A stretch of 64,000 nucleotides of DNA from Sphaerisporangium sp. TRM90804 (GTDB lineage: Bacteria > Actinomycetota > Actinomycetes > Streptosporangiales > Streptosporangiaceae). This document shows, piece by piece, positions 1 through 64,000 of the stretch (positions within the stretch are counted from its first letter, which is position 1; the number at the start of each line of letters is the position of its first letter). The stretch spans positions 1 through 64,000 of the forward strand of contig NZ_JARWAC010000021.1 in NCBI RefSeq assembly GCF_029846175.1, given 5' to 3'. The notes beneath the pieces were generated by a model. That model saw only the letters and a list, made by a program, of their open reading frames with translations, made no database searches and was not told the origin of the DNA. Made by a program: the position numbers and the translations under genes.

Positions 1-101
1 CGGCGCCGGGAGTGACAGCACAGAGCGGTGCCGGGGTGGGGTCGCGCCGGGTGGGCGGCACGGGGCGCTCGGCCGGCGTCGGGTTTGCTCGGTTGGCGAG
101 G

Positions 102-987
102 TCAGGTGATGTAGCGGTCGGCGGTGGTTATTCGGCCGTCCTTGTGGTGGAGGACCGCCACGCCGCCTTTGCGCAGGTGGGTGTCCTCGATGTGGCCTTC
201 GTGGCGGCGGTCGCAGAGGCCGGTGATGAGTTCGGGCAGCACCTTGCCGTGGCTGCACACGGCGGTGGGGACGCCCTCGTCCATGAGGGAGAGGGCCAGT
301 TCGAGGGAGCGGGTGGCGTCGTAGCGGGTCTCGGACAGCAGGTCGTCGGTGCGGATGCGCAGCGCCTCCCTGGTGCCGTACGGCAGCAGGGTCTGCACGC
401 AGCGGCGGCTGGGGGAGCTGACCAGCGAGCCGGGGCGGAAGGCGTCGAGGATGTCGGCGATCGTCCGGGCCTGCGCGGTGCCGTCCTCGTCCAGGGGACG
501 CAGGTCGTCATCGCCGCTCCAGTCCTGGCGGGCGCCCGCGTACCCGTGCCTGACCAGCACGAACGGCGTGGTGTCGAGCGGCGCGGCCATCAGGCTGCGC
601 AGCAGGCCGGCGTCCCACTCGTAGCTGAGCCGCTCCCGCGCGTCGGCCAGCGACAGCCAGGCGACCTCGTCCACCTCGTCGGAGGGCTCGGGCGTCACCT
701 GCTCGACCACCTGGGCGACCCAGTAGTCGACGCGCTTGAGCCGCCAGCCCCTCAGGTAATGGACCGGCGGCAGGTGGCGGCCCAGCCGGACGCTCAGCCC
801 GGTCTCCTCGGCGACCTCGCGCATCGCTCCCGCGATCACGTGCTCGCCCGGCTTGATCTTCCCCTTGGGAAAGGACCAGTCGTCGTGCTTCGGGCGGTGG
901 ACGAGGGCCACCTCGGGGTCGGCGGCGTCGCCGCGCCAGACGATCGCGCCGCCCGCGTGGATGAGGTCGGTCGGGTGCACCTGAGGC

Positions 988-995
<8 letters not shown>
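102..995 (-). CDS. mutT1: MutT1-like NUDIX hydrolase / histidine phosphatase fusion
   Basis: Two-domain house-cleaning enzyme of 297 aa. The N-terminal NUDIX domain (about residues 10-130) has a complete Nudix box at residues 45-67 (G-x5-E-x7-REVAEE-x-GL). The C-terminal half is a histidine phosphatase with the RHG motif at 149-151 and a second catalytic-type His in CSHGK near 249. In mycobacterial MutT1 this architecture hydrolyses 8-oxo-(d)GTP and diadenosine polyphosphates, and the gene also neighbours ppk there (known for the family). The ATG at 995 overlaps the end of ppk by 8 nt, so the two are probably co-transcribed and translationally coupled. The fusion identity is well supported; the exact substrate is inferred. 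Confidence 0.9.
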
Positions 996-3081
<2,086 letters not shown>

Positions 3082-3143
3082 ATGTCCAAAATGCCCTACT
3101 TAATTGAACGACACGTTAACTGGCCAGCAACGAGGGTTTTAGC

Positions 3144-4277
3144 TTACTCGGGAACCGCGAGCCCGTGGTGCAGCGCCTCGTCGGACACGTGGGGCTGCCG
3201 CTCCGCCATCTTGGCGTCGTGGGCGCGCTGCTTCTCCTGCTCGCGCAGCGCCTTCTCGCGGTCACGCTGCTCCTGCGCCCGGGCCTTCTCCTGTTCGCGC
3301 AGCAGCTTCTCCTGCTCGCGCTCGTCACGCGCTCGCGCCTTCTCCTGCTCGCGCAGGAGCTTCTCGTGCTCGCGCTGCTCGCGGGCGCGGACCTTCTCCT
3401 GCTCCCTGAGCTCCTTCTCCTGCTCCTTCAGCTCGCGCTCGCGGACCTTCTCCTGCTCCTTGAGCTCGCGCTCGCGGACCTTCTCCTGCTCCTTCAGCTC
3501 CTTCTCGCGGAGCTTCTCGAGCTCCCGGAACTCCTTGTCGCGCGCCTTCTCCAGCTCCTTGATCCGCTTCTCGCTGAACCGGGGGGCGGGGACGCGGGGC
3601 TCGGCGGAGGGCGCGGCCGGCGTGGCGGCCGCCCGCGTGGCGGCCGCGGTGAGGGTCGGGTGCGGGTCGAGCCCGTTCAGACCGTTCCACGCCAGGTTGA
3701 CGAGGTGGGCCGCCACCTCCTCGCGGCCGGGGGTGCGGGCGTCCAGCCACCACTGGCCGGTGACCGCCACCATGCCCACCAGCATCTGGGCGTACATGGG
3801 GGCCAGCGTCGGCTCGTACCCGCGGTCGGAGAACTGGTCGGCGAGCACGTACTCGACCTGGCTGGCGATGTCGTTGATCAGGCTCGCGAACGTGCCGGTG
3901 CCCGAGGCGCCTTGGGCGCCCTGGGAGTCGCGCACGAGGATGCGGAAACCCTCGTGCGACTCCTCGATGTACTGCAGGAGCGCGATGGCGGCACGCTCCA
4001 GCCGCACCTTGGGATGACCGGCGTTCATCGAGCCCGACACCAGGGCGAGCAGGCGCTCCATCTCCCGGTCGACGACGACGGCGTAGAGGCCCTCCTTGCC
4101 GCCGAAGTGCTCGTACACGACCGGCTTGGACACCTTGGCGCTGGCCGCGATCTCCTCGATGGAGGTCGCGTCGAACCCCTTCTCGGCGAACAGGGTGCGG
4201 CTGATGCGGATCAGCTGTTCCCTGCGCTCCTTGCCGGTCATGCGGACACGCGAGCGGGGTTCGGCCATGGGTTCCAT
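3144..4277 (-). CDS. TetR-family regulator with long charged helical tail
   Basis: Transcriptional regulator of 377 aa, almost twice the normal TetR length. Residues about 13-70 form a TetR_N DNA-binding domain (RTLFAEKGFDATSIEEIA, then KPVVYEHFGGKEGLY). A ligand-binding/dimerisation region follows to about residue 220 (SHEGFRILVRDSQ, GQWWLDAR). From about residue 234 to 360 the protein is a repetitive Glu/Lys/Arg/Gln helix built from variations of LKEQEKVRERE, with no Pro or Gly, consistent with a coiled coil or ER/K single alpha-helix. The frame stays open upstream of 4277, but the family N-terminus and the desaturase end favour ATG 4277 (4268 is an alternative). It lies 154 bp downstream of the desaturase gene, whose promoter carries palindromes. 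Inference: it represses the desaturase, like fatty-acid-sensing TetR proteins beside desaturases in other actinobacteria. Confidence 0.85.
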   Translation of the reverse strand: MEPMAEPRSRVRMTGKERREQLIRISRTLFAEKGFDATSIEEIAASAKVSKPVVYEHFGGKEGLYAVVVDREMERLLALVSGSMNAGHPKVRLERAAIALLQYIEESHEGFRILVRDSQGAQGASGTGTFASLINDIASQVEYVLADQFSDRGYEPTLAPMYAQMLVGMVAVTGQWWLDARTPGREEVAAHLVNLAWNGLNGLDPHPTLTAAATRAAATPAAPSAEPRVPAPRFSEKRIKELEKARDKEFRELEKLREKELKEQEKVRERELKEQEKVRERELKEQEKELREQEKVRAREQREHEKLLREQEKARARDEREQEKLLREQEKARAQEQRDREKALREQEKQRAHDAKMAERQPHVSDEALHHGLAVPE

Positions 4278-4431
4278 AATGGCTGGCCCGGCGGGTGCGG
4301 CCAACGTCATTGTCTGGATCCTTGTCGGCACGACGGTGTCGAGGGGGTGCGCCGCACCCGGCCCCCGGGGGGCCGGCGCGGCCGCGACGGGGGTGCGGGC
4401 CGCCATGTGGCGGCCCGACAGGGGGCCAGGA

Positions 4432-5373
4432 TCAGCCAACTCGCTTCGCCGCCAGACGCTCGGGGGTAGGCCACCTGACGTCCGTCGCCCATCCCGCCTG
4501 CTCGAACCAGCGGATCACGCGGGCGCTGGGGTCGAGCTGACCCTTGAGCGCGCCGTGCCGGGCGGAGGTCGGGTCGCTGTGGTGCAGGTTGTGCCAGGAC
4601 TCGCCGAAGGACGGGATGGCCAGCCACCACACGTTGCGGGACTTGTCGCGCACCTCGAAGGTCTCGTCGCCGAACACGTGGCAGACCGAGTTGATCGACC
4701 AGGTCACGTGGTGCAGCAGCGAGATGCGAACCAGGCTGCCCCAGAAGAAGGCGGTCAGCGCGCCGGTGAGCGACCAGGTGACCAGGCCGCCGATCACGCC
4801 GGGCAGGATCAGGGACGTCGCCACCAGGTACGGGAAGGCGTGGTGGATGCGGTTGATGTCCTTGTCGTTGATCAGGTCACGCGCGAAGCGCTCGCGGTTG
4901 GTGCGCTCGGAGGAGAACATCCAGCCGATGTGGGCGAACAGCAGTCCCTTGGTCAGGGCCTTCCAGTCGTTGCCGAAGCGCCACGGCGAGTGCGGGTCGC
5001 CCTCCTTGTCGGAGTACTTGTGGTGGCGGCGGTGGGTGGCGACCCAGTCGATGACGCCCATCTCGATCGCGAGGCTGCCCGAGAGCGCCATGGCGATCTT
5101 GAGCTGGCGGTTCGCCTTGAACGAGCCGTGGGTGAAGTAGCGGTGGAAGCCCACGGTGATGCCGAGGCCGGTGAGGATGTAGAAGAACAGGGTGATGATG
5201 ACGTCGCTCCAGCCCAGGAAGCTACCCCAGGCCATGGGCACGGCGGCGACCAGGGCGAGGAACGGCACCGTGACGAAGACGACGAGCAGGAAGCGCTCGA
5301 AGTTGCTCTTCGGCTCTGGCTCGAGGTCGGGTCTCGGTGAGGGGGGAGTCGTGCGGTCTTCTACGACGGTCAT
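4432..5373 (-). CDS. Membrane acyl-CoA / acyl-lipid desaturase (delta-9 type)
   Basis: Di-iron membrane desaturase of 313 aa that introduces a double bond into a fatty acyl chain. All three histidine clusters are visible: HRYFTH (77-82), HRRHH (114-118) and HNLHH in ESWHNLHHSDPTSARHG near the C-terminus. Hydrophobic segments at about 28-50, 58-75 and 165-200 fit the four-helix membrane topology. The ATG at 5373 follows a leader with strong palindromes (5429-5461), implying repressor control. The next gene on this strand is the TetR regulator. Positional specificity (delta-9) and acyl carrier are inferred from the family, not seen. Confidence 0.92.
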   Translation of the reverse strand: MTVVEDRTTPPSPRPDLEPEPKSNFERFLLVVFVTVPFLALVAAVPMAWGSFLGWSDVIITLFFYILTGLGITVGFHRYFTHGSFKANRQLKIAMALSGSLAIEMGVIDWVATHRRHHKYSDKEGDPHSPWRFGNDWKALTKGLLFAHIGWMFSSERTNRERFARDLINDKDINRIHHAFPYLVATSLILPGVIGGLVTWSLTGALTAFFWGSLVRISLLHHVTWSINSVCHVFGDETFEVRDKSRNVWWLAIPSFGESWHNLHHSDPTSARHGALKGQLDPSARVIRWFEQAGWATDVRWPTPERLAAKRVG

Positions 5374-5725
5374 TGGCTACCTCGCGTAGTGATCGGTTCC
5401 CACGGGACGAACTGGAGCTACGTAACCGTAACTTACGCCATCGTAAGTTAGGAAATCCTAAGCTAGGAATGTGGAGAAGATGACGCTTCGGGCCGGATCC
5501 CGTATTGGTTCCGCGTCTTGCGTCCCCCTGCCCACGTTTGATAAAGGGATGCGTTCCGTGACGGCAAAGGGCCGAAGGGATCACCGGGCGCCCGCGGCGG
5601 GCCATGATCGTCCCCGCGCCGGGGCGGCCCTCGATGGAACGTTCTCGGGGCGGGCGCAATGCGCTGGGCGGCGGCGGGCTCGGGTGGGTATCCTTGTCCC
5701 CGCGGTTCAGAAGCTGCTGAATCGG
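5374..5725. other. Intergenic region between desaturase and tRNA-Gln
   Basis: This stretch of 352 bp has no convincing gene. It holds the desaturase leader on the minus strand with palindromic operators at 5429-5461 in a locally AT-rich patch, and then about 260 bp of ordinary GC-rich DNA that must contain the promoter for the plus-strand tRNA-Gln. Open frames crossing it in both directions have no recognisable protein similarity. Confidence 0.7.
5429..5461. promoter_or_regulatory. Two overlapping palindromes upstream of desaturase (probable TetR operator)
   Basis: A perfect inverted repeat has 9-bp arms TAACTTACG (5429-5437) and CGTAAGTTA (5442-5450) around the 4-bp spacer CCAT. It overlaps a second palindrome, TTAGGAAATCCTAA (5448-5461; 6-bp arms, 2-bp centre). 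They lie 56-88 bp upstream of the desaturase ATG in a markedly AT-rich patch. The architecture suits one or two TetR dimers. The neighbouring TetR gene is the obvious candidate; this assignment is an inference. Confidence 0.65.
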
Positions 5726-5798
5726 TCCGGCGTAGGGTAATTGGCAGCCCACCTGCCTTTGGAGCAGGTTTGTCCTGGTTCGAGTCCAGGCGCCGGAA
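5726..5798 (+). tRNA. tRNA-Gln (TTG)
   Basis: A complete cloverleaf of 73 nt. The 7-bp acceptor TCCGGCG pairs with CGCCGGA (5791-5797) and the discriminator is A5798. The D-arm contains GGTAATTGGCAGCC. The anticodon stem CCTGC/GCAGG encloses the loop CTTTGGA with anticodon TTG (5759-5761). The T-arm is CTGG-TTCGAGT-CCAG. CCA is not encoded. It lies upstream of glmU on the same strand. Confidence 0.95.
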
Positions 5799-6006
5799 CG
5801 TCTCCACTCCCCCCGGCGCCGCCGTCTCGGCGCGTCCAGGCCTTCGCCGCAGGTCGGAGGCGATTTCAGCGAGGGGGCTGGTCCCTCGCCGGGAGGCGGC
5901 GGGTATCCTCGCGGTGTCGGATGGATGGCGAAACGGCGCCGTAACGGTTGCCGTGCGTCGTCCGCTTCGTCATGTCTCAGCCGCGACGCCGAGGGAGCCT
6001 CAGTCC

Positions 6007-7524
6007 GTGAGTGTGCCGCGCCCGGCAGCCGTCATCGTCCTCGCCGCAGGCGAGGGCACCCGGATGAAGTCCGCCAAACCCAAAGTCCTCCACGAGCTGT
6101 GCGGCCGCGCGCTCGTCGACCACATGCTGGCCGCCGCCCGGGGGCTCGCCCCCGAGCGCCTGATCGTGGTGATCGGCCACGCCCGCGAGCAGATGCGCGA
6201 GCACCTGGCCGCCACCGGCGCCGACGCCCACCCCGTGGTGCAGGAGGAGCAGAACGGCACCGGTCACGCCGTACGCACCGTCCTTGAGGCGGTCGGCACG
6301 ATCAACGGCACGATCCTGGTGACCTACGGCGACACGCCGCTGCTGCGCACCGAGACCCTGAGCGGCCTGCTGGCCACCCACGGGGCCGAGGGCAACGCGG
6401 TCACCGTGCTCACCGCCGAGGTGCCCGACCCCACCGGGTACGGCCGCATCGTGCGAGACGCCTCCGGCGCCGTCCTGGAGATCGTCGAGCACAAGGACGC
6501 CACCCCCGAGCAGCGCGCGATCAACGAGATGAACTCCGGCGTCTACGCCTTCGACGGGCTGCTGCTCGCCGACGCCGTCAAGCGGGTGTCCAGCGCCAAC
6601 GCGCAGGGCGAGGAGTACCTCACCGACGTGCTGTCCATCCTCCGCGAGGACGGCCACCGCGTGGGCGCGCACGTCGCCGCCGACCACGTCGAGGTCGAGG
6701 GCGTCAACGACCAGGTGCAGCTCGCCTTCGCCCGCCGCGTGCTGAACGACCGCGTCCTGCGCGACCACATGCGCGCCGGCGTCACGATCGTCGACCCCGC
6801 CACCACGTGGGTCGACGTCGGCGTCACCATCGAGCCCGACGCCGTCGTCCACCCGGGCTCGCAGCTCCACGGCCGTACGGCCGTCGGCGCCCGGGCCCAG
6901 GTCGGGCCGGCCACCACGCTCACCGACACCGTCGTGGGCGCGGGCGCGGTCGTGCGCAACGCCGTCTGCGAGGGCGCGGAGATCGGCCCCGACGCGTCGG
7001 TGGGCCCGTTCGCCTACCTGCGGCCGGGCACGGTGCTCGGGCGCAAGGCCAAGGCCGGCGCCTACGTCGAGATGAAGAACGCCCGGGTCGGCGCGGGCTC
7101 GAAGGTGCCGCACCTGACCTACGTCGGCGACGCCACCATCGGCGAGGGCACCAACATCGGCGCGGCCAGCGTCTTCGTCAACTACGACGGGGTCGACAAG
7201 CACCACACCACGATCGGCGACCACGTCCGGGTCGGCAGCGACAACATGCTCGTCGCCCCGGTCGCCATCGGCGACGGCGCCTACACCGCCGCCGGCTCGG
7301 TGATCACCAACGACGTCCCGCCAGGGGCGATGGCGGTGGCCCGGGCACGACAGCGCAACATCGAGGGGTGGGTGTCGCGCAGACGAGGCGGCACGGCCTC
7401 GGCCGAGGCGGCCTCGCGCGCGACCCGCGCGCAGGACGAGGCGGCCGGGCGCCCCCTCGACCAGGACGGGCAGGGCCGCGACATGGCCGGGCCCGCCGGA
7501 GAACGACAGCAGGGGAACGAATGA
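6007..7524 (+). CDS. glmU: Bifunctional UDP-GlcNAc pyrophosphorylase / GlcN-1-P acetyltransferase
   Basis: Makes UDP-GlcNAc from glucosamine-1-phosphate (acetylation, then uridylylation) for peptidoglycan and other glycans. In this 505-aa protein the N-terminal nucleotidyltransferase carries LAAGEGTRMKS (12-22) with Lys26 in KPKVLHE. The C-terminal left-handed beta-helix runs from about residue 260 (hexapeptide repeats, GPFAYLRPGTVLGRKAKAG, NYDGVDKHHT). The frame is open further upstream, but GTG 6007 has a GAGGGA ribosome site at 5991-5996 and gives the family N-terminus; GTG 6013 is an alternative. The tail after about residue 455 is Ala/Arg/Asp-rich and probably disordered, as in other actinobacterial GlmU. 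Operon with prs. Confidence 0.96.
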   Translation: MSVPRPAAVIVLAAGEGTRMKSAKPKVLHELCGRALVDHMLAAARGLAPERLIVVIGHAREQMREHLAATGADAHPVVQEEQNGTGHAVRTVLEAVGTINGTILVTYGDTPLLRTETLSGLLATHGAEGNAVTVLTAEVPDPTGYGRIVRDASGAVLEIVEHKDATPEQRAINEMNSGVYAFDGLLLADAVKRVSSANAQGEEYLTDVLSILREDGHRVGAHVAADHVEVEGVNDQVQLAFARRVLNDRVLRDHMRAGVTIVDPATTWVDVGVTIEPDAVVHPGSQLHGRTAVGARAQVGPATTLTDTVVGAGAVVRNAVCEGAEIGPDASVGPFAYLRPGTVLGRKAKAGAYVEMKNARVGAGSKVPHLTYVGDATIGEGTNIGAASVFVNYDGVDKHHTTIGDHVRVGSDNMLVAPVAIGDGAYTAAGSVITNDVPPGAMAVARARQRNIEGWVSRRRGGTASAEAASRATRAQDEAAGRPLDQDGQGRDMAGPAGERQQGNE

Positions 7525-7600
7525 ACCAGCGCGGCGGTCGAATCGGAGGGTACTGCGGTCCTACGCGGGCACGTACCACGTGTCAGGCGAGGAGGGCGGC

Positions 7601-8581
7601 ATGAGCAGCGGAAAGAAGACCACCGGCGAGAAGCACCTGATGCTGATCTCGGGCCGGGCCTACCCCGAGCTCTCCCAGGAGGTGGCCCAGCACCTCGGCT
7701 TCGAGATCACGCCGACGAAGCTGCACGACTTCGCCAACGGCGAGATCTACGCCCGCTACCTGGAGTCCGTGCGGGGCAGCGACGCCTTCGTCATCCAGAG
7801 CCACTGTGAGCCGATCAACAAGTGGGTCATGGAACAGCTCATCATGGTCGACGCGCTGAAGCGGGCCTCCGCCAAGCGCATCACCGTGGTGCTGCCGTTC
7901 TTCGGCTACTCCCGCCAGGACAAGAAGGGCCGCGGCCGCGAGCCGATCACCGCGCGCCTGATGGCCGACCTGTTCAAGACCGCGGGCGCCGACCGCCTGA
8001 TGTCGGTCGACCTGCACACCCCGCAGATCCAGGGCTTCTTCGACGGCCCGGTCGACCACCTGTTCGCGATGCCCGTGCTGCACCGCTACCTCAGCGGCAA
8101 GCTCGACCCCGCCAACACCACGATCGTGTCGCCCGACACCGGCCGTGTGCGCCTGGCGGAGCGCTGGGCCGACCAGCTCGGCACCTCCGTGGCCTTCATC
8201 CACAAGCGCCGCGACCTCGACGTCGCCAACCAGGTGAAGGTGCACGAGGTCGTCGGCAAGGTGAAGGACCGCACCTGTGTGCTGATCGACGACATGATCG
8301 ACACCGGCGGCTCGATCTGCAAGGCGGCCGACGCCCTGTACGAGCAGGGGGCCACGAACGTCATCGTGGCCGCCACCCACGCGATCTTCTCCGAGCCGGC
8401 CGTCGACCGCCTGAAGAACTCCCGCATCTCCGAGGTGGTCGTCACCAACACGCTGCCGATCGCCGAGGAGAAGCGGTTCGACAAGCTCACCGTCCTGTCG
8501 ATCGCCCCGCTGATCGCACGCGCGATCAGCGAGGTCTTCAACGACGGCTCCGTCACCAGCCTGTTCGAGGGCGACAGCTGA
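7601..8581 (+). CDS. prs: Ribose-phosphate pyrophosphokinase
   Basis: Converts ribose-5-phosphate and ATP to PRPP for nucleotide, His, Trp and NAD synthesis. The 326-aa class I PRPP synthase shows the flexible loop FFGYSRQDKKGRGREPI, the metal/ribose-phosphate region DLHTPQIQGFFDGPVDHL (about 135-152) and the PRPP-binding motif VLIDDMIDTGGSICKA (about 227-242). ATG 7601 is preferred over the in-frame GTG 7580 because AGGAGG lies five bases before it. It follows glmU by 76 bp and precedes rplY, the order usual in actinobacteria. Confidence 0.97.
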   Translation: MSSGKKTTGEKHLMLISGRAYPELSQEVAQHLGFEITPTKLHDFANGEIYARYLESVRGSDAFVIQSHCEPINKWVMEQLIMVDALKRASAKRITVVLPFFGYSRQDKKGRGREPITARLMADLFKTAGADRLMSVDLHTPQIQGFFDGPVDHLFAMPVLHRYLSGKLDPANTTIVSPDTGRVRLAERWADQLGTSVAFIHKRRDLDVANQVKVHEVVGKVKDRTCVLIDDMIDTGGSICKAADALYEQGATNVIVAATHAIFSEPAVDRLKNSRISEVVVTNTLPIAEEKRFDKLTVLSIAPLIARAISEVFNDGSVTSLFEGDS

Positions 8582-8592
8582 CACTCCTCCCC

Positions 8593-8628
8593 TCCGGCCG
8601 GCCGCCGCTCATGGCGTTGCCGGCCGGA
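8593..8628 (+). terminator. Hairpin after prs
   Basis: Inverted repeat TCCGGCCGGC (8593-8602) and GCCGGCCGGA (8619-8628) with a 16-base loop, starting 11 bp after the prs stop. There is no U-tract, as is common in high-GC actinobacteria. It may act as an attenuator or processing site, since rplY follows on the same strand. Confidence 0.5.
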
Positions 8629-8734
8629 CGCGGCGGGTCGGGTAGTCTTTGAGGGTTGTGCGCTCGTAACGCCTCCCGCTAGGGCGGATGAGGGTGTGCG
8701 CCTCCCGTTCCCCAGACTCCCTAGGAGACCTGCC

Positions 8735-9331
8735 GTGTCCGAAGTACGCATCGCCGCCGAGCCCCGCACCGAGTTCGGCAAGGGCGCCGCGCGCAAGATC
8801 CGCCGCACCGACAAGGTGCCCGTCGTCCTGTACGGCCACGGCATCGAGCCCAAGCACCTCACCCTGCCCGGCCACGAGCTGCTGCTCGCGCTGCGCACGC
8901 CGAACGTGCTGATCCGCCTGGAGGGCGAGGGCGTCAACGAGCTGGCGCTGCCCAAGGGCGTCCAGAAGGACCCGCTGAAGGGCTTCCTGGAGCACGTCGA
9001 CCTGCTCCTGGTGAAGAGCGGCGAGAAGGTCACCGTCGAGATCCCGGTCACCACCACGGGCGAGATCGCCCCGGGCGGCCTGCTCGACCAGCAGCTCCTG
9101 TCGATCGGCGTCGAGGCCGAGGCCACGCACATCCCCACCGGCATCGAGGTCGACATCGAGGGCCTTGAGGTCGGCGCGGTCGTCACCGCCGGCGACCTGA
9201 AGCTCGCCGAGGGCAGCACGCTGTCGGCCGACCCCGAGACCGTCATCCTCCAGGTCATCACCGTCCCGACCACCTCCGAGGCCACCGAGGGCGAGACCGA
9301 GGGCGAGAGCACCGAGGGCGACACCGAGTAG
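8735..9331 (+). CDS. rplY: 50S ribosomal protein L25 (general stress protein CTC)
   Basis: 5S rRNA-binding protein of the large subunit, long CTC-type form of 198 aa. The N-terminal L25 domain contains AEPRTEFGKGAARKIRRTDKVP and VVLYGHGIEPKHL. The C-terminal TL5-type beta domain contains VTTTGEIAPGGLLDQ and IEVDIEGLEVG. The tail is a Glu/Thr/Gly-rich acidic extension (TEGETEGESTEGDTE). GTG 8735 gives the classic VSEVRIAAEPR start and has AGGAG at 8723-8727. A hairpin follows, then pth. Confidence 0.94.
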   Translation: MSEVRIAAEPRTEFGKGAARKIRRTDKVPVVLYGHGIEPKHLTLPGHELLLALRTPNVLIRLEGEGVNELALPKGVQKDPLKGFLEHVDLLLVKSGEKVTVEIPVTTTGEIAPGGLLDQQLLSIGVEAEATHIPTGIEVDIEGLEVGAVVTAGDLKLAEGSTLSADPETVILQVITVPTTSEATEGETEGESTEGDTE

Positions 9332-9344
9332 TCCCCGCCGTAGG

Positions 9345-9387
9345 CAGGGCAGCCGCGAGAGCCGGTCACCGGCCCCGGGCTGCCCTG
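9345..9387 (+). terminator. Hairpin between rplY and pth
   Basis: Perfect 10-bp inverted repeat CAGGGCAGCC (9345-9354) and GGCTGCCCTG (9378-9387) with a 23-base loop that itself contains a short GC-rich stem. It lies 13 bp after the rplY stop. A partial terminator is likely; pth begins 38 bp further on. Confidence 0.55.
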
Positions 9388-9424
9388 TTCGGTACCTGTG
9401 CCGAATCGAACAGAGAGGTCTGTC

Positions 9425-10021
9425 GTGGACCGCTGGTTGATCGTCGGGCTGGGCAATCCCGGTCCGGAGTACGCCGGTAACCGGCACAACGCCGGGTTCA
9501 TGGTGGTGGAGGAGCTGGCGGCCAGGGTCGGCGGCCGGTTCAAGGCGCACAGGGCGCACGCCGAGATCGTCGAAGGCCGCCTGGTGGGCGCGCCGGTGGT
9601 GCTCGCCAAGCCGCGCTCGTACATGAACCTGTCGGGCGGCCCGGTGAAGGCGCTGGCCGACTTCTACAAGGTGCCGCCGGCCAACGTGATCGTCGTCCAC
9701 GACGAGCTGGACGTCCCCTACGGAGCGCTGCGCGCCAAGCTGGGCGGCGGCGACAACGGCCACAACGGCCTGCGCTCCCTCACCAAGTCGCTCGCCACCA
9801 AGGACTACCTGCGCGTCCGCTTCGGCGTGGGCCGCCCGCCCGGCCGCATGGACGCCGCCGACTACGTGCTGCGCGACTTCGCCACCGCCGAACGCAAGGA
9901 TCTCCCCTTCCTCGTCGACCGCGCCGCCGACGCGGTCGAGTCGCTTATCACCTCGGGGCTTGAGGCCACGCAGAACACCGTGCACGCCGCCGACCTGAAC
10001 CCGGTCAAGCCGCCCCGCTGA
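9425..10021 (+). CDS. pth: Peptidyl-tRNA hydrolase
   Basis: Cleaves peptidyl-tRNA released from stalled ribosomes. The 198-aa length is typical. The [18 protein letters not shown] signature is present with the catalytic His21 equivalent. HDELDVPYG (about 92-100) carries the catalytic Asp, and [12 protein letters not shown] is the third conserved motif. GTG 9425 is chosen because the family begins directly before [10 protein letters not shown] and AGAGAGGT precedes it; GTG 9398 would add nine residues. It is the last gene of the conserved housekeeping block before the accessory region. Confidence 0.95.
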
Positions 10022-10203
10022 CACCTCGCACGTGGGCGCGGCTCTCGTGGTGTCCGGGAGCCGCCGGGCCGTTCCGCACGCCGCTGACTGCGCCCAGTCC
10101 GTCCCCGGTGGGCCGGTGTTGTTCTTGCTTTCCCCAAGATTGCGCCATCAGTAGCGCTAGCATCCCTCACGCACCGTATGCGATCGGCCACGTGGAGGAA
10201 CCG

Positions 10204-11670
10204 GTGGGAGTCGGCGAGAGGGCCGTGGTCGCCGGGGGCGAGGCGGCCGAGACCGGCGCGGCGGTGCCGGGACGGGCACGCCTTCCCGGGTGGGCGCGGC
10301 GGTACCGCTCCCGGGCGATGGCCGCCGACCTCGGGTGCGGGCTGGTGGCGGGCGCCGCGGCGGTGCTGGTGCGGTTCGGGGAGGTCTCGCCGCACGTCAC
10401 GCCGTACCTGCTGCTGAGCCTGGTGCTGCCGGCCCTGTGGGTCGCGGTGGTGGGGCTCAACCGCGCCTACGAGGCGCGGCTGGTGGGCGTGGGGTCCGAG
10501 GAGTTCCGGCGGATCACCCAGTGCGGGTTCCTGCTCACCGCCGGGGTGGCGATCGCCGCCTACGTGACCAAGACCGATGTCGCCCGCGGGTACGTCGTCC
10601 TGGCGTTGCCGCTGATGACGCTGCTCACGCTCGCCTGCCGGTACGCCCTGCGCCGCAGGCTGCACGCCATGCGGGCGAGGGGCTCGTGCATGCGGCGCGT
10701 CGTGGCGGTCGGGCACCGGGCGGCCGTCGCCGACCTCACCCGCCGTTTCCGCCGGGAGCGCTACCACGGCATGGAGATCGTCGGGGCGTGCCTGCCGCGC
10801 GACGACGCCGCCGGGGAGGTCGAGGGCGTCCCGGTGCTCGGCGACTTCACCGACGTCCCGCTGGTCGTGGGCCAGGCCGGCGCCGACACCGTCGCCGTCC
10901 TGGCCTGCCCGGAGCTCGACGGCACCGCGCTGCGCCGCCTGGCGTGGCGGCTGGAGAAGACCCGCACCGACCTGGTGGTCGCGCCCGCCCTGATGGAGGT
11001 CGCGGGCCCGCGCACGACCATCAGGCCCGTGGCGGGCCTGCCGCTGCTGCACGTCGAGCATCCCGAGCTGGCCGGCCTGAGGCAGTTGCTGAAGAACGCC
11101 TTCGACCGCGTCGTGGCCGCCTGCGCGCTGGCCGTCCTGGCGCCCCTGCTGGCCGGGCTCGCGGTGGCGGTGCGGGCCACGAGCCCCGGGCCCGCGCTGT
11201 TCCGGCAGACCCGCGTCGGCAAGGACGGCGTGGAGTTCACCATCTACAAGCTGCGCACGATGGCCCGCGGCGCCGAGTGCCGGCGGGTCCACCTCGTGAG
11301 CGACCAGGACGGCCTGCTGTTCAAGATCAGGGACGATCCCCGGGTCACGCCGCTGGGCGGCCGCCTGCGGCGCCACTCCCTCGACGAGCTGCCCCAGCTC
11401 GTCAACGTGCTGCTCGGCCACATGTCCCTGGTCGGACCGCGCCCCCCGCTGCCCGAGGAGGTCGCCGGGTACGGCGACGACGTCCGCAGGCGTCTGGTGG
11501 TCCGGCCGGGGATGACCGGCCTGTGGCAGGTCAACGGCAGGTCCGACCTCTCGTGGGAGGAGTCGGTCCGGCTGGATCTCCGTTATGTCGAGAACTGGTC
11601 GCTCACGCTTGATCTTCAAATTCTCTGGAAGACCTGGTCCGCCGTGGCGCGAGGGTCGGGTGCCTACTAA
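10204..11670 (+). CDS. Polyprenyl-phosphate sugar-1-phosphate transferase (WbaP/CpsE type)
   Basis: Initiating enzyme of exopolysaccharide assembly; it loads a sugar-1-phosphate onto undecaprenyl phosphate at the membrane. In this 488-aa protein, hydrophobic segments between about residues 45 and 165 form the N-terminal membrane bundle and a Rossmann-like CoA_binding_3 region follows. The bacterial sugar transferase domain occupies about 297-485 (KNAFDRVVAACALAVLAP, TSPGPALFRQTRVGKDG, YKLRTM, DELPQLVNVLLGHMSLVGPR, RPGMTGLWQVNGRS). GTG 10204 is chosen because GGAGG (10194-10198) lies five bases before it; an upstream GTG at 10192 lacks a site. It opens the glycan locus at 10-35 kb and is followed by the sulfate-activation genes. 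The transferred sugar is not predictable from sequence. Confidence 0.92.
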   Translation: MGVGERAVVAGGEAAETGAAVPGRARLPGWARRYRSRAMAADLGCGLVAGAAAVLVRFGEVSPHVTPYLLLSLVLPALWVAVVGLNRAYEARLVGVGSEEFRRITQCGFLLTAGVAIAAYVTKTDVARGYVVLALPLMTLLTLACRYALRRRLHAMRARGSCMRRVVAVGHRAAVADLTRRFRRERYHGMEIVGACLPRDDAAGEVEGVPVLGDFTDVPLVVGQAGADTVAVLACPELDGTALRRLAWRLEKTRTDLVVAPALMEVAGPRTTIRPVAGLPLLHVEHPELAGLRQLLKNAFDRVVAACALAVLAPLLAGLAVAVRATSPGPALFRQTRVGKDGVEFTIYKLRTMARGAECRRVHLVSDQDGLLFKIRDDPRVTPLGGRLRRHSLDELPQLVNVLLGHMSLVGPRPPLPEEVAGYGDDVRRRLVVRPGMTGLWQVNGRSDLSWEESVRLDLRYVENWSLTLDLQILWKTWSAVARGSGAY

Positions 11671-11713
11671 CTTTGGGCGCAGTGGACTCAGCGCAGGCAT
11701 CGGGAAGGGCATC

Positions 11714-12490
11714 GTGACCATTCGTGACGACCACGCACTCGCCGCAGATCTCGCCACCGAGGCCGGCACGCGCCTGCTCGATCTCCGCTCCAGCATGGGG
11801 CACGCCGACTCCGCCGCCCTGCGCAAGGCCGGCGACCGCGAGGCCCACCTCTACCTGACCGAGTCGCTGGCCCGCCTGCGCCCGAGCGACTGCGTGCTGT
11901 CGGAGGAGGGCACGCACGACGAGCGGCTCGACCCGCGCCGCGCCACCGCCGAGCGGGTGTGGATCATCGACCCGCTCGACGGCACCCGCGAGTTCGGCGA
12001 GGAGGGCCGTGCCGACTGGGCGGTCCACGTCGCCCTGTGGCAGCGGGGCGACGACGGCGGCGCCCTGGCCGCCGGTGCCGTGGCGCTCCCGGCCCAGGGG
12101 AAGACCCTCACCACCGCCGCGCCGCCCACGCTCGCCGCGCCCCGCGAGGGGCGCGTCCGCATCGCCGTCAGCCGCACCCGTCCCCCGGAGTTCGTCAGGA
12201 AGCTGGCCTTCCTCATCGGGGCCGATCTGGTGCCGATCGGCTCGGCCGGCGCGAAGATCGCCGCCGTGCTCACCGGCCAGGTCGAAGCATACGTTCACGG
12301 GGGCGGGCAGTACGAGTGGGACTCTGCGGCGCCGGCCGCCGTGGCGCTCGCCGCGGGCGCCCACGCCAGCCGCATCGACGGCTCGGCGCTGGCCTACAAC
12401 CAAAGCAACCCCTCGCTGCCGGATATTGTTGTCTGTCTACCGGATCTGGCGCCGACGCTGCTCGCCGGCATCCGTGAGGTCCACCGTTGA
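11714..12490 (+). CDS. cysQ: 3'(2'),5'-bisphosphate nucleotidase (PAP phosphatase)
   Basis: Inositol-monophosphatase-fold enzyme of 258 aa that dephosphorylates PAP, the inhibitory by-product of sulfotransferases, and/or PAPS. Metal-binding motifs are GDREAH (about 40), the EEG motif, WIIDPLDGTREFGE (about 83-96) and WDSAAPAAV (about 202). Start GTG 11714 is preferred because upstream in-frame codons overlap the preceding gene. It is 35 bp upstream of cysD. The grouping with cysD and cysN and with three sulfotransferases in the same region suggests that it serves PAPS-dependent sulfation. Confidence 0.9.
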   Translation: MTIRDDHALAADLATEAGTRLLDLRSSMGHADSAALRKAGDREAHLYLTESLARLRPSDCVLSEEGTHDERLDPRRATAERVWIIDPLDGTREFGEEGRADWAVHVALWQRGDDGGALAAGAVALPAQGKTLTTAAPPTLAAPREGRVRIAVSRTRPPEFVRKLAFLIGADLVPIGSAGAKIAAVLTGQVEAYVHGGGQYEWDSAAPAAVALAAGAHASRIDGSALAYNQSNPSLPDIVVCLPDLAPTLLAGIREVHR

Positions 12491-12525
12491 CCATCGCCGC
12501 GCTATAGCTTCCGGAGGAAGAGGAG

Positions 12526-13440
12526 ATGCTGCAGAGCGACTACACCACGTCGCAGCTTGACGTGCTCGAGGCCGAGGCCATCCACATCATGCGTGAGGTG
12601 GCCGCGGAGTTCGAGCGCCCGTGTCTGCTCTTCTCCGGCGGCAAGGACTCCATCGTCATGCTGCGCATCGCCGAGAAGGCTTTCTGGCCCGCCCCGATCC
12701 CCTTTCCCCTGATGCACGTCGACACCGGCCACAACTTCCACGAGGTCATCGACTTCCGTGACCGCCGGGTGGCCGAGCTGGGCGCCCGTCTCGTCGTGGC
12801 GTCGGTGCAGGCGTCCATCGACGCCGGGCGGGTGGTGGAGGAGACCGGGCGGCGCGCCAGCCGCAACCGCCTGCAGACCACCACGCTGCTCGACGCCATC
12901 GAGGAGCACGAGTTCGACGCCGTCTTCGGCGGCGCCCGCCGCGACGAGGAGAAGGCCCGCGCCAAGGAGCGCGTGTTCTCCTTCCGCGACGAATTCGGCC
13001 AGTGGGATCCGAAGAACCAGCGGCCCGAGCTGTGGAACCTCTACAACGCCCGCATCCGCAAGGGCGAGCACATCCGGGTCTTCCCGCTGTCCAACTGGAC
13101 CGAGCTCGACATCTGGGACTACATCCGGCGCGAGCGCATCGAGATCCCCTCGATCTACTTCGCCCACACCCGCAAGGTGTTCGAGCGCGACGGCATGCTG
13201 CTCGCCGAGCACGAGGTCGTCAACCGCGGCGACGACGAGCCGGTCTTCGAGACGGTCGTCCGCTACCGCACCGTCGGCGACATGACCTGCACGGGCGCCG
13301 TGCAGTCCGCCGCCGCCACCGTCGAGGAGATCATCTCCGAGATCGCCGCCACCCGCATCACCGAGCGGGGCGCCACGCGCGCCGACGACCGCACGTCCGA
13401 GGCCGCCATGGAGGACCGCAAGAAGGAGGGCTACTTCTGA
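12526..13440 (+). CDS. cysD: Sulfate adenylyltransferase subunit 2
   Basis: Catalytic PP-loop subunit of ATP sulfurylase, making APS from sulfate and ATP. This 304-aa protein has the PP-motif FSGGKDSIVML (36-46), LMHVDTGHNFHEVI, GGARRDEEKARAKER and NWTELDIWDYI. The ATG has GGAAGAGGAG before it. The stop codon overlaps the start of an 18-codon reading frame that leads into cysN. No cysH or sulfite reductase follows, so APS made here is more likely destined for PAPS and sulfation than for reduction; this is an inference. Confidence 0.96.
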   Translation: MLQSDYTTSQLDVLEAEAIHIMREVAAEFERPCLLFSGGKDSIVMLRIAEKAFWPAPIPFPLMHVDTGHNFHEVIDFRDRRVAELGARLVVASVQASIDAGRVVEETGRRASRNRLQTTTLLDAIEEHEFDAVFGGARRDEEKARAKERVFSFRDEFGQWDPKNQRPELWNLYNARIRKGEHIRVFPLSNWTELDIWDYIRRERIEIPSIYFAHTRKVFERDGMLLAEHEVVNRGDDEPVFETVVRYRTVGDMTCTGAVQSAAATVEEIISEIAATRITERGATRADDRTSEAAMEDRKKEGYF

Positions 13441-13496
13441 TGGCCCCGACGATCGCGCCTCCCGTCCGCCGCACGACCGATGGAGAGCAGTTTTGA
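13440..13496 (+). CDS. 18-codon frame bridging cysD and cysN (minicistron or displaced CysN N-terminus)
   Basis: An ATG overlapping the cysD stop (TGATG at 13438-13442) opens an 18-residue frame, MAPTIAPPVRRTTDGEQF, whose TGA again overlaps the cysN ATG (TGATG at 13494-13498). The peptide resembles the short variable leader that many actinobacterial CysN proteins carry before LRFATAGSVDDGKST. Joining it to CysN would need a -1 shift at the run of four T (13491-13494). It may be a coupling minicistron, a programmed frameshift or a one-base sequence error. It is too short to be certain that it is translated. Confidence 0.45.
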   Translation: MAPTIAPPVRRTTDGEQF

Positions 13497-14758
13497 TGGA
13501 CATCCTGCGTTTCGCCACCGCGGGCTCGGTCGACGACGGCAAGTCGACGCTGATCGGCCGGCTGCTCTTCGACTCGAAGGCGATCTTCGAAGACCAGCTC
13601 GAAGCCGTGGAACGTACTAGCCGCGACCGCGGCACCGAGTACACCGACCTGTCGCTGCTGACCGACGGCCTGCGGGCCGAGCGCGAGCAGGGCATCACGA
13701 TCGACGTCGCCTACCGCTACTTCGCGACGCCGAAGCGGAAGTTCATCATCGCCGACACCCCGGGGCACATCCAGTACACCCGCAACATGGTGACCGGCGC
13801 CTCCACGGCCGACCTCGCGATCGTCCTGATCGACGCGCGCAAGGGCGTGGTGGAGCAGTCGCGCCGCCACGCGTTCCTGACGACCCTGCTGCGCGTGCCG
13901 CACGTCGTGCTCGCGGTGAACAAGATGGACCTCGTCGACTACTCGCGGGAGCGTTTCGACGAGATCCGCGAGGAGTTCACGGCGTTCGCCGCCAAGCTGA
14001 ACATCCCCGACCTGACCTTCATCCCGATCTCCGCGCTGCACGGCGACAACGTGGTCTCCCGCTCGGAGAACATGCCGTGGTACCAGGGCACGTCCCTGCT
14101 GCACCACCTGGAGAACCTGCACATCGCCTCCGACCGCAACCTGGTCGACGTGCGCTTCCCGGTGCAGTACGTCATCCGCCCGCAGCGGGCGACCGACCCC
14201 GCGTTCCACGACTACCGGGGGTACGCCGGCCAGATGGCGGGCGGGGTGCTCAAGCCGGGCGACGAGGTCCTGCACCTGCCGTCCGGTCTGACCACGCGGG
14301 TGGCGGGCATCGACACCTTCGCCGAGCCGGTGGAGGAGGCGTTCCCCCCGATGTCGGTCACCCTGCGGTTCGAGGACGACATCGACATCTCGCGGGGCGA
14401 CATGATCTGCCGCCCCAACAACAGGCCGCAGGTCGCCCAGGAGATCCAGGCCATGGTGTGCTGGATGGCCGACGGCGCGAAGCTGGCGGCCCGCACCAAG
14501 CTGGTCATCAAGCACACCACGCGCACGGCGCGCGCCCTCGTCCGCGACCTGCACTACCGCCTGGACGTCAACACCCTGCACCGCGACGAGGCCGCGACCG
14601 ATCTCGGCCTGAACGAGATCGGCCGGGTGTCCCTGCGCGTCACCCAGCCCCTGTTCGTCGACGACTACGCCAGAAACCGCCTCACCGGCGGTTTCATCCT
14701 CATCGACGAGGCCACCAACACGACGGTGGCCGCCGGCATGATCGTCGAGGCCCGCTGA
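13496..14758 (+). CDS. cysN: Sulfate adenylyltransferase subunit 1 (GTPase)
   Basis: Regulatory GTPase of ATP sulfurylase; GTP hydrolysis drives APS formation by CysD. The 420-aa EF-Tu-like protein has the P-loop GSVDDGKST (10-18), EREQGITIDVAYR, DTPGH (about 88) and NKMD (about 142), followed by two beta-barrel domains. It carries no APS kinase fusion at the C-terminus; cysC is a separate gene at 34.5 kb. It begins immediately after the 18-codon bridging frame. A hairpin follows 27 bp after the stop. Confidence 0.96.
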   Translation: MDILRFATAGSVDDGKSTLIGRLLFDSKAIFEDQLEAVERTSRDRGTEYTDLSLLTDGLRAEREQGITIDVAYRYFATPKRKFIIADTPGHIQYTRNMVTGASTADLAIVLIDARKGVVEQSRRHAFLTTLLRVPHVVLAVNKMDLVDYSRERFDEIREEFTAFAAKLNIPDLTFIPISALHGDNVVSRSENMPWYQGTSLLHHLENLHIASDRNLVDVRFPVQYVIRPQRATDPAFHDYRGYAGQMAGGVLKPGDEVLHLPSGLTTRVAGIDTFAEPVEEAFPPMSVTLRFEDDIDISRGDMICRPNNRPQVAQEIQAMVCWMADGAKLAARTKLVIKHTTRTARALVRDLHYRLDVNTLHRDEAATDLGLNEIGRVSLRVTQPLFVDDYARNRLTGGFILIDEATNTTVAAGMIVEAR

Positions 14759-14785
14759 CGCCGTAACGCCCGCTGATGCCGTTAG

Positions 14786-14812
14786 GGCGAGGCCCCCGAA
14801 CCGGGCCTCGCC
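14786..14812 (+). terminator. Hairpin after cysN
   Basis: Perfect 10-bp inverted repeat GGCGAGGCCC (14786-14795) and GGGCCTCGCC (14803-14812) with a 7-base loop. It probably ends the cysQ-cysD-cysN transcript. The remainder of the gap to the next gene (to 14981) shows no other feature. Confidence 0.65.
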
Positions 14813-14981
14813 TTCGGGGCGGGCCGTGTCTCCGGGGCCTGACGCCGCTCTTCCGTCCGCGAACCGAGCATCGGCCTGATCGAGTCCGTCGGGCGATAGG
14901 CTTCCGGCTCGCGCGTGATGAGAAACCCCAGGGCTGGCGGACACCGTCGGTCGCCTTGTGTCGAAGGGCGAGCGGGAGACG

Positions 14982-15623
14982 ATGAGCACGGAAGATCGAA
15001 TCGAGCGGTCCCGGCTGCTCTACGAACAGTTCGTGTTCGGCGGCGACGCCACCGCGCTAGTGAGCGCGGGGCGAGAGCTCGACGCGGTCGAGGCCGATCT
15101 CACCTTGGCCCGTGGCCGGGTGATGCACGGCCGGTTCCTCGCGGAGGGATATGAGGATCCGCGTGAGTTGCCGTCGTTCGAGCACGCGGCACAGCTCTAC
15201 GAGACGCTCGGCGACGTTCGCGGCGTGGCCGAGTCGCTGTTCTGGGTCGGCATCTTCCACCAGGTGGTGCGGCGAGACGACGACGCCGCGGTTCCCGTGT
15301 TCGAGCGGTCCCGGGAGTTCGCCGCGCAGGTCGCGGACCCGCGCATACTGTCCTACGTGCTCCGGCACCTCGGCATCGCCGCGCACGCCCGGGGCCGGTT
15401 GGACGATGCTCGCGCGTGGCTGGAGGAGTCGGTGCGGCTTCGCCGGCAGCTCGGCCTCCTGCCCGGTGTCGCCGCGAACATGGTCGGGCTGGCGTACATC
15501 GCCGCCGCGCAGGGCCGCCGCGACGACGCGGTGGCGCTGCTGGACGAAGCCGGCACCATCGCCGAGTCCACCGGCGCCCACGGCATCACCCGGCAGGTCG
15601 AGGAAGCGCGAACCTCCCTGTAG
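14982..15623 (+). CDS. Small TPR-repeat protein
   Basis: This 213-aa protein appears all-helical, with tetratricopeptide-like repeats from about residue 65 onward (SFEHAAQLYETLGDVRGVAESLFWVG, DPRILSYVLRHLGIAAHARGRLDD, GVAANMVGLAYIAAAQGRRDD). No catalytic motif, signal peptide or membrane segment is seen. TPR folds mediate protein-protein contacts; the partner is unknown. ATG 14982 (MSTEDR) has GGGAGAC before it. It lies between the sulfate-activation genes and RidA without obvious functional linkage. Confidence 0.75.
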   Translation: MSTEDRIERSRLLYEQFVFGGDATALVSAGRELDAVEADLTLARGRVMHGRFLAEGYEDPRELPSFEHAAQLYETLGDVRGVAESLFWVGIFHQVVRRDDDAAVPVFERSREFAAQVADPRILSYVLRHLGIAAHARGRLDDARAWLEESVRLRRQLGLLPGVAANMVGLAYIAAAQGRRDDAVALLDEAGTIAESTGAHGITRQVEEARTSL

Positions 15624-15738
15624 AAGGCGTCTGCTCCGGAGTTTCCTCTCGCGATCGATCGCCCGGCCGCAGGCCTTCCAGTGGCGTATCCCTGAAAAGG
15701 GGGTGCGTTGCCAACGGCGATGGGCGAAGATCCGCGTC

Positions 15739-16140
15739 ATGGCCGAGACTCCGCTGGAAACCATCACCCACAATCCGACCGAGGGCGTGTACGCCGCCGT
15801 CGGCGACTACGTCCACGCTTTGGAGGTCCGCAACGCCCAACGGCTGCTCTTCGTCTCCGGAACCATGGGCCTCGAAGCCTCGGGCGCGGCCGGTGCCGGC
15901 CTCTCCCGGCAGCTCGAACTGATCTGGTCGAACCTGCGCACCATCCTGGCCTCGGCCGACATGACCGTCGACAACATCGTCCGACTCACCAGCTACCTGC
16001 GCGACCCCTCCTACACCGGCCCCAACGCGGAGGCCAGAACGGCGGCCCTTGGCGGTCGCGCCATCCCCACCACCGCGATCGTCGTCCAGACCCTCGCGAC
16101 CGACTGGCTCGTAGAAATAGAAGTAATCGCCGCAGCCTGA
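15739..16140 (+). CDS. RidA/YjgF family protein
   Basis: A 133-aa RidA-fold protein (LLFVSGTMGLEASG, QLELIWSNLRTILASADM, DNIVRLTSYLRD, TTAIVVQTLATDWLVEIEVIAAA). Archetypal RidA deaminates reactive enamine/imine intermediates of PLP enzymes. The catalytic Arg is normally in a motif around R-x-A/C-V; here the corresponding IPTTAIVV segment lacks that Arg, so this member may belong to a non-RidA subgroup. ATG 15739 is chosen because the frame upstream overlaps the TPR gene. No operon partner is visible. Confidence 0.85.
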   Translation: MAETPLETITHNPTEGVYAAVGDYVHALEVRNAQRLLFVSGTMGLEASGAAGAGLSRQLELIWSNLRTILASADMTVDNIVRLTSYLRDPSYTGPNAEARTAALGGRAIPTTAIVVQTLATDWLVEIEVIAAA

Positions 16141-16382
16141 CCGAACGGCCAGGCAAATGGGCTTCGCCTTCGGCTCAGCAGTATTCCTGCGGCCTGACGG
16201 CTCCCCTGCCCCGGGCGCCCACCTGCTTCGTCGGATAGCGGGGGACAGGCCGCAGAAGCCCCCTCCCCGAATGCCGCCGCAGCGTCCCGCGACACCCGGC
16301 CGGCCGGTTCCGCTGTTTCTCGCATAGGTGCCGTGGCGGTCCCGGTAGGCTCCCGAGTCGCGCAAGAGACCAGGGAGGCCGT

Positions 16383-16556
16383 CTGACGGACGGGGTGCGC
16401 GAGTTCGTCGAGATCGAGCGCACCGTACACGGCCAGGAGTCCGGCACCGCCGTCCAGGACGACCTCGACACCTTCGCCCAATCTCTCGGCGTCCCCTTGA
16501 CCCGCACAAGCGACACCTACGACTCCCTGGTGCGCGCCGCACTGCCCACGGCCTAG
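16383..16556 (+). pseudogene. Remnant resembling the C-terminus of a CYTH / class IV adenylate-cyclase protein
   Basis: An open frame of about 57 codons ends at 16556 and reads REFVEIERTVHGQESG, LDTFAQSLGVPLTRTS and DTYDSLVRAA. This resembles the C-terminal helix and final strand of CYTH-domain proteins (the FVEIE strand, the paired helix, and a terminal TYD/YSDLL-like motif). The N-terminal two thirds, including the ExExK motif, is absent. A start at GTG 16395 is possible, but the frame runs tail-to-tail into the kinase-like gene on the other strand. The family call is a tentative pattern judgement. Confidence 0.35.
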
Positions 16557-17152
16557 AACAGCGCGACGGCATCCGACCCGGTGAGGTCTGGATCAAGCCT
16601 TTCGGGTGGTGGGTCGGCTGGAAGAGTGCACCAGACGGTCTGGCCGGGGCCGTGGGGGTTGGGGTGGGAGCCCCAGTGGCCGTTGGAGAGCAGGTCGACG
16701 ATGGCCAGGCCCCGGCCGCCCTCGGGGAGCAGGATGGCCAGGTCGCGGCCGTCCTGGGTGACGAGGAAGGCCGGGTCCATCCGGATGTGGGGGTGGTCGG
16801 CGGTCAGGCCGGTGTCGGTGACCTCCACGCGGAGGCGGTCGTCCTGGGTGGACAGGCGGAGGGTCAAGGGGGCGGAGAACGTCGTGTCGAGGGCCGCTCC
16901 GTGGGGCGCGTTGAGGCCGGGTCCTTGAGGGGCGTGGGGAGTCGTTTCGCGGGGTGCTTCGTGGGGCGGGGCGGCGGCTACGTCGTGGTGGGCGTGTTTG
17001 ACGGCGTTGGTCACCAGCTCTGAGACGGCCAGGCGGACGTGCTCGTACGCCGGGTGGTCCTGGCCGAGCCAGTCGCTTACCTCGGCGCGGGCGCGGGCGG
17101 CGCATTCGGGATTGCTGGGCAGGCGGAGTTCTCTGAACGTATCCGGCGCCAT
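16553..17152 (-). CDS. ATP-binding anti-sigma-factor-like protein (HATPase_c, RsbW type)
   Basis: A 199-aa GHKL-fold protein with the N-box ELVTNAVKHA (about 45-54), the G1 motif VTDTG near 112 and the G2 region GGRGLAIVDLL near 145. Such proteins act as anti-sigma kinases or as partners of XRE/DUF397 regulators in actinomycetes. A Pro/Ala/His-rich insertion of about 35 residues (about 56-90) separates the N-box strand from the next strand, which is unusual for the family. It is divergent from the XRE gene at 17390, with a 237-bp shared promoter region. Its stop overlaps the plus-strand CYTH-like remnant. Confidence 0.85.
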   Translation of the reverse strand: MAPDTFRELRLPSNPECAARARAEVSDWLGQDHPAYEHVRLAVSELVTNAVKHAHHDVAAAPPHEAPRETTPHAPQGPGLNAPHGAALDTTFSAPLTLRLSTQDDRLRVEVTDTGLTADHPHIRMDPAFLVTQDGRDLAILLPEGGRGLAIVDLLSNGHWGSHPNPHGPGQTVWCTLPADPPPERLDPDLTGSDAVALF

Positions 17153-17389
17153 TGGCGTGCCTTTCCCGGGAGGGTTCCGGTTGAATTCGAAATTCGCTCG
17201 GCACGGTCGTCCGAGGCGCCGCGCGTGACGTCGGCGCGGTCCTCATACGGTGGCAAGAAATCGGGGACCCGGAATGCCGATCGGCGTCCGCACTGCGTTC
17301 ACAGTCGCGTGAAACCGCTCGCGCGATCAGGTGAAAGCCCTGGATAATCGCTGGGACGCGGTGTCAGGCGGCGAGAGAGGAGCCCGGAG

Positions 17390-18226
17390 ATGAGCGTCCC
17401 CCTGGAACCGGATCCGTCCATATCCCCGCGCATTCAGTTCGGTACAGAACTACGCAAATTCCGACTTCTCTCAGGATTCACCCAGCGAAAACTCGGCGCC
17501 GCCATACACCTGTCGGTCAGCCAGCTCAGCATGATCGAGAACGGCCACCGCTCACCCAGCATCGAACTGGCCCGACAGGTCGACGAGACCCTCGGCCTCG
17601 GCACGGCCCTCACCGGCCTCCTCGACCGCCTCAACCGCGCGGCAGCCCAGCTCCCCCAGTGGTTCCGCCCCTGGCTGGACTTCGAGCGCGAGGCCGAGAC
17701 GCTGTACATCTGGGAGCTGTCCATGGTTCCCGGCCTGCTCCAGACGGAGGGGTACGCACGAGCACTGATCAGCAATGAGCCGGGCGTGTCCGTTGAGCAG
17801 ATCGAGGAGCGCATCGCGGCTCGACTCGATCGGCAGACGATTCTCCAGAGGTCCCGGCCGCCCGTGTTGAGTGTGGTGCTGGATGAAAGCGTTCTGCACA
17901 GGCCGGTAGGCGGCCCCCACGTGATGCTCGCCCAGATGGACCATCTCCTTTCGATGGGCGACAACTCCTGCATCTCACTTCACGTGCTCCCGTACGAGGC
18001 TTACAGCACCGTCGGCTTGCTCGGAGGATTCGTTGTCGCCGACATGCCTGGAGGCGCACCAGCCGTGGCCTATATCGACTCCCAAAGCACGGAGGATCGA
18101 GTAAGTGGTGGGCGAGAGGAGGTGCGAGGGCTAGCATTCAGGCACGGCGTGATTCGGGGAGACGCCCTGTCCCGGCGCGCGTCACTCGACATGATCAAGG
18201 AGACGAGGCGGAAATGGACGACGTGA
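17390..18226 (+). CDS. XRE-family regulator with DUF5753 (WhiJ-like)
   Basis: A 278-aa protein. Residues about 17-72 are an XRE helix-turn-helix (FTQRKLGAAIHLSVSQLSMI, ENGHRSPS). Residues about 90-270 are DUF5753 (ETLYIWELSMVPGLLQTEGYARA, LDESVLHRPVGG, YIDSQSTEDRV). In Streptomyces such proteins (WhiJ and relatives) regulate development and antibiotic production together with a small DUF397 partner. The downstream DUF397 gene overlaps its 3' end by 13 nt. The 237-bp upstream gap contains a GAATT/AATTC palindrome around 17183-17195, a possible operator. Confidence 0.92.
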   Translation: MSVPLEPDPSISPRIQFGTELRKFRLLSGFTQRKLGAAIHLSVSQLSMIENGHRSPSIELARQVDETLGLGTALTGLLDRLNRAAAQLPQWFRPWLDFEREAETLYIWELSMVPGLLQTEGYARALISNEPGVSVEQIEERIAARLDRQTILQRSRPPVLSVVLDESVLHRPVGGPHVMLAQMDHLLSMGDNSCISLHVLPYEAYSTVGLLGGFVVADMPGGAPAVAYIDSQSTEDRVSGGREEVRGLAFRHGVIRGDALSRRASLDMIKETRRKWTT

Positions 18227-18423
18227 CCGACGAACTGGGTCAGGCCCGTTGGCGGAAGTCCAGCTTCTCCGGTGGCGACGGAAGTAACTGCGTCGAGGTA
18301 GCCCACCTGGCCGGTGGTAAGGCCCTGCGTGACAGCAAGAACCGCACCGGTCCCGTCCTCCTGGTGCCCCACGCCGAGTGGACCGCCTTCCTCGACGACC
18401 TGAGGACGGGACGCTCCGCCTGA
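18214..18423 (+). CDS. DUF397 small protein
   Basis: A 69-aa DUF397 protein with the signature WRKSSFSGGDGSNCVEVA near the N-terminus and the ending VPHAEWTAFLDDLRTG. DUF397 proteins are cognate small partners (antitoxin-like or modulators) of adjacent XRE-DUF5753 regulators. ATG 18214 lies inside the end of the XRE gene, giving a 13-nt overlap and probable translational coupling. A convergent terminator follows. Confidence 0.92.
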   Translation: MDDVTDELGQARWRKSSFSGGDGSNCVEVAHLAGGKALRDSKNRTGPVLLVPHAEWTAFLDDLRTGRSA

Positions 18424-18449
18424 CCCCTCAGGATCCACGGTGGTTCACC

Positions 18450-18478
18450 GAAGCCCTCCGGCCCATTCTGAGGGCTTC
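18450..18478. terminator. Convergent terminator hairpin
   Basis: Perfect 9-bp inverted repeat GAAGCCCTC (18450-18458) and GAGGGCTTC (18470-18478) with an 11-base loop. It lies between the plus-strand DUF397 gene and the end of the minus-strand GntR gene, so it can serve both. Confidence 0.65.
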
Positions 18479-18490
18479 GCGATGCCGTGG

Positions 18491-18856
18491 TCAGCTTCGC
18501 ATGGAGAGCAGCGCCTCTCGGGCGGCGGCGAGGGCCTCCTCCTCTGAGGCTCCGGCTTGCAGGGCTGCCCTGGCGAACTCCTCGGCCGCGGCGGCGAGGC
18601 GGAGGCGGAACTGGTCGGCATTGCCGGTGATGACGGCCGCTCGGCCGCGGCGTAGCTCCACCAGGCCCTCGTCGCGCAGTTGCTGGTAGCCCCGCAGGAC
18701 GGTGTGCAGGTTGATGTCGAGGGCGGCGGCCACGTTGCGCGCCGAGGGGAGCTTGTCTCCTGGGGCGGCCGTGCCGTTGGCCAGCGCGGCGCGTACGGAA
18801 CCCGCCACCTGGTCGGCGAGCGACTGCCCCGACGACGGGTCGACCGTGATCAGCAC
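18491..18856 (-). CDS. GntR-family regulator (YtrA subfamily)
   Basis: A short GntR protein of 121 aa. The winged helix runs from about residue 8 to 75 (QSLADQVAGSVRAALANG, PSARNVAAALDINLHTVLRGY, LRDEGLVELRRGRAAVI), followed by only a short helical tail (EEFARAALQAGASEEEALAA), as in the YtrA subfamily. GTG 18856 overlaps the stop of the upstream membrane-protein gene (TAGTG), indicating coupling; ATG 18892 is a possible longer start. YtrA regulators usually control the membrane genes in their own operon, in line with the palindrome at 19869-19898. Confidence 0.9.
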   Translation of the reverse strand: MLITVDPSSGQSLADQVAGSVRAALANGTAAPGDKLPSARNVAAALDINLHTVLRGYQQLRDEGLVELRRGRAAVITGNADQFRLRLAAAAEEFARAALQAGASEEEALAAAREALLSMRS

Positions 18857-19854
18857 TACGCCGTCCCCGCCTGACGGTCCCTGCTCAGCCATCCGTTGAC
18901 CAGCGAGGCCGCCGTCTGCGCTTCGTGTGTGGAGTAGACGAACCACCGGTCGTCGCTGAGCGACAGGGCTAGCACCGGTCCCTTCCCGCTGACGACGCCC
19001 CAGCCCGCCTCCCGGTCTTCCAGCTTGTACTTTCCAGGGGGAGCTTCGCTCCTCGCCTCGGCGAACCTCACCATGGCGTAGGGCACCGTCCGGCGCAGGG
19101 CGGGCAGCCAGGGGAGCCTCACCGTGACCCCCGAGCCGTCGATCTGCAGGCGGGTGCGCGCCTGCGCCAGCTCGAAGACCGTCCACAGTGCCAGCCATGC
19201 CGTGCCCTGCCACGCGCTGGAGCCGTTGGACACGGTCAGCGCGGTCACCGCTGCCAGCACCGCGGCGACCAGGAGCTTGCGCTTGGACCAGGCGTAGGTC
19301 ACGAACATGGCGCGCTGCCCCGGGCTGAGCGCCATGGTGGGCGCGTGCGGCGGTGGCGTGGCGGTGACAACGGGCGCCGACGGCAGCGGGCCCGCCGCCA
19401 CCCAGCCCAGAGCGAGCGCCCCCAGCATGGCGGCGATCTCCACCGGGAGGTACCAGGCGGGCCGCGCGGCGACGGCCGGCGCGAGCAGCGACAGCGCGCC
19501 GGACACCGGAACGGCCACGCCGATGACGAAGCTGCCGACCACCAGCCCCCGCTGGACCTGCGGCAGGCGCCAGTTGCACAGGAACGAGAGGAGGAACAGC
19601 GCTTCGAACCACACCATCACCCCCCAGAGGGGCTGCGAGACCCAGCCATGCCAGGTGGCGGCGTCCCTGGTGTTGATAGCCCAGTTCTGGATGTGGACCC
19701 GATCGGGAAGTCGCTCGCCGTACAGGGCGACCACGGTCATGGGCACAGCCAGGAGTAGCAGCGGCCCGGCGGCCGTCAGAACCAGGCGACGGAGCCTGCC
19801 CGGCGCGGCGTGATCGTCGTAACGACGCTCCGTGGAGGACAAGGGAATCAACAC
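18856..19854 (-). CDS. DUF1648-type membrane protein
   Basis: Integral membrane protein of 332 aa with about six hydrophobic segments (for example about 26-44, 75-95, 103-130, 140-160 and 195-225). The N-terminal LPDRVHIQNW segment is typical of DUF1648. The C-terminal about 110 residues form a soluble domain resembling a PH-like fold (RLQIDGSGVTVRLPWLPALR, YAMVRFAEARSEAPP). GTG 19854 is strongly supported by GGAGG six bases upstream. It is the first gene of a two-gene unit with the YtrA-type regulator. Function unknown; the partner regulator suggests a cell-envelope stress response. Confidence 0.82.
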   Translation of the reverse strand: MLIPLSSTERRYDDHAAPGRLRRLVLTAAGPLLLLAVPMTVVALYGERLPDRVHIQNWAINTRDAATWHGWVSQPLWGVMVWFEALFLLSFLCNWRLPQVQRGLVVGSFVIGVAVPVSGALSLLAPAVAARPAWYLPVEIAAMLGALALGWVAAGPLPSAPVVTATPPPHAPTMALSPGQRAMFVTYAWSKRKLLVAAVLAAVTALTVSNGSSAWQGTAWLALWTVFELAQARTRLQIDGSGVTVRLPWLPALRRTVPYAMVRFAEARSEAPPGKYKLEDREAGWGVVSGKGPVLALSLSDDRWFVYSTHEAQTAASLVNGWLSRDRQAGTA

Positions 19855-19868
19855 GGCACACCTCCAAC

Positions 19869-19898
19869 TGTTTGCCTGTCACTATAACAGTGCAAACA
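19869..19898 (-). promoter_or_regulatory. Inverted-repeat operator over the promoter of the membrane protein/GntR pair
   Basis: Perfect 7-bp arms TGTTTGC (19869-19875) and GCAAACA (19892-19898) flank a 16-bp core. The core holds a second, slightly offset symmetry (CTGT and ACAG) and, on the minus strand, a TATAGT hexamer suitable as a -10 element. It sits 15-44 bp upstream of the GTG start. The geometry fits binding by the co-encoded YtrA-type GntR repressor; this is an inference. Confidence 0.65.
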
Positions 19899-19929
19899 AT
19901 CGTCGGAGGAGGGGCGGAAGGGTGCGTGG

Positions 19930-20511
19930 ATGACCCAGGCGGTCTTGGATGGGGTCATGGACGTCACCAAGGACGGGCGGAGCTGGCGGATCGGCACGGA
20001 CGCCGAGGTCGCCTGGCTCGCCGGGCGGACCACGCAGGGCTTGTCGGTCACCACGGCGATCCCGCCGGTGTTCGACGCCTACGCGACCTTTCACCCACCC
20101 GACGGCGTGGACGTCGAAGCCCATGAACGCGCGGTGGTCGACAGGCTCACCGAGCACACGCCCGACCAGCCCTGGTGGCTGGGCTATCTCGACACCGGCG
20201 CCCACGACGTCGTCTTCCCTCTCGCCCCAAAGCTCTCCCTGTACTGGGACTGGGCCTACGTGCTGGTCGAAGCCGGGCCCGAACAGGCCCTCACCTGGCG
20301 GACGGGTCACATGCGCGGCGACGGGGCGCTGCCCGACCTGTTCTTCCCCGCGGATCGCTCCTGGCTCGTCTCCGCCCTCTGGGACGACACGTGGACCGAC
20401 ATCGGCGGCACCGCCGCCCTGATCGCCGCGCTGCACCGCGATCCGCTGGTGGGCGCCCGCCCCGTCGGGCCCGACGAAGACGCGCTCCCGCCCGGCCTCA
20501 CGCGCGACTAG
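19930..20511 (+). CDS. Hypothetical protein, Trp-rich
   Basis: A 193-aa soluble protein that I do not recognise. It is rich in Trp and acidic residues (DQPWWLGYLDTG, LSLYWDWAYVLVEAGPEQ, SWLVSALWDDTWTDIGG), with no signal peptide or membrane segment. The mixed alpha/beta pattern and aromatic clusters are reminiscent of small actinobacterial SUKH/Imm-type proteins, but I see no diagnostic motif. ATG 19930 is used; ATG 19957 (MDVTKDGRSW) is an alternative. It is divergent from the DUF1648 gene. Confidence 0.6.
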   Translation: MTQAVLDGVMDVTKDGRSWRIGTDAEVAWLAGRTTQGLSVTTAIPPVFDAYATFHPPDGVDVEAHERAVVDRLTEHTPDQPWWLGYLDTGAHDVVFPLAPKLSLYWDWAYVLVEAGPEQALTWRTGHMRGDGALPDLFFPADRSWLVSALWDDTWTDIGGTAALIAALHRDPLVGARPVGPDEDALPPGLTRD

Positions 20512-20637
20512 TGGCAGGAGTGGTTGACCTCCCCTTTCTGTGGACAGTAGATCCTTTACCGTTTCGCCACCCGATGATTACTCTCAGCGATAGCGTGTTC
20601 ACGTTGCGTATCGACTGTCCATCGGGGGTCCGTTCCA

Positions 20638-22026
20638 GTGGCTGTTCGTGTGATCTTCGTAGGCGGGTTGGGCCGTAGTGGCACGACACTGCTGGAACGG
20701 ATGCTCGGCGAGGTTCCCGGCATCGCCCCGCTCGGCGAAGTGGTTCACCTGTGGGAACGCGGGGTCAACCACGACGAGCCCTGCGGGTGCGGGCAGCGGT
20801 TCGCCGTCTGCCCGTTCTGGCGCCGGGTGGGCCTGCGGGCGTTCGGGGGGTGGTCGCCCGGGCTGGCCGACCGCATACTGACCCTGCGTAACCGGGTCGA
20901 CCGCACCCGGCACATCCCCGCCCTGGCCGTCCGGCGGTGCGGGGTGGGCCTCAGCGGGTACACCCGGGCCTACTCCCGGGTGTACGAGGCGGCGGCGCAG
21001 GTCGCGGCCCGGCCGGTGGTGGTCGACTCCAGCAAGCACGCGTCCCTGGCGTTCTGCCTGCGCACCTCCCCGGTGGTCGATCTCAGCGTCGTCCACATGG
21101 TGCGCGATCCCCGGGCGGTGGCCCACTCGTGGCTCAGGCAGGTCCGCAGGCCCGAGGACGGCACGCCCATGGCGCGCTGGCGCCCGTGGAGGACCGCCAC
21201 CCACTGGTTCGTCCAGAACCTCGCCTTCGAGCTGCTGGCCCACCGTGGCGGCAGGGTGCTCCGCGTCCGCTACGAAGACCTGCTCGACGATCCCCGCACC
21301 GTCCTGTCCGCCCTCCTGGCGGCCCTGGGCCTGCCGTCAGGCCGCCCTCCGGCCCCGTACGGCGGCACGGGCAACGGCTTCCTGGCCGCCCCCACCTGCC
21401 TCGACACCGGCCCTGCCCCCGCGCCCTCCGCCCTCGGCGACCGGCACGGCGACTGGCCCCAAGGCGGCACAGGCGCGGCCCCAGGCGGCCAGGGCTACGG
21501 CGCGGGCCGTGACGGCGCGCCAGGGGCAGGCAGCGGTGTGAGTGCGAGCGGCCGCGGTGCGGTCCCGGGCGGGCACGGCTACGGCGCGGGCCGTGGCGGC
21601 GCTCCCTGGGCAGGCAGCGGGGCGACTGGGAGCGGAACCGGTGCGGTCCCGGGCGGGCGGGGCTACGGCGTGGGCCGTGGCGTCGTCCCCGGGGCAGGCA
21701 ACGGGGTGAGCGGCACCGGCCCCGGTGCGGGCGCGAAGAGCGGTGGTTCCGGTGACGGGCTCGGGTTCCTGCGGCCGGGGGTGGTGCGGTTGTCCGTCGC
21801 GCACACCTGCGCGGGCAACCCCATGCGGTTCCGGTCCGGCCCGCTGGAGCTCACGCGGGACGACTCCTGGCGCGAGCACCTGCCCCGCCGCCATCGCTGG
21901 CTGGTCACGGCGCTGGCCTGGCCCTTGATGCTGCGGTACGGCTACCGCGTACGCGACCAGCGCGCCCGTGAAGGCGCGGCCGCCTCATGGCTCACCGCCG
22001 GCATGCCCGCCTCGGGGTGCCGATGA
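20638..22026 (+). CDS. Sulfotransferase with in-frame Gly-rich repeat insertion
   Basis: A PAPS-dependent sulfotransferase of 462 aa. The 5'-phosphosulfate loop GGLGRSGTTLLERML (9-23), the 3'-phosphate region VVVDSSKHA (127-135) and VHMVRDPRAVAHSW (152-165) are intact, as is RYEDLLDDP (211-219). Between that core and a conserved C-terminal segment (from about 377) lies an insertion that includes three tandem 28-residue repeats (282-365) of the type PGGxGYGxGRGxxPGAGSG. These are Gly/Ala-rich and presumably disordered. The GTG start follows a 126-bp gap. Its stop overlaps the next glycosyltransferase start (ATGA), so the two form an operon. Likely role: sulfation of the polymer made by this locus (inference). 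Confidence 0.88.
   Translation: MAVRVIFVGGLGRSGTTLLERMLGEVPGIAPLGEVVHLWERGVNHDEPCGCGQRFAVCPFWRRVGLRAFGGWSPGLADRILTLRNRVDRTRHIPALAVRRCGVGLSGYTRAYSRVYEAAAQVAARPVVVDSSKHASLAFCLRTSPVVDLSVVHMVRDPRAVAHSWLRQVRRPEDGTPMARWRPWRTATHWFVQNLAFELLAHRGGRVLRVRYEDLLDDPRTVLSALLAALGLPSGRPPAPYGGTGNGFLAAPTCLDTGPAPAPSALGDRHGDWPQGGTGAAPGGQGYGAGRDGAPGAGSGVSASGRGAVPGGHGYGAGRGGAPWAGSGATGSGTGAVPGGRGYGVGRGVVPGAGNGVSGTGPGAGAKSGGSGDGLGFLRPGVVRLSVAHTCAGNPMRFRSGPLELTRDDSWREHLPRRHRWLVTALAWPLMLRYGYRVRDQRAREGAAASWLTAGMPASGCR
21481..21732 (+). repeat. 3 x 84-bp in-frame tandem repeat inside the sulfotransferase gene
   Basis: Three head-to-tail copies of 84 bp (28 codons), starting at 21481, 21565 and 21649, each encoding a PGG-x-GYG-x-GR core. 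The copies are diverged but clearly aligned, and the unit length is a multiple of three, so the downstream sulfotransferase sequence stays in frame. Confidence 0.88.
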
Positions 22027-23210
22027 CCCCCACCATCGGCGTGGTCATCCCCACCCGGGGAGACCGCCCCGCATCCCTCCGCGAGGCCCTGGCCGCCGTC
22101 CTGGCCCAGCGCCACCCCGGCGGCGTAGACGTCGTGATCGCCGTCGACGGCGCGCCCCCCTCCGCAGTCGCCGCCCAGCTCACCGACCTGCTCCAGCCGT
22201 CCGGCGCCCCCCTGCCCTCCGCCACGCCTCCGGTCGACACCGCCCAACTCGTCCCTGACGATCAGGCGGCCGGCCCAGGGTTCCCCGACACGGCCCTAAC
22301 CGCTGCCACCCGACCGCCCGGCACTGTCCGGTTCCCCCATGCCGACCAGGCGGCCGGCCCGCGGCCCCCCGACACGGCCCTGCTCGCCGGCATCGAGCCG
22401 CCCAGCGCGGTCCCGTTCCCCCATGCCGATCAGCCGGCCGGTCCGATGTTCACCGGCATCCGGTCGGCCCGTGCCGCGATGCCGGGGCGGGTCCGGGTGC
22501 TGGGCAATCGGTTCAGTCCCGGGTTGCCGGGGGCGCGCAACACCGGCATCGCGGCGCTCGGCACCGAGCTGGTGGCGTTCTGCGACGACGACGACGTGTG
22601 GCTGCCGGGAAAGCTGGCCGCCCAGGTGGCCGCGCTCGCGGCCGATCCCGCAGCCGAGTTCGCCGCGTGCGCCATCGAGGTCGAGTACGGCTCGCGCCGC
22701 GTGGTGCGCCTCGCCGGGACGAGCAGGGTGACCCGGCGGCACCTCACCCGTTCGCGCATGGTGATGGTGCACTCCTCGACGTTCCTGTTCCGGCGCGGGT
22801 CCGTGTGGCCCGACGAGAGCGCACCGGCCGGGCAGAACGAAGACTGGGACTTCGCGCTCCGCGCCGCCACGCGCCACCCCTTGGCGTGTGTCGACCGTCC
22901 GCTGGTGCGGGTCCGCTGGGGGTCGTCCCACTACGCGACCCGCTGGTCCGAGCGCATCGCCGGGCTCGAATGGATGCTCGCCCGCCACCCCGACCTGGCT
23001 GACGATCCGCGCGGAGCCGCGCGCATCTACGGCCAGTTGGCCTTCCTCAACGCCGCGCTCGGCCACCGGCTCAGGGCCACCAGGTGGGCACTGCGCGCCG
23101 TCGCCGCCCGCTGGGCCGAGCCCCGCGCGCCCATCGCGCTGGCGGTCGCCCTCGGCTTCCCGCCCGGCCTCGTGCTCGGGGCCCTCCACACCCGGGGACA
23201 CGGCATCTGA
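22023..23210 (+). CDS. Family 2 glycosyltransferase with repeat insertion
   Basis: A GT-A-fold glycosyltransferase of 395 aa. N-terminal IGVVIPTRGDRPASLREAL (5-23), VDVVIAVDGAPPS, then NRFSPGLPGARNTGIAALG and the metal-binding FCDDDDVW (about 187-194). A QNEDWDFALRAA motif is the probable catalytic-base region. Between the first strand block and NRFSPG, about residues 79-142 are an insertion of two and a bit copies of a 28-residue repeat (DQAAGP, PDTAL, VPFPHA). The ATG overlaps the sulfotransferase stop (ATGA). It probably adds a sugar to the lipid-linked repeat unit; donor and acceptor are unknown. Confidence 0.88.
   Translation: MTPTIGVVIPTRGDRPASLREALAAVLAQRHPGGVDVVIAVDGAPPSAVAAQLTDLLQPSGAPLPSATPPVDTAQLVPDDQAAGPGFPDTALTAATRPPGTVRFPHADQAAGPRPPDTALLAGIEPPSAVPFPHADQPAGPMFTGIRSARAAMPGRVRVLGNRFSPGLPGARNTGIAALGTELVAFCDDDDVWLPGKLAAQVAALAADPAAEFAACAIEVEYGSRRVVRLAGTSRVTRRHLTRSRMVMVHSSTFLFRRGSVWPDESAPAGQNEDWDFALRAATRHPLACVDRPLVRVRWGSSHYATRWSERIAGLEWMLARHPDLADDPRGAARIYGQLAFLNAALGHRLRATRWALRAVAARWAEPRAPIALAVALGFPPGLVLGALHTRGHGI
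22261..22445 (+). repeat. About 2.2 x 84-bp in-frame tandem repeat inside the GT2 gene
   Basis: Copies begin at 22261, 22345 and 22429 (the last partial), again with an 84-bp period. They encode DQAAGPxxPDTALxA and VxFPHA blocks. The copies are well conserved, indicating recent expansion. Frame is preserved. Confidence 0.85.
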
Positions 23211-23586
23211 TGGCACTCCCAACTCCCTACGGTCGACCGTGCCCCCATGGCGTCGCCGACGCGGTCTGCTCCGTCGGTCCGCGCACTCGCCGGTCTTCGA
23301 GCACGGCGGGGCGCGTGGTCGGGTTTTCAAGTCCTTCCGGTCGGCGGTGGTCCCATGAGGTGACCAGCGCGGCTTCCCCGGCCGGGCCGGGTGCCCGCCG
23401 GTCTTCGAGCACGGCGGGGCGCTTGGTGGGGTTTTCAAGTCCTTCCGGTGGGCGGTGGTCCCATGAGGTGACCAGCGCGGTTTCCCCGGTCGGGCCGGGT
23501 GCTCGTCGGGCTTCGAGAGAGCGGCGGGGGGTCTGATGGGGCCTCGTACTCCCTCCGGAGGGCCGCATCCCTTCGGCTCCGCCGGC
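23211..23586. other. Intergenic region filled by repeats
   Basis: This 376-bp gap between two plus-strand glycosyltransferase genes consists mainly of a 108-bp direct repeat (23291-23516). Long open frames cross it on both strands because the unit is a multiple of three and GC-rich, but no protein family is recognisable. No terminator-like hairpin stands out. Confidence 0.65.
23291..23516. repeat. About 2.1 x 108-bp direct tandem repeat
   Basis: Copies start at 23291 and 23399, with a partial third at 23507. The shared core includes TCTTCGAGCACGGCGGGGCG, GGGTTTTCAAGTCCTTCCGG and GGTCCCATGAGGTGACCAGC, with about nine in ten bases identical between copies one and two. It lies wholly between genes. 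Confidence 0.9.
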
Positions 23587-24453
23587 ATGACCTCCCTGAT
23601 CAAGCTCGCCGCGCGCCCGTCGCCGAAAGAACGGCAGGGGGGCCCGCGCGGCGTCGGGCGGGTGCGGGTCGCCGGTGTGGTCGTGGACGCTCTCACCGAG
23701 CGTGAGGTGGTGGCGCACGTCATCGCCGCCGCCGCACGCGGGCAAGGGGGGCACGTGGTGACCCCCAACGTCGACATCTGCCGCACCTGCGCCCGCGACC
23801 CCGAGGTCCGCGCCATCGTGGCCGGCGCCGAGCTGGCGGTGCCCGACGGCATGCCGCTGGTGTGGGCGTCCCGGCTCCTGGGCACGCCGGTGCCCGAGCG
23901 CATCACCGGCGCCGACCTCATCTGGTCGCTGTCGGAGGCGGCGGCGGCCCACGGCATTCCCGTCTACCTGCTCGGCGGCCCGCCGGGGGTCGCGGTCCGC
24001 GCGGCGGAGGTGCTGGGCGAGCGCTTCCCCGGCCTGCGGGTCGCCGGCGTCATGGCCCCGTTGTACGGCTTCGACACCTCGGCCGACGGCGTCGCCCTGG
24101 TCGAGGAGGCCGTGGTCGCCGCGCGGCCCGGCCTGGTCTTCGTCGGGCTCGGCTTCCCCAAACAGGACCGGTTGATCACCACGCTCCGCGCCGCCGTGCC
24201 CGGCGCGTGGTTCGTCGGCTGCGGCGCCGCCATCGCCTTCACCGCCGGCTCGGTGCGGCGGGCCCCCGAGTGGATGCGACGCTCAGGCCTGGAGTGGCTG
24301 TACCGCCTGGCCTGCGAACCCGCCCGGCTGGCCCGCCGCTACCTCGTCGACGACCTCCCCTTCGCCCTCCGCCTACTGACGATCTGCCTGCTCAAACGCC
24401 TTACGAACGCCATGTTGCGCCGCCTCGGACTCGGGCGAAGACCAATGAGCTGA
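23587..24453 (+). CDS. WecG/TagA/CpsF-family glycosyltransferase
   Basis: A 288-aa GT26 glycosyltransferase (RVAGVVVDALTEREVVAHV, VVTPNVDICRTCARDP, ADLAVPDGMPLVW-like block, RITGADLIWSL, YLLGGPPGVA, GLVFVGLGFPKQDRLI, WFVGCGAAIAFTAGS, RSGLEWLYRLACEPARLARRY). Family members transfer ManNAc or ManNAcA/GlcNAc-type residues onto undecaprenyl-diphosphate-linked GlcNAc. ATG 23587 is preferred over the in-frame upstream codon at 23536, which lies just beyond the repeat. It probably acts second after the WbaP-like initiator; the sugar is inferred only at family level. Confidence 0.92.
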   Translation: MTSLIKLAARPSPKERQGGPRGVGRVRVAGVVVDALTEREVVAHVIAAAARGQGGHVVTPNVDICRTCARDPEVRAIVAGAELAVPDGMPLVWASRLLGTPVPERITGADLIWSLSEAAAAHGIPVYLLGGPPGVAVRAAEVLGERFPGLRVAGVMAPLYGFDTSADGVALVEEAVVAARPGLVFVGLGFPKQDRLITTLRAAVPGAWFVGCGAAIAFTAGSVRRAPEWMRRSGLEWLYRLACEPARLARRYLVDDLPFALRLLTICLLKRLTNAMLRRLGLGRRPMS

Positions 24454-24552
24454 TGCCCCGAGCGCCTGCGTGAGACGGGGCACCGCGTCCTACGCGCCGT
24501 CGGGTGGAGTGTCATGTAGGACAGAACCTGGCCTAATCACCTCCTAGCGTCG

Positions 24553-24572
24553 GTGACACGTTCTGGTGTCAC
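24553..24572. promoter_or_regulatory. Palindrome upstream of VOC gene
   Basis: Perfect 7-bp arms GTGACAC (24553-24559) and GTGTCAC (24566-24572) are separated by six bases. The second arm is followed by an AGGAGG-type ribosome site and the ATG at 24591. Placed between a likely promoter and the start codon, it looks like a repressor site; no regulator gene is adjacent. Confidence 0.5.
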
Positions 24573-24590
24573 GTCACAGGAGGCACGCAC

Positions 24591-25085
24591 ATGTCCGTCA
24601 AGGCGATTCCCGAGGGCTACACGACCGTCACGCCGTGGATCATCTCTCGCGACACCGCCGGGGTCATCGACTACCTGCGGCGCGCGTTCGACGCCGAGGA
24701 GCTCGGCCGGGTCGCCGGCCCCGGCGGGCGCATCGGGCACGCGGAGGTCCGCGTCGGTGACGCGATCGTGATGATGTTCGACGGCGACCCGAGCTGGCCC
24801 GCGACGCCCGCGTTCCTGCGCCTGTACGTCGAGGACGCCCACGCCGTCCATCGGCAGGCCGTCGCCGCCGGTGGCACGTCCATCACCGAGGTCACGCACC
24901 TGGCTTTCGGCGATCTCGTCGGACGGGTTCGCGATCCGTTCGGCAACGTGTGGTGGATCCAGACCCGCATCGAGGACGTGACCCCGGAAGAGATGGAGCG
25001 GCGCTCCAGCGACCCGGTGTTCACCGCAGCGATGGAGTACATGCAGAGCCCGGACACCGAGATCCTGCCGCGCGCGACCACTTAG
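24591..25085 (+). CDS. VOC-superfamily (glyoxalase/PhnB-like) protein
   Basis: A 164-aa vicinal-oxygen-chelate protein of the PhnB type: VTPWIISRDTAGVIDYLRRA, HAEVRVGDAIVMMFDG, AFLRLYVEDAHAVHRQAVAAG, GRVRDPFGNVWWIQTR. Members include glyoxalase, bleomycin-resistance and PhnB-like proteins; substrate unknown. The ATG is preceded by CAGGAGGCACGCAC. It is probably monocistronic and controlled by the palindrome just upstream. It appears unrelated to the surrounding glycan genes. Confidence 0.88.
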   Translation: MSVKAIPEGYTTVTPWIISRDTAGVIDYLRRAFDAEELGRVAGPGGRIGHAEVRVGDAIVMMFDGDPSWPATPAFLRLYVEDAHAVHRQAVAAGGTSITEVTHLAFGDLVGRVRDPFGNVWWIQTRIEDVTPEEMERRSSDPVFTAAMEYMQSPDTEILPRATT

Positions 25086-25180
25086 GCGAGACGGTTGCCG
25101 TGCCGTCCAGCGATCTCGATGACCAGGCGTGGCCGGCTGACTTCCGTTCAGGCGGATACGTCGACCTGACCTGGACGGTC

Positions 25181-26140
25181 TCACCCTGACGTCCGGCGAC
25201 GGGGTATCGGGACGCATCCGCCCTCGTGGGCCACACGGGTCAGGTCGTGGATGCGGGTGATCTGGGCGGGGGTCAGGCCGCAGGCGAGGTCGGTGAGGGC
25301 CTTGCGGGAGTCCATCGGGCGGAACGCCGTCCGGGACAGGCCGGTGCGGACGAAGGCGTGGCGGGACGGCTCGCCCGGGGCCGTGCAGGCGCCCTCGACA
25401 CGGCGTCGCGCCCGATCTGTCCAGGTGAGGCCGCACCAGGCGTAGAGGTCGCGGTAGGCGGCGACGGGGTCGGCGGCGAGGTGCTCGTAGGAGACGAGGC
25501 GTATGGCCGGGTGCCGCTCGGCGAGGGCGCCGGCGACCGTCCTGGCCACCTTCCACAGGGCGGCGGCCTTGGTGAGGCGGTCCTGCGAGCCGACCAGGGG
25601 GCGCAGGGCCCACATACACGGATGATCGCGGGTGAGGAGCGGCTGTTCCAGCAGCTCGTGGAAGTAGACCGTCCAGCCGAGCCGCTGCCAGCTCGCGACG
25701 AAGGACACCGGGTCCCTGACGAGCAGGACGACGCGGCATCCCAGCCGTTCGGCGAACCATCCGGCGGAGAACAGCGCGAACGGGTCGTCCAGCAACGCCC
25801 GACGCCCCCGGAGCCTTCCGGCGGTGAACGCCGAGCCGTTCCTCACCAGGCGGGCGAGCCCGCCCGCCGAGCGGGCGCCCCGGCTCAGCTCGGCGGCGTA
25901 CCGGTAGCGCAGGGCGACCGTGTCGGAGAAGGCCCGCAGCCACGGGTGCTCGTTGTCGCGGCAGATGTACTGGAAGCGGTGGCTCACCGTCGCGTCGAGC
26001 ACCCCCGGAGAACGCCCGGGCGGGCGCTGGGGGTTGAGCGGCTCGTTGACGTAGACCACCTCGCCCCCGGCCGCCAGCATCCGCCCCGCCCAACTCGTCC
26101 CACTACGCGGCAGCCCCGTCACGAGGATGGGCCCGCTCAT
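25181..26140 (-). CDS. Sulfotransferase family protein
   Basis: A 319-aa sulfotransferase. The 5'-phosphosulfate loop is at the N-terminus (ILVTGLPRSGTSWAGRML, about 4-22) and the 3'-phosphate motif is VVLLVRDPVSFVASW. Further blocks are YEHLAADPVAAYRDLYAWCG and a C-terminal FRPMDSRKALTD segment. ATG 26140 is supported by GGGAGGGACG immediately upstream; the open frame further upstream is not coding-like. It lies downstream of the flippase gene on the same strand (190-bp gap with no other feature). It is a second PAPS-dependent transferase of the locus; acceptor unknown. Confidence 0.88.
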   Translation of the reverse strand: MSGPILVTGLPRSGTSWAGRMLAAGGEVVYVNEPLNPQRPPGRSPGVLDATVSHRFQYICRDNEHPWLRAFSDTVALRYRYAAELSRGARSAGGLARLVRNGSAFTAGRLRGRRALLDDPFALFSAGWFAERLGCRVVLLVRDPVSFVASWQRLGWTVYFHELLEQPLLTRDHPCMWALRPLVGSQDRLTKAAALWKVARTVAGALAERHPAIRLVSYEHLAADPVAAYRDLYAWCGLTWTDRARRRVEGACTAPGEPSRHAFVRTGLSRTAFRPMDSRKALTDLACGLTPAQITRIHDLTRVAHEGGCVPIPRRRTSG

Positions 26141-26329
26141 CGTCCCTCCCGGCTTCCCGGACGGCCTCGTCGTCGCCGTGGGGTGTCCGCGTGGCCTCTT
26201 CTGCCGGGGGGCGGCGGCGTCAGGACGCGCATCGAACGTCCCGGTCGGTCGGGTGCCTCGTCGTCGCGGTGATTCGCTCTTGTGCCCCGCCGACATGCGG
26301 TGGTGCCGTCATCGGGATGGGGACGCCCA

Positions 26330-27925
26330 TCACACCTCTCCGTTCGTTCGTGTCGTGGCCCCCGAAGGGCGGGCGGGGTGGTCGCCGTGGCGCGCGGTCG
26401 CGCGGCGCAGGGCTGGGCGGCTGTGGGGGCCGAAGGGGCTCAGGCCGTACCAACGGGCCAGTTGGAGCAGGGGGAGGGCGTTCTTCGTCAGGACGCCCGC
26501 CGACCAGCCGAGCGTGGCGCCCAGGGCGCCGTGGGACGGCACCAGGGAGAGGTCGACGGCCACGGTGACGGCGATGGCCAGCAGGACGTTCACCGTGCTG
26601 GCGGTCGTGTGCCCGGCGGCGATCAGGACGACGTCGACCATGCCGCAGGCCGTGGCCGCCATCATCGTCACGGCCAGCACCGCCGCCACGGCGGCGCCCC
26701 GCCGGTAGCCGTCCCCGAACACGCCGAGCACCCAGGGCGCCAGGGCGGCGTACCCCAGCCAGACCGGCCAGGTGACGGCGACCAGCCACATCGTGGCCGT
26801 CTGGTGGAGCCTGCGGGCCGAAGGCAGGTCGCCCCGGGCCATGGCCCGCACCAGGCGCGGCTGAACGGCCTGGGCCAGACCCTGGTTGACGAGCTGACCG
26901 ACCACCTTGAACCGGGTGGCCGCGGTGTAGACGGCGGCCTGCTCCGGCCCGGCCAGCACGCCGACGACCACGATGTCGAGCCGCTGGAACACCGCCTGAA
27001 CGGCACCGCCGACGGCACGCGGCCCCGCATAGCGCCAGAACTCCGTGACACTCACCGGAACGGGCCGGGTGCGACGCCCCCACACTCCCGCACGGCCGAC
27101 GGCGCTCGGCCATGCGGGCCGCCAGCATCCGGCGACGGCGTCCAGAACCGCTCCGGTCCGGCGTCCTCGCACGGCCGTGCGGGCGGACGGGGGAGGGGCG
27201 GTCGTCCGGTCGTACTTGGGGAGGGGGCTGGCCGGTGCTGACCCGAGGGGGCCGGGTATTCGGCGGTGTAGCCACCGGGCGCTGAGGAGGAGGACCGGCA
27301 GGGCGGGGAGGGACCAGGCGGCCGGGAGCAGCCAGGCCCCCGTTCCCGTGAGGCCGGTGAGAGCCAGTGTCCCGATCAGGACGAGTTGCGCGCCCGGTTG
27401 CAGCAGGCCGCCGAGCAGCGTGGTCGGCCGCATCGTGCCGAAGCCCCGCGTGGCGGCGACCAGGGTGTCCGCGCACGCGAGCACCGGAAGCGCCACCCCG
27501 AGCACCCTCAGCGTGTCGGCGAGCGCGGCCTCGCCGGTGTGCGGGGCCGGGCGGGGCAGCCCGGGGCCGGTGGGCGGGGTGGTGCCGGGCAGCAGCGCCG
27601 CCGCGATCGCGTCCGCGTGGACGGTGACGAGCACGGCGGCGGCCACGGAAAGCGCCACGACCGGCACCAAAGCGGCCCGCAGGTGGCGGGCGGCGCCGTG
27701 GTACCCGTGGTCGCGGGCCCGGGCGATGAAGTAGATCAGCCCGTTGCCGGCGTCCAGCCTGACGACGCCCGCGATCATGAGGCACAGCGTGGTCGCGGTG
27801 AAGAAAGCCCCCGCGGTACGGGCGTCCAGGCCGCGGGTGATCGCCACCACCACGAGGAACTGCGACCCGGCGGCCACCACCGCACCGGCCACCCCGGCGA
27901 CGCCCCCCCTGACCAGAGACCTCAT
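26330..27925 (-). CDS. Wzx-like polysaccharide flippase / exporter
   Basis: A 531-aa multi-spanning membrane protein of the MOP/MATE-like polysaccharide transporter type, with about 12 hydrophobic helices (GGVAGVAGAVVAAGSQFLVVVAITRGLDARTAG at the start, then AVQAVFQRLDIVVVGVLAGPEQAAVYTAA in the second half). It would flip undecaprenyl-linked repeat units to the outer face. The central cytoplasmic loop (about 245-310) contains a duplicated 29-residue segment (GRRT, WR, AVG blocks). ATG 27925 is chosen because it starts at the first helix; the frame runs open upstream through the 75-bp repeat region. Confidence 0.85.
   Translation of the reverse strand: MRSLVRGGVAGVAGAVVAAGSQFLVVVAITRGLDARTAGAFFTATTLCLMIAGVVRLDAGNGLIYFIARARDHGYHGAARHLRAALVPVVALSVAAAVLVTVHADAIAAALLPGTTPPTGPGLPRPAPHTGEAALADTLRVLGVALPVLACADTLVAATRGFGTMRPTTLLGGLLQPGAQLVLIGTLALTGLTGTGAWLLPAAWSLPALPVLLLSARWLHRRIPGPLGSAPASPLPKYDRTTAPPPSARTAVRGRRTGAVLDAVAGCWRPAWPSAVGRAGVWGRRTRPVPVSVTEFWRYAGPRAVGGAVQAVFQRLDIVVVGVLAGPEQAAVYTAATRFKVVGQLVNQGLAQAVQPRLVRAMARGDLPSARRLHQTATMWLVAVTWPVWLGYAALAPWVLGVFGDGYRRGAAVAAVLAVTMMAATACGMVDVVLIAAGHTTASTVNVLLAIAVTVAVDLSLVPSHGALGATLGWSAGVLTKNALPLLQLARWYGLSPFGPHSRPALRRATARHGDHPARPSGATTRTNGEV
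27004..27177. repeat. 2 x 87-bp in-frame duplication inside the flippase gene
   Basis: Units at 27004-27090 and 27091-27177 align along their length (shared GCCGACGGC, CGGCC, CGCCAG, GAAC and CG-x-C blocks). On the minus strand they encode GRRTGAVLDAVAGCWRPAWP and GRRTRPVPVSVTEFWRYAGP, each followed by an AVG-x-A block. The period is 29 codons, so frame is kept. The copies are more diverged than the GT2 repeats. Confidence 0.75.
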
Positions 27926-27950
27926 GACGCCGCCGCGAACCAGCCAGCGG

Positions 27951-28175
27951 TCTGAGGCGTGCTGACCGGGTGGCACGGAGCGACGGCCCCGATCGAGCGT
28001 CCCGCTGTGCACTCCCAGTGGCGACTCAGGGGCGCCATGACGGGGTGGTGCCCGGCGGCTGTTCGGGCGGGGTGGCGGGCTGGGGAGTGCCGGGTGGGGG
28101 TCAGAGGCGCCATGACGGGGTGGTGTCCAGCCATGCTTCTAGCTGGGTGTCCCAGGGCTCGAAGTGGGCGGACAG
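27951..28175. repeat. 3 x 75-bp array spanning the 3' end of a sulfotransferase gene
   Basis: Copies start at 27951, 28026 and 28101. The first about 25 bases of each unit are best conserved (core GGCGCCATGACGGGGTGGTG in copies two and three, weaker in copy one). The 28101 copy contains the last codons and stop of the sulfotransferase gene. The other two fill the gap before the flippase. The unit is a multiple of three. Confidence 0.65.
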
Positions 28176-28958
28176 GCGGCGGCGGAGGGAGACGGGCATG
28201 TCGGCGGGGCGGGGGCGGGCGTTGTGGTGCTCGAAGAGCGGGTCGCCGAGGCGGGGGAGGCCCAGGAACTCCAGAACCTGGTCGTACACGGGCTCCGGCG
28301 TCCGGAAGAACCGGCCGCTGTCGACGACGAGCAGGCGCAGGCGGCCCACCTGGCGTTCCAGTTCCGCCAGTTGGCAGGCGTAGCGGCCACGGGCGAGGTA
28401 GGCGTGGTGGCGGTGCGCGTGGCTGGTGGCGTGCGGGTCGTTCGCCAGCCGCTCGTGCTCCCCGGCCAGGCGGTGCTCCTCCAGCTCGACGGCGCGCTCG
28501 AACGACGGCTCGGGCTCGAACCCCCGCGCCACCTCGTGCGCGTGCGCCGAGTACGCCCGCTCCACCGGGTCGCGCACCAGCACCACCAGCTTGACCCCCG
28601 GCAGGTCGCGCGCGATGCGGGCCGCCGCCAGCGGATGGAACATGTAGTACGGCGACGACTCGAAGGCCGGCGGCCGGGTGCCGTACCGCCGTTCGAGCCG
28701 GTTGGCGGTCGCCTTCAGCGGGAAGTGCGCGCGATACCACGCCGGCCCCCTGCCGTAGGCCACGTCGAAGTAGTGGACGCCCTTGCGCAGCGCGGGCTTG
28801 AGCACCAGCGGGTGCCGGGCGAGCGTCCGGTACAGGGACGTCGTGCCGCAGCGCTGAGCGCCGACGATCAGAAAGGACGGCAGCAGCCGCCCGCCCACGG
28901 TCAGCCGCCCGGCCGTGTAGGAGACGACGTGGGCGGACCTTTTAACGGTGCGGTTCAC
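28101..28958 (-). CDS. Sulfotransferase (heparan-sulfate-type P-loop)
   Basis: A 285-aa sulfotransferase of the Sulfotransfer_1/3 type: LPSFLIVGAQRCGTTSLYRTL with the phosphosulfate loop, KGVHYFDVAYGRG, ESSPYYMFHPLAAARIA, VKLVVLVRDPVERAYSAH (3'-phosphate motif), and LLVVDSGRFFRTPEPVYDQV followed by a LEFLGLP block. GTG 28958 is chosen because AGGAGGT lies seven bases before it; another in-frame GTG at 28994 overlaps the upstream kinase-like stop. It is the third sulfotransferase of the locus, apparently co-transcribed with the kinase-like gene. Its last codons lie within a 75-bp repeat unit. Confidence 0.9.
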   Translation of the reverse strand: MNRTVKRSAHVVSYTAGRLTVGGRLLPSFLIVGAQRCGTTSLYRTLARHPLVLKPALRKGVHYFDVAYGRGPAWYRAHFPLKATANRLERRYGTRPPAFESSPYYMFHPLAAARIARDLPGVKLVVLVRDPVERAYSAHAHEVARGFEPEPSFERAVELEEHRLAGEHERLANDPHATSHAHRHHAYLARGRYACQLAELERQVGRLRLLVVDSGRFFRTPEPVYDQVLEFLGLPRLGDPLFEHHNARPRPADMPVSLRRRLSAHFEPWDTQLEAWLDTTPSWRL

Positions 28959-28990
28959 CGGGGGGACCTCCTGACGGAAGGTGGGGCGGT

Positions 28991-30091
28991 TCACAGAAGA
29001 GCCTCCTGCCGGTCGGCGAGGGGGGTCAGCCACTCGGATGGGGGGCCGAGGGGGTGGTGGCCGTCCTGCTCGTGCCGGTCGGCGAGGGTGATCAGGTAGT
29101 GGAGGGCGGTCGAGCGTGCCTGGTGCGCGGGCACCGCGAACGGCTCCAGCGTGCGCGCCGACTGCGCGAGGCACGCCTGGGCGGCGATCGGCGGCGGCAT
29201 GCGGCGCAGGGCCCGCTGGAAGGAGTGGTGGAGCGCGTCGAAACCGATGGGGACACCGGTGGCGAACCGCTCCCAGTCCCACACCAGCAGGCGGCCGTCC
29301 GGAGCGGCGGCCATGTTCCACGGCGCGAAGTCACCGTGCCAGGCGTGGTTCCACGACGAGGCGGTGGCCGTGTTCGGTGGCGCCCCATGCCGGTCCGCGC
29401 TCCGGGAGGCGGTGACCGGCCAGGCGTGAGCGCCGACCGGCAGGGCGGCTCGCCCGAGGTGGTCTCCCAGAAGGTCCTCGGACGCGGTGGTGCCGGGGAT
29501 GGCGACGGGGGCGAGAGCGGCGATCTCCCGGACGGCTCGGGTGAGCAGGGAGGTGGGGATGCTGGTTCGGCCGAGGCGGAGGCGGACGGGGAGGGGAACG
29601 GGCGGCACCGGTAGGGGAGAGAGGGCCAGGACCTCTAGCTCGTTCCACACGCCGTGGTGGAGCACTGCCGGCGGGGTGACGATCTTCAGGGGGGTGCCGG
29701 CCAGTGCGTCCAGCGTCGCGCCCTCGTGGCGGACGAGTGCTCGCGAGCGCTCGGTGTGGCCGATCTTGACGAATGCGAGCAGCCCGCCGTCCGTTCCGCG
29801 CACCTCCAGGACGGGCTTGCGGTTGGCCCGGCGCGCCGGGCGTATGTGCGCGGTGGCCCTGACCCGCCGCCCGAACACCTCGCTGAGATACGCCTCTATC
29901 GTGCCCGCCCCCGCCGGGAGCCGCCTGCGCCCGGGCAACCACCGCGAACGCGGCACCAGACGACGGGGCAGCAGCCTGCTCGGCACCACCGCATATGAGG
30001 CGCGTCTCGCCGCGGGGCCCGGTGCGGCGGCGGGATACAGCAGGGGGATGACCTCGTCCAGGTAGCGCAACCGAGCGCGGAAGTCCCTCAT
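28991..30091 (-). CDS. Phosphotransferase (APH/choline-kinase-like fold)
   Basis: A 366-aa kinase-like protein. The Brenner-type catalytic motif WHGDFAPWNM (251-260) and the metal-binding WDWERF (271-276) are present. Lys109 in LAFVKIGHTERS and Glu123 in RHEGATLDAL are plausible ATP-site residues. The first about 60 residues are Arg/Pro-rich and not typical of APH proteins. In a polysaccharide operon it could phosphorylate a sugar or lipid head group; antibiotic resistance is unlikely from context. The ATG lies in the first of two 77-bp tandem units, and the stop overlaps a possible sulfotransferase start. Confidence 0.78.
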   Translation of the reverse strand: MRDFRARLRYLDEVIPLLYPAAAPGPAARRASYAVVPSRLLPRRLVPRSRWLPGRRRLPAGAGTIEAYLSEVFGRRVRATAHIRPARRANRKPVLEVRGTDGGLLAFVKIGHTERSRALVRHEGATLDALAGTPLKIVTPPAVLHHGVWNELEVLALSPLPVPPVPLPVRLRLGRTSIPTSLLTRAVREIAALAPVAIPGTTASEDLLGDHLGRAALPVGAHAWPVTASRSADRHGAPPNTATASSWNHAWHGDFAPWNMAAAPDGRLLVWDWERFATGVPIGFDALHHSFQRALRRMPPPIAAQACLAQSARTLEPFAVPAHQARSTALHYLITLADRHEQDGHHPLGPPSEWLTPLADRQEALL

Positions 30092-30197
30092 GGGCGACCC
30101 GGCGTGGAGGGATGAGGCGGGGGGATGATCTTGTCCGGGGGGTACGGCCGTGCGCGGAGGTCGTTCATGGGCGACCCGGCGTGGTGGCGGGGCTCGG
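30044..30197. repeat. 2 x 77-bp duplication of the ligase-stop / kinase-start junction
   Basis: Unit A (30044-30120) contains the start of the kinase-like gene and unit B (30121-30197) the stop of the ligase-like gene plus an abortive copy of the kinase start. Both contain TCATGGGCGACCCGGCGTGG. On the minus strand unit B reads MNDLRARPYPPDKIIPP against the real MRDFRARLRYLDEVIPL, then runs to a stop in the same TPGRP context. The period is not a multiple of three, so the abortive copy cannot extend the real gene. Confidence 0.82.
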
Positions 30198-31757
30198 CCA
30201 GGTCGCTTGGGCGGTGAGGGCCGGGCCGGGGGTTTGCGGTGACCGGGCCGGTGGTCGCGAGACCCCGCCCGGGTGTCGCGGGGGCTCGGCCGGTGGGCGG
30301 GGGTCGGAGGGTGGGGGGTTGCGCCAGAGGGTGGCGTAGGAGATCAGGTAGAGGGTGAGGGCGGAGATCAGGCCGTCGTAGATGAACATGTAGAGCAGGG
30401 CCAGGAGCATCACGAGCGTTCCGGCCTGGCCGATGGGGGTGCGGTCGCGGCGGAAGCGGCGCACCGCGCCGGCGAAGAAGGCGACGTACAGCAGGGCGCC
30501 GGTGAAGCCCTGGGTGATGAGCAGCAGCCAGAGCTGGCCGTCGCTGCCCAGCGGGGGGTGGCCGCACTCGTGGCACCACGTGGTCCTGCCGGTGGTGATC
30601 GACCGGTAGTTGCCGTGGGCGTTGCGGGTGTTGCCGTACCCGATCACCGGCGAGTGGGTGGCGGCCTTCAGCGTGCTCATCACCGTGAACGCCCTGATCT
30701 GGTTACTGTGCGGCTTCTCCAGGCGCTGCGCGACCATCGTGGTGAGCGGCCCCGCGAGCAGGGCCGGCACCGCCACCAGCAGCACCGCGCAGACCGTGAG
30801 GGCCGTCCGTGGGCGCGCCCGCAGCACGGCGCGGGCGGCGCGCGGCCCGGCCCGCACGATGACGTACACCACGGACACCGCCAGCCCGATCCACAGGCCC
30901 CGGTTGAGCGAGTAGACGACCGGGACGGCTGCCAGCCCGACGGCGGCCACGCAGACCAGCCGCCGCGCCGGCCCGCCGTACGTCCACCAGCCGACGACGA
31001 ACCACACCAGCAGCACCGAGAGGTTGCCGCCCCAGGCGTTGGCCCACTCGAACGGCGCCTCCGGGCGGGGCGCGGCGTGCCCGAGGACGTGCTGCATCTG
31101 CGCGGCGGTCGGGTGGACGAGGTTGCGGACGAAGGAGTTGCCGCTGACCCAGCCGGGCAGCAGCGTCTCCATGGGCGAGGTGAACTCGAACCGCGGCGCG
31201 AGCACGCCGAGCAGCCCCCCGGCCACGGTGACGAGGAACAACGCCCCCAGCATCCGCACGAGGGAGCGCTGCGGCAGCTCCCGCTCGGTCAGGTTGGCCA
31301 GGTACAGCACCACGACCGCGAGCGAGACGTAGACCAGGCCGCGCATGACGTACCCGGCGATTCGGCCGGTGGACAGCGCCCCGTAGGTGCCGGGAGGCGT
31401 GTCGCCCAGCATCGCGGCGCTGACCAGATACCCCGCGAGCAGCAGCGCCCACAGCCCCATGCCCTTCGGCACGGCCACCGGACGCCTGCGCCACAGCACC
31501 ACGGCCATGGGCACCGCGAGCACGACGACGCAGAGCCCCCCGAACCCGAGCGCCCACCAGACCGGGTACCCCACCAGCAACCCCGCGATCGGCCACGCCG
31601 CCGGTGCCGGCAACGCCCGGACGATCCGCCCGGGCGGCCTGCGGACGCGCAGCTCCCGGGTGGGGAACTCCCTCGTGGCGGGGAACTCCCAGGTGGACGC
31701 CTCCCAGGCCGGGACGCCCTGAGCGGGTGCCGCGGAACCCGGCGGAAGGGGGGTCAT
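30165..31757 (-). CDS. O-antigen ligase / Wzy-like polymerase
   Basis: A 530-aa polytopic membrane protein with about ten to twelve helices. The Wzy_C/WaaL-type signature is VVYSLNRGLWIGLAVS, followed by the large external loop (QIRAFTVMSTLKAATHSPVIGYGNTRNA, then CHECGHPPLGSDGQLWLLLITQG). Such enzymes polymerise or ligate lipid-linked repeat units outside the membrane. The first about 50 and last about 50 residues are Pro/Arg-rich cytoplasmic tails. The ATG overlaps the Wzz-like gene stop by 4 nt. Its stop originally probably overlapped the kinase-like start before the 77-bp duplication. Confidence 0.88.
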   Translation of the reverse strand: MTPLPPGSAAPAQGVPAWEASTWEFPATREFPTRELRVRRPPGRIVRALPAPAAWPIAGLLVGYPVWWALGFGGLCVVVLAVPMAVVLWRRRPVAVPKGMGLWALLLAGYLVSAAMLGDTPPGTYGALSTGRIAGYVMRGLVYVSLAVVVLYLANLTERELPQRSLVRMLGALFLVTVAGGLLGVLAPRFEFTSPMETLLPGWVSGNSFVRNLVHPTAAQMQHVLGHAAPRPEAPFEWANAWGGNLSVLLVWFVVGWWTYGGPARRLVCVAAVGLAAVPVVYSLNRGLWIGLAVSVVYVIVRAGPRAARAVLRARPRTALTVCAVLLVAVPALLAGPLTTMVAQRLEKPHSNQIRAFTVMSTLKAATHSPVIGYGNTRNAHGNYRSITTGRTTWCHECGHPPLGSDGQLWLLLITQGFTGALLYVAFFAGAVRRFRRDRTPIGQAGTLVMLLALLYMFIYDGLISALTLYLISYATLWRNPPPSDPRPPAEPPRHPGGVSRPPARSPQTPGPALTAQATWPSPATTPGRP

Positions 31758-32959
31758 GGGGTCGGGCGGGGGAGTTCGGCGGGGGAGGGGAGCAGGATCA
31801 CGCCCAGGGCGGCGGTGTCGGTGCGGCGGAGTTGGCGGACGGCTTGGGCCAGTTGCTTGGAGCGGGCGGCGCGGCTCTCGACCAGGAGCAGGGCGGCGTC
31901 GGCGCGGGCCGAGTGGTCGGTGCGGACCCAGATGGGCGCCAGGCCGGTGAGCGCGACGCGCAGGTCGTCGGCGATGGGCTCGGGGTCGGTGCCGGGGGTC
32001 ACGCTCCGGACTAACAGCTCGCCGCCGTCGCGCAGGTGCCGGGCGACGGCCATGGCCAGCTCGCGCAGCTCGCGGGCGTTCTCACCCTCGCAGAGCACCG
32101 GCAGGCCGGTCAGCCGCTCGACGTCGGCGGCGGTGCGGAGCCGGGTGTCGACGCGGTCGCGCAGGACGGCGGCCCCGACGCCGGCCAGCAGGCCGAGGAA
32201 CAGCCCGCTGCCGAGGTAGAGCGGCAGGCTGGGCGCGGTGGGCGCGCCCGGCGGGCGGGCGTCGCTGATCACGGCGCCCGGGGTGACGGCGACGGTCTTC
32301 AGCGCGTCGTACCGGGCGGTGAGGGTGTGGATCTGCCGGTTCAGGACGTTCTGCCGCTGCGCGGCGATCGTGCGCGCGGCGGACCCCTGCGGGTGCCGCG
32401 CCAGGCCGGCGACGGTGGCGGCGAGCGTGGCGTTCACCTCGCGCAGCTTGGCGGTGAACATCTTGAGCTGCGCGGCGAGCGCCTGGGTGGCCGTGGCCCG
32501 CCGGTTGGCGAGGTAGGCCTTGGCGAACGCCTGCGCCCCCGCCGCCGCGCTGATGGGGTCGCGCGCCGTGTACGACACCGCGAGGACCGCCGAGTTCGGC
32601 GGCACGCTGACGGTGACCTGGCCGCGCATCGTCTCGGGATCGCCGGCCTTGAGGCTCCGCGCGGCTCGCGCGGCGACCACGGCGGAGCGGGCCACGTGGG
32701 CCTCGGTGTCGAGGTTGAGCGGTTCACGCTGGCGGGGGGTGGTCTGGTTGAGCTGATCCTGCACGCTGGTCGGCGCCACCAGGACCTCGGCGGTCGCGGT
32801 GTAGGACGGCGGGGTGGTGGCGAGCGCCACACCGCCGCCGCAGACGCCGGCGAGCACGCACCCGGCGACCGCCACGCGCCGCCGCCGCAGCAGCGAGCCG
32901 ATGTCGGCCAGCTCGCGCCCGTCGGCCGGGCCTGGGACTGCGGACGCCGGCTGGCTCAT
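31754..32959 (-). CDS. Wzz-like polysaccharide copolymerase
   Basis: Chain-length regulator of 401 aa. The first transmembrane helix is at about 29-47, the extracytoplasmic Wzz domain follows (PSYTATAEVLVAPTS, coiled-coil stretches around 150-225), and the second helix is at about 246-266. A C-terminal about 130-residue cytoplasmic domain (LTGLPVLCEGENARELRE, APIWVRTDHSARADAALLLVES) looks like a BY-kinase fold without a Walker A loop or Tyr tail, so it should be catalytically dead. It is the first gene of the minus-strand export operon; the ligase-like gene follows with ATGA overlap. Confidence 0.87.
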   Translation of the reverse strand: MSQPASAVPGPADGRELADIGSLLRRRRVAVAGCVLAGVCGGGVALATTPPSYTATAEVLVAPTSVQDQLNQTTPRQREPLNLDTEAHVARSAVVAARAARSLKAGDPETMRGQVTVSVPPNSAVLAVSYTARDPISAAAGAQAFAKAYLANRRATATQALAAQLKMFTAKLREVNATLAATVAGLARHPQGSAARTIAAQRQNVLNRQIHTLTARYDALKTVAVTPGAVISDARPPGAPTAPSLPLYLGSGLFLGLLAGVGAAVLRDRVDTRLRTAADVERLTGLPVLCEGENARELRELAMAVARHLRDGGELLVRSVTPGTDPEPIADDLRVALTGLAPIWVRTDHSARADAALLLVESRAARSKQLAQAVRQLRRTDTAALGVILLPSPAELPRPTP

Positions 32960-33427
32960 GGGTTCGGCGTGCCTCTCGGTGCGGGTGCGGGTTTGGTCAC
33001 AGGGGCGGGGCGGGGCGGGGCGAGGGGTGCGGTTACGGGCCCGGGTGCGGGGCCGGGGCCGGATGCGGGTGCGGGGGCGGTCGTGGTTGTGGGGCGGAGT
33101 GCGGTCGCGTTGTGCGGTGTGCGGGCGTGCTTGGTGGGGACCCCGGGCCGCGGATGAGCGACGCCCAGGCCGGAAGGGCTCATCCGCGCGGGGAATCCCG
33201 GAAACGCATTCAGAGAACTATAGACACACCCAGCGTTTCCCCGACCCGGATATCGCGGTTTTCCCCGCCGTGCGGAACAGTGCTATGAATGTCGATATCT
33301 TGATTTGTCCATATATGGTAATTAGCAGGTCAGGCCACCATCGCCGAGTTCCCTCCGGTTCGGCGGCGTTTAGTGGGAAGGTGAATACCAGCCTTCGAGG
33401 AAACGGGGAAAAGGGGGTTAGGCCGCC
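32960..33427. other. Divergent intergenic region with AT-rich island
   Basis: This 468-bp region between the divergent Wzz-like and GH26-like genes has no gene. Positions 33000-33080 are G-rich on the plus strand (repeated GGGGCGGGG and GGGTGCGGG blocks). Positions about 33215-33345 are strikingly AT-rich for this genome. They contain the perfect palindrome CCATATATGG (33309-33318), two GATATC sites (33249 and 33294) and two TTTTCCCC/TTTCCCC blocks. It is probably the control region for both directions. Confidence 0.7.
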
Positions 33428-34498
33428 TTGCGCAAGATAACGGGAATATGGGTCTTGGGTGTCGGGGTCGCCGCCGGGGGCGCGCTGCTCGTCTACACCG
33501 TCGCGTCGGCGAACCCGCGGCCCGGCATGATGGCCCGCGACCGCACGCCCGGCGCCGCCATCCCGAACGGCGTCCCGGGCTGCGTGGCCACCGCCAAGCT
33601 CATCCCGAGCTGCGGCGCCTGGTGGGGCGTGGCGCCCGACGTCTTCGGCGGGCGGCCCCCCGCCCGCGCCCTGGCCGCCGCCGAGAAGCGCATGGGCCGC
33701 AAGGCCGACATCGTCCACGTCTACCACCGGGGCGGCGAGCCGTTCCCCACGCCCGAGGAGCGGCAGCTCGCCAAGACACGGCTGCTGCTCATCAACTGGA
33801 AGCCGTCCGTGCGCCACACCTGGGCGCAGATCGCCGGCGGCGCGATCGACCGCCGCATCGACCGCGTCGCCGCCTCGCTCAGGCGCATGCTGCCCGACAG
33901 GTTCTTCCTGACCGTCCACCACGAGCCCGAGAACGACGTCCGCCCGGGCCACGGCTCGGGCATGACGGCCGACGACTACGCCTCGATGTACCGCCACGTG
34001 GTGCTGCGCCTGCGTGAGCGGGGGGTGCGCAACGCCGTCACCGTGATGACGTACATGGGCGCGCCCAACTGGGCCGCCAAGCCGTGGTTCGAGCGCCTCT
34101 ACCCCGGCGACGACGTCGTCGACTGGATCGGCCTCGACCCCTACGCCGACCGCAGGGTCGACGACTTCGCCACCCTCGTCGACAAGGTGCGCCGCGACCA
34201 CGCCGCCTGGCCGGGCTTCTACCGCTGGACGCAGGCGCGGTTCCCCGGCAAACCGATCATGGTGGCCGAGTGGGGCGCGTTCGAGCGGCCCGACGACCCC
34301 GCCTTCAAGGTCGAGTTCTTCAACTCCGTGCGCCGCCAGATCCGCGGCTACCCGCAGATCAAGGCGCTGGTGTACTTCGACTCCCCGATCGCGCCGCGCG
34401 GCGACACCCGCTTCGACGCCACCGCCGCCGCGGGGCGCGCCTTCACCGAGCTGGCCCGCGCCCCGTACTTCAGCTCCACCCCCGTGCCCGGCCGGTGA
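33428..34498 (+). CDS. Secreted GH26-like glycoside hydrolase
   Basis: A 356-aa protein with an N-terminal signal-anchor (ITGIWVLGVGVAAGGALLVY, about 4-23) and a TIM-barrel with a GH26-like pattern. The acid/base Glu is in VHHEPEN and the nucleophile Glu in VAEWGAFERP, with DWIGLDPYADRR between them. Family activities include beta-mannanase and related endo-glycosidases. In an exopolysaccharide locus it probably trims or releases the locus's own polymer (inference). It starts with TTG 33428 behind an AAGGGGG site. It is divergent from the Wzz operon and convergent with cysC. Confidence 0.82.
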   Translation: MRKITGIWVLGVGVAAGGALLVYTVASANPRPGMMARDRTPGAAIPNGVPGCVATAKLIPSCGAWWGVAPDVFGGRPPARALAAAEKRMGRKADIVHVYHRGGEPFPTPEERQLAKTRLLLINWKPSVRHTWAQIAGGAIDRRIDRVAASLRRMLPDRFFLTVHHEPENDVRPGHGSGMTADDYASMYRHVVLRLRERGVRNAVTVMTYMGAPNWAAKPWFERLYPGDDVVDWIGLDPYADRRVDDFATLVDKVRRDHAAWPGFYRWTQARFPGKPIMVAEWGAFERPDDPAFKVEFFNSVRRQIRGYPQIKALVYFDSPIAPRGDTRFDATAAAGRAFTELARAPYFSSTPVPGR

Positions 34499-34509
34499 CC
34501 CGGCCGGGC
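34486..34509. terminator. Convergent terminator hairpin (GH26-like / cysC)
   Basis: Perfect 10-bp inverted repeat GCCCGGCCGG (34486-34495) and CCGGCCGGGC (34500-34509) around a TGAC loop that contains the GH26-like stop codon. It lies 11 bp before the end of the opposing cysC gene, so it can terminate both. Confidence 0.65.
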
Positions 34510-34519
34510 CCAGGAGGGC

Positions 34520-35827
34520 TCAGCGCACCCAGCCGCCGGAGGTCAGCAGGCCCATGACCGCGCTCACGGCGTGCTCGACGGGCATGCCGGTGGTGTCGAC
34601 GGTCAGGTCGGCGTCGTCGGGCTCCTCGTAGGGGTCGGAGATGCCGGTGAACTCCGGGATGACGCCCGCCCGCGCCTTGGCGTACAGGCCCTTGCGGTCG
34701 CGCCGCTCGCACTCCTCCAGCGGGGTGGACACGTGGACGAGCACGAACTCGGCGCCCACGCTCTCCACCATGTGCCGCACCTCGTCGCGGGTGGACGCGT
34801 ACGGGGCGATCGGCGCGCAGATCGCCAGGCCGCCGTGCCGGGCGACCTCGGCCGCGACGAAGCCGATGCGGCGGATGTTCAGGTCGCGGTCGGGCTTGGA
34901 GAACGTGAGCCCGGCCGACAGCAGGCGCCGTACGACGTCGCCGTCGAGGTAGGTGACGGTGCGGCTGCCGCTTTCGAGCAAGGCGTCGTGCAGGCCGCGG
35001 GCGATCGTCGACTTGCCCGACCCCGACAGCCCGGTGAGGAACACCACCACGCCGCGCCGGTGCGGCGGCCCCGGCAGCGTGACGGGCTCGGGCCCGGCGA
35101 GGTGCTCCACGGCCCCGTAGGCGGTGGCGACGTGCTCGCGCAGCTCCAGGTCGATCTCGGGCTCCCGGGGCGCCAGGGGCACCACGGCGACCCGGGTGGC
35201 GGGCGGCAGGCCGTCGCGGGCCTTGAGCGCCGCGCGCACCACGGCGGGGCCGCCGTCGCCGAACGCCAGCGGCAGCAGCAGGATCGTCGCGCCCAGCTCG
35301 CGGGCCGTGGCTGCGACCTCCTCCAGGTTGTCCAGCGGCCCGCGCATGGTGACGGCGAGCACCGGGCCGGCGCCCAGTTCCTCGCACACCTGCGCCGGGG
35401 TGAGCCGCAGCCGCGCGAACGGCCCGTGCTCGGGCACGCCCAGCGAGGCGACCGGGCCCGCGACCTGGCCGTCGGCGGTGCGCTCGGTGACCGTCACCAC
35501 GGCCACGGCGGCCCCCTCGGGGTCGCGCAGCACGAGCTCCTGCCCGGCGGACACCGGATGGTCGTGCGGCACCATCAGCGTCACGGGGTCGGGCCAGGGC
35601 GTGCCGTCGGCCAGGCGGCCGTTCTCGACGACCGAGGCGGCCTCGGCGGAGTCGAGGAAGCCGGTCAGCGGGTGGAAGGCCCCGGAGAGCAGGAGCTCGA
35701 GATCGGCGAGCTCGCGGGCGTCGGGAGTCCACTCGGGAGCCGGCGCGGCGCTCGGCGGGGTCGCGGTGGGCTGCTCAGCGTTTCGCACCGGGACAGGATA
35801 TTGCGCCGGAGGCGGCGGGAGCGGCAT
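34520..35827 (-). CDS. cysC: APS kinase with degenerate ATP-sulfurylase N-terminal domain
   Basis: A 435-aa protein. The C-terminal domain (about 258-430) is a complete APS kinase: Walker A GLSGSGKST (266-274), YLDGDVVRRLL, DLNIRRIGFVAAEVARHGG and APYASTRDEVR; it makes PAPS from APS. The N-terminal about 250 residues match the PUA-like domain of ATP sulfurylase (SGAFHPLTGFLDS, NGRLADGTPWPDPVTL). In the catalytic part, however, the expected QTRNPLHRAHE motif reads VTMRGPLDNLEE (159-170), losing both His, so it cannot adenylylate sulfate. CysDN at 12.5-14.8 kb would supply APS. ATG 35827 has no clear ribosome site; a leaderless start or the in-frame GTG at 35788 is possible. Confidence 0.92.
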   Translation of the reverse strand: MPLPPPPAQYPVPVRNAEQPTATPPSAAPAPEWTPDARELADLELLLSGAFHPLTGFLDSAEAASVVENGRLADGTPWPDPVTLMVPHDHPVSAGQELVLRDPEGAAVAVVTVTERTADGQVAGPVASLGVPEHGPFARLRLTPAQVCEELGAGPVLAVTMRGPLDNLEEVAATARELGATILLLPLAFGDGGPAVVRAALKARDGLPPATRVAVVPLAPREPEIDLELREHVATAYGAVEHLAGPEPVTLPGPPHRRGVVVFLTGLSGSGKSTIARGLHDALLESGSRTVTYLDGDVVRRLLSAGLTFSKPDRDLNIRRIGFVAAEVARHGGLAICAPIAPYASTRDEVRHMVESVGAEFVLVHVSTPLEECERRDRKGLYAKARAGVIPEFTGISDPYEEPDDADLTVDTTGMPVEHAVSAVMGLLTSGGWVR

Positions 35828-35880
35828 AGCGGCGCGGGGGCCGAGGCGTCAGAAGGTTGCATCGAACATTGGAGGTGAGC

Positions 35881-36411
35881 GTGGACGTTGCCGAGGAGCG
35901 ACGTTTCCGCGAGTTCGTGACGGCGCGTTCGCCCGCCCTCATGCGGCTGGGCTTCCTGCTGACCGGAGGCGACCAGCACGCCGCGGAGGACCTGCTGCAG
36001 ACGGCGCTGGCCAAGGTCGTCACGCGGTGGAACCGCATCGAGGAGCCCGAGGCGTACCTGCGCCAGGTCATGTACCGCCAGCAGGTGAGCTGGTGGCGGC
36101 TGGCCTCGCGGCGCCGCGAGACGGTGGTCGCGCAGGCGCCCGACGTGGCCGGGCGCGACGACACGCACGCGGCGGACCTGAAACTCGTGCTGCGCCACGC
36201 CCTGACCCGGCTCACGGCGCGCCAGCGCGCGGCCCTGGTGCTGCGCTACTTCGAGGACCTGCCCGAGGCCGAGGTCGCCGTGATCATGGGCTGCTCCGTG
36301 GGCACGGTGCGCAGCACGGTGCACCGCTCGCTGGCCCGGTTGCGGGCGGTCGCGCCCGAGCTGGCCGACCTGAGGGTGTCCGACCCGAGCTTCGAGGAGG
36401 TCAAGCCATGA
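35881..36411 (+). CDS. SigE-family ECF RNA polymerase sigma factor
   Basis: A 176-aa sigma factor. Region 2 spans about 10-75 (ARSPALMRLGFLLTGGDQH, AAEDLLQTALAKVVTRW) and region 4 about 105-160 (LTARQRAALVLRYFEDLPEA, VAVIMGCSVGTVRSTVHRSL). This fits the actinobacterial SigE-type subgroup that pairs with a membrane protein encoded downstream. GTG 35881 has GGAGGTGA at 35871-35878. Its stop overlaps the next start (ATGA). It is divergent from cysC, sharing a 53-bp gap, so regulation of cysC or the glycan locus is conceivable but unproven. Confidence 0.92.
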   Translation: MDVAEERRFREFVTARSPALMRLGFLLTGGDQHAAEDLLQTALAKVVTRWNRIEEPEAYLRQVMYRQQVSWWRLASRRRETVVAQAPDVAGRDDTHAADLKLVLRHALTRLTARQRAALVLRYFEDLPEAEVAVIMGCSVGTVRSTVHRSLARLRAVAPELADLRVSDPSFEEVKP

Positions 36412-37607
36412 AACCGGAGAACCTGATCTCCGAGACGCTGCGCGAGTGGGCCGAGGAGGCCCGGGTTCCGCCTGACCTCGCCGGCCGCGCCCTGCGGGGG
36501 CGGGTGCGGCGGCGGGTGCGTACGGGGGCGATGGCCGCCGCGGCGGCGGCCTGCGTCGTGGCCGTGGGGGTGGTGGCCCCCGGCCTGGTGGCCGACCGGC
36601 TGCCGGGGGACCGTTCCGCCGTCCTGACCGACCCGACGGCGTCCACGACGCCCGGGCCCCTGGAGGTGAGCGCCGACCCGGAGGGCTCGCCGCCGCGCAC
36701 GTTCGTCGCCGCCGGCCGGATGGCCATGTCGGCGTACTACACGTGGAAGGAGGTCGAGATCGCCGAGCGCAGCACGCGGCGGGAGGAGACGTGGTTCCTC
36801 TACGACGCCCGCACCGGCGGGTACGTGAAGACCCCCTGGGGCAGGGTGGGCGTCGCCCGGGGCATGCGTCACGCGGTCGTCCTGGAGCGCGAGCAGCCCG
36901 CGCGGCGGCTCGGCATCCTCGACATGGCCACGCACGAGGTGGTCAGGTGGGTGGACCTGGAGAAGCCGGTGTCCTACGTGACGTGGTCGCCGGACGGCAC
37001 CAAGGTGCTCGCCACCGCCTACGAGAGGGATCCGACCATCCGCGAGAACGTCTCCGAGGACGGCACCAGCTCCTCGATCCCGTCCCCGGGCCGCAACGGC
37101 TTCTACGTCGTGGACGGGGCGACCGGAGAGGCGAGCTACCACGCCGTATCGGCCACGGACGCCATGAAGGGGCCCGGCACTGAGCCGTTCCGCTGGAGCG
37201 AGGACGGCACCAGGATCAGCGGGTCCTGCTGCGACTCGCCGGAGTACTACGACCTGGACGGAAAGCCGGCTGGTGCGCCCGAGCGGCGGGTCGAGACCTT
37301 CCAGCAGGCGGGGATCTCGCCCGACGGACGGCTGTACGCCGCCGACGGGGCGCCGCCCGGCCCGCAGACGACCGTCAGGGACGTCCAGACCGGCAAGATC
37401 GTGGGCACGCAGCCGATGCTGCAGTTGATGGCCTGGGCGGACGACAGCCACCTGATCGCGCTGGGCTGCGCGGGCACCTGCGAGAACGAGTTCACCAACG
37501 GACTGGTGGTGGTCAGCGTCGACGGGAAGGAGGTCGCGCGCCTCACGGGGGACCGCGATAACTCTCAGCGGGCCGGCAACTGGGTGCCGGTGCTGACGCC
37601 TCGCTGA
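36408..37607 (+). CDS. Membrane-anchored beta-propeller-like protein, putative anti-sigma partner
   Basis: A 399-aa protein. A cytoplasmic N-terminus (MKPENLISETLREWAEEARV) precedes one transmembrane helix at about 41-62. A long extracytoplasmic domain with WD40/TolB-like strands follows (VTWSPDGTKVLATAY, FRWSEDGTRISGSC, AGISPDGRLYAADG, MAWADDSHLIALGC). Overlap with the sigma-factor stop and the single-span topology suggest that it is the membrane partner that controls the sigma factor. No zinc-type anti-sigma motif is present. A Cys pair (SCCD) and two further Cys in LGCAGTCEN may form disulfides outside the cell. Confidence 0.78.
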   Translation: MKPENLISETLREWAEEARVPPDLAGRALRGRVRRRVRTGAMAAAAAACVVAVGVVAPGLVADRLPGDRSAVLTDPTASTTPGPLEVSADPEGSPPRTFVAAGRMAMSAYYTWKEVEIAERSTRREETWFLYDARTGGYVKTPWGRVGVARGMRHAVVLEREQPARRLGILDMATHEVVRWVDLEKPVSYVTWSPDGTKVLATAYERDPTIRENVSEDGTSSSIPSPGRNGFYVVDGATGEASYHAVSATDAMKGPGTEPFRWSEDGTRISGSCCDSPEYYDLDGKPAGAPERRVETFQQAGISPDGRLYAADGAPPGPQTTVRDVQTGKIVGTQPMLQLMAWADDSHLIALGCAGTCENEFTNGLVVVSVDGKEVARLTGDRDNSQRAGNWVPVLTPR

Positions 37608-37616
37608 GACCGGGGG

Positions 37617-38366
37617 CTAGATCAGGCGGGCGAAGTGGTTCTGCGGCTTGCGGATGACCAGCGTGATCTCGTCTCTCGTGGCGGGGAGGCGACCGCCGGA
37701 CAGCCTCTCGACGGCGTGGCACGCGGCGCGCGCCAGCCGGGAGTGCGGGCCGCGCAGGGCGGGGCCCGATGAGCCGGAGTAGTCTTCGGCGATCATCAGG
37801 CCCCGCATGAGGCAGTAGGAGTGGATGCCCTCGCGGGAGGCCACCTGCTCGTAGACGGCGGGCAGCGGGCCGACCGCGCCCTGCGGGGCAAAGGCCGACC
37901 ACAGCAGGCGGCGCAGCCAGGACGGCAGGGCGCGGTCGCAGAAGCCGTAGGCGGTGGTGCGGTCGCGCATGCGGATGAGCAGGAGCCCGCCGGGGCGCAG
38001 GGCGTTGACCATGCGGTCGAGCACGAGCTCGGTGTGGCGCACGCGTTCGAGCAGGAAGGCCACGTGCACGACGTCGAAGGTGCGCGGCAGCAGGGGGGCG
38101 GCGCGAAGATCGCCGAGGAAGCGGGCGTCGAGATCGCCCCGGGACTCCAGGGCGGCGCGCAGGATGGGCAGCTCCTCGTCGATGCCGGTGATCCTGGACT
38201 CGACGCGTTCGAGTTCGAGCGGGTGGCCGTTGCCGCAGCCGGCGATCAGGATGTCGAGCCTCCGGCCGAGTTGTTCGGTGCGCAGCTCGCGGATGCGGAG
38301 GCTGAAAACGTCGCCCTGGGTGGCCGGCCACCATCGAACCTCAGACATGTAACTCAGCGTAGTCAC
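37617..38366 (-). CDS. Class I SAM-dependent methyltransferase
   Basis: A 249-aa methyltransferase. Motif I is ILIAGCGNGHPLELE (about 39-53), the acidic loop follows in ITGIDEELPILRAAL, motif IV is FDVVHVAFLLERV and motif VI is LRPGGLLLIRMRD. The substrate is unknown; the C-terminal half (SYCLMRGLMIAEDY) shows no diagnostic motif. GTG 38366 is preferred over ATG 38348 because AAGGAG lies five bases upstream. It is convergent with the sigma-factor pair; a 400-bp promoter gap separates it from mfd. Confidence 0.85.
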   Translation of the reverse strand: MTTLSYMSEVRWWPATQGDVFSLRIRELRTEQLGRRLDILIAGCGNGHPLELERVESRITGIDEELPILRAALESRGDLDARFLGDLRAAPLLPRTFDVVHVAFLLERVRHTELVLDRMVNALRPGGLLLIRMRDRTTAYGFCDRALPSWLRRLLWSAFAPQGAVGPLPAVYEQVASREGIHSYCLMRGLMIAEDYSGSSGPALRGPHSRLARAACHAVERLSGGRLPATRDEITLVIRKPQNHFARLI

Positions 38367-38767
38367 AAAAACTCCTTCTGTAGTGGATTCACTTTAAGGA
38401 GGGGTGGGCCCGCACCCGAGGCGACCCGCCGCCCGGTCGCGCGCCCGCATTCCCCTGGTCGGCCGGGTGTGGTATGCCACCTGGTACGTTTCATGACAAT
38501 CCCGGTCAAAACCACCAGAGGACCGGTTCTCAGGTCTCGCCGGGCCTCGGGGGAAGTAGCCTTGGGCTAACCCCGGTGACCCGACGAACCCGGGGTCACG
38601 CGTGCCGCCATGCTGAGCCGCCATGCCCGTCGCACCGCCGCGCGGGCCCGGCCGGCCGCCGCCCGGCGGCGCGCGGCGATGGAGTCGCCGCGCGGGACCC
38701 CCGTGTATGGGGCAAGGCCGTCCGCGCCGGCGTCGAAGGCGGGCATGACCATGTGGGGGCATTGCGA

Positions 38768-42319
<3,552 letters not shown>

Positions 42320-42422
42320 CCCCGGCCGCCGGGGGGCCGGCGGGCCCGCCGCGCTGTGGCCGATGACGGTTCCGGCGCGGGGTTTGAGTAGAGTTACCGC
42401 GACTGTCGAAGGGACCAGACCA

Positions 42423-43058
42423 GTGAAGTCGAAGAGTGTGCGCGTGCTGTTGGCCGCGGCCGCCACGGGCGTCGCGCTGACCGCCTGCTCCTCACCCACG
42501 CCCATCGGCGTGGCCGCCACGGTCGGCGGAGAGCGCATCAGCACCAAGCAGCTCGACGCCGAGGTCACCGAGTTCCAGACCGCGCTGGCCAAGGCGAAGG
42601 TCACGCAGGAGCAGATCCAGCTCCCGTCGATCCCGCGGGCCGTGCTGCTGCAGCTCGTCTACTTCAAGCAGTTCGACCAGTTCGCCGAGCGCAACGGCGT
42701 CAACGTGACCGAGGGCGACGTCGACTCCTTCGTGGCCGAGCAGGGCGGCATGGAGCGCATCGGCCCCGCCGCGCTCAGCAAGGGCGTCCCGCCGTCGGAG
42801 ACCCGCCAGTGGATCCGCACGGCGCTGATCTACCAGAAGGGGCTGGAGCGCTTCGGCGCCAACCTTTCCGACCAGGCGTCCAGCCAGGCCGCGCAGGTCA
42901 AGGTGTTCGAGCAGATGGACGCCATCCCGGTCAAGGTCGCCCACCGCTACGGCGTGTGGGACCCCCAGCAGGGCCTGGTCAACCAGCCGCGCTTCGGCGC
43001 CCCCGCCGAGCAGGACGCACCGCCCGCCGGACAGCCGGATCCCTCCGCCGGTCAGTGA
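42423..43058 (+). CDS. SurA N-terminal-domain lipoprotein
   Basis: A 211-aa secreted lipoprotein with signal peptide and lipobox LTAC (Cys22). The SurA_N-like chaperone domain follows (VGGERISTKQLDAEVTEF, IPRAVLLQLVYFKQFDQFAE, NVTEGDVDSFVAEQGG). No PPIase domain is present. It probably assists folding of exported proteins. GTG 42423 is the only sensible start. A TAGAGT hexamer at about 42391 may be its -10 element. The mazG gene follows one base after the stop. Confidence 0.88.
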   Translation: MKSKSVRVLLAAAATGVALTACSSPTPIGVAATVGGERISTKQLDAEVTEFQTALAKAKVTQEQIQLPSIPRAVLLQLVYFKQFDQFAERNGVNVTEGDVDSFVAEQGGMERIGPAALSKGVPPSETRQWIRTALIYQKGLERFGANLSDQASSQAAQVKVFEQMDAIPVKVAHRYGVWDPQQGLVNQPRFGAPAEQDAPPAGQPDPSAGQ

Positions 43059-43059
43059 C

Positions 43060-44025
43060 GTGGCCCTTGTCGTCGTCACCACCTCTCCCCGGGTGGCCCC
43101 CGGCCTGCTGAGCGGGCGGGCGTGGGCGGTCCTCGGGGCGGGGCGGGTGCTGACGGGCTCGCCCGCCCACCCCCTCCTGCCCTACCTGGCCGAGGAGGGC
43201 ATCCCCGTCGAGGCCGTGACGCCCGATCCCGCCGCCCTGGCCCGCGAGGCCGCCGCGGGCACGGTCGTCTGGCTGGCCGCCCAGGACGGCGACGAAGATC
43301 TGATGCGCGCCGTCGGCCGCGCGGCGCTCGCCATGGAGGACCCCCCGGTCATCGAGGTCGTGCCCGGGTCCTACGACCTGCCCGGCGCCCGCCTGCTCGA
43401 CCTGGTCGCCGTCATGGACCGCCTCCGCCGCGAATGCCCCTGGGACGCCCGGCAGACCCACGAGTCCCTCGTGCCCTACCTGCTGGAGGAGGCGTACGAG
43501 GTGCTGGAGACCATCGAGGACGCCGACTACGCCGCTCTGCGCGAGGAGCTCGGCGACCTCCTGCTGCAGGTGGTGTTCCACGCCCGCCTGGCGCAGGAGC
43601 GCACGCCGGGCGAGGGCGGCTTCGACGTCGACGACGTCGCCGGCGGCATCGTCGACAAGCTGGTGCGCCGCCATCCCCACGTCTTCGCCGACACGGCGGT
43701 CAGCGGCGCCGACGAGGTCAGCGACAACTGGGACACCATCAAGGCCGCCGAGCGCGCCGCCAAGGGCCAGGAGTCGCTGCTCGACGGCGTCCCCATGGGC
43801 CAGCCCGCCCTGTCGCTGGCGCACGGCCTGCAGAGCCGCGCCGAGCGCGCCGGGGTGCCCGACACTCTGGCCCGCGCCGTCGGGCAGGGCGTCGGCAGGG
43901 AGCTGTTCGACCTGGTGCGCAGGGCCCGCGCCGCCGGCATCGACCCCGAGGCCGAGCTGCGCGCCGCCGCCCGCGACTACCGCGACCGGGTGCGCGCCTG
44001 GGAGCGCTCGCGGCCGTCCGGGTAA
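43060..44025 (+). CDS. mazG: Nucleoside triphosphate pyrophosphohydrolase MazG
   Basis: House-cleaning enzyme hydrolysing (d)NTPs to NMP and PPi. It is a 321-aa actinobacterial form: an extra N-terminal domain of about 110 residues of SAM-methylase-like character (VIEVVPGSYDLPGARLLDLV), then the MazG domain (LRRECPWDARQTHESLVPYL, LEEAYEVLETIED, LREELGDLLLQVVFHARLA with the metal-binding EExxE and ExxD pattern). The GTG start is one base after the lipoprotein stop, so they form an operon. Confidence 0.94.
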   Translation: MALVVVTTSPRVAPGLLSGRAWAVLGAGRVLTGSPAHPLLPYLAEEGIPVEAVTPDPAALAREAAAGTVVWLAAQDGDEDLMRAVGRAALAMEDPPVIEVVPGSYDLPGARLLDLVAVMDRLRRECPWDARQTHESLVPYLLEEAYEVLETIEDADYAALREELGDLLLQVVFHARLAQERTPGEGGFDVDDVAGGIVDKLVRRHPHVFADTAVSGADEVSDNWDTIKAAERAAKGQESLLDGVPMGQPALSLAHGLQSRAERAGVPDTLARAVGQGVGRELFDLVRRARAAGIDPEAELRAAARDYRDRVRAWERSRPSG

Positions 44026-44193
44026 CTCCGCACACCGTCCCCGCGCCGCATGTGAGCCCCGTGCGGGGGGGAGGTGCAGCCGTACCGGTGGGTAGGGCCC
44101 GATAGGCTCATGAGGCAAACCGTCCGCAACCGCATCGCGCACGACGGCGCGGTGCCGCGCATCCGGGGGCCGGTCCCCGGGCTGACATCCTAG

Positions 44194-45480
<1,287 letters not shown>

Positions 45481-45485
45481 CTTTC

Positions 45486-45525
45486 TCCGTACGGCCCGCC
45501 CGCCCGCGGCGGGCGGTCGTACGGA
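45486..45525 (+). terminator. Hairpin after eno
   Basis: Outer arms TCCGTACG (45486-45493) and CGTACGGA (45518-45525) enclose further GC-rich complementary sequence (GCCCGCC and GGCGGGC), giving a long stem five bases after the eno stop. divIC starts 12 bp downstream, so termination may be partial. Confidence 0.65.
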
Positions 45526-45537
45526 CCTGGAGGGGGC

Positions 45538-45954
45538 ATGAGGAAACGTCCGCAGCTGACCGGTAGGGCCGCGATCCTGGCGGTCGTGGTGTGCGCCGTC
45601 GCGATGAGCCTCGCCTACCCCGTGCGCGAGTACGTCGCCCAGCGGCGGCAGATCGCCCAGCTGGAGCGGCAGCAGGCCGACGCGCTCAAGCACCTCCAGG
45701 CGCTGGGGGAGCGCAGCAGGCAGCTCGACGACCCCGCCTACATCCGCCGCCAGGCGCGGGCGCGGCTGCACTACTGCGGCACCGGGGAGAAGTGTTACGT
45801 GGTGCTGGACTCCGAGGCCAAGGCCAAGCCGGCCAAGCCCGGCACGGCGCGCCGGGACAACGCGCCGTGGTACCAGACGCTGTGGGAGTCGGTCGAGGCC
45901 GCCGACCGCGGCACCGGCCAGAGGGTGGGAGCCGGCCGCACACCGGCTCCCTGA
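45538..45954 (+). CDS. FtsB/DivIC-type septum formation initiator
   Basis: A 138-aa bitopic divisome protein with a short cytoplasmic N-terminus, a transmembrane helix at about 11-29 (AAILAVVVCAVAMSLAYPV), a coiled coil at about 33-62 (RRQIAQLERQQADALKHLQAL) and the conserved DDPAYIRRQARARLHYCGTGEK segment. The last about 40 residues are a variable Lys/Pro/Ala tail. The position between eno and DUF501 is conserved in actinobacteria. ATG has GGAGGGGGC upstream. Confidence 0.92.
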   Translation: MRKRPQLTGRAAILAVVVCAVAMSLAYPVREYVAQRRQIAQLERQQADALKHLQALGERSRQLDDPAYIRRQARARLHYCGTGEKCYVVLDSEAKAKPAKPGTARRDNAPWYQTLWESVEAADRGTGQRVGAGRTPAP

Positions 45955-46057
45955 CCGACGGACGGCCCGTGCCCGGCGGGCCGGCCGCGCGGGTTTTGAA
46001 GGCGGGCGCGCCGGCCTGGCGGGCCGGGGCCGTCCGACGTGTATCAGGGGAGTGGCG

Positions 46058-46621
46058 ATGGTGGATCCGGCGGACGCCGAAGCGGTGGAGCGGCAGCTCG
46101 GCCGCCCGCCCAGAGGGCTGCGCGCGGTCGCGCACCGGTGCCCGTGCGGGCTGCCCGACGTCGTCGAGACGGCCGCGAGGCTGGACGACGGCTCGCCGTT
46201 CCCCACGCTGTACTACCTGACCTGCCCGAGGGCGGCTTCGGCGATCGGCACGCTGGAGTCCTCGGGCCTGATGAAGCGCATGCAGGAGCGCCTGGCGGAG
46301 GAGCCCGCGCTGGCCGAGGCGTACGCCCGCGCGCACGCCGACTACGTCGAGCGGCGCGACAAGGCCGCCGCCCGAGACGGCCTCGAACCACTGCCGCGCG
46401 ACATGCAGAGCGCGGGCGGCATGCCCGGCCGCGTGAAGTGCCTGCACGCGCTGGTCGGCCACGAGCTGGCCGTCCCCGGGGCCAACCCGCTGGGCCGGGA
46501 GGCGCTGGACGCCCTGCCCGACTGGTGGCGCGACGGCCCTTGCGTGGCCGCCCACGACGATCCGGCCGCCCACGATGATCCGGCCGCACCCGGCCCCACG
46601 GCCCCTGAGGAGAGCGCATGA
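46058..46621 (+). CDS. DUF501 domain protein
   Basis: A 187-aa DUF501 protein (VERQLGRPPRGLRAVAHRCP, CGLPDVVETAARL, PFPTLYYLTCPRAASAIG, VKCLHALVGHELAVPG). Its function is unknown, but it is always encoded between divIC and ppx in actinobacteria. Conserved Cys and His residues hint at metal binding. ATG 46058 has GGGGAG upstream; GTG 46052 is an alternative. A short AAHDDP duplication lies in the C-terminal tail. The ppx start overlaps its stop (ATGA). Confidence 0.9.
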   Translation: MVDPADAEAVERQLGRPPRGLRAVAHRCPCGLPDVVETAARLDDGSPFPTLYYLTCPRAASAIGTLESSGLMKRMQERLAEEPALAEAYARAHADYVERRDKAAARDGLEPLPRDMQSAGGMPGRVKCLHALVGHELAVPGANPLGREALDALPDWWRDGPCVAAHDDPAAHDDPAAPGPTAPEESA

Positions 46622-47532
46622 CACGCGTCGCGGCGATCGACTGCGGTACGAACTCGGTCCGGCTGCTGGTCGCCGACGTCTCCGCTGACGGGGTGCTGTC
46701 GGACGTCGAGCGGCGCATGGAGATCGTCCGCCTCGGGGAGGGGGTCGACAAGACCGGGCGGCTGTCGCCCGAGGCGCTGGAGCGCACCTTCACCGCGATG
46801 CGCGGCTACGCCAAGCTGATCAGGGACCACGACGCGTCCCGGGTGCGCGTGGTGGCCACCAGCGCCACCCGTGACGCCGCCAACCGCGCCGACTTCACCG
46901 GCGGCGTGCGTGAGATCTTCGGCGTCGGCCCCGAGGTGGTCACCGGGTCCGAGGAGGCGCACCTGTCGTTCCTCGGCGCCACCGCGTCCCTGGGGGACGT
47001 CGAGCCGCCCGTCCTGGTGCTCGACATCGGCGGCGGGTCCACCGAGTTCGTGCTCGGCACCGCCGACGTCGACAGCGCGATCTCCGTCGACATCGGCTGC
47101 GTCCGCATGACCGAGCGCCACCTGGCCGCCGGGGTCACGCCCGAGACCGTCGCGGCGACGGTCGCCGACATCGACGCTGCCCTCGACCGCGTCTCGGCCG
47201 CCGTGCCGGTGGCCCGGGCCCGCACCCTCATCGGCCTGGCCGGCTCGGTCACCACCGTCGCCGGCATCGCGCTCGACCTGCCCGCCTACGACCCCGAGCG
47301 CATCCACGGCTCACGGGTCCCCGCCGCCCGCGTCCACGAGGTGTCGCAGTGGCTGCTCGACCTGACCTACGAGCAGCGGGCCGCCATCCCGGTCATGCAC
47401 CCCGGCCGGGTGGACGTCATCGGCGCCGGCGCCCTCATCCTCGACCGCGTCATGTCCCGCTTCGGCTTCGCCGAAGTGGCCGTCAGCGAGCACGACATCC
47501 TCGACGGCATAGCCCTCAGCCTCCGCCCCTGA
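46618..47532 (+). CDS. ppx: Exopolyphosphatase / GppA-family phosphatase
   Basis: A 304-aa short actinobacterial Ppx/GppA protein of the ASKHA fold: VAAIDCGTNSVRLLVAD (phosphate 1), ATSATRDAANRADF, LVLDIGGGSTEFVLG (phosphate 2) and TLIGLAGSVTTVAGIAL. It releases phosphate from polyphosphate and may act on pppGpp; the short form lacks the C-terminal HD-like domain. It overlaps the DUF501 gene by 4 nt. It complements the ppk gene at the left end of the window. Confidence 0.93.
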   Translation: MTRVAAIDCGTNSVRLLVADVSADGVLSDVERRMEIVRLGEGVDKTGRLSPEALERTFTAMRGYAKLIRDHDASRVRVVATSATRDAANRADFTGGVREIFGVGPEVVTGSEEAHLSFLGATASLGDVEPPVLVLDIGGGSTEFVLGTADVDSAISVDIGCVRMTERHLAAGVTPETVAATVADIDAALDRVSAAVPVARARTLIGLAGSVTTVAGIALDLPAYDPERIHGSRVPAARVHEVSQWLLDLTYEQRAAIPVMHPGRVDVIGAGALILDRVMSRFGFAEVAVSEHDILDGIALSLRP

Positions 47533-48007
47533 CGGGGCGCAGCAGCCCCCACAGGGCCGCACAGACCCCGCTGCGGCATCCCCCCGCCGCCCAGCCCCGA
47601 CCAACCGGCCGCAGAACCGCCTCCCGTCCGTAGGTCCGCTGCGTCCGTTGAAGCCGCCGTCCGAAGGTTGAAGTCGCCGTCCCCGAAATGGCGCCTTCGG
47701 CGCGCCTTATCAAGGGCGCCTCTCACCTGGCCGTCCTCCCGCCGTCGCGCGGGCAACCGTCCTCGGTCCGTCGTCGGGCTCGTTCCGGGACGTTCTAACG
47801 TCCCCGAATGCGGGCTGGAGGCCGTCCCGCATGAGCGGGCCCGAGGGCGGGGAATGAGTGGCCTGTGCGCTCGTGGCGATCACCGTCGCCTGGCGCCGCC
47901 CGCGTGACGGCGGGGGGTGTGCTGGTGAGGGTCGCCCTGATGACGCGTGCCGAAGGCACCATTCGGGGGAGGGCCGTCACTGCTTGGCCGGGGCGGGGCT
48001 GGTCGGT
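47533..48007. other. Convergent intergenic region, no gene seen
   Basis: This 475-bp gap lies between ppx and a minus-strand operon. It contains an imperfect 18-bp direct repeat (GTTGAAGCCGCCGTCC near 47648 and GTTGAAGTCGCCGTCC near 47666) and a GGCGCC/GGCGCG hairpin near 47684-47700 that could serve as a terminator. Open frames through it show no protein similarity. Confidence 0.6.
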
Positions 48008-48580
48008 TCAGGGGCTTGACCAGAACGGGTCGCGGCCGATGAAGCCGAGCATGCGGGTCTGGGGGCCGGCGTCGTCGGGGACCTCTACGCGGGGGCCGTA
48101 CTGGCCGGAGGAGCGGATGGCCTGCTCCAGGGGCTCCATCTCGGCGAGGAGGTGGACGCAGAAGTCGGGGTCCAGGCGGTCGTCCTGGCCGGTGGCCCGG
48201 GACAGGTCCCAGGTGTGCATGAACACGTCGGCGGTGTAGAACCGGTCGATCCCGGTGTCCAGGGGCACGAGGCCGATGTGCCGGTTGCTGAGTTTCCGGT
48301 GCGCCGTCTCCGGGTCGTCCAGCAGCGCCTGCACGGCGTCGCTGTGGATCCGCCACGCGGCGACCGGGTTCTCGTCCACGGACGGGCCGCGGGGCAGGTC
48401 GATGCCTGCCCCGGAGGCGAGGAACGAGGGGAACCATTCGGTCAGGTGCCGCACGACGTCGCGGGCGGTCCAGCCGGCGACCGGGGCCGGCGCGTCCCAG
48501 TCGGGGGCGCCGAGGACCCGGTCGGTGAACAGGCCGGCGATCTGACGGTGCCGCTCGGCCGGGCGGTCAGAGAGTGCCAT
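48008..48580 (-). CDS. TIGR03086-type DinB-fold (mycothiol-dependent) protein
   Basis: A 190-aa DinB/maleylpyruvate-isomerase-like protein. TPVAGWTARDVVRHLTEWFP-type motif near residue 35 contributes the first metal His, and YTADVFMHTWDLSRATGQDD (about 115-134) the second. In actinobacteria this family comprises mycothiol-dependent transferases or metal-binding proteins of unknown substrate. The ATG overlaps the AHSA1 gene stop by 14 nt. It is the third gene of the ArsR operon. Confidence 0.87.
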   Translation of the reverse strand: MALSDRPAERHRQIAGLFTDRVLGAPDWDAPAPVAGWTARDVVRHLTEWFPSFLASGAGIDLPRGPSVDENPVAAWRIHSDAVQALLDDPETAHRKLSNRHIGLVPLDTGIDRFYTADVFMHTWDLSRATGQDDRLDPDFCVHLLAEMEPLEQAIRSSGQYGPRVEVPDDAGPQTRMLGFIGRDPFWSSP

Positions 48581-49061
48581 CGACGACCATCCGCTCCAGC
48601 TTCGCGTACCCCTCTTCGACGCCGACCTCCATGCCGCTGCGCAGCCACGCGTCGCGGCCCTCGAAGCTGTCGACCAGCGACTGCGACCGCAGCCGGGTAC
48701 GGCCGTCGCCCAGGTCCTCGAACCACAGCGTCTCCAGCGCGACGTCGTCGGGCTGACCCTCGAACGTGAAGGTCTGCACGATGCGATCTGGACCTACGTG
48801 GTGGAAGCAGCCGTGGAACCCGTACTCCGTGCCGTCGTGCACCGAGACGTACCGCCAGCTCCCGCCGGTGGACGCGTCCCAGTGCTCGATCCGGACGGTC
48901 GTGGCGTCGGGGCCCACCCACTTGGCGAACAGCGCCGGATCGGTGTGGGCGCGGAGAAGCTGCTCGGGGGTCGCCGCGAAGTCACGCGTGATCCGGATGA
49001 CCGGAAGCTTCGGGTCGGCCTCGATGGCCGCCTGCGCGTTCTTGTTCATGATCGTCTCCAT
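48567..49061 (-). CDS. SRPBCC/AHSA1-type START-fold protein
   Basis: A 164-aa AHSA1-like protein: LPVIRITRDFAATPEQLLRA, PALFAKWVGPDATTVRIEHW, STGGSWRYVSVHDGTEYGFH, DRIVQTFTFEGQPDD and EEGYAKLERMV. The family binds hydrophobic ligands and is typically encoded directly after an ArsR regulator. The ATG at 49061 lies within the ArsR 3' end (80-nt overlap); 49049 is an alternative. The ligand is unknown. Confidence 0.9.
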   Translation of the reverse strand: METIMNKNAQAAIEADPKLPVIRITRDFAATPEQLLRAHTDPALFAKWVGPDATTVRIEHWDASTGGSWRYVSVHDGTEYGFHGCFHHVGPDRIVQTFTFEGQPDDVALETLWFEDLGDGRTRLRSQSLVDSFEGRDAWLRSGMEVGVEEGYAKLERMVVDGTL

Positions 49062-49377
49062 TCATGGCCGCCAGGACGTCGTCGAGGCGGCGGTAGCGCT
49101 GTTCGGCGCGGCGCCGATAGTGCTCGATCCAGGTGTCCATCAAGTCGAAGATCTGGACCTCCAGGTGCACCGGCCGGGGCTGTGGCCCCGGGGGGCGGCT
49201 GACGATTCCGGCGTTCTCCAGCACCCGCAGGTGCTTGTAGACGGCCTGGAGCGTCATCCCGTACGGCTCGGCGAGCTGGCTCACGGTCGCGTCGCCCTCC
49301 GAGAGCCGGGCCACCATGTCACGCCGGGTTGGATCCGCGAGGGCGGCGAAGACTCGGGACAGCGTGTCCGGCGTCAT
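48982..49377 (-). CDS. ArsR-family winged-helix repressor
   Basis: A 131-aa ArsR-like protein without metal-binding Cys. The winged helix is at about 8-80 (LSRVFAALADPTRRDMVARL, VSQLAEPYGMTLQAVYKHLRV, LENAGIVSRPP), followed by a DTWIEHYRRRAEQRYRRLDDVLA helix. The final about 25 residues overlap the AHSA1 coding region in another frame. It is the first gene of the operon and probably an autorepressor, given two matching palindromes upstream. Confidence 0.9.
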   Translation of the reverse strand: MTPDTLSRVFAALADPTRRDMVARLSEGDATVSQLAEPYGMTLQAVYKHLRVLENAGIVSRPPGPQPRPVHLEVQIFDLMDTWIEHYRRRAEQRYRRLDDVLAAMNGDDHEQERAGGHRGRPEASGHPDHA

Positions 49378-49387
49378 CCGTCCTCCG

Positions 49388-49451
49388 TTTCAACTCATCG
49401 GTTGAAAGAACCCTAGCCCGCGGACCGCCGGTGTGTCAACCATTTGGTTGA
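49388..49451. promoter_or_regulatory. Twin palindromes upstream of the ArsR operon
   Basis: Site 1 has perfect arms TTTCAAC (49388-49394) and GTTGAAA (49401-49407). Site 2 has TCAACC (49436-49441) and GGTTGA (49446-49451), extending to TTGAAAG. Both share the TCAAC/GTTGA half-site. Site 1 starts 11 bp upstream of the ArsR ATG. The sharing of one half-site by two palindromes in the leader argues for ArsR autoregulation. The second site is also 82 bp from the divergent uracil-DNA glycosylase gene. Confidence 0.72.
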
Positions 49452-49533
49452 AAGCGCACTTCAGTGCAGTGTTTCATCGGATATCCGGGCGTTCGCGGGC
49501 CCGGGCATCGCGGTCGTGCTGGCACGATGGGGT

Positions 49534-50361
49534 ATGAGCTCTGTTCCCCCCGGCAGCGGATGGCCGGAAGACCCCGCGAGCCCTGAGACGCCGGTCGCGG
49601 GCACGCCCGAAGAGGTGCGCGCGCTGGCCGGGTCGAGTCGCGACCTCGGTGAGCTGACGGCCAGGCAGTCGGTGTGCCGGGCCTGCCCGCGGCTGGTCGA
49701 GTGGCGTGAGGACGTCGCGCGGGTCAAGCGGCGGGCCTTCATGGACGAGACGTACTGGGGCAGGCCCATCGCCGGGTGGGGGGACGACAGGCCGCGCGTG
49801 CTGATCGTCGGGCTGGCGCCGGCCGCGCACGGCGGCAACCGCACCGGGCGGGTCTTCACCGGCGACCGCAGCGGCGACTGGCTGTTCGCCTCGCTGCACC
49901 GCACCGGGCTGGCGGCCCTTCCCACCAGCACGCACGCGGGGGACGGCCAGCGGCTGCTGGGGGCCCGCATGGTGGCGGCGGTGCGCTGCGCCCCGCCCGC
50001 GAACAAGCCCGCCGTCGAGGAGCGCGAGGCCTGCCTCCCCTGGCTGGCCCGCGAGCTGGAGATGGTCGCCGAACCGGTCAGGGTGGTCGTCTGCCTCGGC
50101 GGCTACGCCTGGCAGGCCGTCTGGCCCGCGCTGCGGGCGGCGGGGTACACGCTGCCGCGCAGCAGGCCGCCGTTCGGCCACGGCGCCGAGGTGGAGCTCT
50201 CGTACCGCGGGGCCCCGGTGCGCATGCTCGGCTGCTACCACCCGAGCCAGCAGAACACCTTCACCGGCCGGGTCACCGCGCCGATGCTCGACGCCGTCTT
50301 CACCCGCGCCGCGGACGTGGGCGGGCTGGGGGGTAGCGTGGAGAGTGAAGTCCGTCACTAA
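49534..50361 (+). CDS. Family 5 uracil-DNA glycosylase (UdgB)
   Basis: A 275-aa thermophile/actinobacterial-type UDG. Fe-S ligands include CRAC (Cys48, Cys51), with further Cys in AVRCAPP and REACLPW. Motif A reads GLAPAAHGGNRTGRVFTGD and lacks the polar catalytic Asp of classical UDG, as is normal for family 5. The C-terminal motif is GCYHPSQQNTFTGR. It removes uracil and related deaminated bases. ATG 49534 is favoured; the frame is open upstream through the ArsR operator region. Confidence 0.93.
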   Translation: MSSVPPGSGWPEDPASPETPVAGTPEEVRALAGSSRDLGELTARQSVCRACPRLVEWREDVARVKRRAFMDETYWGRPIAGWGDDRPRVLIVGLAPAAHGGNRTGRVFTGDRSGDWLFASLHRTGLAALPTSTHAGDGQRLLGARMVAAVRCAPPANKPAVEEREACLPWLARELEMVAEPVRVVVCLGGYAWQAVWPALRAAGYTLPRSRPPFGHGAEVELSYRGAPVRMLGCYHPSQQNTFTGRVTAPMLDAVFTRAADVGGLGGSVESEVRH

Positions 50362-50475
50362 CGTGAAGATTCGCTGAACTTCCCTCGTTAACCGGCAGTG
50401 TCGCTGCACGTTTCGGCAAATGCCGCCGAAGTTGCACTATGGGGGATTGGCGCTGACGGACCTCGTGACGTAACC

Positions 50476-50493
50476 TTGTGAATGGTTTCACAA
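50476..50493. promoter_or_regulatory. Perfect Rex operator upstream of ndh
   Basis: TTGTGAATGGTTTCACAA exactly matches the published Rex consensus TTGTGAA-N4-TTCACAA (established knowledge), with one extra flanking C/G pair. It ends 27 bp before the NDH-2 GTG start. Rex senses the NADH/NAD+ ratio, so ndh should be derepressed when NADH accumulates. Confidence 0.88.
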
Positions 50494-50520
50494 GCCACCA
50501 TGCCATGAAGGGGCACCCAC

Positions 50521-51840
50521 GTGGACCACAAGGCCAAGCACATCCTCATCGTCGGCGGAGGGTACGTCGGCCTCTACACCGCGCTCGGCCTCCAGCGGAA
50601 GCTGCGGCGCGAGCTGAAGACCGGCAAGGTGCGGATCACCGTCGTCAACCCCCACTCCTACATGACGTACCAGCCGTTCCTCCCCGAGGCCGCCGCCGGC
50701 AACCTGTCGCCGCGCCACGTCGTCACGCCGCTGCGACGCGTGCTGCCGCGGGTCCGCGTGCTCAACGGCAAGGTGACCAAGGTCGACCACGCCGGCCGCA
50801 CCGCCACCTTCGAGCCCAGCGCGGGCCCGAGCGAGGAGCTCCCCTACGACCTCATCGTGATGGCGGCCGGTTCGATCTCCCGCACGCTGCCGATCCCCGG
50901 GCTGGCCGAGGCGGCGATCGGGTTCAAGACCGTCGGGGAGTCCATCGCGCTGCGCAACCGGGTGCTGGCCCTGCTCGATCGCGCCGACTCCACCACCGAG
51001 GAGCACGTGCGCCGCCGCGCGCTCACCTTCGTCGTGGTCGGCGCCGGCTTCGCGGGCGTCGAGGCCCTCGCGGAGCTGGAGGACATGTCCAGGGACGTGG
51101 TGAAGTACTACCCCACGCTCTCGGAGAAGGACCTGCGCTGGGTGCTCGTGGAGGCCAGCGACCGCATCCTGCCCGAGGTCGGCCCCGAGATGGGCCGGTG
51201 GACGCTGGAGGAGCTGCGCGCGCGCGACATCGACGTCAGGATGGGCACGCTGCTGAAGTCCTGCGTGGGCGGGCACGTCGTGCTCTCCGACGGCGACGAG
51301 TTCGAGTCGGCCACGATCGTGTGGACGGCGGGCGTCAAGCCCAACCCGGTCGTCAACGCAGGCGACCTGCCGCTCGACGAGCGCGGGCGGATCAAAACCA
51401 CCACCCGGCTCACCGTCGCGGGCACCGAGGGCGCGTTCGCCGCCGGTGACGTGGCCGGGGTGCCCGACGTCACCAACCCCGGGCAGTACTGCGCGCCCAA
51501 CGCCCAGCACGCCGTCCGCCAGGCCAAGGTGCTCGCCGACAACATCGTCAGTTACCTCCAGGGCCGTCCATTGCAGGAATACCGCCACAAGTACGCTGGA
51601 TCGGTCGCGGGCCTCGGCCTGCACAAGGGCGTGGCCAACGTTTATGGGGCGAAGCTTCACGGATTGCCTGCGTGGTTCATGCACCGCACCTACCATCTGT
51701 CCCGGGTGCCGACGATGAACCGCAAGGTCCGCGTGGTGGCCGACTGGACGCTGGCGCTGTTCTTCAAGCGCGAGACGGTCTCGCTCGGGGAGCTCGAGTC
51801 TCCCCGCGACGAGTTCAAGGCCGCGGCGGCCACGGGCTGA
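50521..51840 (+). CDS. ndh: Type II NADH dehydrogenase
   Basis: Non-proton-pumping NADH:quinone oxidoreductase at the inner face of the membrane. In this 439-aa protein the FAD-binding GxGxxG is ILIVGGGYVGLYTAL (8-22), the NADH-binding motif is FVVVGAGFAGVEALAELED (about 176-194), and FAAGDVAGVPD (about 306) is the second FAD motif. C-terminal amphipathic segments (WFMHRTYHLSRVP, WTLALFFKRE) mediate membrane association. The GTG start follows GAAGGGGCACCC. A perfect Rex operator lies just upstream and a strong hairpin terminator downstream. Confidence 0.93.
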   Translation: MDHKAKHILIVGGGYVGLYTALGLQRKLRRELKTGKVRITVVNPHSYMTYQPFLPEAAAGNLSPRHVVTPLRRVLPRVRVLNGKVTKVDHAGRTATFEPSAGPSEELPYDLIVMAAGSISRTLPIPGLAEAAIGFKTVGESIALRNRVLALLDRADSTTEEHVRRRALTFVVVGAGFAGVEALAELEDMSRDVVKYYPTLSEKDLRWVLVEASDRILPEVGPEMGRWTLEELRARDIDVRMGTLLKSCVGGHVVLSDGDEFESATIVWTAGVKPNPVVNAGDLPLDERGRIKTTTRLTVAGTEGAFAAGDVAGVPDVTNPGQYCAPNAQHAVRQAKVLADNIVSYLQGRPLQEYRHKYAGSVAGLGLHKGVANVYGAKLHGLPAWFMHRTYHLSRVPTMNRKVRVVADWTLALFFKRETVSLGELESPRDEFKAAAATG

Positions 51841-51848
51841 CCGGCTCT

Positions 51849-51888
51849 GGTACGGCCCGCCACCGCGGTCGCGGTGGCGGGCCGTACC
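51849..51888 (+). terminator. Long hairpin after ndh
   Basis: A perfect 18-bp inverted repeat: arm one at 51849-51866 (GGTACGGCCCGCCACCGC), GGTC loop, arm two at 51871-51888. It starts eight bases after the ndh stop. No U-tract follows. Confidence 0.8.
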
Positions 51889-52071
51889 GTCATCTGAAGG
51901 CGGGCAAGGGACGGTGTGGGGAATATGGGCTACATGAGCAGTCTGTTGTTCATTGCCCGGGTCGCGGGGGCGCGTCCCGTATACCGTTATCTTGTGACCT
52001 ACGGAAGGAAGAGCGGAGACGTGTGCTCTGACCCGTTACGCAAGTGTGGTCCGTTACGTATGATTTACGGC

Positions 52072-52144
52072 GCCCCCGTAGCCCAAAGGCAGAGGCAAAC
52101 CCCTTAAAAGGGTTCCAGTGTGGGTTCGAGTCCCACCGGGGGCA
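52072..52144 (+). tRNA. tRNA with TAA anticodon (Leu codon UUA), class I architecture
   Basis: A 73-nt cloverleaf. The acceptor GCCCCCG (52072-52078) pairs with CGGGGGC (52137-52143) and the discriminator is A52144. The anticodon stem AACCC/GGGTT has the loop CTTAAAA, giving anticodon TAA (52105-52107). The variable region is only five bases (CCAGT), and the T-arm is GTGGG-TTCGAGT-CCCAC. Anticodon UAA reads the leucine codon UUA, yet bacterial leucine tRNAs normally have a long variable arm. The D-arm GCC-CAAAGGCAGA-GGC has only three good pairs. The tRNA call is firm; its aminoacylation identity is uncertain. Confidence 0.8.
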
Positions 52145-52652
52145 CTCTGCCGTTCCCGAAACGTGCCGCCCACCTCATGACCTGCCATATCTGACCTATC
52201 GCCCCCGGCACCTCGCGTGCGCCATTTGCCACTTGGACCGTTTGAATCACCTTAATAACGGACTTCCAGGAAAAAGGGCCCCCCAAGCTGCGTTATCGGT
52301 CAGACGTAACAACTTCCCGCGTGTCCGGCGTGAGCCGACCCTTGACGAAACGTCTCGCGGGCGGAGCGAGGCTCGTTCGCGTAGGCTGTGGGAGCCGAGG
52401 ACTCCGGGCGGTGGTCGCAGCCCGCGTGGGCCGGGCGCCACGGTGATCGAACCGCAATGTACGGGCCGGAACTCCGGCGCGGGGCCGCTCGTTGTATCCG
52501 TTGCCGTCGGCTCCAGGGTGCGCCCGTGTCCGGCGGTGCACCACGGCAGGCCCGTCCTGCCCGCCACACAAGAAGAAAGCCATGTGCTAGAGGCGGCACT
52601 CCCTGTGAGGCTTGACCGAACAGGCTGATCGCAGGTCGCAGTGGAGGCAGTA
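52145..52652. other. Intergenic region upstream of the Bax-inhibitor gene, no gene seen
   Basis: These 508 bp follow the tRNA. The first about 170 bp are less GC-rich (for example ACCTTAATAACGGAC near 52250) and may contain the promoter for the downstream gene or tRNA processing signals. Several overlapping open frames occur on both strands, none with recognisable protein features. No long hairpin or conserved RNA motif is evident to me. Confidence 0.6.
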
Positions 52653-53447
52653 ATGCAGAGCAGGAACCCGGTTATCAACAAACTGGGGCAGAACAACCGT
52701 CAGTCCTGGGGCGGCCCGACGGCGAGTCCGCAGCACCTGCAGGACATGTACAACGCGCCGTCGTATGCCGCGCCGCCGCCCACCACCACACGCCCCATGA
52801 CGATCGACGACGTCGTCGTCCGGGGGTTCATCACGCTCGGCACGCTCGTGCTGACCGCCGCGCTGGCCTGGTACTTCAACCTGGGCATCGGCGTCGCGGT
52901 CGCGGGCGTGGTCGTCGGCCTGATCCTCGGGCTCATCGTCTCGTTCAAGCAGAGCACCAACCCGGTGCTGATCCTCGGCTACTCCGTCTCCTACGGCCTC
53001 GCCGTGGGAGTGATCAGCAGGTTCTACAACACGGCGTACGACGGCGTCGTCATCGCGGCCGTGTTCGGCACGATGGTCGCGTTCGCGGGCGTGCTCGCCG
53101 TCTACGCGCTCAAGATCTTCCGTCCCACGCCGAAGTTCACCAAGTTCGTGGTCGCGGCCGGGTTCGCCGCGGTCGGCCTGATGCTGCTCAACCTGGTGGC
53201 CGGCTTCTTCATCCCGGGCGGGCTCGGCCTGCGCGCCGACAGCCCCCTCGGCTGGGTCTTCAGCGCCGCGATGATCCTGCTCGGCTGCTTCTTCCTGCTG
53301 CTCGACTTCGACGCCGTCGAGCAGGGCGTGCGCGCGGGCGTTCCCGAGAAGTACTCCTGGCTGATGGCCTTCGGCCTCACCGTGAGCCTCGTCTGGCTCT
53401 ACCTGGAGATCCTGCGCTTCGTCAGCTTCTTCTTCAACAACGACTAG
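52653..53447 (+). CDS. Bax inhibitor-1 / YccA family membrane protein
   Basis: A 264-aa protein with a 50-residue Gln/Pro/Ser-rich cytoplasmic N-terminus (NPVINKLGQNNRQSWGGP, then MTIDDVVVRGFITLG) and seven hydrophobic helices. The C-terminal EIL/FFFNND end is typical of the bacterial Bax1-I group. Homologues act as pH-sensitive calcium leak channels or as regulators of membrane proteases; the role here is unknown. ATG 52653 is chosen because GGAGG at 52643-52647 precedes it. A strong terminator follows. Confidence 0.92.
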   Translation: MQSRNPVINKLGQNNRQSWGGPTASPQHLQDMYNAPSYAAPPPTTTRPMTIDDVVVRGFITLGTLVLTAALAWYFNLGIGVAVAGVVVGLILGLIVSFKQSTNPVLILGYSVSYGLAVGVISRFYNTAYDGVVIAAVFGTMVAFAGVLAVYALKIFRPTPKFTKFVVAAGFAAVGLMLLNLVAGFFIPGGLGLRADSPLGWVFSAAMILLGCFFLLLDFDAVEQGVRAGVPEKYSWLMAFGLTVSLVWLYLEILRFVSFFFNND

Positions 53448-53462
53448 TCGCGCTAAGAACAG

Positions 53463-53493
53463 AGCCCCGCCGGGCACCCGGCGGGGCTTTCTT
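53463..53493 (+). terminator. Rho-independent terminator
   Basis: Stem AGCCCCGCCGG (53463-53473) pairs with CCGGCGGGGCT (53478-53488) through a short loop and is followed by TTTCTT. It starts 16 bases after the Bax-inhibitor stop. It is the most canonical intrinsic terminator in the window. Confidence 0.92.
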
Positions 53494-53641
53494 CGTCGCA
53501 GGGCGCGGGGAACCTCGGATCCTCCCACGCGAAGGCTCAAGGATCTACCTCTTATGAGACAAGCCTGGCCGTCTGGGGCTTGCCATCTGCCTGCGGGTGA
53601 TGCAGTGTCAACCGAAAGAGGCTTCACTCATGGAGGTGCCC

Positions 53642-53875
53642 ATGTCGTTGAACCACTCACCGGAGACGCAGAACAAGCTGATTGCCAGGGTTCCGGACAT
53701 CACCGGACGCGCACTCCCAGAGTGGTTCCAAGCCATCGACAACGGCCCGGCTTTCCTTCGACGTGACGAGCGGGCGAACTGGCTCGCCGACGAGCACGGG
53801 CTGACCCACGGCTATGCCGCCGCGATCGTGATCGAGCACGAGCGGCAGCGCCGTTCCCGCATGGGCTTCCTGTAA
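53642..53875 (+). CDS. DUF4287 domain protein
   Basis: A 77-aa protein matching the DUF4287 pattern: NKLIARVPDITGRALPEWFQ, a short central helix, then ERANWLADEHGLTHGYAAAI and VIEHERQRR. Function unknown; the family occurs alone or fused to DUF5655 in actinobacteria. ATG 53642 has GGAGGTGCCC directly upstream. No operon partner is apparent. Confidence 0.85.
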   Translation: MSLNHSPETQNKLIARVPDITGRALPEWFQAIDNGPAFLRRDERANWLADEHGLTHGYAAAIVIEHERQRRSRMGFL

Positions 53876-53989
53876 GCCCCTGCCCGTACTAGCGCGCCCA
53901 CGTCGATCAGGCGTGGGCGCGGCCGTGCCGCCACCCGCACGGCGCGCCGGGCGTGGCAGCCTCCGCCCGGCATCGATCATCATGGGGGC

Positions 53990-54399
53990 ATGGATCTCGA
54001 CAGGGCCCGTGACTTCATCCGGGACAACCACCGCGCGGTGATGCTCACCTCCCATCCCGGCGGCCGGCCGCAGATGTCCCCGGTGGTGGTGGCGGTCGAC
54101 CCCGAGGGCCGCGTCGTCGTCAGCACCCGCGAGACCGCGGCCAAGACCCGCAACCTGCGCCTGAACCCCGCCGTCTCCTTCTGCGTGACCAGCGACTCCT
54201 TCTTCGGCGACTGGATCCAGGTGGAGGGGACGGCGCGAATCGTGTCCCTGCCGGAGGCCATGGAGCCGCTGGTGGAGTACTACCGCTCGGTCTCCGGCGA
54301 GCACCCCGACTGGACGACTACCGGGCGGCCATGACACGGGAACGGCGCGTGGTGGTGCTCGTCGACCTCACACGCGCCGGTCCCGACCGTCACGGGTAG
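53990..54399 (+). pseudogene. PPOX-class F420-dependent oxidoreductase, apparently frameshifted
   Basis: From ATG 53990 the frame encodes a split-barrel flavin/F420 protein (VMLTSHPGGRPQMSPVVVAV, VVVSTRETAAKTRNLRLNPA, SFCVTSDSFFGDWIQVEGTA) but stops early at 54334 after HPDWTTTGRP. The expected C-terminus DDYRAAMTRERRVVVLVDLT continues in the next frame to a stop at 54399. Adding one G to the GG at about 54312-54313 would restore a 136-aa protein of normal length. It is either a recent single-base deletion or a sequence error. The family reduces substrates such as biliverdin or quinone-like compounds with F420. Confidence 0.75.
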
Positions 54400-54422
54400 C
54401 CCGCCCTGGGCTGGGCGCCGGG

Positions 54423-55640
54423 CTAGTTCAGGCGCTCCAGCACCATCGCCATGCCCTGGCCGCCGCCGACGCACATCGTCTCCAGGCCGATCTGCCGGTC
54501 GTGGAAGCGCAGGCTGTTGATCAGCGTGGAGGTGATGCGGGCGCCGGTCATGCCGAACGGGTGCCCGACGGCGATGGCGCCGCCGTTGACGTTGAGCCGG
54601 TCGAGGTCGATGCCCAGCTCCTGGTACGACGGGATGACCTGGGCGGCGAACGCCTCGTTGATCTCCACCAGGTCGACGTCGCCGATCGCCATGCCCGCCC
54701 GGCCCAGCGCCTGGCGGGAGGCCTCGACCGGGCCGAGGCCCATGATCTCCGGCGACAGCCCGGTGACGGCGGTGGACACGATGCGGGCCAGCGGGGTGAC
54801 GCCCAGCTCGGCGGCCTTCACGTCGCTCATGACGACCACCGCGGCGGCGCCGTCGTTCAGCGCGCAGCAGTTGCCCGCCGTCACCGTGCCGTCGGGCCGG
54901 AACACGGGCTTGAGCTGCGACACCGCCTCGTAGGTGGTGCCCGCCCGCGGCCCGTCGTCCTTGGCGACGACGCTGCCGTCGGGCAGCGTCACCGGCGTGA
55001 TGTCCTGCTCCCAGAACCCGTTCGCCAGGGCCTTCTCGGCCAGGTTCTGCGAGCGCACGCCGAACTCGTCCTGCTCGCGGCGGCTCACGCCCCTGATCTG
55101 GGCGACGTTCTCGGCGGTCTGGCCCATCGCGACGTAGATGTCGGGCAGGCGGCCTTCCTGGCGCGGGTCGTGCCACTCGCCGCCGCCCTGGGCCAGCTCG
55201 TCGGTGCGGGTCTTGGCGTCGAGGAAGAGCGGGTTGGTGGTGCCGGGGTGGGAGTCGGAGCTGCCGTGCGCGAACCGGGACACGCACTCGACGCCCGCGG
55301 AGACGAAGACGTCGCCCTCGCCCGCCTTGATGGCGTGGAAGGCCATGCGCGTCGTCTGGAGGGACGAGGAGCAGTAGCGGGTCACCGTGGTGCCGGGAAC
55401 GCCGTCCATGCCGAGCAGGACGGACACCACCCGGGCCATGTTGAAGCCCTGCTCGCCGCCGGGCAGGCCGCAGCCCAGCATCAGGTCGTCGACGTCGTCC
55501 GGCGCGAGCTGCGGGACCTTGTCCAGCGCGGCTTTGACCATCTGGGCGGTGAGGTCGTCGGGACGGATGTCCTTGAGCGACCCCTTGAAGGCTCGGCCGA
55601 TCGGCGAACGTGCGGTCGCGACGATTACTGCCTCTGGCAT
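54423..55640 (-). CDS. Acetyl-CoA acyltransferase (thiolase)
   Basis: A 405-aa thiolase II/FadA-type enzyme. Nucleophilic Cys90 is in TVTRYCSSSLQTTRMA, the catalytic NEAFAAQ motif is in DLVEINEAFAAQ, GHPFGMTGARI contributes His, and the C-terminal Cys is in METMCVGGGQGMAMVLE-like sequence (ETMCVGGGQG). It cleaves 3-ketoacyl-CoA in beta-oxidation or condenses acyl-CoAs. ATG 55640 follows CAGGAGAGCCAG. The mycobacterial order thiolase, SGNH protein, cbs, metB (from memory) is echoed here, with insertions. Confidence 0.94.
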   Translation of the reverse strand: MPEAVIVATARSPIGRAFKGSLKDIRPDDLTAQMVKAALDKVPQLAPDDVDDLMLGCGLPGGEQGFNMARVVSVLLGMDGVPGTTVTRYCSSSLQTTRMAFHAIKAGEGDVFVSAGVECVSRFAHGSSDSHPGTTNPLFLDAKTRTDELAQGGGEWHDPRQEGRLPDIYVAMGQTAENVAQIRGVSRREQDEFGVRSQNLAEKALANGFWEQDITPVTLPDGSVVAKDDGPRAGTTYEAVSQLKPVFRPDGTVTAGNCCALNDGAAAVVVMSDVKAAELGVTPLARIVSTAVTGLSPEIMGLGPVEASRQALGRAGMAIGDVDLVEINEAFAAQVIPSYQELGIDLDRLNVNGGAIAVGHPFGMTGARITSTLINSLRFHDRQIGLETMCVGGGQGMAMVLERLN

Positions 55641-55751
55641 CTGGCTCTCCTGGGTTCGTGGCAGGGCTCCCTGAGCGGAGGTTACCCCGGGGCGGCCGCG
55701 GTGGGACGCGCGGGGGCGCCAGAAACAGAACTTTGTACGGTTGCACATCGG

Positions 55752-55784
55752 GGAAGGCCTCGCGCCGGACGCGCGAGGCCTTCC
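55752..55784 (-). terminator. Hairpin after the PQQ-propeller lipoprotein gene
   Basis: A perfect 14-bp stem, GGAAGGCCTCGCGC (55752-55765) and GCGCGAGGCCTTCC (55771-55784), with a 5-base loop. It lies between the lipoprotein gene end (55871) and the thiolase start (55640), both on the minus strand, so it separates the two transcripts. Confidence 0.8.
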
Positions 55785-55870
55785 ACGGCCCGGCGGGCCC
55801 GGCGGGAGCGTGCGGCTTGGAGGAGGAGGCCGCCGCTCACCGGCCGCTGCCCGGCGGGAGCTTAACCGGC

Positions 55871-57223
55871 TCAGCCGTACATGCCGGGGGCCGTGCCCGT
55901 GGTGTCCCGCACCGCGTGCAGGCCGCCCTTGTCGTCCCGCCACAGGCGCCAGCCCTCGTGGCTGCCGGTGAACCACTCGGGCGGCACGCCGGGCCCCTCG
56001 GCGCGCTTGCCCGTGGCCAGGTCGAACTCGCACAGGGCGGCCACCGAGTAGAACCCGCGCGGGGCGCCGGTCAGCTGCAGCGGCTGCGGGTCGGTCACGC
56101 AGAACGACCAGCCCCGCTCGTCCTTTAGCGGTACGGCCTGCCCGGAGGTGAGGTCGTAGGAGGCGCCGGCGGTGCCCGGCTTGAGGAAGCCCAGCCGGGA
56201 CATGTCGGAGGGGAACGCGAGCCACCAGCCCGCGCCCGGCACCTGGTCGGCGGTGATCTGCCCGACCACCCGGCCGGAGGCGGGGTCGAGGCGGGCGAAG
56301 CCGCCGTACTGCCCCTGCTGGTCGACCGGGCGGACGACGGGGGCCATGCCCGGGTTGCCGCTCGGGTAGACGCGCACCACCGAGGGGCGCAGCCAGTTGA
56401 CGGCGCCGTCGGCCAGCTTCACCGAGAACAGCCCGAAGGTGGACGTCCGGTCGTCCTTGGGGTTGGTGTACGGGGCGACGTAGCCGATGAGGTCGCCGCC
56501 GGCCGTGCCGAAGGCCCAGCCGCCCGACAGGTCGATGCCGGGGCTCAGTGCCTCCTCCAGGGGGAGCCGCCAGCCGAGCTTGCCCGTGCGCAGGTCGTAG
56601 GAGGCCAGCAGGGGGTGCTTGGCCAGGCGCAGCACGACGACCCTGGAGGAGTCGGACCACTCGACCTCGGCGATGCCGGGCAGCTTCCACAGGACCTCGC
56701 CGGTGAGCGCGTGCAGCACCACCATGCGGGCCGAGGCGAGGGAGGTGTTCTCTGCCAGGCAGATGTGGACGCCGCACCGCTGGGGGCCGAAGGTGGACTG
56801 CAGGGGGCGGGCCCAGAGCTGCCGCCCGCCGCGCGCGTCGCGGACCACGAGGGTGGCCTTCGCCTTGCCGGACGCGGCCGGGGCCACCGCCGCCACCACC
56901 GCGCGCCCGGGAGCTGCCTCTACGGCGGCAGGCGGCTGCACGCCCATGCCGGGCAGGCGCCCGGCGATCGCGGCGGGATGGCTCCACAGCCGCCTGCCGG
57001 TGGCGAGGTCGACCGCGGCGGTCTCCAGCGTGCCGTCCGGCCTCATCGAGGTGACCGCGGCCGCCCCGGCGGCCACGGTGGCGCGGCTGACGGCGTTCAC
57101 CCCGGCGTTGTGCCAGGTGGGGAGGGTCTCCTCGGTGGCGGCCTTACTGCCGGAGCAGGCGGCCAGGGCCATGGCCCCGGCGAGCGCCAAGGCCGGTTTC
57201 ACGAGGGGCCGGATCACGGGCAT
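55871..57223 (-). CDS. PQQ-like beta-propeller lipoprotein
   Basis: A 450-aa secreted lipoprotein: signal peptide ALALAGAMALAAC with lipobox Cys23, then repeated propeller blades with the PQQ-repeat pattern (VDLATGRRLWSHPA, VVRDARGGRQLWARPL, LHALTGEVLWKLPG, YDLRTGKLGWRLPL). Two Cys in RCGVHICLAENTS may form a disulfide. It resembles BamB-like scaffolds; in a Gram-positive its role is unknown. It lies 51 bp downstream of the SGNH hydrolase gene, so the two are probably co-transcribed. Confidence 0.88.
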   Translation of the reverse strand: MPVIRPLVKPALALAGAMALAACSGSKAATEETLPTWHNAGVNAVSRATVAAGAAAVTSMRPDGTLETAAVDLATGRRLWSHPAAIAGRLPGMGVQPPAAVEAAPGRAVVAAVAPAASGKAKATLVVRDARGGRQLWARPLQSTFGPQRCGVHICLAENTSLASARMVVLHALTGEVLWKLPGIAEVEWSDSSRVVVLRLAKHPLLASYDLRTGKLGWRLPLEEALSPGIDLSGGWAFGTAGGDLIGYVAPYTNPKDDRTSTFGLFSVKLADGAVNWLRPSVVRVYPSGNPGMAPVVRPVDQQGQYGGFARLDPASGRVVGQITADQVPGAGWWLAFPSDMSRLGFLKPGTAGASYDLTSGQAVPLKDERGWSFCVTDPQPLQLTGAPRGFYSVAALCEFDLATGKRAEGPGVPPEWFTGSHEGWRLWRDDKGGLHAVRDTTGTAPGMYG

Positions 57224-57274
57224 TCCACTCCAATGCGTGCAGAGTGACGACTGCGTCGCGGAGGGTGACCGGAT

Positions 57275-58279
57275 CTAGGCGTGCCGAGGCGTCACCCCCG
57301 GCCGGCGGCGAAGTATCGTGGCCCATCTTCCGTAGGGGCCGGTCGCACGGCCGGCGACGCGGGTCGCGGTGACCTCGGTGCCGGGCTCCTCCGCGGCGAT
57401 GGCCGCCGCGAGGTAAATCGGTTGCGATCCCTCGCCGCGCTCGGACGGTGGCGTGAGCCCCAGCCCCAACGCGGCGCATACAGAAGGTAGCACCGCGTGA
57501 GCGGCTTGTTCGTAGCCTCGGGCAGATGGGTGGAATCGATCGGGACCGAACATCTCGCCCGGATATGTGGAGAATTCCGGGCCGAGGATGTCCGCGAAAG
57601 CCACCGTACGGCCGCCCTCCTCGACCACGGCCACGGTCTGCGCCGCCGCGAGCTGGCGGCTCCAGTAGCGCGTGAGCCAGCGCAGCGGCGGCGCGATCAG
57701 GCGCACCGTGCCGAGGTCGGGGCACGTCCCGACGACGACCTCCGCGCCCGCGGCGCGCAGGCGGCGCACCGCCTTCTGCAGTTCGGCCACGGCGTGCGCC
57801 GGCTTGGTCTGGGTGGTCACGTCGTTGGCGCCCACGAAGACGACCGCCACGTCCGGGGTGTCCTTGATCGCGCGGTCCACCTGCCAGGCCAGGTCGGCCG
57901 AGACGGCCCCCGACCGGCCGAACACGCGCAACCGCACGGGCCTGCCCGCCACCTCCGCCAGGCCGGTCGCGATCAGCACGGCCGGCGTGGCGGCCGGTTC
58001 TGAGACGCCGAGCCCGACCGAGGTGGAGTCCCCCAGCATCGCCAGGGTGATCGGCCTGCCGCCCGCGGGCCCCTCGCCGCCGGGCGGCGGCGTCACGTAG
58101 AGGCCGTCGGACGCCGGCCCGTCCATGCCGTGCGGCTGCCCCACCAGCCTGCGCGCGATCATTCCCTCGGCCACCAGCAGGCCGTACACCGCCGCGCCGA
58201 GCGCGGTGACCCCCCCTCCGCCGACGGCGGCCGCCGTCGCGATGCGGCGGGCGGCCCGGGCGGTTCCCGGCGTCCACAT
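57275..58279 (-). CDS. Membrane-anchored SGNH/GDSL-type hydrolase
   Basis: A 334-aa esterase-like protein. N-terminal signal-anchor (IATAAAVGGGGVTALGAAVY, about 13-32). Block I is LAMLGDSTSVGLG (Ser85), block II GRSGAVSADLAW, block III VFVGANDVT, block V DRFHPSARGYEQAA with Asp and His. It probably deacylates or deacetylates a cell-envelope glycan or lipid. ATG 58279 has AGGAGG seven bases upstream. It is divergent from cbs, the arrangement also seen in mycobacteria (from memory). Confidence 0.92.
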   Translation of the reverse strand: MWTPGTARAARRIATAAAVGGGGVTALGAAVYGLLVAEGMIARRLVGQPHGMDGPASDGLYVTPPPGGEGPAGGRPITLAMLGDSTSVGLGVSEPAATPAVLIATGLAEVAGRPVRLRVFGRSGAVSADLAWQVDRAIKDTPDVAVVFVGANDVTTQTKPAHAVAELQKAVRRLRAAGAEVVVGTCPDLGTVRLIAPPLRWLTRYWSRQLAAAQTVAVVEEGGRTVAFADILGPEFSTYPGEMFGPDRFHPSARGYEQAAHAVLPSVCAALGLGLTPPSERGEGSQPIYLAAAIAAEEPGTEVTATRVAGRATGPYGRWATILRRRPGVTPRHA

Positions 58280-58575
58280 GGATGACGAACCTCCTCTCAC
58301 AACAGCGGACCGGCGTCGCGCGCGTCCCCCCGGTGCCCGTTCTCGCCGTGCCGGGGTCCAGCGCCGCCCCATCGGGGTGCCCCGGCGCCGTCCCCTGGTC
58401 AGGCCCGTCTTGTTCATTCCCCATGGCTCGGGGTCACGACTCGCACCGGAGGTCCCAGGTCCTGGTAGCCATAGCGGTACGGTGAGGAGTTGAAACCAGC
58501 CGGTGACCAGATAAGCCATCCGATATCCGGCATAGCAAAGCTGACAAAGCTCTGGCAAATGAGGTGTTATACCCG

Positions 58576-59955
58576 GTGCGCGTACACGACTCGCTCATCG
58601 AGCTCATGGGCGACACACCGCTCGTGCGGCTGCGCAAGGTCACAGCCGGCGTGCCCGCGCAGGTGCTCGCCAAGGTGGAGTACTTCAACCCGGGCGGCTC
58701 GGTCAAGGACCGCATCGCGCTGCGCATGGTCGAGGCGGCCGAGCGCTCCGGGGCGCTGCGCCCCGGCGGCACGATCGTCGAGCCGACGTCCGGCAACACC
58801 GGCGTCGGGCTGGCCATCGTGGCGCAGGAGAAGGGCTACCGCTGCCTGTTCGTGGTGCCCGACAAGGTCGCCCAGGACAAGATCGCCGTGCTGCGCGCGT
58901 ACGGGGCAGACGTGGTGGTGTGCCCCACGGCGGTGTCGCCCGACCACCCGGACTCCTACTACTCGGTGTCCGACCGCCTCGCCCGCGAGGTGCCCAACGC
59001 CTGGAAGCCCGACCAGTACTCCAACCCGGAGAACCCCGAGAGCCACTACCGGACCACCGGGCCCGAGATCTGGGAGCAGACCGAGGGGCGCGTCACGCAC
59101 TTCGTCTGCGGCGTCGGCACCGGCGGCACGATCAGCGGCACCGGGCGCTACCTCAAGGAGGTCTCCGGCGGCCGGGTGCAGATCATCGGCGCCGACCCCG
59201 AGGGCTCGGTCTACTCCGGCGGCTCCGGCCGCCCGTACCTGGTCGAGGGCGTGGGCGAGGACATCTGGCCGGCCACCTACGACACCACGATCGCCGACCG
59301 CGTCATCGCCGTCTCCGACAAGGACTCCTTCGGCATGACCCGCCGCCTCGCACGCGAGGAGGCCCTGCTGGTCGGGGGCTCGTGCGGCATGGCCGTCGTC
59401 GCGGCCCTGCGGGTGGCGGCCGAGGCCGGGCCGGACGACGTCGTCGTGGTCCTGCTGCCGGACGGCGGCCGGGGCTACCTGTCCAAGATCTTCAACGACG
59501 ACTGGATGGCCGACTACGGCTTCCTCACCACCACGAGCGACGAGGGCCTGGTCGGCGACGTGCTCGGCCGCAAGGGCGCGGGCCTGCCGGAGTTCGTGCA
59601 CACCCACCCGTACGAGTCGGTCAACACCGCCATCTCGATCATGCGGGAGTACGGCGTCTCCCAGCTCCCGGTGATGAAGGAGGAGCCCCCGGTCATGGCC
59701 GCCGAGGTGGTCGGCTCGATCGTCGAGCGCGACCTCCTGGAGGCCCTGTACCGCGGCCGGGTGCGCGGCGATGACCCGCTCGCCGACCACATGTCGGCCC
59801 CGCTGCCCACGATCGGCGCCGGAGAGCCCCTCTCGGTCGCCATCGAGGCCCTGGAGAAGGCCGACGCCGCGGTCGTCCTGGACGACGGCAAGCCCGTGGG
59901 CCTCATCACCCGCCAGGACCTGCTGGCGTTCCTCGCCGGGGGAGGCTCGCACTGA
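58576..59955 (+). CDS. cbs: Cystathionine beta-synthase
   Basis: Condenses serine and homocysteine (first step of reverse transsulfuration). In this 459-aa protein the PLP domain has PLP-Lys44 in NPGGSVKDR and the phosphate cup TSGNTG. YYSVSDRLAREVPNAWKPDQ and the GTGGTISGTGRYLKE segment match actinobacterial CBS. The C-terminal part (about 325-455) holds two CBS motifs (VNTAISIMREYGVSQLPVM and AIEALEKADAAVVLDDGKPV). GTG 58576 aligns with the family start and has GAGGTG nine bases before it; GTG 58564 is an alternative. metB lies 3 kb downstream. Confidence 0.95.
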   Translation: MRVHDSLIELMGDTPLVRLRKVTAGVPAQVLAKVEYFNPGGSVKDRIALRMVEAAERSGALRPGGTIVEPTSGNTGVGLAIVAQEKGYRCLFVVPDKVAQDKIAVLRAYGADVVVCPTAVSPDHPDSYYSVSDRLAREVPNAWKPDQYSNPENPESHYRTTGPEIWEQTEGRVTHFVCGVGTGGTISGTGRYLKEVSGGRVQIIGADPEGSVYSGGSGRPYLVEGVGEDIWPATYDTTIADRVIAVSDKDSFGMTRRLAREEALLVGGSCGMAVVAALRVAAEAGPDDVVVVLLPDGGRGYLSKIFNDDWMADYGFLTTTSDEGLVGDVLGRKGAGLPEFVHTHPYESVNTAISIMREYGVSQLPVMKEEPPVMAAEVVGSIVERDLLEALYRGRVRGDDPLADHMSAPLPTIGAGEPLSVAIEALEKADAAVVLDDGKPVGLITRQDLLAFLAGGGSH

Positions 59956-59962
59956 GGCGTGC

Positions 59963-61153
59963 TCAGCCCGCGGGGAACCAGGCGCGGACCTCCCAGGCGC
60001 CCTCGGGGGTGGGGCCGGCGCGCAGGTCGCCGCCGAGGGCGGTGACCCGCTCGGCCATGCCCACCAGGCCGTAGCCGCCGCCGAGGGCGGAGACCCGCGG
60101 GTCGGCGATCGAGTGGGGGTTGCGGATGCGCAGCAGCACGCCCTGGTCGGCCGTCCTGAGGTCGACCTGGGCCCAGCGGGCGCCCGGCGCGTGCCGCCGG
60201 AGGTTGGTCAGCGACTCCAGCAGCACCCGGTGCAGGGTGGTGACCACCTCGGGCGGCAGCGCGGAGTCGCTGACGCCCTGGCCGACCTCGTACGCCACCG
60301 GCGGGCCGTCCACGCTGAACTTCTCGACCAGGACCCGCAGGTCGGTCAGCGAGGAGCCCGGACGGCGGGACGCGTCGTCCTCCGACCGCAGCACGCCCAC
60401 CAGGCGCCGCATCGACGTCAGCGCCTCGGCCCCGGCGCCCGCTATCGCGTCGAGGGAGGTCGTCACCGCTTCCGGATGCTGGTCGGCGACCGTCCTGGCC
60501 GCCTGGGCCTGGACGACGATCCCGGTGATGTGGTGGGCCACCAGGTCGTGCAGCTCACGGGCCAGCTCCAGCCGCTCGGCCCTGCGGACCGCCTCGACGG
60601 TCTGCCGGCGACGCTGGAGCTGGTAGCGCAGGTAACTGCCGATGCCCACCGCCGTGGCCCAGGCGACGAAGAACAGGAACCCGAACGAGACGGCGTCCCC
60701 CTCGCCTTCGGCGCGCAGCACCGCGGCGAGCTCCAGCACGACCATGACGGCCGAGGTGATCCAGACCGCCCGCCGCAACGGGGCGACCCACCGCAGCACC
60801 CCGATCGTGATGAGCAGCAGCGACCCCGCCTCGGCGAACCCGGGGAACCCGCTGCCCAGGCCGTGCCGGCCGACGGACAGGGAGATCGCGGCCGACAGCG
60901 AGATGAGCAGCACCGCGCCCCCGACGCGGTGGCGGCGCCGCAGGACGTAGGCGCCGGTGCCGACGAGCCCGCACAGGGGGACGGCGAGGTCGGCGCCCCC
61001 CAGCGACAGCCCGCGCGCGGTGTCGGCGAGCAGCAGCAGGCCGAGCACGCCGACCAGCACGACCTCGCTGATCCGCTCGACCCACGACACGAACTCCGGC
61101 TCCCTCACGGCATCCGAGCGTAAGCCGAACGACCGAGAAGCGGGATCGGCCAT
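59963..61153 (-). CDS. Sensor histidine kinase (HisKA_3 / NarL-partner type)
   Basis: A 396-aa membrane kinase with about five to six N-terminal helices (about 28-175), an H-box RLELARELHDLVAHHITGI with the phospho-acceptor His, the N-box LLESLTNLRRHAPGA and a G-box region GGGYGLVGMAERV. Such kinases normally pair with a LuxR/NarL response regulator encoded next to them. None is present on either side (cbs convergent, MMPL-like gene upstream), so it is orphaned in this window. Signal unknown. Confidence 0.92.
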   Translation of the reverse strand: MADPASRSFGLRSDAVREPEFVSWVERISEVVLVGVLGLLLLADTARGLSLGGADLAVPLCGLVGTGAYVLRRRHRVGGAVLLISLSAAISLSVGRHGLGSGFPGFAEAGSLLLITIGVLRWVAPLRRAVWITSAVMVVLELAAVLRAEGEGDAVSFGFLFFVAWATAVGIGSYLRYQLQRRRQTVEAVRRAERLELARELHDLVAHHITGIVVQAQAARTVADQHPEAVTTSLDAIAGAGAEALTSMRRLVGVLRSEDDASRRPGSSLTDLRVLVEKFSVDGPPVAYEVGQGVSDSALPPEVVTTLHRVLLESLTNLRRHAPGARWAQVDLRTADQGVLLRIRNPHSIADPRVSALGGGYGLVGMAERVTALGGDLRAGPTPEGAWEVRAWFPAG

Positions 61154-61304
61154 TCGGCCGAACCCCCGCGCCGGGCCCCGTGGGCGAGGCGGCCCGTCGC
61201 GTGAAGGCGGCGGGGCGGGGCGGCCGGGCGCGTGAAGGCGGGACGGGGCGGCTCACCGCGTCGTGAGGGGGCCGGGGGATCAGCGCGGGGTGGGGCCCGG
61301 CGGG

Positions 61305-62687
61305 TCAGCGGGTGGCCAGGACGGGCGCGGGCTCGTCGGTGGTGGCGGTGCCGGGCCACCAGGCCCTGGTTCCGAGCAGGGCGGTGAGGCCCGGGACGAC
61401 GACCAGGGACAGCACGCCGCAGCCGGCGACGAGCACGAAGGCGGGCACGACGCCGTAGACCAGGGCGGTGAGCGTGCCGGCGGCCAGCGGCGCCGCCAGC
61501 GCCGCCGGGCCCGCGTACCTGACGGCGAGCGCCGAGGACGTGCGGGGATCACGGCCGGCCCTGGCGGTCTCCCGGACGCGCGCCAGCATGAGCAGAGCCG
61601 TGGAGACGGCCGTGACCAGCCCGAACATGAAGACCACCGCCCCGCCGCCCGCGCCGGTCGCCGCGCTGCCGGTGGCCCAGGCCACCGCCGTCGCCCCGGA
61701 GGCGACGTAGGCGGGGGAGACCAGGCTGCGCCACACCAGCGCGAGCACCAGGGCGGTCAGCACGCCGGCGACCCCGACGACCTCCAGCGGGGGCGGGCTG
61801 GCGACGAGGCCGGCGGCGCCGAGGGCGGTGAGGAAGACGGCCGCGCCGGCCGTCCAGGGCCCCGGGCGGGCGGCCACGGCGCGGCCCAGGCGGGCGGCGG
61901 CCGTGGGCGGGGCGGCCCTCCGGCGCCTCGGCGTCCAGGACAGGCGGCCTCCGAGCGCCGCCAGCAGGGCCGGAAGCAGCGTGAGCGGCACGACGATGCC
62001 GACCGCGGCGGTCACGGCGAGCGCCGGGCCGAGCCCGGGCGTCCACGCGCCGGCCGCCAGCGGCAGCGCGCCGCAGGACGCCATCCAGGCGGCGCCGCCC
62101 GTCGCGACGACGCCTCCCACCTGGTCGAGCGAGGTGCGGACGGCCATGGGCGGCCGGTCGCCCGCGGTCAGCAGCTCCCCGAACCGGTGGGCGAGCATGA
62201 GGGCGCACCCGGCGGCCGTGCCGTAGGCGAACAGGGCGGGCGGCACGGGCAGCCCCATGGCCGAGACGAGCACCGCCGACAGTCCCTGGACGGCGACGGC
62301 GGCCAGCAGGACGCCCATCGCGGCGACGGGCGAGCGCAGGAAGGCCGTCAGCGCGGCGAACACCACGGCGGCCACCGCGGCCGTGACGCCGCCGCTCCCC
62401 GTCCAGAGCGGGACGCCGCCCCCCGGCGCCGCGAGGGCGCCTGTAAGGGCGCCCGTGGCGGCGTGGCCTCCAGGCACCGTGGCGGGGCCGCCGGACGAGA
62501 GCGGGCCCGCGGGGCCGGACGGGATGGAGCCCGCGGGGCCGGGGCCGGGGAGGGGCGGGGCGTCGGGTCCGAGCAGCACCGGCAGCGTGTCGAGCCAGGC
62601 CGGGACGGCGGCGGCCAGCGCGGCGGCCCAGGCGGCGAGTACCCACCAGGCGCGGCGAGTGGTGAAGCTGCCGATGACGTCGAGCAT
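61305..62687 (-). CDS. Trimmed MMPL/RND-family membrane protein
   Basis: A 460-aa protein with about eleven to twelve hydrophobic helices in the MMPL order (RRAWWVLAAWAAALAAAVPA at the N-terminus, VTAAVAAVVFAALTAFLRSP, PPALFAYGTAAGCALMLAHRFGE, a second half starting near 278). Normal MMPL proteins are 700 residues or more with two large extracytoplasmic domains. Here both are reduced to short loops (the first is a Pro/Gly-rich stretch at about 40-95). It may be a minimal lipid or drug transporter, or a decayed one. It precedes the orphan kinase on the same strand; the 151-bp gap contains GCGTGAAGGCGG direct repeats. Confidence 0.75.
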   Translation of the reverse strand: MLDVIGSFTTRRAWWVLAAWAAALAAAVPAWLDTLPVLLGPDAPPLPGPGPAGSIPSGPAGPLSSGGPATVPGGHAATGALTGALAAPGGGVPLWTGSGGVTAAVAAVVFAALTAFLRSPVAAMGVLLAAVAVQGLSAVLVSAMGLPVPPALFAYGTAAGCALMLAHRFGELLTAGDRPPMAVRTSLDQVGGVVATGGAAWMASCGALPLAAGAWTPGLGPALAVTAAVGIVVPLTLLPALLAALGGRLSWTPRRRRAAPPTAAARLGRAVAARPGPWTAGAAVFLTALGAAGLVASPPPLEVVGVAGVLTALVLALVWRSLVSPAYVASGATAVAWATGSAATGAGGGAVVFMFGLVTAVSTALLMLARVRETARAGRDPRTSSALAVRYAGPAALAAPLAAGTLTALVYGVVPAFVLVAGCGVLSLVVVPGLTALLGTRAWWPGTATTDEPAPVLATR

Positions 62688-62904
62688 TCGCCCCCGATCC
62701 CCGTCGTGTCGCCTGACCCGGCGCGGGCGGCGAAGCGGCCTGGCTCCAGTGTCGGGGCGCAGGGGGCCGCGCGCGAGGGTCCAGAGCCGACGGTAGGGGG
62801 CGAAGGGGCCTCCGGCATCGGTCTAGGGGCTGATCCCCTTCTGCTACTTCGGCCGTAGTCCGTGGAGGCCGACGGGGCCACCGGGATGGCGGTAACGTTG
62901 GGCC

Positions 62905-64000
62905 ATGATTGAGGGTTTCGAGACGCTGGCCATTCACGCAGGCCAGGAGGCCGATCCGTACACCGGTGCGGTGGTTCCTCCCATATACGCCGTGTCGACC
63001 TACAAGCAGGACGGCGTCGGCGGGCTACGGTCCGGTTACGAGTACAGCCGCTCGGCCAACCCCACCAGGACCGCCCTGGAGGAGTGCCTGGCCGCCATCG
63101 AGGGCGGCGCGCGGGGCCTGGCGTTCGCCTCCGGGCTCGCCGCCGAGGACACCCTGCTGCGCACGGTGTGCGTCCCCGGCGACCACGTCGTCATCCCCGA
63201 CGACGCCTACGGCGGCACGTACCGGCTGTTCGCCAAGGTGCTGGGCCGCTGGGGCCTTGAGTACGACCCCGTGCCGCTCGGCGACCTCGCGGCGGTGCGC
63301 GCGGCCGTCCGTCCCGGCGTCACCAAGGCCATCTGGGTCGAGACGCCCACCAACCCGCTGCTCGGCATCGCCGACATCACGGCGCTGGCGGAGATCGCGC
63401 ACTCGGCCGGGGCCGTGCTGCTGGTCGACAACACCTTCGCCTCGCCCTACCTCCAGCAGCCGCTGGCGCTGGGGGCGGACGTCGTGGTGCACTCCACCAC
63501 CAAGTACGTCGGCGGCCACTCCGACGTGATCGGCGGGGCGCTGGTCGCCCGCGACGCCGCGCTGGGCGAGGAGCTGGTGTACAACCAGAACGCCATCGGC
63601 GCCGTCGCCGGGCCCTTCGACGCCTGGCTCACCCTGCGGGGCGTGAAGACGCTGGCCGTGCGCATGGAGCGCCACTGCGACAACGCCGAGCGGGTCGTCG
63701 AGCTGCTCCAGGCCCACCCGCGGGTCACCGAGGTGTTCTACCCGGGCCTGGCCGCGCACCCGGGGCACGAGGTGGCGGCCAAGCAGATGCGCCGCTTCGG
63801 CGGCATGGTGTCGTTCCGCGTGGCGGGCGGCGAGGAGGAGGCGGTGGCGATCTGCGACCGCACCACGGTGTTCACGCTCGGCGAGTCGCTCGGCGGCGTG
63901 GAGTCGCTGATCGAGCACCCCGGCCGCATGACTCACGCCTCGGCCGTGGGCACGCCTCTGGAGGTGCCCTCCGACCTCATCCGGCTGTCGGTGGGCATCG
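62905..64000 (+). CDS. metB: Cystathionine gamma-synthase (3' end beyond window)
   Basis: PLP-dependent Cys/Met-metabolism enzyme. 365 codons are present and no stop is reached before the window ends. Motifs are FETLAIHAGQEADPYTGAVV, YEYSRSANPTRTALEECLA, AFASGLAAEDTLLRTV, VETPTNPLLGIADI, VVVHSTTKYVGGHSDVIGG with PLP-Lys200, and GAVAGPFDAWLTLRGVKTL. It forms cystathionine from an activated homoserine and cysteine; a gamma-lyase activity cannot be excluded. Together with cbs it forms a transsulfuration pair. The 217-bp upstream gap shows no recognisable SAM or other riboswitch. Confidence 0.93.
   Translation, partial: MIEGFETLAIHAGQEADPYTGAVVPPIYAVSTYKQDGVGGLRSGYEYSRSANPTRTALEECLAAIEGGARGLAFASGLAAEDTLLRTVCVPGDHVVIPDDAYGGTYRLFAKVLGRWGLEYDPVPLGDLAAVRAAVRPGVTKAIWVETPTNPLLGIADITALAEIAHSAGAVLLVDNTFASPYLQQPLALGADVVVHSTTKYVGGHSDVIGGALVARDAALGEELVYNQNAIGAVAGPFDAWLTLRGVKTLAVRMERHCDNAERVVELLQAHPRVTEVFYPGLAAHPGHEVAAKQMRRFGGMVSFRVAGGEEEAVAICDRTTVFTLGESLGGVESLIEHPGRMTHASAVGTPLEVPSDLIRLSVGI

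Follow-up and report, generated by a model that had tools for sequence, protein, structure and literature searches.

The window, a 64,000-nucleotide stretch of contig NZ_JARWAC010000021.1 from Sphaerisporangium sp. TRM90804, contains a gene cluster bordered by pth and mfd. Between these genes lie an initiating transferase (WbaP), cysQ, cysDN, three sulfotransferase genes (ST1–ST3), GT2 and WecG glycosyltransferase genes, and genes for Wzx, an APH-like kinase, Wzy, Wzz, an apparently anchored GH26 enzyme, an APS kinase, and a methyltransferase:

10108–11670, plus strand: WbaP/EPS-type polyprenyl glycosyl-1-phosphate transferase (initiator); PF02397, E 1.5e-62; TIGR03025 above cut-off; start may be 10318
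11585–12490, plus strand: CysQ-like 3′(2′),5′-bisphosphate nucleotidase (PAP removal); PF00459, inositol-phosphatase family; start uncertain
12526–13440, plus strand: CysD, ATP sulfurylase small subunit (APS formation); TIGR02039, 460.6 bits, above cut-off
13493–14758, plus strand: CysN, GTPase subunit of ATP sulfurylase; TIGR02034, 572.6 bits, above cut-off
20638–22026, plus strand: ST1, PAPS-dependent sulfotransferase; PF13469, E 5e-18; alignment
21987–23210, plus strand: GT2 glycosyltransferase; PF00535
23536–24453, plus strand: WecG/TagA/CpsF (GT26) glycosyltransferase; PF03808, E 1.5e-56; TIGR00696 above cut-off
25181–26140, minus strand: ST2, sulfotransferase; PF13469; alignment; frame open to 26296, start at 26140 inferred
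26330–28012, minus strand: Wzx-like flippase; sub-cut-off MatE/Polysacc_synt/MurJ matches; conserved position
28101–28994, minus strand: ST3, heparan-sulfate-type sulfotransferase; PF13469/PF00685
28991–29938, minus strand: APH-like kinase with HGDxxPWN and WDWE motifs; alignment
30165–31757, minus strand: Wzy polymerase; PF04932 (Wzy_C), E 3e-8; 10 hydrophobic segments
31754–32959, minus strand: Wzz chain-length regulator; PF02706, E 2.6e-6; 2 hydrophobic segments
33428–34498, plus strand: GH26 glycosidase with predicted N-terminal hydrophobic anchor; PF02156, E 1.3e-5; start may be 33455
34520–35788, minus strand: APS kinase with N-terminal pseudo-ATP-sulfurylase half (PAPS formation); PF01583, E 1.4e-56
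35869–37607, plus strand: ECF sigma factor and next gene, optional neighbors; matched in 24/80 and 23/80 family loci
37617–38348, minus strand: SAM methyltransferase adjoining mfd; PF08242/PF08241; in 73/80 family loci

Pfam and NCBIfam matches back nearly all of the genes named by an earlier sequence-only reading of the window, among them the WbaP-like, GT2, WecG-type, Wzy-like, and Wzz-like genes, and the three distinct sulfotransferases all match PF13469/PF00685. That inventory had missed the APH-like kinase and the methyltransferase, both of which are conserved. Wzx is the weakest identity of the set: its position is conserved, but no Pfam match of the protein reaches the cut-off (the MatE match has E 2e-4), and a crude scan reveals just five hydrophobic segments, so that its identification rests on position and conservation.

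The GH26 protein, previously described as secreted, matches solved GH26 enzymes (E 6e-11), and E157 and E272 are invariant in 13 aligned rows. The protein looks anchored rather than free, as the window protein features an N-terminal hydrophobic segment and 18 of 24 relatives a lipobox-like Cys (counted by eye). A GH26 gene by itself was rejected as a marker of the system, because such genes also occur without the module. Nine genomes with weaker GH26 matches were scanned with models of the cluster proteins, each built from up to 40 complete orthologues plus the window protein. Three genomes (G023, G064, and G131) contain further cluster genes including sulfotransferases, one (G197) yields matches to Wzy, GT2, and WbaP but has no sulfotransferase, and the remaining five possess GH26 alone or together with a GT2 match of 26–27 bits.

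Strict patterns for the 5′ and 3′ PAPS-binding motifs were found in 60 and 59 of 61 ST1 proteins, 70 and 71 of 71 ST2 proteins, and 67 and 77 of 78 ST3 proteins; these patterns undercount, as seen for the first motif of ST3 and for the GH26 pattern (69 of 78). The window's ST1 carries an in-frame Gly-rich repeat insertion that is not seen in 12 aligned relatives. For ST3, the best solved match is 3rnl (E 3e-16), followed by heparan 3-O- and N-sulfotransferases (E 1e-12 to 1e-8). The two motifs of the APH-like kinase are present in 78/80 cases, and the Pfam APH model matches 3 of 14 members (best 5.6e-5) and not the window protein itself.

Family loci were picked by Wzy, with 80 of 117 relatives kept, and therefore measure synteny, not prevalence; five of them (L057–L061) come from the same genomes as a separate Sphaerisporangium comparison. 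The synteny search proposed earlier for the sulfotransferases and Wzx/Wzy/Wzz gave a positive answer: ten genes, in a block running from ST2 to mfd, stay collinear in 64 of the 67 long loci that other species provide. Of the 61 loci that include ST1, 52 have cysN upstream of it on the same strand (median gap 230 bp; distance <1 kb in 48 of the 52). In Nonomuraea gerenzanensis, the set is contiguous from WbaP to mfd, with a largest gap of ≤0.9 kb. WbaP orthologues (81–85%) are found in 9/10 other Sphaerisporangium genomes, and eleven genes show pN/pS values of 0.23–0.49 across eight or nine other genomes of this genus. The family-wide synteny rules out a chance neighborhood, and the locus is, as judged by gene order, one inherited cluster.

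The genes at 14958–20511 and 24591–25085 have matches in none of the 80 loci of other species, 52 of which show the cysN–ST1 interval. They were therefore rejected as cluster members and are, on this gene-content evidence, a local insertion splitting the cluster in this genome. Two of the insertion genes (16553–17152 and 17390–18226) have 44% and 63% matches in a congener (G007), beyond its cysN. The ECF sigma pair was rejected as a core regulator because of its low counts; the sigma factor and the gene following it probably lie outside the core.

A full PAPS cycle of CysDN, CysC, and CysQ had been proposed. CysD, CysN, and the APS kinase are supported, but TIGR01331, the best NCBIfam model for CysQ, remains far under its cut-off (94 versus 229 bits). 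Neither CysH nor sulfite reductase was detected among the frames scanned at 10108–38366, in line with the earlier claim, and the region thus lacks the genes expected of an assimilatory cluster. Two sets of CysH and sulfite reductase are located on two other contigs of the genome, one with its own cysDN, and both CysH proteins possess CC and CxxC motifs and adjoin sulfite reductases. CysH reductases of the CC/CxxC type should use APS and hence have no need of an APS kinase. The genome contains only one strong APS kinase (194 bits), inside the cluster, with the other match reaching just 21.5 bits; no match to Sat was found. With the sole strong APS kinase in the cluster and the reductases elsewhere of the APS-using type, PAPS looks reserved for sulfation. 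This link would have been contradicted by retention of cysQDN alongside reductases instead of sulfotransferases, a pattern that the family loci and the other contigs do not display.

The closest solved chain to the APS kinase protein is 3cr8 (E 6e-91). All 75 APS kinase homologues retain the P-loop, and none contains the HxxH and GRDH motifs of sulfurylases. A working bifunctional PAPS synthase was therefore rejected, and the sulfurylase-like half, being without catalytic motifs, is by sequence a dead domain. The APS kinases of Thiobacillus denitrificans (3cr8) and of Entamoeba histolytica (PMC13213808) are likewise described, in the available text, as two-domain proteins in which the sulfurylase-like domain is not catalytic; here, that domain is shorter, and CysDN of the same cluster would supply the APS.

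Sulfotransferases and PAPS synthesis genes thus lie together inside a polysaccharide cluster, a combination called a hallmark of sulfated polysaccharide clusters in the accessible part of a study on Vibrio (PMC11641403). We consider it very probable that the locus is of the Wzx/Wzy type, directs the synthesis of a sulfated polysaccharide exposed at the surface, and itself provides the PAPS required, as predicted here from genes. The synteny of the sulfotransferases, cysN, and Wzx/Wzy/Wzz supports the joint role suggested by the sequence-only reading. We infer the product, the order of steps, the substrates of the kinase and methyltransferase, and the place and role of the polymer as follows. 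WbaP would start the repeat unit on undecaprenyl phosphate, and GT2 and WecG would extend it to about three sugars. CysDN would form APS, which the kinase half of the 34520–35788 protein would convert to PAPS; ST1, ST2, and ST3 would sulfate the lipid-linked unit in the cytosol, with CysQ clearing PAP. For the APH-like kinase and the methyltransferase, a role in modifying the unit or the chain is probable. Wzx would flip the unit, Wzy polymerize it, and Wzz set the length, and the anchored GH26 enzyme may trim or release the polymer.

A paper search combining Streptosporangiaceae, sulfotransferase, and polysaccharide returned nothing, and the earlier reader's statement of not knowing such a locus in actinomycetes was fair, although a close counterpart has been described: the wps-1 cluster of Actinoplanes missouriensis, studied by single-gene knockouts and interpreted by its authors as a system for the sporangium matrix (PMC13390465, AEM June 2026). 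Compared by published domain names and gene order alone, both clusters contain GT2, GT26/WecG, GH26, methyltransferase, Wzx (weak here), Wzy, Wzz, and kinase-like genes, an adjacent SAT/APS-kinase-family gene, and at least two sulfotransferase families, one of heparan type, and the core order Wzx–sulfotransferase–kinase–Wzy–Wzz is identical. As its genes are named in the available text, wps-1 differs in having no initiator, cysQDN, or third sulfotransferase and in possessing a DUF4262 gene. Deletion of AMIS_7390, the SAT/APS-kinase-family gene adjoining wps-1, “unexpectedly” wrecked sporangia (PMC13390465); the gene is described as not co-activated with wps-1, a point against the sulfation reading. 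The present cluster offers a reason for this phenotype, in that lost PAPS would explain it. Sulfate in the polymer has been demonstrated for two further systems. The synechan xss cluster of Synechocystis 6803 likewise combines Wzx/Wzy/PCP with two sulfotransferases, but is cyanobacterial and has eight glycosyltransferases and its own regulators, and the available text mentions no PAPS genes, GH26, or kinase (PMC8205485). The capsule cluster of Vibrio sp. KMM 8419 shares cysC, cysN, cysD, and three sulfotransferase genes, but is, as far as described, an 80-gene Gram-negative locus with ABC transporter export (PMC11641403).

The core of Wzy, kinase, and sulfotransferase recurs in other actinobacterial families and classes. 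A role in sporangia only was rejected because the cluster's Wzy locus also occurs in Nonomuraea, Microbispora, Microtetraspora, and Herbidospora, which are not known to form typical sporangia. Class-wide linkage was assessed in 40 regions (39 genomes) out of 77 genomes found. An ST3-type gene lies near Wzy in 29/29 regions with a Wzy score of ≥240 bits versus 4/11 below, a line drawn after the scores were seen; ∼0.03 sulfotransferases per 20 kb are expected at own-genome density. The distances of Wzy and ST3 co-vary (r 0.88; 0/2000 permutations). An APS kinase was detected in 41/42 module-bearing genomes (of 44, with G429 and G657 left out), the exception being G580 (89% complete), versus 28/38 hand-picked genomes with no listed match to the cluster-type Wzy (p 0.002, uncorrected for relatedness). 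Outside the Streptosporangiaceae core it is seldom linked, lying ≤30 kb from Wzy in 9/42 module-bearing genomes.

The linkage data bear on whether the polymer is instead mainly phosphorylated or otherwise modified, with the sulfotransferases acting elsewhere, for example on secondary metabolites or proteins. The APH-like kinase is linked as closely as ST3 (28/29 regions; r 0.92 for the kinase and Wzy distances) and is weakly similar (E 0.018) to WbdD, a kinase–methyltransferase acting on polysaccharide. Three different sulfotransferases inside the cluster make this explanation very unlikely, as does the squashed-sporangia phenotype of the wpsH deletion, described as the same as that of polymerase loss, although deletion of wpsB had only a mild effect (PMC13390465). 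A sulfated glycolipid or short oligosaccharide as product has precedent, because bacterial sulfation as summarized in the accessible text of PMC8205485 includes lipo-oligosaccharides of rhizobia and mycobacteria. We regard it as improbable, given that Wzz adjoins Wzy in 78/80 family loci (where Wzy, as the search query, is present by construction) and that Wzy orthologues occur in 9/10 other Sphaerisporangium genomes; the conserved Wzy and Wzz favor a polymer.

That cysQDN and the APS kinase gene serve sulfur assimilation and lie by chance beside a polysaccharide locus has similarly little probability in our view. CysDN is an ordinary assimilation enzyme, and CysD is the most conserved of twelve compared cluster proteins (mean distance 0.08; incomplete or short proteins left out). 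All six listed own-family genomes without cluster-type Wzy still have an APS kinase, so that this enzyme is not exclusive to a sulfation role, and a second APS kinase (94 bits) is present in one congener (G003). Against a chance placement stand the two assimilatory sets elsewhere, whose CysH type should not require an APS kinase, and the position of cysN next to ST1 across genera.

Papers from 2021 and 2026 attribute bacterial sulfated polysaccharides, in their available text, to cyanobacteria only or additionally to a few marine bacteria (PMC8205485, PMC13390465, and PMC13125312). The Streptosporangiaceae cluster and its core relatives in other families and classes would extend them to common soil bacteria, and polymer engineering gains from the cluster new sulfotransferases as well as an enzyme that makes PAPS. 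A wider reading, to which we give an even chance as a whole, is that of an ancient, phylum-wide actinobacterial machine for sulfated glycans, with a core of a dedicated Wzy clade, a heparan-type sulfotransferase, and a sugar kinase that would make a sulfated, phosphorylated repeat unit; the Streptosporangiaceae version would have added a PAPS cycle of its own, centered on an APS kinase with a sulfurylase half decayed to a scaffold. If so, heparin-like bacterial polymers would have a major, so far overlooked source in soil actinomycetes, where they would serve in spore or hyphal coats as well as in sporangia.

Pfam and NCBIfam searches located every gene that the sequence-only reading had named for a candidate sulfated exopolysaccharide locus in this draft genome (8.3 Mb; family Streptosporangiaceae). 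Among named relatives, those with the closest version of the locus are Sphaerisporangium. The block is flanked by the housekeeping genes pth and mfd and comprises, in window coordinates:

10.1-14.8 kb: WbaP initiator, cysQ, cysD, cysN
20.6-24.5 kb: sulfotransferase ST1, GT2, WecG
25.2-33.0 kb, minus strand: sulfotransferase ST2, Wzx, sulfotransferase ST3, kinase-like protein, Wzy, Wzz
33.4-34.5 kb: GH26
34.5-35.8 kb: APS kinase
37.6 kb: methyltransferase, completing the set

CysQ, which scores under its NCBIfam cut-off, and Wzx, which scores under Pfam cut-offs and for which a crude scan counted five hydrophobic segments, are the weakest assignments.

The conservation of this arrangement shows that the locus is one inherited cluster. 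Wzy was found in 9 of the 10 other Sphaerisporangium genomes searched, and all nine carry both the ST1-GT2-WecG block and the ST2-to-Wzy block. The stretch from Wzz through GH26, APS kinase, and methyltransferase to mfd follows in eight of them, and the contig of the ninth stops there. The WbaP orthologue and Wzy share a contig, 18 to 37 kb apart, in 8 of the 10 genomes having both (own genome included); in the other two, which are fragmented assemblies, they lie on separate contigs. The cysQDN genes adjoining this WbaP were read directly in the window and in two congeners (G001 and G007). Among loci of other species, found with Wzy as query (80 of 117 kept), the ten genes from ST2 to mfd keep their order and strands in 64 of the 67 loci of at least 21 kb. 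Upstream of ST1, cysN lies on the same strand in 52 of 61 ST1-holding loci, at less than 1 kb in 48 of these 52 (median gap, 230 bp); all nine loci in which no cysN was seen, five of them from Sphaerisporangium, have just 0.2 to 3.2 kb on that side. Because the pth-to-mfd set is contiguous in Nonomuraea gerenzanensis and the 6 kb of unrelated genes between cysN and ST1 in the window are matched in 0 of the 80 loci of other species, these genes are a later insertion. Two of them were matched in G007. Distances of cluster proteins correlate with those of Mfd (r from 0.53 for GT2 to 0.82 for APS kinase; no permutation test), a pattern in keeping with mostly vertical inheritance.

The cluster enzymes look active. 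The PAPS-binding motifs of ST1, ST2, and ST3 are kept in nearly all homologues (strict patterns undercount them), and ST3 matches solved heparan sulfate sulfotransferases. GH26 retains both glutamates that line up with the catalytic residues of its counterpart from Clostridium thermocellum. In the kinase-like protein, the motifs HGDxxPWN and WDWE are conserved (78 of 80), and 3 of 14 members match APH weakly; its model has a mean pLDDT of 78, with residues 152-195 below 50. Values of pN/pS range from 0.23 to 0.49 for eleven genes compared across eight or nine Sphaerisporangium genomes (own genome left out). In-frame tandem repeats with an 84-bp period occur in ST1 (21464-21730) and GT2 (22259-22445); the ST1 repeat is Gly-rich and missing from the twelve relatives aligned.

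The APS kinase combines an intact C-terminal half, with a P-loop in 75 of 75 homologues, and an ATP sulfurylase-like N-terminal half, in which no homologue (0 of 75) retains an HxxH or GRDH motif; the equivalent site reads TMRGPLD in 67 of the 75. Among solved structures, the T. denitrificans enzyme (3cr8) matches the APS kinase best; it is described, together with an Entamoeba enzyme, as having a sulfurylase-like domain without sulfurylase activity (PMC13213808, as far as its available text goes). This gene encodes the one strong APS kinase of the genome (the second match scores 21.5 bits), and no Sat-type sulfurylase was found in the genome. Across the genus, the APS kinase scores 187-194 bits in all 11 genomes searched (own included); a further copy, scoring 94 bits, is present in one congener (G003), and matches of 21-25 bits were seen in five genomes.

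The genome encodes five PF01507 proteins, of which three are CysD. The other two are CysH; they adjoin sulfite reductases on contigs other than that of the window, and each carries a CC pair and a CxxC motif. These features mark APS reductases, enzymes that act on APS itself and do not require an APS kinase. Taken with the single strong APS kinase, this makes PAPS look reserved for sulfation. The two separate sulfite reductase and CysH sets (contigs 10 and 1; L030 and L032) seem to exceed the needs of assimilation. The third cysDN pair (G000:C3:272900-275200; L031:10432-12605) lies beside an MFS transporter, an FAD/ALO oxidase, and a thiamine-pyrophosphate enzyme, and no PF13469 sulfotransferase match was found on its contig. 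In a different genus of this GTDB family, the gene after the APS kinase gene encodes a TauE/SafE-family exporter (L222:82-2060).

One congener, G008, holds an eroded copy of the cluster, a natural deletion. Its site (L246/L247, G008:C42) keeps cysQDN, ST1, the kinase, Wzz, GH26, APS kinase, and methyltransferase, along with a partial WbaP-like stretch. No match to Wzy, Wzx, ST2, ST3, GT2, or WecG was found in the 40 kb read of this site, nor to Wzy in the whole genome; the assembly is a draft, with the contig unbroken across the site. Because of this deletion state, the polymer is probably dispensable.

A search with a Wzy profile of 394 genomes sampled from the class detected relatives in 77; of the 41 genomes listed for the own family (GTDB), 35 are among them. 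We read 40 Wzy neighborhoods in 39 genomes. With a line at 240 bits, drawn after the scores were seen, an ST3-type gene lies nearby in 29 of 29 regions at or above it (median distance, 2.5 kb) and in 4 of 11 below it. The kinase is nearby in 28 of the 29, which represent 10 families. At the density of the own genome, chance would place a sulfotransferase in about 1 of 40 such regions. Wzy distances correlate with ST3 distances at r = 0.88 and with kinase distances at r = 0.92 (n = 32), values reached in 0 of 2000 permutations in each case; shared ancestry accounts for part of this co-variation. A phylum-wide draw of 396 genomes gave Wzy matches at 1e-40 in 16, and in other classes sulfotransferase matches lie near Wzy in 12 of 13 regions read. 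APS kinase occurs in 41 of 42 genomes bearing the sulfotransferase-Wzy module versus 28 of 38 without this Wzy. Just 9 of the 42 have it no farther than 30 kb from a Wzy; therefore, a PAPS set of their own characterizes the Streptosporangiaceae and some others, whereas the sulfotransferase-Wzy core is wider. A second locus in the own genome, ∼200 kb away (G000:C14:231403-232800, L248, and G000:C14:236000-246000, L039), holds an initiator, a glycosyltransferase, an APH kinase, a sulfotransferase, and a Wzy, so that the kinase/sulfotransferase/Wzy trio is present twice.

The closest description is wps-1 of Actinoplanes missouriensis, whose published gene order has a core (Wzx, sulfotransferase, kinase, Wzy, Wzz) identical to that of the window cluster (PMC13390465). 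According to the available text of that study, single deletions of wpsA, C, G, H, I, J, and K gave squashed sporangia, that of wpsE mixed sporangia, and that of wpsF distorted, joined sporangia with few spores; sporangia without wpsB looked normal with ten-fold fewer spores, and wpsD deletion is listed with no defect (PMC13390465). Deletion of the adjacent SAT/APS-kinase-family gene AMIS_7390 caused severe defects, called "unexpectedly" so by the authors, who tied this family to sulfur amino acids (PMC13390465). Loss of PAPS for WpsB and WpsH would be a simpler reason if the predicted kinase half is active, although AMIS_7390 is described as not co-activated with wps-1 (PMC13390465), which we count against a tight link between the two.

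Sulfated polysaccharides have been shown for synechan (PMC8205485) and for the capsule of a Vibrio, where cysC, cysN, and cysD are likewise part of the cluster (PMC11641403); Cobetia is listed as a further case (PMC11766843). In the literature searched, mostly open access, we found no description of a locus of this kind from Streptosporangiaceae. The window cluster goes beyond the wps-1 plan in having an initiator, cysQDN, and a third sulfotransferase. Conservation of the cluster, whose predicted product is a sulfated polysaccharide, spans many genera of the family and extends beyond the sporangium-forming ones.
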